In this document: piece by piece, positions 1-64,000 of the stretch
How the letters are laid out: each line of letters opens with the position of its first letter
Position numbering within the stretch: position 1 is the first letter of the stretch
NCBI GenBank assembly: GCA_903813345.2
Contig: CAIIXF020000009.1
Location: forward strand, 1,922,001-1,986,000
Direction: 5' to 3'
Source of the DNA: Owenia fusiformis
Lineage: Eukaryota; Annelida; Polychaeta; Sabellida; Oweniidae
Length of the DNA stretch: 64,000 nt
Notes under the pieces: model-generated
Told to the model about the DNA's origin: nothing
Databases searched by the model: none
Seen by the model: the letters and a program-made list of their open reading frames with translations, nothing else
Translations under genes and position numbers: made by a program

Positions 1-203
1 CCGTGACAGGAGTATTTTGTTATCTCGACGGGATCGAGCCAAAGGGCAACTCTTTCATCCTAATATTTACTACTTCCAAAATTATGGATTCAAACTAGTT
101 CTTTTATTAGACGAAGTGAGCTGTTGCATTTCATTTTAACATGACACGAGTATTTTGTTATCTTGACAGGATCGAGTGAAAGTGCATTTTTCCATCACTA
201 TAT
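1..203. repeat. Edge of a tandem repeat, period about 138 bp
   Basis: GAGTATTTTGTTATC followed by GACxGGATCGAG occurs at 10 and again at 148. Only two units are visible, the first cut by the window edge. Confidence 0.6.
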
Positions 204-2423
204 GTCATCTACATCCCATGTGGATAATGAATACGTCCTGGATAATATTGTGAAGCGTCCAAATTAGAAAGTAACGTATCCAACCATCGATGCATTAAAC
301 AGCATTTGATCTAACCCCCTCCACTGTATTAAGTCTATTGTTTTCAGAGTGTCATAATGCTTCCTAGATGGTTACTAGGTCTAGGGTAGGGTAGGGGGTA
401 GACATCGTTGCTTTGTAGGTTAGGTCACCAGGGGTCTCCTTTCCTCGTGACTCCTTTTGCTCTTAGACATTTTTTCATGCTAGGTTCTTGGATACCTTTT
501 TGCTCCACACGTTTTAACACAGGTACCTGTGTTAATAGTATCTAGAATTTTGGCTTCCCTTTTTATGAATTCTGATTAGGAATACTTTAATTCAGGTAAA
601 TATCTCAAGATAATATTATATATTTCCCTCTGACAAATGGTCCTTTAACTGATACGATGTGGTGCAACGAGGGAGCCAAAGAGGTATGATGTACATGGCA
701 TCGATAGTGTAAAAATACGATTTAAAGAAGAACGGGTAGATTAGATCAATCTCTCAAGCAACATTTGTACATGACGGTTATCATTCCATTTGGATAAGTT
801 AATAGCAAAACAAATAATGGAAGATCGCCTTTCAAAACATGGACGAGTTTTGGAGTCATTGCTATTCTGGTATTATTATTTAGTAGAACCAGTGGCTCTT
901 GATATTGTCTTACAAGAAAGAGGAAAAGAATGATCGTAAAATATATGTCTTAACAATATTGCTTGATTTAATCCACCACTTTAGATCGTGATAAGATACC
1001 ATTGACATATTCGACATTATTCACAAGTATCTTGTTACTCATTTAGTACTCAGGCAAGACAAGAACCAGAAGTATTAGAGTCTTGAGGTTTGGAAGTACA
1101 GGGCACCAAGTGTAAACTTCAGGCCAGGATGGTGAATGAACAATCAATAGATGTAACGATATGAGTTATAGTGCTATTCTATGAATAACAGAACTCAAGT
1201 TAAATGATTAATATGCAATGCTTGGATTTTGATCAAGTTCAAATAAATATACTATTTTTAAAGGTGCTATATAACCCTCAGTCCTTAAGCCATAAATCAG
1301 TCATTCAATATATAATGTGTGGACCAAAAGAAGGTCTGCAGTTATCCGACTATCTCTTTCTGTGAACTAAAGACCTACTTCTGGGCCACCTTTCATTTTG
1401 GATTTCCCTCACTCCATTTCACACAGGGTGATATATGCATGCGCATATATATTAACCTACTTATACTATGTAGCCTGCAAAGCATCTAGAGGCGCCGTAG
1501 TTAATACACGATGATTTTGAGATCAGATACCAGGCTTGATGCTGCAATCGTGCAATTTGTTACAATATAGCTAATATTCTCATTCACCAAGGATGATCTG
1601 TATATTAATGAGTAACACATTGTCTTGGGGAATCATTGTCAGCTTTGGTATTCATCACTACAGCATCCCAATCCAATATTAGTGACTGTGTTAAAACTCC
1701 GAGAGTCTAACCTCCGACATTGATGCTAAAGGGCGAGCAACATGCAGAACGCCAACCTTTAATATATATCTCCCTTCAATTTCAGTTCGGGCTGGAATTA
1801 TTAATTTGTTAGCAACCAAAGAACAGTACTATCTAGTACTTAATATATCAGGAATGCAATACAGTTTATGAAAACACGCAATATAATATTGAGATAATAT
1901 TGTGTGACTCGTGTGATAAAAGTGAGTCCATCCAAGCGGGTATTGACCCATGTCGATGAACAAAGGTGGTGGATCTAGATTGAGCGTCTGTAATGTCATT
2001 TTATGACTCCGCTACAGGACATCAATTTAGCGGTCTTTGGAGGATTTGGGTTCCCCTCATCACTTTCATTTTCAAATGTGAATGATATAATAATGTATTC
2101 ATAGCAAGTGATCCTAAAAAAACTATCGACATATTATAATAAGCGTCGAATGGTTAATGTTCCTCTTGTGTGCTGATCTCTCAATATGGTTGTAATTTAA
2201 TGTTACCGTTTGTCAATATAAGGTAAAAATTAAATTATTTAACGCGAAAAAGTTATTCATATGCACTACCCCATTATTTGTGGGGAAGATTGTTCAGCCC
2301 TGGTTTATATCCTTTCGCCTTTACATCAAATATTGATAATTTGGATAGTTTGATTTATCATTCTCCAAAATTGTGTCGTCTTTATTTCTTTTCCCCTCCA
2401 CTCAAGAAATGTATCATGAGAAA
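204..2423. other. Non-coding stretch, nothing recognised
   Basis: The stretch is AT-rich with stops in all frames. No convincing exon, RNA gene or repeat was found. Confidence 0.5.
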
Positions 2424-2552
2424 CGATGGTAATTCACCTGATTAACTATCTACGATTGCAATTCAATTGATTAACCATGTTATTTCACCTGATTTAATGG
2501 TGGTAATTTCCCTGATTAACAATGGTATTTCATCTGATTAACGATGGTAATT
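2424..2552. repeat. Short degenerate tandem repeat, unit about 25 bp
   Basis: Variants of GATGGTAATTCACCTGATTAA recur about five times. Confidence 0.55.
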
Positions 2553-5000
2553 CTCAAATCAGCCTAAAGAACATAATCAGTAAAACTATAGGCAAAGGAC
2601 AAATTGTTACCTCAATTAAACCACCTTCTAAAAAGCATGTCCTTCAAATTGAATATTCGTATTTTACTAACCTGAGGAACAGGGTGTTATATTTACGTTT
2701 TTTGACCCCTTGTGATGAAAGTCATTTTTCGACCCGAAAGCCCGAAGTTTTTTCAGCAAATGGTAAATCAAGACACAGGCACCTCCATAAATATTGCTTA
2801 AAATGTTGCTGCGCTAGAGTGTGCTACGGATCCTTCATATTCGGAAGTCATTCCATGGACTATACCATATATTTTTTATCCAAGCGAACAGATCCCAGTA
2901 GGATATATTGAAGCCGTTTGTCTGTCCACCCGGCCTTACGTACGCGTGTCTGGGTCAATGCTCAATTACCCGTTGACGAATTTAAGTCAAATGTCATAAG
3001 CGTATGCCTTATAGATACTGGGCCATTTGTTGGGATTTTCAAAAAGGCCTCAAAATTCAAAATGGCCGCTTAAATGGCCGCAAAATATGACTCAAATACA
3101 AGTTGGTTCAAATTTTATATGCTGATACCCAAAGTACATAGAAGCAGTGCTTAAGAAGAAATGGCGTCCATTTTGTATAAAGAAAACGTATTTTTGATTC
3201 AAATTCTATCATCTGATGCTTGAAGGACACGGGACTGTGCTTAAGTTTATGCTCAATTCATGAACACATTTTAATAATTTAAATACCGGTAACCGTTATA
3301 AGAATTGGTCCAAATCTTACAGGCTAAGGTCCAAAGACCCCTGCTCAAGAAGTTTCCAATATTCCCAAAACCCATGCTGTATCCTGGCCTATACTAATTG
3401 ATTGTTATTTCTATCATGTAAAATAACTAGGGTTTAAACAAAATATATTCGATGGGATTTGCAAATCCGTAGAGTTGCTGTTTTTCAATTTATTTTCGTA
3501 ATTCTGTGCTTACTTTTTGAATCTGTTTTTGGTGAACGTCTTCAGGTTGGACAGGTTGGTCATTTGGTAATTCGACGTTGTCCTTCTTTGGATTCTTGGC
3601 ATTTCGTTTTTAACAAATGCCTTTTTAACGGTGTCAGACCGTGTTCGATTTTTTTAGCTGGTTTTACAATAGGGTTGAGAGAGAGCAAAATAATAAATGT
3701 AAATGGTTTGCTTCCGAAATGATTTACAATCCCATGTCAGTCGTTGGATGCTACTTTGAAAACCATTGGGCCAAAATAGTGTCATAAAACCTCTTATTCC
3801 GTGCGTAAGATATATTGATGAGCGAACAGTATACACGGGCCTGCCACAGTGATATCCACTTTTCTCCTTGTTACAATTTTTAGTTTAACCAAGCATGATG
3901 ACCCGTTCACTGGCATCGATTTGAAGACAGTGCAATACAGGATATATTCTGCTCGAGAAATTCCGTATTGGAACGAGACGAGGTCGAGTGCCAATACAGA
4001 ATATCGAGACAATAAAATACGTTTCTTCCTTACTTCATATGGCCTAGACAAAATGGTATAATGTCGCTCACGTTTTACTATCAATATTTGTATTTTACCC
4101 TTCAGTGGCATTATACATGCATATGCAGACTAATTTTGAAGCACATATCTTTCCAATTGCTTCCAGTATAGATCTAATATGCAGTTGGGGTTTCATATTG
4201 TCAATCAGATATCTCTGATCTCTTGAGTCACCATAACCTTATTGTGCCGTATTGGCTTTTAGGCTGTAGACTATAGTAACATGGGCAAGTAAAATATGTG
4301 TAGTGATACCTTATTACACCTTACGTTCACGTGATCGTATGCCTTACCTTATTTGGCGGGACATCTGATTTTGACATCACACTTTTATATTCATGCCTTG
4401 TTGTTGAAGTATCTCTTTATCAGTAATGCTTCAGTTAGATTTAAATGTTACCATTATGTGTGTGTGTAAGATTGTTCTTCTCCACCCAGTCAATTCAATA
4501 TACTTCGGCCCAAACTGAAACTAATGACAAGGAGAGTCATTTTTAGACAGGGACACTTTCTCAAAATACTTATTAGATTAGAAACATTGCGTATTATTAC
4601 GAGACAATCTCAGCTCTTTAGCCTTTAACGGTCTCTGGTCTCTGGTGCTCTCTAATTTTATAATCAGTAGAATTGTTCAGGACGTGTCATACGTCTAGAA
4701 TATTACTTGTCACGTGTGTCAAGAATCTGTAAAAAGGAGGTCATCTAGTCTATAGTGTCAATGCCTGTTCAAATAGTGCTCTTAATTTCAATAACAGATT
4801 CACAATTCGATCTTTCTCTGCAAGCAATAAACATCTTGGTAAAAATGTAGGTCATTTTCGCATTCAATCTGTTACTGTGCCGATACCCTTTGTTTACTCA
4901 ATTTCCCAAAAAGGTGAGTAGATATTGTATCAAGAACTGTAAGATACCATGTGATATTGGGTTCAAGGAGTGAAAATGAATGGGTCTAAATATATTTACT
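2553..5000. other. Non-coding stretch
   Basis: Short ORFs are present (for example 2522-2911 and 3459-3722) but resemble no protein I know and have no splice or codon support. No other structure is clear. Confidence 0.45.
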
Positions 5001-5773
5001 GGATGACTTAATGTTATGTGTTTGGCTTAATACCGATACACCTTCACCGTACTATTATAGCTGCAAGGCGAATATGTGGATGCCTTAATGTTATGTGTTT
5101 GGCTTCATACCGATACACCTTCACCTTACTATTATATCTGCAAGGCGAATATGTGGATGCCTTAATTTTATGTGTTTGGCTTCATACCGATACACCTTCA
5201 CCTTACTATTATACCTGCGAGGCGAATATGTGGATGCCTTAATTCTATGTGTTTGGCTTCATACCGATACACCTTCACCGTAGTATTATAGCTGCAAGGC
5301 GAATATGTGGATGCCTTAATGTTATGTGTTTGGCTTCATACCAATACACCTTCACCTTACTATTATAGCTGCAAGGCGAATATGTGGATGCCTTAATAGT
5401 ATGTGTTTAGCTTAATACCGATACAACTTCACCGTACTATTATAGCTGCAAGGCGAATATGTGGATGCCTTAATGTTATGTGTTTGGCTTCATACCGATA
5501 CACCTTCGCCTTACTATTATAGCTGCAAGGCGAATATGTGGATGCCTTAATGTAATGTGTTTGGCTTCATACCGATACACCTTCGCCTTACTATTATAGC
5601 TGCGAGGCGAATATGTCGATGCCTTAATGTTATGTGTTTGACTTCATACCGATACACCTTCACCTTACTATTATAGCTGCAAGGCGAATATGTGGATGCC
5701 TTAATGGTATGTGTTTGGCTTAATACCGATACAACTTCACCTTACTATTACAGCTGCAAGGCAAATATGTATG
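5001..5773. repeat. 77-bp satellite-like tandem array, about 10 copies
   Basis: The unit includes GGATGCCTTAATGTTATGTG, GCTTCATACCGATACACC and GCTGCAAGGCGAATATGT. The spacing from 5084 to 5161 and onward is 77 bp, and copies differ by only a few bases. The small ORFs here (5018-5283) are repeat translations, not genes. Confidence 0.97.
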
Positions 5774-6164
5774 GTTAGCGGCAGAAGGTTTAATACTATG
5801 GCTTACACATTCCCTAATTCAAAATGCCACTTGTCTCAATCTTGAAGAAAAACGAGTTAGTTCGACTTAGAAGTGTATTCAATCCATCATTTGCTCGCTG
5901 GCTGTGATAAATGAGCCAGTTGATCTCGTAACCATTAATAACGATCGAGTTTGACTTGTGAGGAGGATCTCTCTAAAGAAAGTGTAACTATTGCAGGTGT
6001 TGTTTCGAAATGAGAGTCGCATTTTAGAATTTTAATGTGTTACGATGCTCTCATCATTTTTTCCTGCGTATTTTCCAAAAGGTACAACAGTCCTGACTTT
6101 TTCATAATAATCCTTCGATATGTTAATATATTTAAATCGGGGTCGTCTTTTCTTTTGTTTTTAA

Positions 6165-6490
6165 AGAATTGACACTTGACAAGCTATCCAAAACCAACGT
6201 GGCACAAAATACGATTTGACTGTCACATTATTGAACCAATTACACCCTACTCCCTTATTCAATAGTTGAATAGTAAACACAAACGTATTTTCAACTATAC
6301 CTGGTCTGTTACATGCAGTGCACTAAAACTGAGCTAATTGCACCCATTTACCTTTCATAAGATTCAATATGGGGTTAAGTTAGGTAAACCATTCGAACTT
6401 GGTCTTAGTAGCACTAATAGCCTCAGGCCAAGCCCTTGGCTATTCTTCCCCCTAAAACCCAGTATTCATAGTTTATCCGTAACTTAATGA
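6165..6490 (+). repeat. Dispersed repeat, copy A (partner at 52819-53205)
   Basis: Shared ordered blocks include GACAAGCTATCCAAAACCA, TGTTACATGCAGTGCAC, CATAAGATTCA and TAAACCATTCG. Both copies have the same orientation and are separated by indels. There is no coding signal; it is probably an old interspersed element. Confidence 0.85.
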
Positions 6491-7170
6491 CAAATAGTGC
6501 TGATAATTTTATCATACAATTTTTCTTAAATATTAGATTATTTAGATATAATTCTCAGTACATTTTCTGTTGTATGGCCTCTCTATGTAATATGTGTTTA
6601 ATTGTCAGTATAATTTAAGAAACGGATAATAAAAAGACTCTGCATCGATCGCTGTAACATATTACTCCTAAGATGTCATTGACGCATTCGACAGTTGTAC
6701 GGGTATGTGTCATAGTTAATATAACTATTGCAAGAAGAATCGCTTTATAAAACGATGCGCGATTCGTTTTATCTTTGGGTCGAATAATTGCTGAATGATA
6801 TCTGTCAACATTGATCCAATAAATCTAAGCCAATTATTCTTATTGAGGATTAAGCCTTGAGAGTGCATATCTATCAGCTCTTGCTCAGTTAATGCAAACA
6901 CTCGAATTTCTAAGTGTGTAGAACACCATTTTAATCACTCCGGAGCATCAAGTGTTATCAATGCTAAAAAATCGCATCAACTTGAAATCACGCAAAGCAC
7001 CATCCATGGGCTTCTCTTAAAAGCCCATGCAATCATTGAGCATTTTCAAACTAAATTGATTCCTAACTAGGTTAGGAACGGTTGCTAGTTAGATTCCATA
7101 TCCCGTGGTGATTTAAAGGGGTGGTATTCTTGACGGTACATATATCGGTATTTTGTCATTTATTATTATA

Positions 7171-7304
7171 CAAATATTTAATTCTACTGAGGTGAATACC
7201 TGTGCATCTTTCACAAGTGATATTCCACGAAGCCCGAAGGGCTAGTGGAATATCATCTTGTGAAAGTGTCACAGGTATTCATCGGAAATATAATTAAATA
7301 TTTG
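7171..7304. mobile_element. Long hairpin (fold-back MITE)
   Basis: Arms starting CAAATATTTAATT and ending AATTAAATATTTG fold over about 55-60 bp each, with inner palindrome GATATTCCAC...GTGGAATATC around the CCGAAGGG core. A second inverted partner of the outer sequence (CAGTGATATAATAA) lies at 7722, so this may sit inside a larger element of about 600 bp. Confidence 0.8.
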
Positions 7305-8220
7305 TTTTATTATATCACTGTCATAACATCTACTATAATTAAATAAGTCATATGTTAAAATTAAAATACATTTATATTTCTTCTAACAATATAACAATAA
7401 AAACAATAAATATCAACTACCAAATTGTATAGTCAATAAATATCAACTCCTAAATTGTAGTATTTTAATTTAAGGTTTCATGTTAACATTATAATTAATT
7501 GTAACATTGCAATGGGTCAATGAAAATGGAACCATTGTGTTCATACTCATAGTATTGGCCATGTGGGAAACAAGGTTGGGAATGTTTTTCAAATGTCCAT
7601 TCATGACCGTTGAATATCATTTGATATTCACCGGAAGTCACGTGACTTCCGTTGAATATCGCTAGTTATTTTTTAGTCACGTGTAGGACATGGAGCAATA
7701 AGAGAGTGAGGAATATGACAGTGATATAATAATGTCAAATATTTTTTGCTGATCGAATGATGATTTGTCACTAAAGAGGATTTGAAAAAAAAGTTTTATA
7801 TTTGTCATGTTAAAATAACAATTGTTAGAGGCCATGTATAAAATACATAATATGGTCTTCTTGTTTCTGTATATTTCATGAGATGGCCCCGTACAAATTT
7901 TATTTGATACGGTGTGGCATTCTAGCTAATACTTTAATAGGATTTGGTTCCAGCTAAAATATGCAGTAATACTCAGCGGTGAATGAACTCCTTACCACGC
8001 TTAATTGAATGGAGTTGCAGAATGATACAAATTCCTTGAATAACTGGAATCTGAAATCCACAATCAATTGGAAAAAGAAGATTCGAGATTAATGGATAGT
8101 CAATCCTTCAAATTGCAATGTATATAACATTCGATAAAAATTCATGTTGCGTATTTTGATGGGAAAAACATATGTATTCAAGAAGCAATTAATAGTTTAA
8201 AAGGGAGATCAATTTAGAAA
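7305..8220. other. Non-coding stretch with a short palindrome
   Basis: It includes the perfect palindrome GGAAGTCACGTGACTTCC near 7633. Otherwise it is AT-rich non-coding sequence. Confidence 0.5.
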
Positions 8221-8223
8221 TAG

Positions 8224-11200
8224 CACTGTGCAAAATGTGCGATATCTCCTGTTTTATTTCAAGAGATTTGCATAAATAGTTTGCAAATCTGCTTAGAATC
8301 CCCTAACATATAGTCAGATATCAAATGTTTAATACGGACAAATTTGAGTATCATACCACCTATATCAAATTATTTGATGGTATGTCAAAGAATAGGTCCC
8401 ACATTATACTAATTTAAATGGAGATATGATCAGGAGATTTGCAATCTATATTAAATATCTTCTGTCTATACTCTTAAAAAACTGACTATATCTTACTATT
8501 CATACAGTACTGGATATACAGAACAGGAGATATGCAGCCTATCCTGTGCTAGAGACAGCTTATTTCAGCTTATATCAGGAGATACTCCCAAATCAGACCC
8601 CCAAAACAGGAGATACTCTAACTATACGAAATGACGTCATCAGGTCTCATTGCTTGCAGCGCTAATAAAGTAAAATCACTTATCTAGCTTATTAACCACA
8701 AGTTAAATATTTTAGCTATTAGATAAACAAATTGGAGAAGCTTATCCCCTCTCTGTTGTCTATTAATAAAGTGAATTGTCATTAAGATAAATAACTTTGT
8801 GATTTTAACATTCAGTGAGGTAAAATGTATGTACAAAAGTTAATAAGTATTAGTTACATTCCATTGTTCAAAACTGTTTTCTATAATTTTATATCATAGT
8901 ACCCCACACAAGTACCATGAGATTAATCCATAAATTATAACAAACGGATTAATGTAAACTTGTCACGTGGATTTCTAAATAGAAACTACTTCATCAAAGG
9001 GACTATAATCTGGTGGTTTTTCAGATTTTATAAACACATTGTTTGAGATAACTAAATTGTTTTTAACACTTATAATACATAGATAACAGAAAACATGAAT
9101 TGTGAAATATAAGAGAATACACGTTGTTTAACAAAGGGCATACAGATTGTAGGTTGTATCTGTGTAATATGGAGCCTCTGTTCTCTAATGTAAACTCAAT
9201 CTGAAGGTGAAACAATGTAGTAAAACCGAGTGGAAAACTCATTCATTAAAATAGTATCTTTCCACAGAATTGATGGATTTAATTCAAAATTTGACACAAT
9301 GTTTATCATAGTGTTGGGGACATTATGCCATCAAATTTATTTAAAATAATTCATATGCAAATTATATTTATTGGAACTTTGAACCGTCAGTCATGACGGT
9401 TCTAAGTTCCAATCCATTAACTTCAATAAACGGATCAGTTTTCAAAACTCATTACACTGAAATTTGATAACTAGGGATTAAACATTTATGTTAGCATTTT
9501 GCTCTGACATGTCTCAAGATGTTATTTACATCAATTCCCAATACTACTCAATATTACAGAATATATGACATTTACATGCATCATTCTCCAATAATATGAT
9601 TGATTCAATATCCCGAATCCCAATTACTGCTCTGTAACTTGACATTTACAATGGTGTGCATCATTTTAACAATAGTATGCATTGATTGAATATCCCAATT
9701 ATTACTCAATATTATTGTATAAAATGACATTTTAATGGTATGCATCATTCTACAATAGTGTGCATTAATTGATTTTCCCAATTACTGCTCAATATTACAG
9801 TATAAAATGACATTTGCAATGGTATGCATCATTCTACAATAATATGCATTAATGGAATTTCCCAATTACTGATCAATATTACAATGTAAAATAAAAACAA
9901 TTGTATTACTGAGACCAATCTGATGTTTATCTCAGACAATCTAGATAACATAGAATATGAAGTATGAAGTATTATGTTTCATGCGCTTGTTCTTGTATCT
10001 CTAAATGTGACATTAAATTAATGCATAAACTCTAACAAATGGATTAATATAAAACTCAATGTGAAAGAGAAACAATGTAGTACATGTAAAACCGAGAGGA
10101 AAACTTATTAAAATTAAAACAGTAACTTTCCACAGAGTTGATGGATTTATTTCAAAATTTAACACAATGTTTATCATAGCATTTGGGACATTAGGCCATC
10201 AAATTTATTTTAAAGAATTCATTTGCAAATTATTTTTATTGGAACTTAGAACCGTCAGTTGTGTAGAAATTAATCCATTAACTTAAGTAAACGGATTAGT
10301 TTTCAACGGATTAGTTTTTCTAATTCCACTGAAATTGAATAATTAGGGATTAAACATTTATTTTAGCATTTTGCCCTGACATGTCTCAAGATGTTATTTA
10401 CATCATTTCCCGATTACTGCTTAATATTACAGAATATATGACATTTACAATGGTATGCATCATTCTACAATAGTATGTATTGATTCAATATCCCGAATCC
10501 CAATTACTGCTCAATATTCAGTGTAACTTGACATTTACAATGGTGTGCATCATTTCAACAATAGTATGCATTGATTGAATATCCCAATTATTACTCAATA
10601 TTATTGTATAAAATGACATTTTAATGGTATGCATCATTCTACAATAGTTTGCATTAATTGATTTTCCCAATTACTGCTCAATATTACAGTATAAAATGAC
10701 ATTTACGATGGTATGCATCATTCTACAATAATATGCATTAATGGAATTTCCCAATTACTGATCAATATTACAGTGTAAAATAAAAACAAATGTATTACTG
10801 AGACCAATCTGATGTTTATCTCAGATAATCTAGATAACATAGAACATGAATTATGAAGTATTAAGTTCCATGCAATTTACTTGCATCTCTAAATGCGCCA
10901 ATGAGATGTGTTATAAACTCTAACAAACGGATTAATTATCAATGTAAATTTGTCATGGTGAAATTCTAAATAGAAACAGGTTTATCGCAAAGACTAATCT
11001 AGTGTTTACCTCTGATATTTTAAACAAATTGTTTGAGATTACTAAACTGTTTTTAACATTAAATATCTTTTCTTGTCAGGTGTCAACAATCTGCAGAGTA
11101 AAACCGATCGAGAGGAAAACTCAATAATTAAAAAATAACTTTCCATGGAGTTGATCAATTAAATTCAAAATTTAACACAATGTTAATCATAGCATTAGGG

Positions 11201-11711
11201 ACATTATACAATTAAATGTATATAAAAAAATGAACTCAAAAATTATTATTAAGGAAATAAGAACCCTCGGTTGTAGAAAATTAATCAAATTATCAATGTA
11301 AACAAGTCATCAATCATTAATAAGCCAGATAAGTTACAGAAATAAGATGTGATGACGTCATTTCGTATAGTTAGCGTATCTCTTGTTTTTGGACCTCTGA
11401 TTTAATAGTATATCCTGATATATGCTAGAAGAAGCTGTTGTTCATAGAATCGGCTAGTATATCCTTTCTGTAGATATGATAGAGTGGTAGACAAACTATA
11501 TGTTAGCCTTGATATATAACACAGCTTATATTAGTTCATATTTAGTAGAGTGGCAAATAGTACTAACTATACTAGTTGTCCGCCAAATATCTGGATATAG
11601 CATGTGTCTATACAACACGGGAGATACGGGAGATATTTCACACTATGACAGTTGATATTAGAGCATAGTTAACAGGATATTCTATTACTATATAGCCTTT
11701 TTTGCACAGTG
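8224..11711. mobile_element. 3.5-kb non-autonomous fold-back DNA element with CACTG ends
   Basis: The left end reads CACTGTGCAAAA (8224) and the right end TTTTGCACAGTG (11711). Each is flanked by TAG (8221-8223 and 11712-11714), a candidate 3-bp target duplication. The terminal inverted repeats are long and divergent (about 8224-8650 and 11335-11711), sharing blocks such as ACTATACGAAATGACGTCAT at 8618-8637, which occurs inverted at about 11355. The interior has no ORF of note and holds three degenerate direct copies of a unit of roughly 0.9-1 kb. CACTG ends with 3-bp duplications suit the CACTA/EnSpm (CMC) superfamily in animals; that placement is inference, since no transposase is present. 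Confidence 0.7.
8915..11335. repeat. Three degenerate direct copies of a 0.9-1 kb unit inside the fold-back element
   Basis: Copies begin near 8915, 10008 and 10906. Shared landmarks are GTTTATCATAG followed by GGGACATTA (about 9301, 10168 and 11181) and the CAAACGGATTAAT block. The third copy is cut short. Copy 1 carries a hairpin (GGAACTTTGAACCGTCA, inverted at 9395-9411) that is lost in copy 2. Each of the first two copies contains a nested array of about 85-90 bp around GGTATGCATCATTCTACAAT (9500-9890 and 10380-10790). Confidence 0.8.
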
Positions 11712-11714
11712 TAG

Positions 11715-14299
11715 TCCAACACAACTAAACTGTATCAGTCAAAGTTTGAACTGATAATCGAAAGTTGGTCCGAAAGATCATTCATCATTTTTGATTCTAT
11801 CAAATTATTCATTCGTTTATTGTTATTCTTCAGAATATGATGATTTATATGATTTATGATCTAAACTTTTGATATTTTTGTTTAAACTTTTGAAAAATAA
11901 TGTTAGTGAGAGTTCATACCATATAGCAATTATGATCTTAACGGTGCTGTTTGGTTCAATAGCATTTTCAACAGATATTTGATGAATTAGGGAACTAAGG
12001 GAAGTAGAAATGCTGATGGGTTACTTTATGATTCATCATTGGTTTGTTTAGATTTTTGTTCCTCATAATCAATTATTCTTCCTGCAATGTTATGAAGCTG
12101 TGACGGTTTATCCGTTTCTATAGTTCGTAGTCCTGGGCTCTTTGATTCTGTTAGTTTGTGAGTTAATGGATATTAGTTCTGTTGGGTGTCTTTAAAACAC
12201 AGACAATGGTTCTCGAAGAGTTAAACTATTTGGTCGCATGGTGTCTCAATCACTTTGTTTCGAATTACTAGTTATTATTTGATAAGAGTTATTTAAAAGA
12301 AAGACGGTCTCCAAGCTTCACGATAATTTCATCTGGTTCGAAATCACGTTCGGCCTGTGTTTACTTGACATTGAGTTAGACGGTATGATAGTTTGACTCT
12401 GCTGTTTTAGAAACAAGATAATAGGAACACACTACTGACATTGATTAATCACGGAGTTTAAGAAACTGGCACATTGACGGGTCTCAACGAATATTAGATT
12501 TCGATCCTGATTCAAAGCTATTCAAAGTCATATTACGGGTTTCTAAAATTTGTTATACAACTGCTCATTATACAATTTTTTACACGAAAATTACGTGACT
12601 TGTACATGGATATACGCAACGGTCCAATGAAATGCAACATAGTCGTTCATTAATCAGCTGAGTGATTTGACATATTTACAATGGCCTCATTTCAATTAAT
12701 TGATGTGTTACGTTTGAAAATTATGCAAAAATTCAATTTATTCGTCATTTTTCACTTATTTCAACAGTTTAAGGACAAGGGTAAAAAAATTATTATACAA
12801 AGATGAAGTGTATGGACATCTTATAGTCTTTATATGGGTTAAGGTTGCTCAAATAAATGAAAACTTAAATTGAAAATCTTTGCTATGGTAAAATATTTGT
12901 TAGACACATATGTAGTGCGCTGACATTATATAGTCTAAAGTATATATGAACTAAATTTGCTGAAATAAGTGAAAATGAAAATGAAAATTGAATATTTTTG
13001 CATGGGTAAAAAATTGTTCAAAGAAAAAAACGGGTTGAAAAAATTGTGTTCTGATGTCATCGTCTTCAGGTCAAAGTTCGTGCCTGATTGGTGCCTAAAA
13101 TGTCATTTTCATTTACTCGATCTATTAATACTCAAGTTGATCGAGTCTTAACAAGAGGATATATGTTGCAACGAGCAGACGCGGTTGACACACGCGAGCA
13201 GCCGACACAATTTATTTTTATGAAGGGAGACAATGCGCTTACAGTGTGCTATGCAAAATGTGGTAAATTGCCGAACGGTAATTGGTTTAGCTTCCCACTG
13301 GAGAATTTTGTACTCCTATACAAGTAACATGAGTATTTTCCAGCGATTATATATTGGTATGATAGAGCTATGGTGTAAGACAAATACTTATTTTAGATTA
13401 TTTTCTTGCTCATTCATAATCCATATAGGAGGCTACTGTAATAGGGATTCTCGTAAACCCTTTTGGTGGTCTTATTTCATCATAATTAAGTGTTTGGTTT
13501 CTCAATAGGATCCATGAAATTATTAGAGTTATTATTTAATGGTCTAAACGTTTAAGTCGCCTGCCTCTTGGCTGACCCATATACTACTTTTAAATGATGT
13601 AGGGCCGGGGACAATGGGTTATCAAAAGAGTACACTAAGCTAGCGACAAACGACAAAACAGATCCGCCTGTTGTTGAAGAAATACATTGAATCCAGTGTG
13701 ACAACTCAAACGATTCGAGAAATAATGGCAGATGATCAATTCAAGTCATTGTAATCTGTAAACAGCCTGATTGTAGCTGTTGCGAGATCAGATGTCAAAG
13801 TGTCCGATATAATCAAATACAGTAGAACGCAATGAGCAAAATGTAATTACCCCATGGCCATCAAAGGGAAGAGGAATTGCCATGCTAAGAACTAGTAAAC
13901 AACATTAATACGTATATATGGAATCACAAGAAATGTGTTATTATAACGAAATGAAATTGGCATTACAATATGATGCCATATTCTCGATGACGTTTTAACT
14001 TATTCATATTTCTGTTTTGTTATATTTGAGGTATTTTTCATACCTTCTAACAGAGCGTCAAAAACCCGAAGGGCAATACAGAACAAAATGTCTAATGTTG
14101 TTCATTATAATGGATGATTTGACATTATGTATATTTCTAATTAATTACAATGCATATAAATAACGATTTTAACAGTAGACACCACATTTTAATGTGTATA
14201 TATTAAATTTACAATTACACATATACTGTATGAGTATTTAATGGTATCTTACAATTTATCCAGAATCAAAGTGTAAGCAATTTTTGGAGCACCTGGCTT
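11715..14299. other. Non-coding stretch
   Basis: It is AT-rich. Short overlapping ORFs at 12969-13508 show no family resemblance and no splice context. No repeat was recognised. Confidence 0.45.
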
Positions 14300-14586
14300 A
14301 TACTAGGGTTATCATATAATGTGTAGCTTGGCGACATCTGATACTAGGGTTATCATATAATGTGTAGCTTGGCGACATCTGATACTAGGGTTATCATATA
14401 ATGTGTAGCTTGGCGACATCTGATGCTAAGGTTATCATATAATGTGTAGCTTGGCGATATCTGACACTAGGGTTAACATATAATGTGTAGCTTGGCGACA
14501 TCTGATACTAGGGTTATCATATAATGTGTAGCTTGGCGACATCTGATACTAGGGTTATCATATAATGTGTAGCTTAGCGACATCTG
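14300..14586. repeat. 41-bp tandem array, 7 copies
   Basis: The unit contains ATACTAGGGTTATCATATAA and TGTGTAGCTTGGCGACATCT. Copies start at 14301, 14342 and so on and are nearly identical. Confidence 0.97.
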
Positions 14587-15775
14587 CTAATGATACTGAT
14601 AAGTGGAATTAACAAAGGGAGGTATGAAACCCAAAACTATTGTGCTAATTATTAACGATTATTTGGAATAAGGATTCTTTAGTCTTGGTTTAAAAAACTC
14701 AGACACGGGCTGTTTTATTGAAAACAATTTGATACTAGTTTTAAACATCTGTCCATGCAGCTCTTTGCAAATTGTTTTGTCCAGTAAGATAATTATGCAT
14801 TTTGTCAGTGCGATTATAATAGTCACCGAAAGGTTGTGGATAAAATTGTCAGGTTGTATCAATTATATACAAATTAAACAATGTTATATTCAAAGATACT
14901 CGCAATTTGATGTGAATCATTCATCAAAAGTGACTAGTTCCTGGTTAAGCTTCTCTACTAGAGGATCAATACTAGAATCATTTGCCAAACATTTGTATCA
15001 TAACGGAGTTTAGAGTAGTCACTGCAAAGTATGCCACGTACATATCAGTCATGTGGATAATGAAATAAGGAGGACCGAAGAGAGGGCCTTGTGGAAAACA
15101 ATATAACAGTCAATTTCTGTGAAACATCGTTATAAAAACCTTTTTGTTTTCTGTTTCCTGAATAATAATTTTAGAAAAAATTTAGGGAATATCCCTTATT
15201 CCATAAATATTTATCCTTTCAAAATGAGCATCATGATTAAACTTGTCAAATGCTTTTAAAAGATCAGGAAACAGTCCAAGTGAGTACTTCTAATCAAAAT
15301 GTTTTTTTCTGAAACGTAAGTGTTTTAGTTTTAGAATCTGATGACGCTCAATAAAAGCATAGAGTCGCATAAGTATTAACTATCAAGTAATTTCGAAAAA
15401 ATAACAAAACAGAAATTAGACGATAATTTGTGAAAAAGTTTCTTGGCTTTAAAGAGGAAAATCACTTATAATTGCATTAGCTTTAGAAAATTAAGAAAAC
15501 ACCCCTCACTCATAGATTTATTGTAAATAAACAATAACGGATCACTGATTTCCTGGTTTGATTGTTTTATTATCGCTCGTTTGATCTAGCCATTCTCTTT
15601 TAAAGATGATTTGTGGGGCAAACGTTCTTCTTTGCTATATTTCCAAAGATGACAATGAATTGACGAGGTAGAAATTTTCCAACATATAATGTGTTATTGT
15701 TTGTCAGATCTTAGGTATATCATTGAGGAAATCTTTGGCTGAGTTATATGGCAATGGTCTTGTTTATGAGAATTG
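14587..15775. other. Non-coding stretch
   Basis: ORFs at 14659-15013 on both strands overlap one another and look like chance. No repeat was recognised. Confidence 0.45.
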
Positions 15776-17060
15776 ATCTCTTTATGATTTGAAGTTCAAA
15801 TGTTGTCAACGTTTGATTTGTTAGAGTGTTCGTGTACTTCAATCTTCTTGCGCTCTATGATTTAAAGTTTGACTGTTGTCAACGTTTTCATCACGTCTCT
15901 TAAAAGTATATGTGTTTGTGTACTTCAACATCTCTTGTATGCTTTGAACTTCGAATATTGTCAACGTTTGGTTTGATTTGAGTGTTCGTGTACTTCAATC
16001 TTCTTGCGCTCTATGATTTAAAGTTTGAATGTTGTCAACGATTTCATCACGTCTCTTAAAAGTATATGTGTTTGTGTACTTCAACATCTCTTGTATGCTT
16101 TGAACTTCGAATATTGTCAACGTTTGGTTTGTTAGAGTGTTCGTGTACTTCAATCTTCTTGCGCTCTGTGATTTAAAGTTTGAATGTTGTCAACGTTTTC
16201 ATCACGTCTCTTAAAAGTATATGTGTTTGTGTACTTCAACATCTCTTGTATGCTTTGAACTTCGAATATTGTCAACGTTTGATTTGTTAGAGTGTTCGTG
16301 GACTTCAATCTTCTTGCGCTCTACTATTTAAAGTTTGAATGTTGTCAACATTTTCATCACGTCTCTTAAAAGTATATGTGTTTGTGTACTTCAACATCTC
16401 TTGTATTCCTTGAACTTCGAATATTGTCAACGTTTGGTTTGTTAGAGTGTTCGTGTACTTCAAGGCCTCTTCTTGCGCTCTATGATTTTAAGTTTGAATG
16501 TTGTCAACGTTTTCATTGCGTCCTTTAGATTTATATATGTTTATGTATTTCATCTCTCATCTGACGTTCAAATGTTGTCAACGTTTGATATGTTAGGGTG
16601 TTTGTGTACTTCAAGGTCTCTTCTTTCGCTTTTTGATTTGACGTTTGGATGTTGTCAACGTTTTCATTGTGTCCTTTAGAGTTTCATGTATTTTTGTCCT
16701 CCAAAATCTCTTCCATGATTTGAAGTTCGAATGTTGTCAGCGTTCGATTTGTAAAAAGTTTCTTATTTTGCTCTATGGTTTGACGTTTGGATGTTGTCAA
16801 TATTTTCATTACGTCCTTTGGAGTAATATGTGTTTTCGTCCTCCGACATCAGATCAATGATTTTAAGTTCAAATGTTGTGAACGTTTGTTTTGTGCACTT
16901 CAGTGTCGACCTCTTCTTTTGCTCAATAATTTGAAGTTTGAATGTTTCATTACGTCCTTCTTAGTTATATATGTTTGTGTACTTCAACACATCTCCTATG
17001 GCTTAAAGTTTGAACTCTACGAACGCTTTCATTTGGCATATCACTCGGAGATCTTTTCTC
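15776..17060. repeat. 155-bp higher-order tandem array, decaying to half-units
   Basis: TCTTCTTGCGCTCT recurs at 15843, 15999, 16154, 16309 and 16468 (155-159 bp steps). Each unit has two related halves of about 78 bp centred on GAATGTTGTCAACGTTT and GAATATTGTCAACGTTT. After 16.5 kb the copies diverge and the period becomes irregular. The ORFs at 16473-17074 are translations of the decayed units. Confidence 0.93.
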
Positions 17061-17595
17061 ACCTGACTCTTTGAAATAGCACTCGAATGAGACAACTGAT
17101 AACACCTTTCTGTATTACTTGAACCATTTGTATTCATTTAGCATTTTTGCAATGACGTTTATTCAATCAATGATCGTGGGAATTCATTAAGGGATGATAG
17201 TAAGTAATGACGCTACTTGAAACAAGGACATATGAATGCTTTATAAACGGAGAAATAATGTACATTTAGTGATACCTTTGCGGATGGATATGGGCTTTTT
17301 TGACACTCTTGTGAACTATGCTTCGCCTGTTTTGTATCACTCGCCGAGTGCTCTATGTTGGATGAGCATTTGTGTTTGGACTGAACATCCAAAAGTCCAG
17401 TTCTAGTTTGTTGCTTTACATTGTTCTTAAAAGGTGATGATGGGTGTTTGGCACTGTTCCCTTGTGTTTATATTATATTACTGGATATCAATGATTTATT
17501 ATTTTATGACTGACTATGTTGTTATTCATCTTTATTGCATATTTCTTTGCAATATGTCTTGATTTTCCCTTTATGGCATTTTTTCTGGGGCTATA

Positions 17596-17829
17596 CAGGG
17601 TGTCAAATAAATATGTTCTCATCCTCTTAGCTTAAAAATCTACACGATGTTTTATTACTTTTCTTGTCTGCATGATATCTGAATTGTTCTGTGGTACCTC
17701 AAAACTAGTTTTCATAGAGGAACTCCACAATAATTTTCAGATGGCTAGCTCAACTAGATGCATTTCTATGCACAAAAGTGTTCATTCTTCTGAAATTAAG
17801 AGGGAAGAACATATTTATTTGACACCCTG
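17596..17829. mobile_element. TA-flanked MITE, 234 bp
   Basis: The ends CAGGGTGTCAAATAAATATG and its complement (CATATTTATTTGACACCCTG) are near-perfect inverted repeats of about 24 bp. TA dinucleotides flank both sides (17594-17595 and 17830-17831), as for Tc1/mariner-type insertions. There is no coding capacity. Confidence 0.9.
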
Positions 17830-17831
17830 TA

Positions 17832-20100
17832 CAAGTCAAGATGGTATAGACATAGATCTGGTCTGGTGGTCATCTTGAAACCATATTACCGAATTATCTG
17901 GCTTGAACTTTATACACTATTTCCTCACGTAATTCTAGATAATACCTTCAACATATGATAGAATCGATCGATCTTTTTGCATATATCATAATATTTTGCT
18001 TATACTAATGTAACCTTTCGTACGACCCATCACACTTATTTCTATTTCTTATGATTAGCTGAGGGAATGTTGTCATTTTGTCGGCCATGGTTTTACAAAT
18101 AAGAGTACTTGGTATACAATAATCCGATGATATATAGAATAGATACACTAGGTATACGTCTATCATTGTCTAATTACATTAAAGGAAGTGTTTTGATTTT
18201 CCCAATGGATTTGTAGCTTATTTACTTCTCAGAATGACGTAGGTAAACCTATTTTCGGCGTATGAGTTACTGCTATGTTCATTCCAAATTAGGACAGTAC
18301 CAATGAGCGGATTTTATATCGATCTGGACAAAACTGGATTTTTTTCAACATCAGAGGTACTGGCTGTGTCGTTTTAGTCTATGTTATGTTGTGATAATAG
18401 ATATTTGATAGAAAATAAAGTCCATTGGGACGAACCGATGAATCAAAAATGTTTTGATTTTAAAAGATGAACTGCTAATGATGTGCCTTTATTATTTGAT
18501 CATATCCAAACAGCGAGTACAAGAGTAATTTATAACAATACTTAAAAATATCTTAATCATTCAATATATTTAATCTATATTTACTGAATCAGATGCGGAT
18601 CATTTGACAGAGCAGGGATTATATTTGGAAAAAGACGTTTTAATTTAATTCGAATTTCCTTCTTGATATGTCCTTTGTATTCGTTCGACTTCACTCCTTG
18701 AGTGTAGTTTAACTAGACTCTGCGCGCATGGTATTCTTGTGACAAAGAGACTATCGAATACATATATTTAATATACATGCATTACAATTGTTTTTGCTTG
18801 CTCGATTGTATGTGTTTTGATATCCCATGAGTCACATGGATCAAGAACACATTTCTTTTTGTGTCATTTAATTAAACAGATTTGCTTTGGTCTATGTTTT
18901 TCAAGTGGTTCACTTTTTATGTTTTCTTCACAAATATGCACCTTAAACGCAGACACAATACGAATAGAAAAAATTATATTTTGTATCTGTACGTGTGTAG
19001 CTCTGAGAAGGACATGTTTGAATTGGAAGGAATGTTGTCCCCCGGGGATATATCGCCCTCCTCCCACGCTAGACCTTTCTGTCCCTGATATTTATTGATT
19101 TTAATTTGAAGAGGCAAATATGCAAATGACTAGCTCATCTTATTCACCAATGGAGAAAAGGGGTATTTCGAGTGACAAGTATATATACCCCATCTACATA
19201 GGTGTAGCAGGGATCGTCATCCCCTGTTGAACGAGTTCCTCATTCATTTGGTTCACTTAGATCAGGGACAGTAAGTGTCACAAAGGATGGTACTCGTAGA
19301 CTCAGGGGCTAAAACCAACTCAAATTGCGATACTGTCTGTCATGCATGTGAAATCACGTCTAACCTGCGATGTTGTTTGTACTGTAATTGTATCTGTCTT
19401 TGCAGAGATTATCCCAACAAGCCACCCCTTAACGATGGACATGAAGCCACTAGAAGGAACAGGTTTGAAAAACATGACATCTAATTTAGTAACTTGGTTG
19501 TTGATGCACAGGCATGTCAAGAAACTAATACAAACAATTAATAATATGTTCCAAAATTAATTTGGCAGTCTGTCCTAAATTAGCATTTGATAAATATTGG
19601 TGATCTTGAGGACGTTTCATATTTACAAATTACATCCTTCAAGATTAACATTGAAGAGAATAAATTGGTTATTGGAGAAATGCACTCATTCGGGTACAGA
19701 ATTAACGAACACTTATTTGAAATTTGACAGAACTTTAGTTGGAACGTACCGAGTGTTCGTGTTTTTGATGCATCGTCCTCCATTTGGCATCTACTCAGAT
19801 ACCTTGTGGGTTGCCATGATCAAATCATACATAAAGTTCATCAAATATAGAACTATGACTCCTCCAGTATCACCATCGTTTACACAAAGTGAGCAGCATT
19901 TATAGTGAAACATAATATCAATGAAAGATAGTTTGTTCTAAAACGTTTTAAATGAGTTATCCTAATAAAACCATCAAGATGGAATGCTAAAAAACATTAT
20001 ATTAACAACTATTCAAACACCAAATCACCTCGAATATAATGTTTCTTTCAGAAATTGGTGACTCAAGCCTTCGACAATCACAATGCAAATACATCAGTTA
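17832..20100. other. Non-coding stretch with weak ORFs
   Basis: Several ORFs of 60-102 codons (18817-19098, 19275-19560, 19597-19905) lack recognisable similarity. A short open block before GTAAGT at 19270 lacks a good acceptor. ACTAGACTCTGCGCGCA at about 18712 recurs at 59777. Confidence 0.4.
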
Positions 20101-21234
20101 TTTTTCATCAGGCGACAGGGAGGATAAGACCACCACAGAATTAGTAATTGGTAAATATATTTTTCAATATAATAAAAGCACCGCTGAATTGGTGATTTGT
20201 AAATATCGTGTCCAATACAATACGACCTCCTCTGAATCGGTAATTAGTAAAAGTAGCTTTCAAGACAATACGACCACCACTGAATAAGAAATTCATAGAT
20301 ATAGCTTTCAATACAATGAATTGTAATTGATAATGGGTTAATAAAGTTTCCAAGATAGTTAAACAATCTTTATACTAGAATACGACTACCGTTGAATTAG
20401 TAATCTAAAAATATGAAGTAACTTCCACAAGGATAAAACCAGGTCTGAATTGATAATTTGTAAATATAAATACAAGGATATGACCACTGGCCGGTGAACT
20501 AGTATTTATAAAATATACACCAATAACTTCCACACGAGAATACGGCCGCCTCTCAATTGATAATTTGTAAATATAAATACAAGGATACGACCACTGATGA
20601 ATTAGTAATTTGAAAATATCGAGTGTCCCAAAAAATTGGATCGCTTTTTTGTTTTCCCAGCAATTGATTACTCAAATTCATTGAAACTTTTTATTAGGTA
20701 GCCTCGAGATATCATCAGTAAGTTGTAAGAATATGAAACAGATCGGGTACATGTTATGTGAGAATTGTCAAATTCAAAAATGCATGACAAATTCAAAAAA
20801 TCCAATATCAATGGAAAGGCTACTTATTTCAGTCTTAAAGAACCTGTGTTTCCAAGCAGAAATGCTTTTAAGTATTTTTCCATCGATAATGGATAGGTTT
20901 AATTTCAGTAAAATGACAATGAATCGCCCGTAATTCCTCTATGATTGATCCCCAACCCAAACCTTTCACCTTGAAACTATTTTCAATCACTGAGAAAACA
21001 CTTGTTAAAATGCGATTTATTTTTTGGGACACCCGATATGCACAAATAACTTCCACACAAGAATAAGACCGCAACTGAATCGATACTTTTTAAATATCAA
21101 TACAAGGATACGACCACTAATGAACTAGTTATTTGAGAAAATACACCAATAACTTCCACTCTAAATATAAATACAAGGACACAACATCTGATGAATTAGT
21201 AATTTGAAAATATTAACTCCACAACGATATGGAT
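20101..21234. repeat. Diverged tandem repeat with inserted MITE
   Basis: GAATTAGTAATTTG, AATATAAATACAAGGATA and CGACCACTGATGAA recur irregularly, as older relatives of the 47-bp array that follows. The series is interrupted by the element at 20618-21039. Confidence 0.7.
20618..21039. mobile_element. Mariner-like MITE, about 420 bp
   Basis: The left end TCGAGTGTCCCAAAAAATTG and the right end ATTTTTTGGGACACCCGA form inverted repeats, with flanking TA on both sides. The start is typical of mariner-type termini. The internal ORF (20733-20933) shows no transposase motif. Confidence 0.8.
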
Positions 21235-22055
21235 AAGTATTTGATAAATACAGTTTTCACTTTGATAAGATTACTTTGAATTAGTATTTGATAAATGCAG
21301 TTTCCACTTTGATAAGATCACTTTGAATTAGTATTTGATGAATACAGTTCCACTATGATAAGATCACTTTGAATTGGTATTTAATAAATAAAATTTCCAC
21401 TTTGATAAGATCACTTTGAATTAGTATTTGATAAATAAAGTTTCCACTTTGATAAAATCACTTTGAATTAGTATTTGATAAATGCAGTTTCCACTGTAAG
21501 ATCACTTTGAATTAGTATTTGATGAATACAGTTTCCACTATGATAAGATCACTTTGAATCAGTATTTGATAAATTTAGTTTCCACAATGATAAGATCACT
21601 ATGAATTAGTATTTGTCAAAATACAGTTTCCACTTTGATAATATCACTTTGAATTAGTATTTGATAAATACAGTTTCCACTTTGATAAGATCACTTTGAA
21701 TTAGTATTTGATAAAATACAGTTTCCACTATGATAAGATCACTTTGAATTAGTATTTGATAAATATAGTTTCAACTATGATAAGATCACTTTGAATTAGT
21801 ATTTGATGAATACAGTTTCCACTGTGATAAGATCACTTTGAATTAGTATTTGGTAAATATAGTTTCCACTATGATAAGATCACTTTGAATTAGTATTTGA
21901 TAAATACAGTTGCCACTTTGATAAGATCACTTTGAATTAGTATTCGATAGATACAGTTTCCACTATGATAAGATCACTTTGAATTAGTATTTGATAAATA
22001 CAGTTTCCACTATGATAAGATCATTTTGAATTAGTAATTGGTGAATATAGTTTTC
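21235..22055. repeat. 47-bp tandem array, about 17 copies
   Basis: The unit contains GATAAGATCACTTTGAATTA, GTATTTGATAAATACAG and TTTCCACTT. Copies are 44-49 bp with single-base differences, and the ends fade into diverged units. Confidence 0.97.
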
Positions 22056-23596
22056 AATAAGCTAAATTAGTATGTGTTGATACGGTTTTCATTTGGATAA
22101 GACCACCTTTGAATTAGTAATTAGTAATACAGTATCCAAAAGAATATAACCACTGATAATAATTTAGTAATTCTTGAATACAGTATCTACAAGGACAATA
22201 GTGCCAAATTAATCATACGTATTTTTAAAGCTACTAAAGTTTCCATTGGAATAAGACCCCTGCTAATTTGCTAAATAACATATTATAGAGTCTCGGATAA
22301 ATGTCTCCAATAAGAAAATATCAAAAATCAATGCTTGTGCTTTTCATAAGTAAGTTATAATTGTACAGTTGGTGTAAAAACTCTTTAAATCCACCATTGC
22401 GATTAATGACTTTCCATTACTTAGAGAAATGGTGTTTATTGAGAAACAGTTGCCCTACATTATAATATAAATAAATATAATCATTGTGGCACTATACTTA
22501 TAAAGTCTAAATTATGTAAATACTCATATTTTTAGAGCGCTGAAACGTGGATTCCACTGGGATATGTTAGAAAGAGCATCTATGACTTAAAAATATGATA
22601 TATGGTCTATTTCTGAATGAATTCTTTCAGGAAATGTTTTAGATGAAATATGACCATGCTTATCGCGAGACTGAGACTAACTTCCGGTGCATAAATTGCA
22701 ACTTCGAGCATATTTTCCTTGTAAATTTTCACAAAGACATGACTAAATCGTACTTTTAGATTTCTTTATCGACACTGCTATTCTTTCCTTCTTTCGGGAC
22801 ATAATTAACTTTATTTTCCAATTTTATAAGAGGAATACCTTACGCTTAACCATCAGGAGGATAGCTAGGGCCTGTATGCGGATAGTCTGATAAATTGATT
22901 ATTAGTATAAAATACCACTATTGGGGATTTTAAGCATATGGTTTCCTCAATAGCCACACCACGATTAGTATGCGATGGTCATAAAGTGTCCCAGCTTATA
23001 ATTTGTAACTAACACCATCGTCCATCTGGGCTAATACAAATTAAAACGAAGAAAGGCAATTCTCACTTCTCTAAGAAAAGCAATATCCATTCGATATGTC
23101 AGTTTTTAATTAGAACTGTTTCACTTTAATGTTTATACTTACCCCAATTAAACTCTACATACAATTATATTATTCCGATTAGTGAATTTATTATACAGAT
23201 CATGCATTAGTGATTTTAAAACTGCAATATAGTTTTGCAATTTATTCTTAGGCACAGCGTTACACTATATTTCCTATAACAGAACCATATTGGACTATAA
23301 TTATACAAATAAATATATGTATATGTCGAAATCAGACAATGACCATATATATAGTACTATATATAAGGAATACGCCACCACAGAATCTCAAATGCTTGCT
23401 AGCTAGACAAATTGATTTTAAGTTTTGTACCATTGTTTCTAAAGAACGTAAAGTAATGTCCCCTTGGGAAATCAACCTAAAGAACATGCATTTTCTTCTC
23501 GCTTTGGATCAATTCTTTCCCCAGTAGCGAATTTGGCCTTCGTGTTTGACCTGATATGATGTTGTAAAATGAAAAAACGAAAGTCGAGGTTGCTGA
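22056..23596. other. Non-coding stretch
   Basis: It is AT-rich. The first 200 bp are diverged units of the 47-bp family; nothing else was recognised. Confidence 0.45.
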
Positions 23597-23779
23597 GCTT
23601 GTATTCGCGAATGCAACTAACGGCTAGCGGCTACCGGATTAACTTACTATTTTATGATCAACTCATTTAAATATAAATAGAATAGTGGCAGCTAATATTC
23701 ATATTTGAATGAGTTGGACATAAAATAGTAGTTTAATCCGGTAGCCGACGGGCGTTAGTTGCATTTGCGAATACAAGCT
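23597..23779. mobile_element. 183-bp fold-back MITE
   Basis: The left arm starts AGCTTGTATTCGCGAATGCA and the right arm ends TGCATTTGCGAATACAAGCT. The arms pair over about 78 bp with few mismatches, leaving a loop of about 25 bp. Confidence 0.9.
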
Positions 23780-24480
23780 GGGTTTTAGACGCGAATTGAA
23801 GAATCTTCAAATATGAAATCCATGAATGCCCTTTACAACATAAGGGGAACGAATCTCCCATTCTATGAATTGGTGGCATGTGTGAACGCTGGTATATGTT
23901 ATACAATTGAAGATAGGTGTACTCGAAAAGAATATGACATGAGAGACTCTTTCCAAAAAATGATTTAATAAGTGAACAATCCAACTGAATGATTTAAGAA
24001 TTGTATTTAACTTTTAAAATTTTCCAAATCGGTTTAAGCAACTTATGACATGCCTCGGTACCCTGAATTATCGATAGTAAATAATGATAGAGCACGATGT
24101 AATGGTGTTGATTGTCAGTTCTGTCGATTATTGTTTGTTATCCTAAATACCAATCAGCTAACCACACTAATTCACATCAGATCACCACACTAGTTCATAT
24201 CGTTTAACCACACTACTTTTCTATCTAAGATGAAGAAGCGTTTATATTTTACATTTTCTAAATTGAAAGATCTTAACAATATTTGTTATTTGAGATTAAT
24301 TTGGGCAATGGGAGCTGAGGATTTCAATTCAAATAAGACCTGAAACTACTGTTTGATCTCATCCTTGAACAAATGTAGATTTTCTCACAATGTCATGTAC
24401 GTTTCAGCACAATATTATTATTCCCTTATCTTGCATTCATCCTCCATCAATGTCACTTATAGTCCCCAGATTTACTCAAC

Positions 24481-24595
24481 AGCCAAAGTGGATCACATCA
24501 AAGGCCAATTTACCAAACCAGACGAAGAGGAAGATCAAGCTTCCGGCCTGGAGCAACTGAAGATGAAAGTCTACCGCCGACTCCCAGACTGTTAG
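24481..24595 (+). CDS. Possible orphan terminal exon, product unknown
   Basis: After a plausible acceptor (ATAGTCCCCAG, ending about 24471) the frame encodes YSTAKVDHIKGQFTKP, an acidic DEEEDQ cluster, SGLEQLKMKVYRRLPDC and then TAG. The stretch is richer in G+C than its surroundings, rich in charged residues, and reads like a real, soluble, possibly helical protein end. An ATTAAA motif follows about 100 bp later. I do not recognise the protein. No partner exon is seen upstream, so it could be the last exon of an unseen + strand gene, a fragment of a retrocopy, or chance. The wider ORF upstream of 24471 is low-quality sequence. Confidence 0.35.
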
Positions 24596-26901
24596 ATACC
24601 AATTAGGCCAAAGGCAGAATTGTATTATTAAATTCAGTTGTGGTACACAAATTATCGTAAAATCGTGAAATCTTGAGATCGTGAAATAAGATTAAAGACA
24701 CTAACAAGATATGAATTTGTTTTGTATACTTTCCGTTTCATACTAAAATGCTTTTGGAAAAAAGTAAGGGGGATTGTGTGGTCATTGCATGATTGATATA
24801 AAAGCCTTGAGTTTCAACAGAGAGACATCGATGATGTCAATGTGGCAAATGGCATCTTGCGTCTTGGGAAGAACGTAGAGTCAACAAAATTTTTGTTTGC
24901 CCAGGACATCGCGTTTTTATATTAATTACAATCGTAATTGCTCTGTACACCCCGGACGATCATCTGTATGTTTAGGGTAATCATTTTCAACTTATCTATT
25001 ACCTCAAACGTGCTTAAGATTGATTACTCCTTTGCTTTGGCGAGATAGTTGCTTCAATGGACACGATGTATTATATCTGTCCGGGTGAATAGCACTTGTG
25101 TTGTTCAGTGAAGCGGAGTACCTTTTTTAAGTGGCACTTAAGTAAACCTCACTGCTCCCAATGAACGTCAGATTAATATCTCTCATATCAGAGTTATTGC
25201 TCTGAAATTAGGTGTCCATAAGTCTTCCGAATCAAAATAGTGAATTATATCTCATACTTCAAAAGCTATTTGGAAACTGTACTATAAGATCACCCATATA
25301 TCGGGCCATATATAACCAAGGAATAAGATAACGTGTAAGATTTGGAGCTCTGATTAAATGATGTAAAAAGGTCCAGCCATTGTTAATAACCTAATAAGTC
25401 GCCATGAGTGTTGGCATAAAGTTTAATAAATAATTGCATTAACCTTGATGTCAAATGTGATTGTGTGATGATTGGAATCGGTAATTATGCACTTAATGGT
25501 GGTGTCTCTTTGTATTATTCTTTTCATATGTTAAAATTATTTCATTGATTACCCGATCTTTTACGCGTCTTTTTTTTGAAAGCGGGCAAATCGTCAGCCT
25601 GAAATTGAATGATTGAATTCGTTAGGATTGACTTAATTACAGGATGAGTTTTGTATAGGATACTATACTGTTGCAAAACCAGACTAAATATGGAATTGTA
25701 TATTACCTCATGAATGGTTTTAGATTTAACCAATTGTGAACTGTAACAAGTTTACTCATGTGCACAACTGTTTTCCTACAACCCTGACGGGTACGATTGA
25801 TTTCATGCCCCCCCCCCCACCCTCCTACATCATATCCAAGGACCCTAACCATTGCAAAGTACAAAAAATGAATGATCTCCTTTTTAGCATGATCATCAGA
25901 GTAACCAATATGAGAAACACCAATGCCCTTACCATCGGATTCCTCCTGTATATACTGCTCATTGATCGTTTCTCGATGGATAAAAGTCAAATAAATATTG
26001 AAATGAAGACATAAATACTCTTAATTATAACAGCTGAAAAAATCCAACGAAGTAAAACGCAAAAATTGTAGACTTGACAAAACAAACTAGAAAACACCAA
26101 GTGTATCCCCTTGTTAAATTGTTATTGCATTTATAATGGTGTGGGTGCACACAACATCCACAGTGGGATGGAGTGGTTGAATATGTCAATGCAATGCCTA
26201 TGGTAACATTAAATTATCGCAACATCTATAGGAAAAGTAGTTAGTTTTGAAGAGTGAAACGCCATCTTAACCCGAATACATGGCAAATATTGTAAATCAT
26301 TTAAAAAATTCTTTATTCCAGTTTAACACATTTAAATATACAATACATATAGACTACCAATGTTAAAAACATTGCTGGCAGTTTTCATTAAAATAAGAAA
26401 AGCTGAAATTTTAAAAACCTCTATGATCATAGACATCTGTGATTTAATGTTAATAATTGAGTAGATAAACATTCATTCCACAGTTGAACGGATTTGTAAA
26501 ATATTCAAACATGACCGTGCTCTATTCAAATTTCTCAACCAATCAGAATGCAGCATAGCCAATATAGAACGTTCTCTAATTCTCCATAGATGCACGACCA
26601 TGCTCTATTCAATCTGCAATTTGCATTGTTTTGAGCGACGTCACATCTCAGCTGCACATCTGGGGCTCTGTCCGGGGATAGTTGTTTTTTTTTACTCCCT
26701 CCGTAACTAGATATTTATTTTTATTTTATCAACACCCCATGTTTGCATACACCGTATAAAATCTAAAACGGGGAGTAAAATAGAACAGCCCAAACAAATT
26801 CTAAAATTTTTCCGGCCGACTTCAGAATCTTGACAGCATGCGTATTCTTCCTTCATGCCCGTTCCACAGACACGGCTTTTACTAATTTTTATGTTTGAAT
26901 C
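24596..26901. other. Non-coding stretch
   Basis: It is AT-rich with a poly-C run at 25809-25818. ORFs at 25542-26014 overlap on both strands and are not recognised. Confidence 0.45.
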
Positions 26902-27060
26902 GGAATAAATAATGATAGGCCATTCAATATGGTGAAATTCAGCACTCGTTGGACAGAATGTTAGTACAAATGCACTCACCTTCGGTTCGTGCTTTGTACA
27001 ACATTCTGTCCAACTCGTGCTGAATTTCACCATATTGAATGGCCTATCATTATTTATTCC
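26902..27060. mobile_element. 159-bp near-perfect hairpin (MITE)
   Basis: The left arm GGAATAAATAATGATAGGCC matches the complement of the right end (GGCCTATCATTATTTATTCC). The pairing runs about 73 bp per arm to a small loop around CACCTTCGGTTCG. The 108-codon minus-strand ORF overlapping it is a by-product. Confidence 0.95.
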
Positions 27061-29046
27061 TTAAGTATGCCATAACAGCTTGGCATTTAAACATGATACC
27101 AGCTCCTCTCTGTTCTGTTTATCACGTCACGTTCACGTTCCAAAAACACATCAAATCCTTAATTTGAAAAAAATGTTCCTGATTTGATCAAAATAGTGAA
27201 ATGATTACAATATGATGGTTGCAATAGCACATGCCATTACCTATAATATACCAGACGTTACATATTGACTGTACGCAATGTTGACGAAATCATACATACA
27301 GCTACGGAGACCTTCCAATATACCGATAGTATCTCAACATTGATACACAATTTTGTCTCTCGTTGGCTGTCACGATTTGCAGAAATCTTTAATCAGGCAA
27401 AATGGCATTGGCTTCCCTGGTTTGAAATAGAAGGAGATACAATGGTTAATCATGAATTACATTATAGATAGCCTAGTGAAACATCAACATGTAAAGTTCT
27501 CATAAAAAGCAAATGGGACAATACACAAACAACACAAAAAATCATTGGTATCAATTGAATTAAGCGATCGAAGCATATTTTCCCTCCAAGAGATTCTAGT
27601 GAATATTCCACAAATTATAAGTACTATTTATGTTCCAAAAATCCTTATGAATATTCCACTAGCGGATCATCATAGGCGTATCTTTTACAAACATTCATTT
27701 TGGTTCATCTAATTTCTTGCGCTGTGCTAGTGCTTTAGTCAAATCGATACAATATAGGGATTGTAACAGAACTCTCAGTGTGAATCAGGTCTATGCTAAA
27801 AATGATTAAAATCTTTACGTCTAATTTTCTTTTAAGCCACTTGGGAATGGTTTTAAATCGATTACCAGTCTCTGATAAATTTAAATTTCGTCTAAGAAGT
27901 GCCGGTTGTGACGCGGTTTCGACGTATGAATGATGTACGCAGACACATCATTGATTTCATCCCGGGCCGACACTCTCTGGTTGCCATTTGACTACATTTA
28001 GAACTTTGCATAGAGAAAGCCAAAAATAAAAATAAAATGTCAAGGATGCACTGGGCAAAATCGGTAATATTGTAGGTTTCTGCACGCCTCTTATTTGCCC
28101 CTATAAGAGGTTTTAAACGGGTGTAACCTAATATAATATTAGCCGAATAACAGGAGTAGATACGGGTATCTTATTCGGAAAAAAAATATATTCTACTATA
28201 TCCTGTTATCTTCGGCAAATAATAATATTATACGCCAAATAATAAACCTAGCTCAGCGAATAAAATAAATTATTCTTCAAGAAATGTTCAATCAAAAGCG
28301 GATATACGCGGATATTCTTGGCCCAAAGTCTTATGTAAACAGATAAACAAAGTCTAGATCTGCCCTGTGTTTATGATTGGCGCGACGATATAATTGCCTC
28401 TGTGTGTATATAACATGACATGCCTCTGCCTAGTACATTCACATTATTGTTAATTCATATTTATAAAATTTATTTTCGATTTTTTTTAAAGGAATGTTTG
28501 TTTTGCTGAAATTATAGCACAACTGTAGAGGGTTAATGGGGATGAATGAACGATTTGCAAAACATAAATGTAAAATTGCTCATCGCATAATTAAAATAAA
28601 ACGATCGAATATCCTTTGGCAAACACTCGATTTTACAACGTAGGGAAATTGAATGTGTATAATGGAAAGTTGCGATTTTTTATTTTATTACTTTCAATAT
28701 TCGGGAATCACGGTCTTGGCAAAATCAGTTATGCTGGTTGTTCATCCTATTATCCATTTCATATCTGCTTTAAATAGAAAAAATAAAACAAATGTGAATG
28801 AAATAAAACGAATGTCTTTTTCGTTAACAATGAGTGAACCAGCATCTATTTCATTTAAAAGCACGATAAACCATGCACTTTCATCAAATTGCCGCGTTCA
28901 AAACAAATGGCCCAACAATTAGCAATCACAAGATCAAAATATCTATCTACATATCCCATTCAACCATTCAATCAATCAATCCATTTTAACACATTTTAAC
29001 TACATGTAGATATTCATAATTTAAATTCTCTTTTTAAAGAAAGGGT
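27061..29046. other. Non-coding stretch
   Basis: It includes imperfect inverted sequence at 28130-28250 (CCGAATAACAGG / CCTGTTATCTTCGG). No gene was recognised. Confidence 0.45.
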
Positions 29047-29062
29047 GGCCCTGAAAAGGGCC
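29047..29062 (-). promoter_or_regulatory. Histone-type mRNA 3' stem-loop, orphan
   Basis: Read on the minus strand this is GGCCCTTTTCAGGGCC, fitting the metazoan replication-dependent histone stem-loop (six-base stem, TTTC-type loop). It is preceded by CAAAC and followed by ACCC, as in real histone genes. A second, slightly degraded loop (AGCCCTTTTCAGGGCT on the minus strand) lies at 29166-29181. No histone coding sequence is visible to its right on the minus strand, where it should be, so this looks like a relic 3' end. Confidence 0.6.
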
Positions 29063-29165
29063 GTTTGACAGGCGTGTTGCTTGCGTTCTTAGCTGCTCGG
29101 AGAAATAGGATCCACTTGGTGACTACTTGGGGGACTTGTTTTAAAGTCCTGAAAAGGTCTGGTTT

Positions 29166-29181
29166 AGCCCTGAAAAGGGCT
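29166..29181 (-). promoter_or_regulatory. Second histone-like stem-loop
   Basis: AGCCCTTTTCAGGGCT on the minus strand is a perfect six-base stem with the histone-type loop. It lies 119 bp from the first stem-loop in the same orientation. A third partial copy (CCTTTTCAGGAC) lies between them at about 29145. Confidence 0.5.
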
Positions 29182-32100
29182 GTGGACGATTCGTTACCCA
29201 AAGTATAAGATTATGTGTTTAATGAAAGCAAAAGAAATTGCCGAAAATATATTATAAATTTACAGGAATGCAAAATAGAGTTGTTATTGTCTGATTGACA
29301 ACTTAAATGCCCTAAGGCGCGGTTAATCCATCAAATGACAATGACGTGTCGCAAAAAGGTCGCGCACGCATTGTTACACATTTTCGCTTTTTAACACCAC
29401 AAAATGTGACGTTTTTTGAGAAAAATGTACATATATTGAAATCCTTTCGTCCTCCACATTTGCCTCTACATCTCAAAATATTTAAGGCGAATAACTCTGA
29501 TATCGTATATGTATTAGCAATGGGATAGGAGCATCATAAAACACGAATCAATTGATATTTTAGGTGAAATAAATATACGTGTTGCTGTGCTTGAAAATAG
29601 GCGAATGGCGTAAATTAGCCCTATTTTAATGAATTTTGAAAACCTTTCGTCCTCCACTTTTCCACATACAACTGAAAACACATACTTTTGCGAACAAAAT
29701 CAACTATTTATTAATAAACTTGAGTTTAAGAGCAAAATAATCATGTATGATTTATTAAAAATTGATCTCGTATTTTTTGTTTAATGTACACCTGAAAAGT
29801 TGAAGGTAACAAAAAATGAGCAAAAAGGTCGCTGTCAACAGATTCTACGAGATTTACGCATTATGAACTCATCTTAGAATATATTCAAACAAATAGTAGT
29901 TTCCCTATAGTTATTTCTCTATAGGCTATCGTCTGACTTTTTATTTGAAAGAACGGAAATTTTGAATATACAAATGATCTCATTTCAAATGGCAACAAAG
30001 TAAAATCTTGGCACAAGGGCACAAATGAATTGTTTAAAACATTTAAAACAAGGAAAATCATTAACCTTGAGCATTTGAATCTTATAAAAGCGTTTTAAAC
30101 GGCCTTAAGATTATACTTTTTGGTTCCCATGATTTGACATCTTTAATCAATTAAATATCTAGAAAAACAATATCAATTGACATTGGACAAAGTCTAACAA
30201 TTCATGAACAAATCAAACTCAAATTCATTAGAAAACCGGAATCAAATGTTTTAAATTAAATCCAAGTTAAACATGGGTATTTCCAAACATGGGTATTGTC
30301 AAACTTATCCCCGATTTAACAATGATGCAAAAAGCCATCCTTTGATCATTAGGTTTATCACAAGATCAGATTATGTGGATTATAAAATTAAAACTCTTAA
30401 AGAATAATCCCTTGTCATTGATACTTCTCTTTAAACCAAACTCAATATTTGGAATATACCTCTCTGTATAAAACATATACTTAGGCCCGTAGCCTTAGGG
30501 GGGTGAGGGTTGCTCGCACCCATCGTGATTCCTGCTATTTTTGGACCAAAATTGTCACAAGTGAACCCCGCCTGGATTTTTTCAAAAAGTGACCCCCGCC
30601 CCTTTGCAAATCCTGGCTACGGAATTGTTACTCTTTGGTTTAAAATAAAGGTTATTGTGCTTAGCGCCTGTTTCGAGATTCGCTTGCAAAATTAAACCCT
30701 GATTTAAAAAAGAAGGTACGATGAAAAAATAGCACATTACGCCGAAGGCAAAAATGGCCATTAAACGACCAAGTATGCCCAAAATATACTCAGATGTAAT
30801 TATTAGTAGGTGATTATGAAATTATTTCATTTTCCAAAATTTAGAGTGAAATGGATTTTTACTTCTTATTATCAAAGAGTAAAAATCTACTTTTTTACAT
30901 TCTTGTCACTTTTTAAGCTTGCTTAAGGTAGGATTAAGTAATGACACAGGTGAAGTTTCGTGAAATCATCAATTTTGCCGTATAACCCAGACCTATTTTT
31001 CTAAAAGTTATTCTTAATTTGGATTTGTCGTGAACAAAATTCTTAAATTTTTTCATTGAAGTGAGGTGACGTTTCTTTCAAAATCAAGCAGTTTTTGCAA
31101 AAAAAACTTGTGTAAAGTAAAACGTGCCTTCCTTGTATAACAAAAATGGTCACATATTTTAACTAATTTTTTGAAGAATCGTCATGTTATTAAAAGTAAT
31201 CTAATAACACGAAATTACCTTTGCATACCTTTGAAATACTCCCTTTGCATTGCGACAAACAACACACATGGATACAATTATAAGAACTGTAAGTTATCGA
31301 TATAAATTAATTTATTCTTACAAGCAGTAACTGGTGAATTACTTTTTTCTATTGGATTACTTTTTTCTATTGGATTACTTTTTTCCATTGGCATTATGAT
31401 ATTAGAGTAAATACATGTATATTTGATTTTTTGGTCACAACTAAAAATGCCCTTTTATGTATATGACTACATTTTCCCACTTGTTACTAGTAAAATAGAA
31501 AATGAATATCTACAAACCAAATTAATCACGTGCAATTTATATCTCATCGACACTGAGTCACAAATAGTTGTAATTTAGATACGTCGATTCTGGCGCAATT
31601 TTAGTATTTATATGTTACCAATGACTCGTTTGTCAAACCTGAATTGATTGAACATTTAATGAGTTTCCGGGTGTCAGTGATAGCAAAATACTCTGCCTTT
31701 TTACCAGGATATTGATATTAATAAAACGGTCATAGGCAAAGGAATAGTTATGTACTTTTACATAGACTAAGCCATTTATCTAGTATGACATACATTGATA
31801 GATGAATATGTAAACGCAATAACCAAAAGTAAAATGCAAAATATGTATTAAGGGAAAACTGTAAAACAAAGAAATATGAACACACCTATCAAGTTTAGCT
31901 TATAATTTAAATATTTCATATACTTTGCTGTTTCCTTTTTGATATTTCTTCATGGTTGTTTCCAACAAATGTACATGCAAGAATACCATCACTAGGATCT
32001 ATCAATAGTTTATAGTAGTATTCTATACTGTGCGAATTTTTGATTAGGTTTTCAAGTGGTTAGCTATATGGACTGATTGAGTTAGTTTTGAAATATCAAA

Positions 32101-32737
32101 GGGGATAAAAATACTCCCACTCTTAACGTTTATGACGACGAAAAGACTGATTCAATTCAAAGGAAATTACAATATCATTTCGATTCATATTTCCCAAGTG
32201 GAGCGCATTTCCTATGTATTCACATTTATCCGAGAATCGACGGTCCATAATATTTGGTATTTTAGGTTAATTTTGTATATTTGTTTAAGTCTATAGCAAC
32301 GTCAAAATATTACAAAAACATTAAAAATATGGCGTTCATTGTGCTAAATAATGCTAAACTGCCATCGTCATCAAAACCTGACAATATTGTTTGAGCAAGC
32401 TAACGTTACAATGTCTAAAACATATTCTTTCCCTGTGTACGCTAATATCAATGTCCAATGTCATAATGTCAAAAACATCCTTCTCTGTGTAAGCTTATGT
32501 TAACTTCATAATGTAAAAAACATATAGGTCCCGGTGTAATCTAATGTTTTCAGCTTCAAGCACTTTTAAAAAGTGCTCACTTATTTGATACTGAAAGTAG
32601 TTTGACCTTTCTGGTGACAAATGTCGATCTATGTCTGGAAATCATCAAATCTATCTGTATGACATTTAACATTGACATTTAAAAATCAATATTGAGGGAC
32701 CTTTGTTCAACGATCACTGGTCAATCTAGTATTAATT
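29182..32737. other. AT-rich stretch upstream of gene 1 exons
   Basis: It probably belongs to the preceding intron of gene 1. It holds one dispersed repeat (30484-30622) and an 18-bp repeat in three copies (TTACTTTTTTCTATTGGA, 31338-31392). No exon for the missing cysteine loop was identified. Confidence 0.45.
30484..30622. repeat. Dispersed repeat with GGCCCGTAGCC / GGCTACGG ends, copy A
   Basis: It begins GGCCCGTAGCC plus a G-run and ends AAGTGACCCCCGCCCC then CTGGCTACGG. A second copy at 49871-50056 has the same ordered features. Confidence 0.65.
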
Positions 32738-33215
32738 AAGGATTTAAGTCTTGGACTCAGTGAATTGTGTGCTGAACCATTCCACGAAGATGTTGTTTCA
32801 AAATCTTTGCATGACCCGGCAGGGGAATGCGAAGTTTAGGAAACAACATCTGAGTGGAATGAAGCAGTTACAATGCATTGCGTCTTGGGCTTAAATTCTT
32901 TTCACACATTGCAAAATATTTTTTATAAAATCACCTAAAACTCAATTTCAATCTCAATCGCTTAGCAACTGTACACAACACATGTGTTATTGATATTTCA
33001 CACACTGTTCATTATGTGAATACTCTGTTCGGATTGGCTGAATTCGGACACACCTTGCCTATCTATGTGTGAGTTATGGATTTAAGCCTTGGACTCAGTG
33101 CACTGTGTGCTGAACCATTCCAAGAAGATGTTGTTTCCAAATTTTTCAATATGTGAATACTCTGTTCGGATTGGCTGGAATCAGACACACCTTGCCAAGC
33201 TACGTGTGAATTAAG
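32738..33215. repeat. Duplicated segments just upstream of the gene 1 exon
   Basis: The motif GGATTTAAGTCTTGGACTCA (about 32740) through ATGTTGTTTC recurs at about 33076. The motif AATACTCTGTTCGGATTGGC (about 33017) recurs at about 33154, each followed by ACACACCTTGCC. The two units interleave, which points to a duplication of roughly 140-340 bp. It ends about 120 bp before the exon acceptor. Confidence 0.8.
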
Positions 33216-33333
33216 TATAACATGTTTGCAAATAAGAAAAACTCAAATTTCCCCACGCCATTAGGCGCCACTACATGTCTGACTTTAATTTGCTAATCTA
33301 ATAGTACTATATATGCCTGGCTTTATTTTTCAG

Positions 33334-33474
33334 ATGCCATGAGGAGGTCCACAATCTTCCCCGTGATCGCCTTACTCGTCATCCTGCTAGCTGTTATATT
33401 ATGTTTCTTGGGCCATTGTAACCAAAAGAAAAAAGTTCTGACATTTTTGTCAGGCATATTCTTTGTCGTTGGAG
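33334..33474 (+). CDS. CACNG: CACNG/TARP-like gene 1, penultimate coding exon (TM2 to start of TM3)
   Basis: This exon encodes part of a four-pass calcium-channel gamma subunit or AMPA-receptor auxiliary protein. It follows a tttttcag acceptor and ends at G|GTCAGT, giving 141 nt, which as I recall is also the size of the equivalent exon in vertebrate CACNG2. The translation begins AMRRSTIFP, the position of the conserved RASSIFP segment that opens TM2 in stargazin. A hydrophobic TM2 of about 21 residues follows, then a short basic loop (NQKKK) and LSGIFFVVG, the start of TM3, which is close to the gamma-5/7 form. Both flanking introns are phase 1. The upstream exons (TM1 with the GLW motif, and the short cysteine exon) were not found in the preceding 33 kb and probably lie outside the window. 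Family assignment is firm; subclass is inferred. Confidence 0.92.
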
Positions 33475-34914
33475 GTCAGTACTTTTCATTTCACTAAAAT
33501 AAGCTATATTTAATCTTTAAATGTGTTCCCTGAAATATTATCTTATATTATATGACTTATATGGAATATGGAAACTCGAAATGGAGCGACCTTACATTTT
33601 CATATCATAGCGACACGAGTGGGTAGCGAATGATCACAGTATCATTAGAAGTAGCTTTGTTTTGTCTCTTACTTTTATCTTCCAGCCAAGTTTACTTTTT
33701 AATGTCCTCTGGCGATTAAAATCATTACGTTCTGTTTATACTGGAACAAGTGGCTTCGAGGATTTTTTGGAGTCAATTTGATTAAAAAAGGTGAATTTCG
33801 TGACCTATTGACCGACTTTAGATTAGTTGAAAATCCAAATCCAAAGATCGGTTTTTAAAAATCTACGGAATTTTTCTCTCCATGGTCACGATGGTTGTTA
33901 TGAGAAACGTGATGGCTTGAAATAGGTATAAATTTGATGATATTCATGTTGACTCATCATAATCCTTGATCTTGATAATGAAAAAATGCCATTTTATTAT
34001 GTCTACAGATTCAATCAGTTATATATTTACAAGTCATTCAATTACGCGATTGTATCATACACGAGGCCGGCCGTTGTATGTGACCATTGATCACCACTAG
34101 ACACAATGCGTGACTAAAATGCAATGATAACCATGCTAGATTCTAATCGAGTTAATTGAAATCTACAAATCTTGTATGATTATTACCGATGCACAAAACT
34201 GAATAATCGCACACATTTGTAATCTAAAAAGCTAGCTACATATAGTCTTAACTTGCCCAAAGCGCCTGTGACTTCCCACACACACCTGGAAGTGAAAGGA
34301 ATCAGGGGTCCAAAGGCTCATTGAAACACTTACGAACTACGACCTTGTGATAATCTGTACAATATAAAAAAATATCATTTTATTATGTCTACGGATTCAA
34401 TCAGTTATATATTTACATTCAATTACGCGATTGTATCAGACACGAGGTCGGCCGTTGTATGTGACCATTGATCACCACTAGACACAATGCGTGCCTAAAA
34501 TGCAATGATACCCATGCTAGATTCTAATCGAGTTAATTGAAATCTACAAATCTTGTATGATTATTACCGATGCACAAAACTGAATAATTGCACACATGTT
34601 TAATCTAAAAAAGCTACTATAGTCTTGCCCGAAGCGCCTGTAACTTCCCACTTCTCACACACACCTGCAAGTGAAAGGATAGGCTCATTGAAATACTTAC
34701 GAACTACGACCTTGTGATAATCTGTACAATATAGCATTAGAAACAATTGCGATGGTAGATACATCGTCAGTGAGTAAATGTGGACCAATATTTAAAAAAA
34801 CCTTGACTTTTGCAATATCTTAACAAGGCCGAAATGCAATTAACCAATGTGTCCAGCGTCCATTATTGGATCAATATCTATTCCACTGTATTCACCATAT
34901 TTTCTTTTTTGTAG
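33475..34914 (+). other. Last intron of gene 1, with a 386-bp tandem duplication
   Basis: This phase 1 GT-AG intron separates the TM2/TM3 exon from the terminal exon, so the split falls inside TM3 as in vertebrate CACNG genes. About half of it is a two-copy direct repeat, annotated separately. No other coding signal is seen. Confidence 0.9.
33990..34740. repeat. Two-copy tandem duplication, period about 386 bp
   Basis: The block starting TATTATGTCTAC at 33995 recurs at 34381 with only scattered differences and small indels, through to TCTGTACAATATA in both copies. The high identity suggests a fairly recent tandem duplication within the gene 1 intron, close to the terminal-exon acceptor. Confidence 0.9.
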
Positions 34915-35498
34915 GTTTGCTCGTCTTAATCGGAATTATACTATACATAGGAGCTATAACAGAAGAGTCTGGGACGAAACCTAAGGGGACATTAAACGGT
35001 CCCAGATTTAAATATGAATACGGTACTTCTTTTATGCTCTGTGTGGGAGCGTTTGCATTGACAGAACTATCTGGTGTTCTCTCCGTATATCTATACATAT
35101 CGAAGCATAAACATGCGTATCGTAAGAAGCAAGAACAATTAAAGCATCTTAAACGCTTAACTACTATGATAGACTGCAATAGTACGGAGACGCCGTTGAC
35201 AAACCATACAGCGGCATTGCCACATGGTCACCAGCGTCTCCGACGTGGATCCCGCTCACGTGGGTCATTATCTCGACGAAATTCGCTAAATTCTCGTTCA
35301 CGTGATCATTCTCCGACGCATTCCGAGACTTATTATACTTATACACCTGTATCTGATCACAATAGTCGTGAGATGTCAAATTTCACTTTACATAAGGACC
35401 CATCTAGAAACACACTTGCTACAACAGTTGATACACACATATCTCGTGAACACTCTAGCCATTCAATGGATACCTTAAGGAGAACAACACCTGTGTAA
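34915..35498 (+). CDS. CACNG: CACNG/TARP-like gene 1, terminal coding exon (TM3, TM4, cytoplasmic tail, PDZ ligand)
   Basis: The exon follows a ttttttgtag acceptor after a 1,440-bp intron and runs in frame from exon 33334-33474 to TAA at 35496-35498, giving 193 whole codons. Residues 1-13 finish TM3 (LLVLIGIILYIGA). Residues 14-38 are the second extracellular loop, ending in the conserved YxYG motif (KYEYG). Residues 39-61 are TM4, with TELSGVLSVYLY, very like gamma-5/7. The tail from residue 62 is basic and carries an Arg/Ser-rich block (108-130, with RRGS and RRNS sites that suit PKA or CaMKII-type kinases), a segment matching the stargazin-type tail (EMSNFTLHKDP, 152-162), and the C-terminus RRTTPV. 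That end is a class I PDZ ligand and equals the stargazin C-terminus that binds PSD-95. In vertebrate TARPs this tail controls synaptic anchoring; the same role here is inferred. Confidence is high for family and stop, moderate for function. Confidence 0.95.
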
Positions 35499-36505
35499 CG
35501 ATTGTCAGTTTTAGAAGATTCAAATCTACACATTTTAAGATGAATCCTCATTATTATAGTCTCAACCTCTACTTTGATTAAGTTTTGAATAAGCATTTTA
35601 ACGTAGGTTGTGATTAAGTGAAGAAAGATGAAAACGCTTTTCATGGGTTTTGAACCCAGAGTGTGATGGTTTAGCTACTTCGAACATTGTTTGACGAAAA
35701 TAATTGAAAAATCATTCTCAAATTTTCATCATAACACTAAATCCTTGTGAATAATAAGGGCTTTACCTTGTTTCACGCATATTATAAACCGTTACAAAGA
35801 AGTATTAAGCAACTTAAGCATTATTCTAATATAACCTGTCCGAATGTGTGTTTGCATTTCTGATAATTAAAACAATTGGGGTTAACGATCAATACAGAAA
35901 ATATTGACATAGGTTTTTGATATGGAAAAATATGGAAAAATCGAATCGTTTGATCGTACCGAGAATGTAAACCCTTATAAACCCTTTTGTACGATCCTTG
36001 AAAATATAGAACCATGTTGTTCATTAGATCATTGTATGTAAATATATTGGGGGACAATTTGATGGGGCATTTTTGACTTCAACAGTACTCAACAGAGGAA
36101 ATCACCACTGTCCCAATTCCTTCCTGGTTCCAGTGAAATACAAGAATCCATTTGAGATCAAGTTGCTCACTTACATACAATTGTAAACATGATATGTTTT
36201 ACAAGATTTGTAATTGTTTTAAAATGATCGAATTACACACAGGTTTTATGACTCATTGAATGATGAGATGAGACGCATAATCTTCCTAATGAAATACAGA
36301 TTTACGTACACGTTCCCTTCCATAAGTTTGGCAGACGAAAAATCCTCTTTGGATCACATACAAAAAATGTTTGATGATGTAAGAAGCAATCATCAAAGTC
36401 ATAATTAAGGAGAAATAAGATATTCAAACATTGACAGGAGAGGCTTTAATGTATAATAGGATTCATTTGTATTGATGCCCTAAAGCCAAACGTACATCAA
36501 CATTA
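35499..36505 (+). other. Downstream flank / 3' UTR region of gene 1
   Basis: Non-coding sequence follows the TAA of gene 1. I cannot fix the polyadenylation site. Confidence 0.5.
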
Positions 36506-36618
36506 GGGAGTTTAAGCTTGCAATGTTTTTTTCACAACCTAAACTTGATACATTTGTATGGGTGACTGGTCATACGTATAGGTTGGCGTTTCAATTTTAT
36601 ATGCAAGCTTAAACTCCC
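36506..36618. mobile_element. GGGAGTTTAAGC MITE, copy 1
   Basis: The left end GGGAGTTTAAGCTTGCA pairs with the right end TGCAAGCTTAAACTCCC. Internal GGTCATACGTATAGGTTGGC is shared with the copy at 48787-48922. Confidence 0.85.
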
Positions 36619-38264
36619 ATATAAAATAAAAAAAACTATATGTGTTATCCAGTAGAAACTTTACTTCCGATTGCTAAACATATGAAGGGGGGTGTATATT
36701 GCCTTTTAATATATATGGAAAGGCACACATATTCCATTGTCGTCATTGTGACCACGAATACTATAAAGTTATCACAAAATGTACAGTTTAAATGTGATGG
36801 TTGAATGTTTGTATTTTGAAATTATGCAATTTGTATATAACAGTTATAGGTTCTTCATTTTGATAGGTACAATGTACACCATTTAGATGTCGTGGCGTAG
36901 CTGTTTGTATGATTCAAATTAACATGATTAAGTTTATGTAAATTCCTATTTTAATCACCGTTCAATGATAAAGTAAAAATGAATAGCAAAATTGCTCATC
37001 AATCAAACGTCTCTAACTTGAGCTAGCGGGGTTCATTAAACGGCTGGTAGTGAACATCTTTAGATTCTAGATTACTATTGATTGAATGGCGTTCAGGAAG
37101 AAGATATAGTATACTTAAAATTAGACTGCTATTCAAGAAGCTCTATACACACAATAAGTTAAACTAAGGGGATCTTTCGAGTTAATTTATTGGACTAAAA
37201 AGCAATTATACCGAGAGTTGATCACTTATATCCTTTGAAGATCGATGCTCATTTTACAAAGTCCAAAAATTGGAAATAATTTGACGTATTAACAAGTTAA
37301 TAGCTATGGATACCATTAGTCCTTCATTACAAAAAATAAGTCATTATCAAATACCGAATTTATAATTAGCCACTTACTCACACGAAGATGGCAAATTATC
37401 CGAAGGTCGTACGAGAGGCCTGTCACTTTTACGTTTTTTATATGAGTAGCTTTTTGAGTCAATTTAGATGGCACATCAGTATTGGTGTAATATGAAGTAC
37501 TGTAAATATGTTGTAATATCTGTGATGCGTGGAAAAAAGTTTGCCTATAGTTATTCCGTTAAAATTTACCGTAACTGGGATATTTGCAGTCATGGGATAC
37601 ACCATCGTTTACGCTCTAGTGTGAATGTCATTTATTTTGCTAGATATCTATCGACTAAAAAGCTAATTATCTTAAAACATATGAGCATCTTTAAAATTTG
37701 CACTTTAAGGACATCCGTTTATAGAACCTTGGCGTTCGCAATTATAAGGCAACCTGATTTTATGTTCGTGCGTTACTCAAGTTGTCAAGTACCGCCTTGG
37801 TACCAATATCCCTGTATGTACATTTGTCACTATGGTAACCACATTGTCATCACCATATTTTAATCACCATGGTGTTCACCCATATAATGAGAATACATGC
37901 ACGTTCTTCACCAACGTTTTAACGCCGTGCACCATTATGGGTTTTATACTCTTTACTTTGACCTTTACCTTGAAATTCATAGCATCAGGTTTTACATGAG
38001 TATATCACCAGGATTTTCAGATATGTATCAAAAGGCTTTATGGGACAATCCCAACTCCGCATTGGATCATTTTTTGGGGATAATTCTCTAAAGCCTTATT
38101 ATGTTCAAGTTTAGCATTCATTTTTTTAATTTGTCAAGCATAAGCAGGCTTTGGCACACGATCCAAATAGAGGATTTGATGTTGCCAAATATTTTTCGGG
38201 GGGTGTATTTGCTACAATAATCACGATATTGTTCACACTAACACGTGGTGGAACTCTTCAAACT
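36619..38264. other. Intergenic non-coding stretch
   Basis: The ORF 37468-37863 (131 codons) has no family resemblance and AT-driven composition. Nothing else was recognised. Confidence 0.4.
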
Positions 38265-38515
38265 GTTTTTGCAATCAGATCCGTTTTCGTAACAAAATGT
38301 CGCAGCCTCGAGAGGACGATTTTTCTTTTTCCATGTCGTGTCGTAAACTGTTCGTTCCCAAACGATAAATACTGTATTTTCTTAAACAAATGGTGCTGCC
38401 AACTTTTTGGAAAATGGTTCCTTGAGATTCTGCCTACATCTCGTGAAATCATGGAAGAGGAAAATCGCAACTTTGAGGCTGTGACATTTTGTAACGGATT
38501 CGTATCCTTAACCAG
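38265..38515. mobile_element. Fold-back element, family shared with 46184-46682
   Basis: The left arm (GATCCGTTTTCGTAACAAAA, then TGTCGCAGCCTCGAG) pairs with the inverted right arm (TTTTGTAACGGATTCG at 38488). ATTCTGCCTACA and CGTGAAAT inside also occur in the second member. The 133-codon ORF across it is a by-product. Confidence 0.75.
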
Positions 38516-39603
38516 ATTAAATAATTCTGCCATGGTTACTAGGAAGGTTTAACTACCATGCGCTTGTATGTCATAGAATGTAAATACAACATAATTGTAA
38601 ATGGAATATTGTAATAAATTATGAACGAAAATCCAAGAATTTGGATATTACTGTTTATTTTCCTACTGAGAAATCCCCTTGATTTTGCAATAATGGACAA
38701 AAATCTACTGGTGTCAGTTCGTCCAAAACCATTTTATCCCAATAGACCTTTCCCAGTAAACACTGCCACCTTTTGGTAATCAAGGAAGCTACGATGTGTC
38801 CTATTTGTGATTGAACAAATTGCGACCTCAACCAATAACAATCATAGCTCCTTTGATTGAATAAAAGGCAGTAGGGTATATTGGAAAGGTCTATCGGAAC
38901 TTGATCTAAGACGACTGTGGGTTGTTAAAATTTTCCATTTGAAGAATAAAGATGTCAGACACATCCAATACAATAGCTTACAGAAGTATTTTGACGGAAA
39001 TGGAAATATTTCAGAGGTTTCATAAATGTAAGTATTTTAAAATCGTATCTATATTTTACGCAACATGGGATTTTTCAACTAGATTTTGAAAGAAAGTTAC
39101 GTCCAATCTTATATAAAATATAAAAATATCTATAGGGTGGGCAAAAATGGAACACTAACATATATTTTATATTAAAGAGCAAGTGAACCAAAGTCATGAA
39201 AACTGGGACATATAAAGTTTTATAATTTACCTTTCATATAATACTTTTGGTTCATTCCCCCATCCAACCCCCCCCCCCCCCCGATAGCCAGTCGCGGAAT
39301 CTGTCATTCGGTAGGCTAGTCCGTAAGAAGCGTCTCGATTAATATATACTGTGCCATGTCGATGAGAAAACTCTTCCATCTATTCGTGAACATATATGTT
39401 TGCTCTATACTACGTCTACGAGTATGTTCATTTTTCGCGCTTTTGTAATGTCACATCCAAAACACGGTATATAACCCAAACGCTCTTACATGCATCATCA
39501 CATCTAAAAGAGACTCGACCTGTCAAATTTAAAGAAAGACTTCCACCACACGCGCCACTTAAAAGAAAAGACATTTACAAGAAGAGAAAAATTGCCGCTT
39601 ATG
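38516..39603. other. Intergenic non-coding stretch with poly-C run
   Basis: Poly-C occurs at about 39269-39282. No gene was recognised. Confidence 0.45.
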
Positions 39604-40016
39604 TTTTTTAACGGACTAAAAACTCTCTAAATGCGCATTTATGCTCTTTTCTCTCGAGAACGACTGTCTAGGATAAAATAAGCATGCCAAACTTTGTGAC
39701 AAAGAATTTCATCAGCTATTGCCCCGAACCGGTCCGTCTTCTCGCTGCAAGCAGATTGCCCCGAACCGGTCCGTCTTCTCGCTGCAAGCAGGATGAAATT
39801 CTTTGTCACAAAGTTTGACATTTTTTATAAAATCAAATGCGCGTCATTGAAACTCACAAGATGTAAATAGCATGTCATTTACATCATACCTTGATGGGGA
39901 AAGATAGATCTTATATGTTAGAAGTACTAAATAAAAGTTATCGTGAAAATGAGACAGTCGTTCACGAGAGAAAAGAGCATAAATGCGCATTTAGAGAGTT
40001 TTGGTCCGTTTAAAAA
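39604..40016. mobile_element. 413-bp MITE with nested hairpin and internal 38-bp duplication
   Basis: Outer arms of about 65 bp (39604-39669 and 39952-40016) share ACTCTCTAAATGCGCATTTA. An inner 25-bp inverted repeat (39689-39713 and 39792-39816, AAACTTTGTGACAAAGAA) encloses two direct copies of a 38-bp unit containing GCCCCGAACCGGTCCGTCTT. Confidence 0.92.
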
Positions 40017-42764
40017 TCTGTAAAAAATGGGGGTACTTAAAAGCATCGGGAGGCATCATATATTTCAAATTAGACACGAGGAAGTCAATATTGAGCAAGT
40101 TATGGCTATTTTAAATTCAAATAAAACCGTTAACCCGTACCGGTCCAGCTTTTGACCCGTACCGGTCAATTTTCGTTAGCTGCGTATACCAAGGGTGGAA
40201 TTTAAAAGAGATTAAGAACCTGTTGCGTCTTAAAGGTATCGATTTTAATCTTCCGTCACATATTAAAGGGACTCTCAAAAATGTATCATCTCAAAGGAAT
40301 ATATTTTAATTACCTTTCACATTTAAAAGCCCCTATAACTAAATGTCACTGGTAAAAAGGGTCCCCATTATCTGTCACATATGAAAAGGGACTTCCATTT
40401 CATCTAAAATGGACTTTATCTTTCACATTAAAAAGTAACCGGAAGTTCATTTCGCATATAAAAAGGAAGTTTCATCACCTTTCACTTTTGACAAAAGAAC
40501 GTTAACATCTATTGAGAGACATTTCATAACCTGGTACATACAAAAGAGAGCTTATCTTCCATTATCTATAAAAATTACTTATTTAATTCATATCTGGAAA
40601 AAATAGGTTTGTATAATGTATATTCATTCAGGTTTCCATAGTTACCAGTATACAGTATCATTAATGAATTGCTTCCTTTGATAAATACAATTCCCTATTT
40701 ACTTTTTTTAATAACATAAATAAACATTGATTATTATAATCATAGAAATGAATAAGAATGTCAAATATTGCATCGATTAAACGAACGGAGACACTTATTC
40801 ATATGAAGTCACGTCTTCGATGACTGATCATGTTCAGAGATGCGATGTTTGAACAGGTGTAAATACAATGCGCAACAGATAACGTTGATCCATGGATGCT
40901 TGATCACGCCGTGTGGGAATAAGCGCAGAGGTAATAAGCGCAGATCTCGCTAAATCAACTAGATTAATACGGATTGTTCCCAATGGGCACTAAACCATGG
41001 AATGTCACTTAAGAGAGATGTGAGATGATGAAGCTCCATCATAAGCGTAATAAACGATCATATCTCTAATACATGTGGATAATATCAGAGATGAAGAAAT
41101 ATAGATACACTCAGTGGGTGTTTAATATATAGGACACCAGACACCATTCCGTTAGATGTTACTGAAAACTAGCTACATGTACCTACCAACCATGTTTTAC
41201 CTAGAAAGTACATAATGCTTATTGTACAGACAGTCGACTTCGATCAACACAATGGATATCTAATATTGAAAGCACAATATTTTTTTTAAATATAAAAAAC
41301 TAATATAACATGAATCCAGCTAGTCTAAATTACACAAGATGCGTCCCGGATTGATTTCGATTATATAGCGACCTGGAAAAGAATATGCGCTTTGCACATG
41401 CGCAAGGCCAATCCAATTCAAGTTACCATATTAAGAAATAAATAAGGATTTCATACTATGTGGAACAGTCCGGCGTCGGACAATTTAATTGTACTAATTG
41501 CAAAAATGGCCGGCCATCACAATTTATCAAATGAGACATGATGAACCTTCTCATTGTTTTGAATTATCGATAATGAACCATCACCCTGATAAAATAATCT
41601 AAGGGGGATAAAAACGTTTTTCATTTCTGAAATTAGCTGTATACAGGGCACATATTTCCCCCTGTTGACCCCGGCCGCTATTGGACTGTCCCAGTCTAAT
41701 TTTTCAATTTTCATTATTTAGATTATCGGTCTGGTCTGCTCGAAGAAAGAAATATTGTTTGTCAAACAGCTACCAGAGACTAACTCTTGATTTCAAGCCA
41801 GATGCTCCAGAATGAATGATAGACATAGGCGGATAATCATTTAATCTCCGTGTACAAAAGCAATCTCAAATAAACATACAGGAACTTGATGCTCTGGTTC
41901 TATTTTTAGAGCAATGTGGCAACGCATTTTTATCGTCTCTAGCTTAGTCATTCTCAAATACTAACTCCTTTCAGACATCAAATATGAATTGTGATCCTCG
42001 TCGCTTTTAAGGGGCGTGCTGTTGTTCAGTCTCAGATACACATAACAGCACGGTATCACTGAATATCGAAAGGGCTAAAATTACAGTTTTTCTTGTTCTG
42101 TATTATCTGTAATCAGGCAGGACGGTATCAAACCTAACCATATGTTATGGGAGAGTTTACCAGGACTAGTACAGCACCAGGAAATATCAACCTATTGTTG
42201 GAACTATTCTCATCACATCGTCGTGCAAGTATCCTAATATAATTTTGATGCCGAGTCTCACGATTATCCATTAGCCGGAATTACAGTTTTTCAATTTGCC
42301 TTTTTGACGTGATAATGCACTTTGGCCCGCGAGGGAGCTACCGGGTCCGAAGTAACAGTAGCCGACACGGGTGTAAACCGCATAACTTAACGAAATAAGC
42401 GCCATGAAAAGAAAGCAAAAATGTAGACATAAACCTGAGGGCAACACAACGTTCCTTGGTTTTAGCTACAAACAGATTTAGAACGCCGCACCAGAAACAC
42501 AAGCTCTGCTTGTTGAAGCTATCACTCTTGGTTTGTCTATACAGGTAAAGCAGAACATACAAGTTACTTGGGTAGCTGTTAGTCGTACAATGTGATTTTG
42601 TATCTTAATTGGACGGATCAAACAAGGATTATCATATCTTAAAATGCAAGTGCCATGACCTGAGACAAGATACCGAAAAAACTAAAAAGGGACCTACTAA
42701 AATAACACCAGATGCTGGATTACAAACAGTAGATCATTTCGAAGTACACCAAAAACTCTGCAAA
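40017..42764. other. Intergenic spacer upstream of gene 2
   Basis: It includes irregular repeats around CACATxxAAAAGGGACT (40250-40550). The promoter or non-coding first exon of gene 2 may lie here, but I cannot place it; no convincing TATA box or initiator stands out. Confidence 0.4.
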
Positions 42765-43026
42765 ATGAAGTGGCGTAGGGAAAGTAACAAACTGCCTTGG
42801 GACAGTGTCAAATTTGATAGGAGATTACTTACTGTGATGACAGGTTTGACCTCGTTCGCCATTCTTATTATGATTATAGCAGTGGGGACAGATTATTGGA
42901 TAGTACTGACAATCCCGGGGGGAGCGTGGAGGAACTCAACTCAAATGTTCGTGACGGGGACAATCTCTGGTCTCTGGAGAATATGTCGGAAGGAAGTAGA
43001 CAACTTCAAAAATCCGACAACCTCGC
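42765..43026 (+). CDS. CACNG: CACNG-like gene 2 (gamma-1/6-like), first coding exon (N-terminus, TM1, GLW motif)
   Basis: The exon encodes the N-terminus and first extracellular segment of a second calcium-channel gamma-family protein. I chose ATG 42765 (context CAAAATGA, A at -3) as start because it gives a 22-residue cytoplasmic lead before TM1, usual for the family. The frame stays open upstream to about 42609 with no other in-frame ATG. Residues 1-22 are basic, 23-41 form TM1, GTDYW is at 41-45, an NST glycosylation sequon is at 57-59, and SGLWRIC is at 68-74, carrying the claudin-superfamily W/GLW/C signature. The exon ends at C|GTAAGT (phase 1; codon CGA completed by the next exon). Wording such as YWIVL and GLWRIC recalls gamma-1 and gamma-6 rather than the TARPs. 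Family assignment is firm; subtype needs a tree. Confidence 0.93.
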
Positions 43027-45409
43027 GTAAGTTAAAACACAATCTATTATACTCAATACATAATATCAAATTGCTATGCAAGAGTACATCCCACATAATA
43101 ACTATATACCATCTCCCTAGTATCCCCTTCCATAAACCACAAGGCCCATTGCGTAATGTTCCCGATTAGAAATAAACATTCCTTCACATAGTATATATTC
43201 CCTCGCAAATGATGCACCCCCATTCATAAATAACAAGTTAACAATAACTGTTTCCGGGATGCATGTCTGTCAACCCAATTCAGATTGTCCATCATCCCAT
43301 TGTCAATATCAGTCAGGTTTATTATCGATCTGGTATTATATTATTATAAAAAGCAAGTACATCTCAACACTGTGCTGAACATCATACGCAATATAATAGA
43401 ATACACTATCTCTAGTACATGTTTTACCAGCTGTTAGTCAAGACCGTCTGGTTATGATAATCGTTCCTGTGAATCTGGAAACAGGAGTTGAGAGCTCAAG
43501 GTTTCAAAATAAGCAGATAGTTGAAATTTGTTTTTTCACCATGTTCACATTCATAAAATGATAGTATGAGTGGGTAACAGAAAATGTTGTGTATGCATTC
43601 TAACAATTAAGTAAAGAGTAAATAAAGAAACTATCAAAAACATATACAGAAAAGGGAACATGACGAAAAACACCAACATCCCAGCATTTGATATTTATTT
43701 TATTATTTTATATCTATTTTTATATCTATTTTTATTGTTTATTTCTTTGCTTAAAAAGTGTTACCTAAACTACATGACACGCATATTGTGTTCTCGTTGT
43801 CCGGATAGAATATACAGATTTTAAACAGGGAGCGAGATATTCTTGTAAGAGGGAGTTAATCCAATTTAAGATTCAATGATCCACCCCTAAATTGCAACAG
43901 CACCGTAAAAAATTAGCAGATGCAGAATAACAGAATTACGTCAAAAATACTTAAAATCTGATCTGGATACCAGTAGGAATAACTTGCAAACAGAGAGGTA
44001 CATGTAGAAAGTACGAAATGAACCTCAGTTAAAAACGTCGAACTTTACTCGCTTCAAATCTCCGATCATACTCCTAAATAACTTTCCCGATCACAAAAAC
44101 TTAATTGAAAGATGTCGATCAAGCTGCATGAGAGATACATGTTTTAAACATCACCACTCTCTTTCCAATCTCCCTCGGGGGACGTAGGGCTAAAATAGCT
44201 ATAGCGTGAATATGTCTCTTTGCCTAATGATAAACAATGTACACCTCCCATCAAAAGTTTGGTTATTCCAACACTGATCAATTGGACAACTTGTTTGAGT
44301 TTCCTGTTGAAATCCTCAATATTATACAATACGAATATAAAATCAGAGACAAATATTCTTTTTCAAATAAGAAAAACATACGGGACACAAAACACATGAT
44401 CCAAACGGTTAGTCGGTCCTGGCCTGCTAGATTTTTGGAGGGGAGTACAGTGATAATTCATGTATGCTTGAAGAGAAAACTCAGATTGCAAAATGCGCTC
44501 AGATAACCAAGGTCGGCGTGAACAAAACTATTAACTGCTCATAAATTCTATATTACGTAATTGACTGCATATATTTTAAATATGAATCAATAAAAGAGCA
44601 ATAATAGGATAAAATTAAAATAAAACAGAATGCAGTAGTCGGGAATAAGATAATGGATAGCTAGAAATGATTATACATACACAATTCAAAAAATTCATTG
44701 TGTTGAGGGTGAGAGATATTGTTGACAGGTCTAAAATACGGGCAGATACAATAGGCCTAGATTAGAATTAAACCGTTCAAATAAATCCTGGCTCATTTTG
44801 ATAAAGCATTGAAACTTGGGTATTGGCTGGTTTAGAAATGTGATACATAAGAAGATTCACATTGATCCTATCATAACTGAGATAAATATTCCAAAATTAG
44901 AGTGTTGTATTTTTGTGTCATCCTGTACAATCGAAATACCCGAAGTTTCGCAAGAACGTCGTCATAAGATGCTTAATCAGCATTTACCAGTATTAGTTGA
45001 TATTGATGATTCATTTTTACTTCAAACACTGAATGTTAGTCACACATCGAGTGCTAGAGTTACCTATCACGCATTGTGATTTTGTCAGTAAGTCATGCAA
45101 AACGAAGTTTACAAATGTTATTTGACTATGGCAATCATAAAAGTACCTATTGATGACTTGTACAATTTAACAAGAGAGAAAGCCTACATAGGGAATGGTG
45201 AGCCACATTCTTCTCCGTTCTTTCCATTACTTCAAAATATCAATTTAAAATAAACAAGCGTTTTGCTATAAATATCAATGCGTATTCTATCAGCACTGTA
45301 CGATGTGGTCCTTCGATTGCATATTTTTAGAAATTATATACTTTCATCACTTTCACCACTTTTATCACTGCCTGGGGCTGTATGTTCTCTGTATGTGTAT
45401 GTAAATGGA

Positions 45410-45780
45410 TATTAATTTCGCTTGAAAATGTCAAGCATTATGACTAACCTCAAGGGGGATTGGATTCGACCTTGACCTTGATCGACGACAATATTTCCTG
45501 ACATATAACTGACTATAAATTCATAATCAGCAATCCAAAATATTTGAACAAATACTTTGATCGATTCATGTGTGTTTTGAATGATTTTGTTTGGAAATAA
45601 GACCAAAACTCGCAATTCAAATCCTGAAGTGAAAAAATGGCGGTTGTTCGATTTTAAATTTTGGAATGACGACTTAATGGCAAATATCGAGTTGGAACCC
45701 TTAGAGCCATTCCTCGCCTTTACTTCATATATTGGAGGCAACGCAGTGGCAATTGTGAACCCTTTGGAGGGGTTTGATTA
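45410..45780. repeat. Dispersed repeat related to 58410-58560
   Basis: The blocks GACTATAAATTCA and ATCCTGAAGTGAAAAAATGG, then CGGTTGTTCGATTTTAAATT, correspond to GATTATAAATTCA and TGAAGTGAACAAAATGGCGG at 58438-58535. They have the same orientation. Confidence 0.65.
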
Positions 45781-46183
45781 AAACTAATGAGCTCATGAAC
45801 GTTTCGAGGAATGAGATGATTCGATTATTAGGAGCCATTGTTCTGTTTTACTGCCAACTGCCATCTTAATTAAACTATTCTAGACTATACATTATATAAT
45901 CCATTGTTTATCAATAGGCCGTGATTGACTCTTTGTGGATGCACTAATGCCTTCTCTTCCAATCTCCCATAGAAAATATCACTCGTATTACTTGATGAAC
46001 GGATATTATAGAACCGGATTTATTGTCCCGCTTCAATACGTGCCTAATTGACCCTAATTGTGTATTAACTAATAATGAACACCGTTTAGATTACGCTACT
46101 ATGAATGGAGGAAGGCAAAATTCCATCCTTCGAGATCGGGCTTCGCTGATATAGCAGCTCTGGAACATGGAAAGAATTGAAAT

Positions 46184-46682
46184 ACCCTTGGACCAAGGAC
46201 ACTGGTGATCCACTCGATTACGCTGGTTACCCAAACGGTTCGTTTTGGTAACAAAATGTCGGAATATCGAAGTGTCCCACGACATTTTTAACACAAACTT
46301 GTATCAGTATCATATGTTTAAGAAAATGTACATATTTGCGAACAAATAGTTCAGAAGACAACAGAATCGTCGATTTAATTCCTCACTTGAGTTACATAAA
46401 CTGTTTTTCGAAAAACGGTTAAGATCTGCACTCTCAACCCAAACCGTTTATGTAATTTAAGTGAGGAATTAAATCAACGATTCTGTTGTCTTCTGAGCTA
46501 TTTTTCGCAAACATGTACATTTTCTAAAACATATGATGCTGATACACGTTTGTGAGAAAAAAACGTCGTGGGGATTCTGCCTACAACGCGTGAAATAAGG
46601 AAAAAAGAAAAATCGTACCTTGGACGTTCCGACATTTTATTACCATAACCAGCGTAATCGAGCGGATCACCAGTGGAGAATG
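46184..46682. mobile_element. About 500-bp near-complete palindrome (fold-back element)
   Basis: CACTGGTGATCCACTCGATT at the left pairs with AATCGAGCGGATCACCAGTG at the right. The inner halves (AGAAGACAACAGAATCGTCG and its complement near 46476) pair closely up to a loop of about 15 bp near 46430. ORFs here on both strands mirror each other. Confidence 0.92.
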
Positions 46683-47581
46683 AACATTTCCAATATAGGG
46701 CATACATTTTCCATCTCAAATTCCACAAGGAAGAGTATGTGGGCGAAGGATTGGTATCGATATGGAGAACTGAATTCAACAATGTTTTTCTCTTTAACCA
46801 ATTATTGAAAACAATCTTTAAAAACACGGTCCGTTATGTAATGTTAACTGATTGACAACAATTTGATGCGAAAATAATTTATATATATTTTATATAAGTA
46901 TTTTGTTAACATTTTTTGTTTTTTAGTGCAATTGCTTTTTGTTCCTTTTCTTTTTTTTACCATTTCTTGAGAATGAAATGAAACATCTTTCCGAAGCTTG
47001 TTTGCATAAAATAGCATATACAACATTTCCTTAGACTTCCCAACATTATAGTTATACAAAGGAAATTTTGGTTAAAAATAACAAAAAGCATTCAAAAAAA
47101 TAAAACAAAAACCCCCGAAATAGATAAAAACTAAGATAAACCTTTAATTTCATTAACAAGATACTTATTTTAAATCAACCAAACTTTCTTTTGTATAATA
47201 ACAATAGTGTTTATGTCATTTTGTTCCAATGAGGTTCGGATAGATGTTTCATTTCATTCCGAACATTTGATACCAAGAACAAAAGAAGTGTCCGATGTGT
47301 TTTCTAAAACAATATAGAGAAAAGTATATATATCTATTTCAAATTATATTGTTACCATTCAAAAGATGACCATTAAATTGACAATGTGTAAAATTTTCAG
47401 ATTTTTTTGGTGACTTGTTCAAGTGAAACGTGTGTTCAAAAAGTTCGCCATATCGATACCCATCCTTTACGATAATTGATATTTTTGGACCAAAACTCAA
47501 GATTTTCGTATAAAAACTCAGACAACATAAAAATAATCATGTGCTTCAATAATTTCTAATTTGTTAATAAAGTATATTTGC

Positions 47582-48079
47582 AACCAGCTCTTGAAAGGGG
47601 GTTGTTTGATATTTCATGCTCGTAAAACAGAAAACATCTTATTATGTCCATATGATTTGTATCCTCCAACACACTTCTTATATAAACGTTGTTGATAGGT
47701 TGTTGATGGATAGTTTGTTGAAAGCTTCGCCAGAAAGTGCCTTTAGGGGTTACTTTTTAAATGACAGACAACGAAAACATCAGACGAAATATTGTTATTT
47801 TTATGGTGAATTTAGGTTTTGCTGTCCAATATTGTATATCTTCTAAACAGTCAGATTTCAGCTACACACCGATACGATTTCTAAAAATTATTTTGGAAAT
47901 GAAACTAATCCAATGTAGTATTTAAATGATTATTATATAAATTCTTAATTATATCTAGTTTCTTATAGTAAATTGAATGTGTTGAGTATGTTTTGGAGGA
48001 TACAAATCATATGGACATGATAAAACGTGTTCTTTCTATGAGTATGAAATATCAAGCAAATCCTTTTTGAGAGCTGGTT
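47582..48079. mobile_element. About 500-bp element with 95-bp terminal inverted repeats
   Basis: The left end AACCAGCTCTTGAAAGGGGG pairs with the right end GAGAGCTGGTT. Long matches include TGTCCATATGATTTGTATCC at 47646 and its complement GGATACAAATCATATGGACA at 47998. No coding sequence was recognised. Confidence 0.85.
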
Positions 48080-48521
48080 ACAGACATACTTAATTAACAA
48101 GTTGGAGATTATTGGACCACAAGATACATTATTTGAATTTCGTCCAAATTTGTTTTAGCAAACTTTAATTTTTGTCCAAAAAATCATCGTTAAAGCTGTT
48201 TTTAAGAATGGTCATGATAGCCAGTCGTGTTGACATTAAAATAGAACACATTAAATGCCGTTGATATCAACACACATGGTCATAGGGCAGGCTATGGTAG
48301 AATAACAGAATTTGACTCTATTTGAAAATATCAATTCTCGTTAATTTGCCCACGTGCATAGCCTTGAATGTCTGATTAATATAATCTATTTAATTCACCT
48401 GTAGATCTTTGTAGATATAGGGATCCTAGCAAAAAGCACGAGCTCTTGTATCAGTGAATCTGGCATTGAGAAAACCACCCTCTAATATACTTAAGTAGAT
48501 AGTTCAACGTATAGTACAACG

Positions 48522-48583
48522 CAATGGGGAGTGGATAATATGCAATGGGGAGTGGACAATATGCAATGGGGAGTGGACTTTAT
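48522..48583. repeat. 21-bp repeat, 3 copies
   Basis: CAATGGGGAGTGGACAATAT-type units recur three times in phase with a short ORF that is not otherwise supported. Confidence 0.9.
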
Positions 48584-48786
48584 ACTCACGAATTATCGCA
48601 GCTGGTATGCACAGTTTTATTTCACCATTTCTTGTTTAAAGTCTTTTTGTGGACGGTTCGCCGTTAATGCTTCCAGGGAGAATCGGACCTGCAGGCTTTA
48701 CTATTTATACATGCCTGAAAATTTTGAAAAAATCCATGGTTCACTAAAAGGTGTTGGGCGGGATGCGTTTTGAGGTCTATATAATA

Positions 48787-48922
48787 GAGAGTTTAAGCTT
48801 CCAAAGTTTGTTTTTTTTACAACCTAAACGCGAACGGAAAATATTTTAGCAATTGCATTTGTATGGGAGATTGGTCATACGTATAGGTTGGCGTTTCGAT
48901 TATATACGCAAGCTTAAACTCC
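48787..48922. mobile_element. GGGAGTTTAAGC MITE, copy 2
   Basis: GAGAGTTTAAGCTTC at the left and GCAAGCTTAAACTCC at the right are inverted. The interior carries GGTCATACGTATAGGTTGGC, as in the copy at 36506. Confidence 0.85.
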
Positions 48923-49384
48923 ATATTGACTTTATATAACTTCAAAACACATGACGAGATTATCCTTACCAAGACAATTTCCCATCAACGCGAGGTTTAG
49001 TATTTTCAGAATTGGTTTTCCACACGGTAAATGTGATATTCAATGCTATTCGGTGATTCTAGTTTTATTTTATTTCACCAATGAGGATAGTAAATCAAAG
49101 GATGTCTTCTCTCGAGACCAATTTGAACATGTTTCGCCAAGTTTTATAACTGCGATATCTCATCAGTGAAACGAATCAGTCTGTTACGTGAAATGACTTT
49201 CTGTTGCCATATATTATGGTTGTGCTTCTAGGTCCTATATAGACCCCTTCCCACCCTCAACGACATCCCAATAACTACAAAACTACAATAGGAGGAAAGT
49301 AGATTGTATTAGGACCTGGGGGATATATAGAGATTATCCTATATGAGGTTCAGGATATTGGGATTATCCCGAGGCCAATATAAT

Positions 49385-49694
49385 ATATCTGCCCGAGGGC
49401 CGTAGTTCAGAAACTTTGCAACCAACCGTGGAATATTCTTAAAATATTCATGTCCTGTTTTGTATTCCTGTTTCTTTTCCTATTCAAATCTTTGATTATT
49501 AACGCCGGTACACTGCTCCTTCCTTTTTTTAAAGCATCAAACAGGTCGAGATTGTCTGCGTTTTTCTCCATTGTCGTTTACAGTATGCGAACGATACAAA
49601 AAAGAACCAATACGGGAACAGCGATTATGACGTAGCGGGCAGATATAGTATATCTGCCCGCTCGGAGCGGGACGTAAAGCTATATCTGCCCGCT
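49385..49694. repeat. TATCTGCCCG hairpin cluster
   Basis: A 29-bp hairpin at 49634-49662 has 12-bp arms (AGCGGGCAGATA / TATCTGCCCGCT). Further copies of TATATCTGCCCG occur at about 49387 and 49681. It may be the remains of a small fold-back element. Confidence 0.7.
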
Positions 49695-49870
49695 AATGAA
49701 AATATAAGTTTTTACAAACCGGCCTTATGTACCCGTAACACGTCCAAGTATGGGATAAATTCTGATATTCATCAGATATTTCTGTTTTCAAGCTGTCAAC
49801 AAAAAGGAACTGAAAAACGGCTGTGATCTCTTTCGATGAGGAGTTTAGGTCAAGAAACCATTGAGGCGAG

Positions 49871-50056
49871 GGTAAAGGCCCTTAGCCAAGGGGGGGGGGG
49901 CAGTTAAGGGGTGCAAGTGACCCTCCCCGCGACCAAAAATTCTTTCAAAACTATGCAGTTTTCTTCCATTCTGAGCACTTTTGAACTTATTTTGATTGGA
50001 CCACCCCCGGAAATTTTTAATAAGTGACCCTCTTGATAAAAGCTGGCTACGGGTCT
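49871..50056. repeat. Dispersed repeat with GGCTACGGG ends, copy B
   Basis: It has a G-run start after GGCCCTTAGCC, an AAGTGACCCTC block, and an end at GCTGGCTACGGG, matching the layout of 30484-30622. Confidence 0.65.
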
Positions 50057-50540
50057 GCGAGTATATACAAGAAAAGGTTGCGGGCTAGCCTCCAAACGAT
50101 TGTTCTGGCGTTATAAGTGCAGCTTGCAAACAGAATTCACCGATCATGGCTCTCAAATTAGAGAAACTGTCTATTAGTATGTATTGCACTTCGCACCTCT
50201 TTCTAGGTGATGAAATCCAATTTTCCTATTTGCGGTTCTGTGTTGTTTTGTCGTATATAAATGAGACGAGGTGCGAATCAATTTAGGAAACTACCGTTTG
50301 GGATGAAATCTATACATTTTTCGCAATACGTCATCCAATGTCTAGGCGTTATTACAATCATAAATAGTATTAATAGTAGCAGTGGCAGTGGAGATATTAG
50401 TATAAAGGAGCTGGATATAGGGTATGAGTACTGGTATGACATGATTGCAAGTGTATCTAAGATTTTCAAACCCAAGTCTTATAGTTCCAAATCTACAGGG
50501 CGTCCACAAAAAAAAGTATACCCAACTTCAAAGCCAGGAT

Positions 50541-51877
50541 ACTAGAATTCTGAGCAATTTTTTGAAAATTCGAAAATGACAGCGTAAGGCCTAGTTTGTC
50601 CTACATCAAATGGTTTCTTGATCGTTATGTAATTGTCATGGATGACTGAGCAATCATGGCTTTTATGAAAGGTAAAATCAGCACTCTGCCAAGTTAGCAT
50701 TCAAGTAGAATAACGCAGATGCGAGTAGGTGGTTACCAGATTCACCACCAGGTGGCTCGTTCGGGTCAGATAGCATGGCGGGTATAGTAGAAAGTTCCCT
50801 TTAACTTAAATTACATCTGTTTTAGTGGTTCAATTTTCATATAGCCCTTATGTATCTAATAGTTATGCAAATTAAAATATGTCCAGTAAAAGAAAATGTT
50901 ATCTGTCCAATACAAGAAAATATAATTCATTTTTCGTGATTTTGTAACATGGGGTCTATGAGGAATCAACCCGAACAAGAAGTCACATTTTCAAAACAAA
51001 TTAAATTTTCAAAGTTGATAGACAATTTTCGAAACCGTATTTTTTGATGTAGTTTTACATGCAGATTTCAAATATGACATCACTTTGACTGAATTTTGAA
51101 TATTTAATGACGTAAATCAAGATTATTTATACTCGCATCTAGTCTATTGACACAGTGTATGTTCCTTGTGTACAAAACATTATTAATGTTCAAATTCAAA
51201 CTTGTTCCATGTTATTCACCCTTTTTACATATTTTTACATAACTTTTTTTGCTACCTCCCTCTCGGGAATTGGATCAAAAGAGCCTCTTGAACAGCAATG
51301 AAACTTCTACATGATGATATGCAGCCTTGAAGTCAATTGTATCCCCCATTTAAGTCAATACACCCTTGCTGAAATCCTCATTTTCTCAGAAGAACTCAAG
51401 TTGATTGAGTCTCAACAGGTAGATTCATGTTGGACAGTATTGCTAGAATCAATTTTCAATCGTAAGAATAGGGGTTCTTAAACAGTACACTGGACTTGGT
51501 TTTAGACGTTTTTGTTGGCTCCATACTGCCCTGGTGTCATTTGGACCATGTTTGCAGGCCTATTTTAGAAAAAGTTAAGCTTTTTGCCAAACCTTTTTTT
51601 ACATAAGAGAGCAACTCAACCACCAGTCCAGTGCATATTATGAAAGTCTTGTCCTCGAATATAATCTAACAGAAAAAGAATACTAAGCCAATTACATATC
51701 GATTACCACACAGGATGATAACTTGGTACAGCGCTAATTTTGTCACCTATCATAATTTTCATGATTGCTCGGTCAAACATGACATTTGCATAATGACTTA
51801 GGTACCACTTTATGGAGGACAAATAAGGCTTTTTGCTGTTACCTTTGTATTTCCAAAAATTAATAAGAATTCTACTA
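50541..51877. mobile_element. 1.3-kb non-coding element with about 190-bp inverted ends
   Basis: The left arm (ACTAGAATTCTGAGCAATTT, TTTGTCCTACATCAAATGG, GACTGAGCAATCATGG, CTGCCAAGTTAGCAT) matches the complement of 51690-51877 block by block, with perhaps 70-75% identity by eye. The left flank CAGGGCGTCCACAAAAAA at about 50497 might be an older, longer terminus. There is no ORF of note inside. Confidence 0.75.
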
Positions 51878-52818
51878 ATTGGTTTATAAACTCAGCACTC
51901 CCAATCTCTCAAATAATGTCACAAAAATGCACTTGGGCTGTGAATAAATAGAACAGAAAAGTTACAATCAACTCAAACGTTAATTCATGTTAATAGTTTC
52001 TAAACACGTTCGAGAAAACGGAAAACATACAAACTGAATGTAAAATCATTTTAGTGATTTCTTGAGCTTCTGAGGTAATCTGTATTCGATCTTGTCTCGC
52101 TCAAAGAACTTGTAATGTTAATTAAGCGATTATTGGTGTCCTCGCAAAATGTCAACATTCCGAAGAATCCCGAAGAATTTCCGAAGATAAAACTTCGAAA
52201 AAACAGTAGAAATACCTTCTGTTTATGAAACAACCAGGGCGTTTTATTCTGCAAAACGAAAACTGAGAATTATATTTTCTTAATCGGAACGTTCATGTCG
52301 CTGTGTGAAACTATTTATCAAGGGAGCGGGGAGTCAAAGATTTCAAGACTCTCGACATCTCTTGACTTTTCCAGTTGATCTCATTTCAACGCGTAATGCT
52401 ATAAAACATATTGGATATAAATCAAATTTGGCAGATCTTCTACACTTGTACAACTGTAACTTTCTCAGCGGCACATTTAATGACTGGAAATGTTTCGTTC
52501 ATTACACACCATTTCGTGCAGTGTATTTGGTAGTGGGCTTACGTCATGAGTTTGAAATTATTTTCGAGTAGTGAATCGTTTATTCGGTGTAACCGATTAT
52601 TTCAAGGTCAAAACGGACCCCCTTTGGAAGGCCCCGAGTGACCAAATAGTTATCAAACCATACAAAGGAGACGAAAAGAAAGGTAACTGAAAGTTCCAGA
52701 CACGACCAGTCTTCAATAGAACCCCACTTAGGTAGCACCAAAAGAGAATGAGCTGTAGTTTATCTTAAAGAATATACAATTTTAACAAAGAAGAGTACAT
52801 TTTTTCTATTGTTTTTAA

Positions 52819-53205
52819 AGAATTTGTACATGACAAGCTATCCAAAACCAGTGTGGCACAAGAGACGATTGATTGTCACATGCAGTGCCCTAAAGCTGAA
52901 TTAATTTCAAGGCACTCTATAGTAAACACGAAAGAAATCAAATTTCAAACTGTACCTGGCCATGACCTGTTACATGCAGTGCACCGAAGCTGAACTAATT
53001 ACACCCACTCATTTCTCGCACTTACCCCATATACGTGTATAAAAGAAATCGAACTTTCCCAGTCCATTTACCTTCCATAAGATTCAGTGTGGGATTTAAC
53101 TTAGATAAACCATTCGCACTTGGTCTAAGGAGAACCAATAGCCTTGGGTTCAGGCCCTAGGCAAGTATTCCTTCCTAACACCGTACTCATAATTTATCTA
53201 GACAG
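52819..53205 (+). repeat. Dispersed repeat, copy B (partner at 6165-6490)
   Basis: It has the same ordered blocks as copy A with small insertions. CTGTTACATGCAGTGCAC and CCATAAGATTCAGTGTGGG are clear landmarks. Confidence 0.85.
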
Positions 53206-53686
53206 AACTCATCTTGGTTTATATATTGTTTGCTTCCTTTACTGTACGGTCTGCCTTTTAAAATATTCGGCGTTTTTCTTGTACCTTAAATCTGCTCTTA
53301 GAATGTTCCTTTTATTAATGAATGTGTGATGCTCTTTGGTATTTTACCTTTTGGCACTTGGACTTGCATATATTTACCAGAACATGCAATCTATCATAAA
53401 ACACGCCAAATATTTCCAATTAATATTCTAATATATTCGCAGGTCTGATAAAACGACCCTATGAATAACGCAATAGGTGGTACTCGTAGCAAAATCCCCG
53501 TAGATTTACAAACATAAATGCATTAATCTTAATTGTCGACAGTACTCCTGGGACATCTCAGACGTTATCTGACTATTTGATTTAGTAGAGGATCAGTTAT
53601 GAATGATTGGAGGTGGCTTAAAACAATCTCCATCGACATCCGGGGTCTTCACCCGACTGTTCAATATCCAAGAACTTGCTCGTAAT

Positions 53687-53724
53687 AGAGAGAGAGAGAG
53701 ACAGACAGAGAGAGAGAGAGAAAG
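53687..53724. repeat. GA microsatellite
   Basis: An AG-dinucleotide run is interrupted by ACAGACAG. Confidence 0.98.
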
Positions 53725-53979
53725 GAATACCCCAGAATTCATAGATGAATCTAAAATTGACAATGTAAACATGAACGTAATCGTAATTTACCATATACAA
53801 TAAAAACTGGTCTTTTACATAAGAAAGCGAGTAATTCACAACATTACAAAGTTGTAGAAACACACATCATTAATATGAGAGTTTTCATTCCGTTGTTCAA
53901 CTCTTCATCCATGGATGTCGTTATGACTAACAGGGACATCGGGCCTTAAATGATCCAGGACTCTGAAAGCATAAAACGG

Positions 53980-54270
53980 TCGCAAAGCACTCAACCAGAC
54001 TTGAAATCACAGAAAGACTCAACACCAGACTCTATAATGACAAAAAGACTCTACATAAGATTTAAAATGACAAAAGGCTCTATACCTGACTTTAAATCTG
54101 GTTTTAAAATGACACCATGACAACACTTTAAATGATAGACTGGCTCCACATCGCACATGACACAAAGCTAGACTACACCCGACTTTAAAATGAGAGGAAG
54201 ACTCTTCACTTGACTTAAATGACAGGAAACTTCACCAGACTTTAGAATTACAGAGAGACTCTAATGGCAG
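53980..54270. repeat. Degenerate repeat around AAATGACA...GACT
   Basis: Units like TTTAAAATGACAAAAGACTC and CACCAGACT recur irregularly about every 40 bp. Confidence 0.6.
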
Positions 54271-54404
54271 AAACCCTAGACCTAGTTTTGATTAGATGTA
54301 CATTTCGAATAAATCTTACTTATTTCAACTAATAGATCAGCCCAGCTGTTGAAGGATGAAAGCCAATGATGTTTCACTAAGGAATAAGAGGGGTAAATGA
54401 GAAA

Positions 54405-54565
54405 GGTTTTAAGACAACTCTTCCCAAGACAACTCGTCCCAAGACAAATCACCCCTAAGATAACTCGTCCCAAGACAACTCACCCCTAAGACAACTCGTC
54501 CCAAGACAACTCACCCCTAAGACAACTCGTCCCAAGACAACTAATCCCTAAGACAACTCATCCCA
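54405..54565. repeat. 31-bp tandem array, about 5 copies
   Basis: Alternating half-units AAGACAACTCGTCCC and AAGACAACTCACCCCT give a 31-bp period. Confidence 0.95.
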
Positions 54566-56559
54566 CTTGTAAAATTCGTAAATAAGTTTATCCTGTATCA
54601 ACATTGTAATATATATTTTGTATTTAAACATTAATTTGAATTCAAAATTAGTCCGAAAAACGAAATTCCTAAAAAATTCATTTTTACAGCGTGGATTGCC
54701 AAAATTTCTAAAAATTACTCTGTAAAGCTAGGAAATACGTATACAATATTTACGCAATCTGCTGTAATGAGGGATATAGGGGCAAGGACGTTGTCTCTTA
54801 CTCAGTGATATGTGTCCCCTTCTAATTGAGTAAAACCCAATAAGGAAATCAATGGCCAGAAATTAATTGTGAAAATGGCAGTAAATATGGTCAGTTAGTA
54901 ACGAAGTTGGAGGATATATTTGCCTTGTACTCAAATTACGTTAAGACATTGGATAAGCAAATCAGACAATCTTCTATTCTGCTCCGCGTTGTGTAATATC
55001 CGTTAGGATATAGATACACATATAAAGCTCATCGAGGCAATTATTTTTCACTGGTAATCGGGTAATATTTAGCTTAAAGTGAAATGTCTATATTTTGTCA
55101 CTTAAAGTGTTCCCCTTTTAACCAATAAACGTGTTATTAATTTCATTTAAAAAGGCATCTCATTTTAGAGGCGTTCTGTGTCATGTGTAATATGAGTTAC
55201 GGATTGCACTTGCCATACGTTTGACCAAATATGTATGTTGATGAATTCTTGTAAATTCTACACTCTCCTCCCGGCAACAGCTTTCTGACCATATGTTATA
55301 TTTTTAGAGATTAAAAATCACCAAACATTTATCTTTCGGACATTATGTAATCGAGGAGAGCATCATAAGAGAAAACTATTTAAAACACTTTAATTGGCTA
55401 ATGAAGAGTAAAAGTTTAACAAACTTTTTTTGTGGAAGTAACAATTGCAAAAATAGAAAATTACTGCTTATTTCTAATATGCTTCTGGTCTAGTTAGCCA
55501 GGTAAGATGCTATCTGAAGCATTTTCCACAGGTGCAGACTTATTTACCTACTTATCTGCTGCATGGTTACGTTCTGGTTTCATTATTTCCATCATGTTAT
55601 GTGTGGTGAAAATGAACTACTGTTGTGGTTTACCTTGAAAACTTTCCATTTTGTATGGTCATGATTAATTAGGACATGGCGCAAACTGACGAGAATTTAG
55701 TCAGGATGCTTTTTCATTTTAGCCAAGATAAGATCTAGCTGCATTGCACACTGAAATTGACTGCATTTCTAGCTATGTCTCATATCTCTGGAAACACTTT
55801 GCTTTAACATTTTAGGGAGGTGAAGTGTGTAGAAAAGGGGATGTGAAATACACGTGAAACGTAAACGGAACGAAATTCCCCGCATTGTCTAATATAGCAG
55901 AACCAATCTATTTTTAGATAATGAAAGAACTAAGTCGATGGGGATAGTTCTTAATGCTATATGTACTTCTCAAGTATTGCTTTAGAAACGCGAAATGGTT
56001 CCGCCTGGCGAATTTCATTAATGTGATTTTGTATCTGATATGAAAACATGCTTATCTAACTCACAAGGCGGATTAAACCGACGCCCTTTACTGATCCAAG
56101 AAAACTCTATGACACAAAAATGAATTGTGGTTAAACACGATGGCATTTTTCGAAGGGGACAGCATCTTTTCCAATCAATCGAGGTTGGGCCATGCAGCCG
56201 AAGGTAAGCCATACAACCGAAGGTAAGCCATACAACCGAATTTTGCCGATTCAATCTGACGGAGAATGCCGAGCCCCTATTTTTGACCAGTTAGAGACCT
56301 CCTCTTCACATTCGTGGTACCCTCGGCCAACTTCGTTTGCAAAGAAAAGCTTCGGCAATCTTCGGCAATCTCCGGCTTTTCTTGAGGCATCTTCGGTTGC
56401 TTGCCAAAAGTCGACACCCTTTTTCGAAGACCAGAAAGCAGTAGCACTACGTGGCCCTAGAATAAGAAATGAAATGTTTAAAATGTCACCTAGCGTGGTT
56501 TTTATGTGTAGTGTACACTGTCAAGAATTCGATAACTTTATATTTGCACATACCAAGAC

Positions 56560-56680
56560 GTGTCTAGCTACAAGCCTTTGTGACCCCCTCCCATCCCCAC
56601 TACAACAATTTCTGTGTGAGAATGTGTATAGTCAAGAAGTGGGGGGTCACAGAGGCTTGTAGCTACATGTAGACTAATAC
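56560..56680. mobile_element. Hairpin with 36-bp arms
   Basis: GTCTAGCTACAAGCCTTTGT at the left pairs with ACAGAGGCTTGTAGCTACAT at the right, and the loop side has CCCCAC / GTGGGG. It overlaps the tail of a 156-codon ORF (56192-56662) that I consider non-genic. Confidence 0.8.
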
Positions 56681-56782
56681 CTAGACGTGAGTAAAGCTAA
56701 AATGATGAGGACGCCACAAACTTTAAAAGGTGAATTTCAACAATTTTATTAAATCATTCCCATGCCTTTGGAATATACATTA

Positions 56783-56935
56783 GAGAGTTAAGCTACGCGT
56801 TGTTAAGTGAATTTGTACGTGAATGTGTCAAACTATGGTTCATAGAAGATGAGAAAATTATTTGATAGAAGGGCAGTAATCAATTGGGCCAAATTGATAC
56901 ACGTTCACGTATAGGTACGTGGAACTTAATTAGTT
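56783..56935. mobile_element. Degenerate relative of the GGGAG-TTAAG MITE family
   Basis: The left end TAGAGAGTTAAGCTACGCG followed by GTACGTGAATGTG resembles the start at 62681. The right end (TACGTGGAACTTAATTAG) is poorly conserved. Confidence 0.45.
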
Positions 56936-57965
56936 ACCAGCTGAAAGGTCTATACTAACGTGTTTGCCACATCTTATAATCGTATCCGTTGGAAATCTAA
57001 GAATTAAGATTCAAGCCTTGTTATTTAGGTTTGTGTTAATGTCATCCATGACATTCATGGTTGATAGTTAATCGTGTTTTCTTGATTTCGTAATTCATTC
57101 AAAAATAGTTACGCGATTGCTTGTATTACTAATCAATAAAATTGAAGATCGAGTTTCCGAGTTGTTGGTTTTCATAAGAGGTTATAGATCATTGCTCCCG
57201 TAAACAGTTTAAGGCCTTCACGAATTAATTCTCGGTTTAACATCGGCTACCTGTTCATTCAAAACCTCCCCTCGGCCAATCTGTTTACCGGTTGTTAATC
57301 ACTTCATTCCATAGTGAAAAATAAGTGAAGCCTTTTGAATGAAGGATGCTTATAAATATCTATTTTATGCCAAGTAGAGTTTAAGGGAGATAAGGAGGTA
57401 AAGTATATCCCGTATCCCGATTTGAGGTTTCTCTATCCAGAACCTCCATATCTCCTGCTTTAATTTCGTTTATGCCTACGCCACCGTTCGGAATAAACAA
57501 CGTATGGGATTTGCCAAGGCTGATTGCTGTGGGCAAAGGGCTGGGGGTCTGTGTTTTAGACTCTGTAGTTCATCTGGTTCTATTTTTCCTATCTTTGACA
57601 GTTATTGGTATTTATGGGACATATCATTGCGTGATCATTTAGGAAAGTAGACGAGTTCTGTTCATTTCATTAAATATTCAATCAGTTAGAAGTTATTTAG
57701 TCCTACGTATGGCCCCAGCGAGTCTAATGTTGGAGAGCCACTTCACTTTTATATCTCCAGTCGATGGTCTTGATATAAGATTGATGACGATCTTGGAAAT
57801 TGTCCTTACTACACCATAACAGAATAAAAAATCTGACAGATCCAAGGGCCAATGAAAATGCGTGACAGAAGTAATCAATGGCAAACTGTGGTAAAATACG
57901 AAATCAAATATATTATATTTTAGATTTGTAACCTACATAAGCTTCGTTTAACGGCCGAAATATTA

Positions 57966-58000
57966 TACAGAGTGTTCCAAAAAATTGCAACTTTTTTAAA
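57966..58000 (+). mobile_element. Solo mariner-like terminus
   Basis: TACAGAGTGTTCCAAAAAAT with the following TTGCAACTTTTTT resembles a Tc1/mariner terminal repeat and the terminus at 20618. No matching right end was found downstream. Confidence 0.4.
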
Positions 58001-58409
58001 AGGCTAGAAAAGTATCGTCATAAAAAAAGATTTACAGAAACTCAATGATAGGTATAAAAACGGCAAATCTCGGACACATATGGGACCATTTATATTCATA
58101 GATATAACTTCAGTCGTTTGTTTTCTGTGATAGTTTGTATGTTTACTCTGTTTTATTCCATGTAATGTCTCGATAAAGACTTGCAATTGCTTGTTATGTA
58201 ACAATGTCGATTTCTCATTGCGTCTACAGCTCTATCCTATTAGATGATCACAAATCAGGAAGGAACTCGTCCACACCATAACACGCTAGATAAAGCTAAC
58301 GCAATCTAATGTGTGATTGCTTATTGGATTGCGTTGTTTTATTTCGGCCTCTGGCCAAGGAGGATTGGCCCCAGAATCGAAGAAGATATTTTCCAACAAT
58401 GAAAACGCC

Positions 58410-58560
58410 GAAATGTCGTTATTTTCTGAAATCATAACCGATTATAAATTCAAAATAAACAGTTCAAATGATTCAAACCAATATTTCTTGTGAGTTCTCA
58501 CGATTCAAATGTTGAAGTGAACAAAATGGCGGCTGTTGGAATTCGAATTTTGTAGCACGA
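58410..58560. repeat. Dispersed repeat related to 45410-45780
   Basis: It shares GATTATAAATTCA, TTGAAGTGAA and AAAATGGCGGxTGTT in the same order. Confidence 0.65.
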
Positions 58561-58777
58561 CATCCCCATATAAGGGACAGGATATCGATGAAAGTCTTTA
58601 TAGTAACTATAAGGATCTCATCCAGGCGACTTGGGAGCCCTCGCCTCTATAGCCCAATTAGAAGCTGCGCTTCACTTTACGGTGAAATAAACATAATTCT
58701 AAATTGAAGTCAGCAAACGAATTTTACTTAACGGTATGAATAAACATATTCATATATAAAAAATAAGGGGTCGGGTT

Positions 58778-59278
58778 TACAATGAGTTTAGGCTTGACAT
58801 ACACTAGAATAGGAAACGGTAGAGTAAACACGACAACCTGCATGTACATTTGAAGCTTCGAAGATCATCCTGCATAAATATGAGGCCAATCAAAGATTAG
58901 CACTGTTGAGCATGGCGTTTACAATGAGTTTAGGCTTGACATACACTAGAATAGGAAACGGCAGAGTAAACACGACGACCTGCATGTACATTTGAAGCTT
59001 TGAAGATCATCCTGCATAAATATGAGGCCAATCAAAGATTAGCACTGTTGAGCATGGCGTTTACAATGAGTTTAGGCTTGACATACACTAGAATAGGAAA
59101 TGGTAAAGTAAACACGACAACCTGCATGTACATTTGAAGCTTTGAAGATCATCCTGCATAAATATGAGGCCAATAAAAGATTAGCACTGTTGAGCATGGC
59201 GTTTATAATGAGTTTAGGCTTGACATACACTAGAATAGGAAACGGTAGAGTAAACACGACGACCTGCATGTACATTTT
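58778..59278. repeat. 142-bp tandem array, about 3.5 copies
   Basis: AATGAGTTTAGGCTTGACAT occurs at 58781, 58923, 59065 and 59207, exactly 142 bp apart, with very few differences between units. ORFs at 59072-59399 read through the repeat. Confidence 0.98.
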
Positions 59279-60752
59279 CTATTTCCATGAGTTACCCACA
59301 AGATTATTCTTGCTGTTAGTAGATAAGCAGCCAATCATCTTCTATTTACGGGAAATAGATAAGATAAAGTTATCTTCACTTCTCGAATCACTTACATAAA
59401 ACTCAACCGAAATGTGAAATGAGGAAAATATTGTTCAGATAGTGTTTTGCTATGGATGTTCTCCACGGGGCCCCTTGTACTGAAGAGCATTATTTCGAGC
59501 AATTGCACGTCAAATGCAACCACACGATCATCTCTATTACTTTTGTAATTATTTCGACATCTTTAAAGGAACGATAAATAACAATTAGAGACGAATTAGA
59601 TTTGTCCCTAATTTACAAAATTTCTTACTCACAACATTAATGTTATGTCATGCCTTTTTTCAAAACGATAACTCATTATACATGTATGTTCTAAGTATGG
59701 TCGCTAGAATGCTACTTATGAGAGGAATTAGAACATTTTTACATCTTATAACTTTGCTTCTTCTAGAGAGTTTATAACTAGACTCTGCGCGCAGGGTAGT
59801 CAACGAACCAAGATGACAATATTTTAGTGTTTCACAATAATTTATGATTGGTCGTGGGAGTGAGTTTCTCTAACTTCAAACTAATACTAATTTGTCCTGG
59901 AATTCTTACAAGCGCCTTTCGACACCAAAACCACGCGTAGTATTTCGCGCTAATTGTAACTTTATATAGAAAGAGCTTTACGTCTTAGTGAAGCCTCACC
60001 ATTGATATCGTTCAACTCTACGGTACGTCTGTTTCTTAATGAGTTCACCCTAATGCCTCGGCCTAAGACATCTTCCGGAGAACCCGTGATCTTTTAGCAG
60101 AAGCACATGTCAGAAAAGACAAATTGGGAACTCTTGTAGAGAAGCCTTTGAAAATAGATATGATAACATTTACAATTTACCTCGATGAGAAAAGCGAGTA
60201 TTTCAAAATAAGTAAAGAATAACAAATAAAACATCTGCTGTCTTGAATTAAAATTACTATGTTTCTAGGAACCCAGAGAATAAAATATATATTTGAATAT
60301 CGCCTATGTTGCGCTATGGACCCCCCCCCTCCTTTCCTCATACACATATTTAGGCAGGTATATGCATACCTGTTTTTCGGTAAAAAAACAGTTTTTCTAC
60401 AAAATAATCAGTTGCCTGCCCAGAACAAATCACCGGAAATTAGTCAATTAACCGATATTTCGGAAAAAGTACAAGCAAACTCCAAAGGATATGGACATAT
60501 CTATAAAGTGAGAAAAGTTGAAATGAGTAGAAACCTGAATAAAACAAAGTATATTGAAATGTCCCCTTCATTATAACGAATGCGCATTTTAGGAGAGTCC
60601 TAGGAATGTCATAAAGTGTCCTTGGTAATCGTACTTCACTTGAGTTTTCAAAAGTGATATACCGGTAACTTAACATGCCCACTGTTGGTTGTATTTAGGG
60701 TAGTTTCGTTTCGTTTCGTGCAATACAAAAAATGGATTATTTTTATTTTCAG

Positions 60753-60833
60753 GAGAATCCTGCGAGTATCACAAACTGTTTCCTACAATGAAAGAGGTCA
60801 ATAGAGATCCAGAAGTAGATAAAATTATAATAG
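60753..60833 (+). CDS. CACNG: CACNG-like gene 2, second coding exon (extracellular loop, second conserved cysteine)
   Basis: This 81-nt exon lies between a TTTTATTTTCAG acceptor and an ATAG|GTAAGA donor. It joins in frame to the exon ending 43026 (split codon C|GA) and to the exon at 63381 (split codon G|AT). It encodes ESCEYHKLFPTMKE and then an acidic stretch ending DKIII. The cysteine (residue 91 of the assembled protein) is the expected disulfide partner of Cys74. The pattern CxYxxxF resembles the gamma-1/6 loop. The other frames of the exon contain stops. It is too short to show as a long ORF, but splice sites, phase and protein context agree. Confidence 0.88.
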
Positions 60834-63380
60834 GTAAGAGCTGAGATTGTAAAAATGAATGAAATGAATTTATTTACGGAAGTTAAATATTATGATTTCC
60901 TTTTGAAAGCTCAAACACGATATGTTACAGTTTCTACTAACTGTAATTCGATGGATGTTACAGTGCTTGATTGCTATAATTTGTTCACGGCGAAAGGGGT
61001 TCAATTTTTGGTGGCTGTTTGTTGTTTATTTTTCGGTGTTGCCACTCGAGTTTTCTGATTGAAAACAGATCTGATGAATTTTAATCAGAGCAGCCACTTA
61101 AAACGTTTGAAATACAAATGCCAAATTCGAAATGAAATTATTCCGACGATCCTAGTTATTCATTTTTTATCTTATTAATCGATCTAACTATTCAAAATAC
61201 ACGTTCGAGAATTATAAACAACAGGCTTATCTTCAGTGAAATTCGGTGGTTAGATCCCTTGCATGTGTCAGTTGAACATCATTTACATAAAGATCGTACT
61301 TTTCCAGACATGTACACAAACATGATGCGATCGCCGATCGGGAAACATGGAAGAAATGTAATTCGTGCTTTTTGAAGTCAGATTTTGTTCATGGTAGAAA
61401 CATCATTAGCAAATGCTGAAATAGACATTCCTTGATAATAAGACAGAGTCGTGTATTTTTGTCCACTTAAAGGGTGTATATTTGCTTCATGCGTTGAATA
61501 TTCGTCGACAGATGGTTCCTATATGGAATATATTCATCGCTGTCTTCCAAATTGATTTAGAATGCTACGATTTATTGCAAAAACTTATGTCGGACAAATG
61601 CCTTCTATCAGAGGGTAATTATTCACAGAACCAAGCAAGGGCTATATTATCTTTCAGCTGTGGTCAACTGTTGAAATATTTCCAATGACAGCGATATTAC
61701 CCATTTTACATCAATATTTTAGACAATCGTAGTCATTGTTCAGGATGTTTCGCATTCAGATATTCCACATATATGATCGTGTATTTTCTATGCTGGTAGC
61801 ATCTAAAATAACCAAGCAGCTAAAAGGTGTTTACACGAGACCTTGGGATACCCGGATGCATATTCCAGATACAAATCGTTATTCGAAAATTGGCAAATGC
61901 CAACGACGATCAGTTACTCTATATTTGGCTGGATGTGCACCTGCCAGAAGAAACATATGTATTCAAAACATTGCTAATTCACTGCCCTGGACTGCAGACA
62001 CATTGTTGGGGCATTCGGTACCTAGGATTTTTCCAAATGGGGTGCGACTACATCTACAAATATAGTATCCATCATCATACTTCAAGCCTTTTACATCCGG
62101 GGGAAAATAACTCACTCAAAAAGCAGGGGGTTGGGGTGGTTGAACCCAACGCACACCCTCCACTTCGGACACCCATATTATTGTGTACTCATATATGATT
62201 AACCTCTCGAGTCTTTAGCTCGTGACTAGACTTTAATTGCTCAACCTCTTGAACACCAACCTCTCAAAAGGGTTTGACTTTGAAACCAGGGCATTTTTCA
62301 TTTTTTGTTAGTTTTGGATATTCACATCTAAAAACACAATGTTTGATATTTGATTTAATAAGAATAGTAAACATAGACCAATTACATACATTTTAAAACA
62401 TAATTTGTGAAGATCAGATAAAAATTGCCAAAGTTAAAGCAGTTTTAATGTGAAAAATTCTGTGACAGATACATCTGTAGCTCTGGGTTCCAAATGCATT
62501 TTATTTGTGACAGATATATCCGTCATTCTTGGTATTTAAGAGGTTAAAAGGGCCTCGATATATCATAAGTTTGATCCAATCTAATATCAATTAAGAAACA
62601 AATCAAAGCAAGCAAGACTAAGCTATTTACAGGTAATATGTTTGTGTTGCCGAATTGAGAAAGGGCTGTAACACAAACATTAGGGAGGTTAAGATACACG
62701 TTTTTTAAAACTCGTACGTGAACGTGTAGTTAAGGTCCTCTGTAGATAATTAGTTCCTCTCATTTGTACTGTTTACTTGACCTGAGTATAAAGGTACACG
62801 GAATTATAATTCGTATTAGGTCCCAAGTGAATTGAGAGCGGGACATTAATCCCCGGGGGTCGAAATATTACACGTACAGGTTCTAATAAAAAATGTGCAA
62901 CTCAACCTCCCTAATAAAAAGAACATTACTTCGTAAATTATAACCTTATCAAGCAACTTAAGTAGCCTAAACCTACAATAGACAATGGTTAGATGGCATG
63001 ATTTCTTCTGTTTCTTAATAGTTCAATAAAAGGCAAAGAAGATTTAGGACATTGTAATTTGCAACGTTACGTCGAGCTTTTGTTTTAGAAATACTGAAAA
63101 TAGCACGTCCTTGGAATATCAAAAAGGCACAATACTGGATTATATCGTGATAGAAAATATTAAAAACTGAACCAGCTAATCAAATTTTGTCACATGAAAT
63201 TCATTTAGAGATCACTAATTTCGGTCAACATTTGCATGATGTTTTTTTCTCATTATTCAAAGTGTTATATCCACACGAATCCGGGCATCTCATTTTGGTA
63301 TGAATGCACCCGTTGTTATGACAATAGCATGTCCCTATACAGGCTCACAATAAAGCCAATTATTTTCGTTATTTTTCCAG
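60834..63380 (+). other. Intron 2 of gene 2 (2.5 kb)
   Basis: The intron begins GTAAGA and ends TTTTTCCAG, phase 1. It holds one TA-flanked MITE at 62683-62911. The longest ORF inside (61827-62198) resembles nothing I know and overlaps another frame, so I treat it as chance. Confidence 0.85.
62683..62911. mobile_element. GGGAGGTTAAG MITE, 229 bp, TA-flanked
   Basis: The left end GGGAGGTTAAGATACACGTT pairs with the right end complement GGGAGGTTGAGTTGCACATT, with TA on both sides (62681-62682 and 62912-62913). The ends resemble the elements at 36506 and 48787. Confidence 0.85.
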
Positions 63381-63518
63381 ATTACAGTCGCACTGAGACT
63401 GCGTTTGCTGTTATAAGTCTTCTGATTATGCTAGTTGGCAATGGTTTTGCCTTATATACCTTCAAAGAACATCGTTATATGTTTAAGAGGCTCACGGCGT
63501 TCACACATTTTGTTGTAG
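63381..63518 (+). CDS. CACNG: CACNG-like gene 2, third coding exon (TM2 to start of TM3)
   Basis: This 138-nt exon follows a TTTTTCCAG acceptor and ends at TAG|GTAAGT. It completes the split Asp codon from exon 2 and encodes YSRTETAF, a TM2 of about 20 residues (AVISLLIMLVGNGFALYTF), a basic loop (KEHRYMFKR) and LTAFTHFVVG, the start of TM3. It is the structural equivalent of gene 1 exon 33334-33474, with the same phases and nearly the same length. The loop YMFKRLTAFTHFVVG aligns best with the gamma-1/6 form (YLLRPASMFYAFAG). The last exon (rest of TM3, TM4, tail) is not in the remaining 482 bases, so the gene is cut by the window edge. Confidence 0.92.
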
Positions 63519-64000
63519 GTAAGTTACTATGGGGATAGCCATACACGTTGCTCAGCTAGTTGAACACGTGTGCGTTATTCATTTACATGTTCTATATATG
63601 GTAACTCTTGACATATCTTGTCTTATCTCCAGAACACAAGTGTAAGGGTTTCTATAGCTGCTATTTTTACAAGAAAAGTAATAACTTTAGAAGACCTTAA
63701 GAAAGATATAAGAACGTGGATAGATATCACAAGCCAGGTGTAAAAGGGTAGGTGGTCCTATCAAATTTTGGTCCTACTCTCTATTGATTTATATGGTCAC
63801 TTAACTACAATTATTTTCCTTATTATCTATACACAGTCAGGGGCAGTAAGGGCCGTTAAGAAGGGGGACCATAATTTCTTTCACATCGGCCCTCTTACAC
63901 TCTGATAGTCTTCACCGGATATTTAGACCCACACTATTTTTTATAAGTTTAAAGAACATTTCTGGTCATTTTTAATAATAGAGGACACATGGGTCGGTCG
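63519..64000 (+). other. Start of intron 3 of gene 2, cut by window edge
   Basis: The donor GTAAGT is at 63519. No acceptor with TM3/TM4 coding follows within the window. Confidence 0.8.

Follow-up and report, generated by a model that had tools for sequence, protein, structure and literature searches.

A same-strand pair of CACNG-family genes, a TARP and a gamma-1/gamma-6-like gene, in an ancestral linkage group of the annelid Owenia fusiformis

Introduction

The closest described arrangements to the one reported here are the vertebrate arrays CACNG5-CACNG4-CACNG1 and CACNG7-CACNG8-CACNG6, whose tandem origin has been credited to Burgess et al. 1999 and 2001 (PMC4042065). TTPV is the mark of PSD-95-binding TARPs, and gamma-1 and gamma-6 lack both this motif and an N-terminal palmitoylation signal and are marked by N-glycosylation sites on both sides of GLW (PMC4042065). 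According to Ramos-Vicente and Bayes (2020; PMC7653359), the TARP, VDCC (gamma-1/6), GSG1 and a protostome-specific subfamily all predate the bilaterian radiation, annelids hold several TARPs, and Type I TARPs are suggested to survive in vertebrates only. The spiralian TARP and VDCC genes surveyed there, from molluscs and annelids, resemble ours in being of the same subfamilies (for one of our two genes, most likely so); gene arrangement and linkage find no mention in the sections consulted.

In this work we describe an annelid locus in which two CACNG-family genes follow each other on one strand. New here are the finding of such a tandem in a protostome, the macrosynteny around it, and the presence in the same animal of a TARP that ends in RRTTPV and groups with the Type I TARPs.

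Results

The window (the whole stretch of DNA that was analysed, 64,000 nucleotides) comprises bases 1,922,001-1,986,000 of contig C9 in a genome of 498 Mb. A six-frame profile search of the window, extended by 20 kb on the upstream and 40 kb on the downstream side, showed that the + strand carries conserved exons from two genes of the CACNG family, and the short second exon of each gene was located through a splice- and phase-aware scan with exon-2 profiles; the exon models were drawn from sequence alone. The features of the locus are listed below, with positions counted in the window unless they carry the prefix C9.

C9:1916720-1916912, + strand: gene 1 exon 1, MCYCGKRK...GLWKLCFTD, 5.1 kb upstream of the window
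20052..20150, + strand: gene 1 exon 2 (predicted), 99 bp, phase 1-1, second half of ECL1 (KIGDSSLRQSQCKYISYFSSGDREDKTTTELVI)
20124..20317, + strand: 48-bp tandem repeat, its unit being a copy of gene 1 sequence from the 3' end of exon 2 plus the splice donor
33334..33474, + strand: gene 1 exon 3, 141 bp, TM2 and the start of TM3, profile score 32.6 bits
34915..35498, + strand: gene 1 exon 4, TM3, ECL2 (YEYGTSF), TM4, cytoplasmic tail and RRTTPV stop, with a match to Pfam PF00822
42765..43026, + strand: gene 2 exon 1, cysteine-free N-terminus, TM1, and ECL1 as far as GLWRICRKEV
60753..60833, + strand: gene 2 exon 2 (predicted), 81 bp, ESCEYHKLFPTMKEVNRDPEVDKIII
63381..63518, + strand: gene 2 exon 3, 138 bp, TM2 and the start of TM3
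C9:1987139-1987404, + strand: gene 2 exon 4, TM3, TM4 and a short tail with LGRV as its last residues, 1.1 kb beyond the window

Both genes are complete, with four exons each, and lie head to tail with 7.3 kb between them (35498 to 42765). All acceptors are AG, all donors are GT, and the introns are in phase 1 (3 of 3 in each gene). When joined, the exons give an open frame with 0 internal stops in both cases (gene 1: 193+99+141+584 bp, 338 aa; gene 2: 262+81+138+266 bp, 248 aa). The predicted exon 2 of gene 1 has the acceptor TTTCTTTCAG and the donor GTAAAT and joins in frame with exons 1 and 3, and that of gene 2, obtained from the splice and phase scan, has the acceptor TTTTATTTTCAG and the donor G|GTAAGA. 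Other candidates for these exons, at C9:1928266 for gene 1 and C9:1975129 for gene 2, were dropped because of poor sequence or splice context. The sequence-only reading had proposed a same-strand CACNG pair spanning 33334 to 63518, spaced by about 7 kb and sharing phase 1 introns. The pair is borne out, with family membership far above chance, the spacing is correct, phase 1 holds at every junction, and both ends are exact splice boundaries; however, the proposed span takes in only part of each gene, as gene 1 exon 1 and gene 2 exon 4 fall outside the window.

Both proteins belong to the CACNG-GSG1 family of the claudin superfamily, with four hydrophobic segments, GLW and both ECL1 cysteines. 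They score above the curated cut-offs of PF13903 (Claudin_2; gene 1: E=1.7e-24; gene 2: E=9.6e-20) and PF00822 (PMP22_Claudin), and both match gamma-7 in the PDB (gene 1: E=5e-36; gene 2: E=3e-13). Gene 1 is a TARP, as had been proposed from its tail and TM4: its profile score is 159.5 bits for TARPs vs 41.4 bits for VDCC (gamma-1/6), its PDB scores are 127 bits for gamma-7 vs 28 bits for gamma-1, and every best tree places it among the TARPs (support 75-84). Its tail is long and Ser/Arg-rich and ends exactly in RRTTPV (stop at window 35498), a class 1 PDZ ligand. The claudin fold, this tail and its end resemble those of the Type I TARPs (gamma-2/3/4/8), with which gene 1 groups in the best trees (88-93/90), although the AU test still allows a Type II placement (p 0.065) and its overall identity is equally high to gamma-5/7 (33%).

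An exon-by-exon search of the genome with gamma-7, genes 1-3, gamma-1 and GSG1L as queries found three family loci, all on C9; such a search can miss weak matches, so the three are those found, and more members are possible. No GSG1 was found in this same search, from which weak matches may escape. The third locus is as follows.

C9:4,337,641-4,350,050, - strand: gene 3, four exons with phase 1 junctions, protein ending DTVIL

Gene 3 is TARP-like: in identity it comes nearest to gamma-5/7 (32-34%), and in the trees it takes a basal position among the TARPs. The locus had been described as a two-gene version of the vertebrate arrays, which fits the two adjacent genes but leaves out this third member, which C9 carries 2.35 Mb from the pair. 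As a separate observation on this assembly, a Hox cluster at C1 17.97-18.47 Mb holds Lox5 followed by a KLTGP peptide, two Lox2/Lox4-type genes and Post2, and a Post1-type gene is set apart at C1:56.85 Mb. The KLTGP peptide and the Lox and Post types are spiralian marks. The published O. fusiformis genome (505.8 Mb, 12 chromosomes) likewise has the Hox genes clustered on chromosome 1, where Post1 lies farther downstream (PMC9977687).

Gene 2 is a divergent CACNG protein. It resembles gamma-1 and gamma-6 in its short tail (ending INLGRV) without a PDZ ligand, in having no cysteine before TM1, in an LEV motif in TM3 found also in gamma-1 and gamma-6, and in the GLWRIC-x-K common to its ECL1 (GLWRICRKEV) and that of gamma-1 (GLWRICTKRI). 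It differs from them in keeping the TARP-like G of Y-x-x-G-x-S-F and in its N-glycosylation sequons, with NST before GLW as the only one, since NPT after GLW is no sequon. The earlier claim that the loop and TM2 lie closer to gamma-1/6 thus holds locally (GLWRIC-x-K, and stretches that phmmer aligned to gamma-1) but not for the whole protein, whose best single match in the PDB is gamma-7 (27% identity, 52.8 bits) ahead of gamma-1 (24%, 37.1 bits). Profile scores likewise favor TARPs (65.5 bits) over VDCC (48.5 bits), yet on the VDCC profile gene 2 is the top of all non-VDCC rows. Of 24 sites at which vertebrate TARPs and gamma-1/6 differ, gene 2 agrees with the TARPs at 7 and with gamma-1/6 at 2-3; many TARP states at these sites may be ancestral, because the vertebrate gamma-1/6 branch is long.

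The main weakness of the phylogenetic placement of gene 2 is that the tree references were all vertebrate; the sequences of gamma-1, 2, 3, 5, 7 and GSG1L came from PDB chains or were compared with them, and human gamma-4, gamma-6 and gamma-8 and two claudins completed the set. Ingroup-only trees joined gene 2 to gamma-1/6 (UFBoot 79-91): 79/66 without outgroups, 91/93 when a one-residue gap in TM3 was moved, and 90/93 without gene 3. With GSG1L and claudin outgroups, gene 2 fell at the TARP-side base, outside gene 3, gene 1 and the vertebrate TARPs (87/78; 83/85), and union with gamma-1/6 was not the best topology and was not rejected by the AU test (p 0.16-0.39). Three more trees with rows removed did not settle its position. 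Since the trees disagree, the AU test is permissive and the 24-site count leans to TARPs, we label gene 2 gamma-1/6-like, its placement being unsure, without counting it among the gamma-1/6 genes proper; most likely it would be the spiralian counterpart of gamma-1/gamma-6.

Two other placements of gene 2 compete with this one. It could instead belong to the protostome-specific CACNG subfamily reported in PMC7653359, in which case the tandem would be an old protostome or bilaterian cluster and not the vertebrate TARP-gamma-1/6 pair. Its position at the TARP/VDCC junction, its long branch and its want of clear allegiance speak for this, but the ingroup trees prefer gamma-1/6 and the order and direction of the pair are those of the vertebrate clusters, and we consider this subfamily a somewhat unlikely home for gene 2. 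Less probable still, and in our judgment improbable, is that gene 2 arose by tandem duplication from gene 1 or some other TARP, evolved fast, lost its tail and came to resemble gamma-1 by convergence. Adjacency, shared strand and equal exon phases agree with such an origin, as do the best pairwise matches of gene 2, which are TARPs. Against it, the two proteins share only 25% identity, a lineage-specific clade uniting all three annelid genes was rejected (AU, p 0.02), and the tree joining genes 1 and 2 was never the best, lying 1.6-9.2 log-likelihood units below it. That pairing and a gene 2 inside the TARPs, the two outcomes that the sequence-only reading had set against its own claim, are both absent from the best trees, but the AU test permits either (p 0.11-0.38 for the pairing, p 0.10-0.30 for gene 2 united with gene 1 and the vertebrate TARPs). 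Finally, we think it very improbable that exon 2 of one or both genes was misassigned or that one gene is a pseudogene, for although the second exons are short and known by profile and splice rules only, and that of gene 1 is partly repetitive, the canonical phase 1 junctions and open frames argue against such errors, as does a C-x-Y-x-x-x-F common to exon 2 of genes 1, 2 and 3 and of vertebrate gamma-1.

For the chromosome context of the pair, human proteins encoded beside CACNG genes, and control proteins, served as queries, and the best match of each in the genome was recorded. In vertebrates, PRKCB and RBBP6 lie beside CACNG3, and PRKCG, PRPF31 and CNOT3 beside CACNG7-8-6. CACNG1-4-5 adjoin PRKCA, HELZ, PSMD12 and BPTF in dog (PMC7143860); in chicken, PRKCA, HELZ and PSMD12 are listed as their neighbors and BPTF is unlisted (PMC10976558). 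In goat, CACNG2 adjoins EIF3D (PMC10762050). The best matches of all seven vertebrate neighbors were on C9 (cPKC at 22.4 Mb, PSMD12 at 5.3, BPTF at 17.4, RBBP6 at 23.1, EIF3D at 36.5, PRPF31 at 6.7 and CNOT3 at 18.9), and those of the controls were elsewhere (0/4 on C9; HSPD1 and HPRT1 on C7, TPI1 on C1, PGK1 on C2). As C9 makes up 7.8% of the genome, the chance of 7/7 is ~2e-8 for these queries. The location of the pair is therefore within the old linkage group that gave rise to all four vertebrate CACNG regions. Conservation of the close neighborhood was seen for none of the seven neighbors tested, the nearest being 3.3 Mb from the pair; microsynteny with cPKC, which is adjacent to three vertebrate CACNG loci, was ruled out, its match being on C9 but 20 Mb off.

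Discussion

Set beside CACNG5-CACNG4-CACNG1 and CACNG7-CACNG8-CACNG6, the annelid pair is of the same family and linkage group and has, on one strand, a TARP followed by a gamma-1/6-like gene, in the order and direction of CACNG4-CACNG1 and CACNG8-CACNG6. It differs in that only two genes are adjacent here and the third is 2.35 Mb off on the other strand, in that the vertebrate neighbors are 3-35 Mb away, and in that the gamma-1/6 identity of gene 2 is putative. A shared chromosome dates the location and does not by itself date the tandem duplication. Nevertheless, because the linkage group is shared and order and direction are equal, an ancestral tandem is the most economical reading, and the sequence of a TARP and then a VDCC gene was probably already present in the bilaterian ancestor. 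Its antiquity hinges on the placement of gene 2. To the reading as a whole, in which genes 1 and 2 are old tandem CACNG-GSG1 paralogues, gene 1 a TARP and gene 2 most likely the spiralian gamma-1/gamma-6 counterpart, in an arrangement probably inherited from the bilaterian ancestor, we give about an even chance. The earlier suggestion that the TARP/gamma-1 split predates vertebrates agrees with PMC7653359 but is not new, having been published there in 2020; the companion suggestion, of a pre-vertebrate cluster, gains from the linkage and from the matching order and orientation, but it depends on where gene 2 belongs.

A further-reaching possibility, which we put forward tentatively as doubtful, is that the bilaterian ancestor had the full vertebrate-type array on one chromosome, with gene 3 as its Type II-like TARP, gene 1 as its Type I-like TARP carrying RRTTPV, and gene 2 as its gamma-1/6 member. 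The genome duplications of vertebrates would then only have copied this array, and in O. fusiformis genes 1 and 2 would still be adjacent in order, gene 3 having moved 2.35 Mb.

Judging by homology, the gene 1 product would be a four-helix auxiliary subunit of claudin fold that may bind AMPA-type glutamate receptors through TM3/TM4 and tune their gating through ECL1, with its C-terminal RRTTPV predicted to anchor it to PSD-95-type PDZ scaffolds. Gene 2 may encode a small, short-tailed membrane auxiliary without synaptic anchoring; because it is most likely the gamma-1/gamma-6 counterpart, its partners would probably be voltage-gated calcium channels (CaV alpha-1), and it would not act as a synaptic TARP.

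Should the pair prove ancestral, tandem duplication had made neighbors of the calcium-channel gamma subunits and the AMPA-receptor TARPs from their origin, before the split of protostomes and deuterostomes, and the human clusters at 17q24 and 19q13.4 are duplicated remnants of an old array. The TTPV hallmark of Type I TARPs would in that case predate vertebrates, which goes against a survival of Type I in vertebrates only. The locus also offers a concrete place in an invertebrate in which shared regulation of the two genes can be tested.

Surroundings of the gene pair

Gene 3, a third, TARP-like member of the CACNG family, lies 2.35 Mb from the gene 1/gene 2 pair; its extracellular loop 1 (ECL1) carries an acidic insertion and its C-terminus is DTVIL. 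Outside the window, we also observed a C-type-lectin-like reading frame close upstream of gene 1 exon 1 and, downstream of gene 2, related repeated reading frames of DxD-type glycosyltransferase-like character (IVEYGGTYIDNDVIALRSLDPL), which apparently form a tandem family.

Contig C9, 4337641-4350050, minus strand: gene 3 (also L016, 4640-5047)
Contig C9, 1913474-1913995, plus strand: C-type-lectin-like frame
Contig C9, 1994669-1999661 and 2011366-2013040, minus strand: glycosyltransferase-like frames

A match to the histone 3' UTR stem-loop (RF00032; window 29023-29067, minus strand; 39 bits) has no obvious adjoining histone reading frame; it probably either marks a histone gene that has decayed or arose by chance.

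Tandem arrays and gene 1 exon 2

The introns of genes 1 and 2 hold long near-perfect tandem arrays.

Window 5000-5770: 77 bp unit
Window 15776-16752: 155 bp unit
Window 58775-59277: 142 bp unit

A minisatellite of 47-48 bp units occupies window 20124-20317 and 21236-22053. The first array begins within gene 1 exon 2, and its unit copies the final coding bases of that exon together with the splice donor. Since the frame stays open across several units (window 20006-20287), successive decoy donors could extend gene 1 ECL1 in steps of 16 amino acids.
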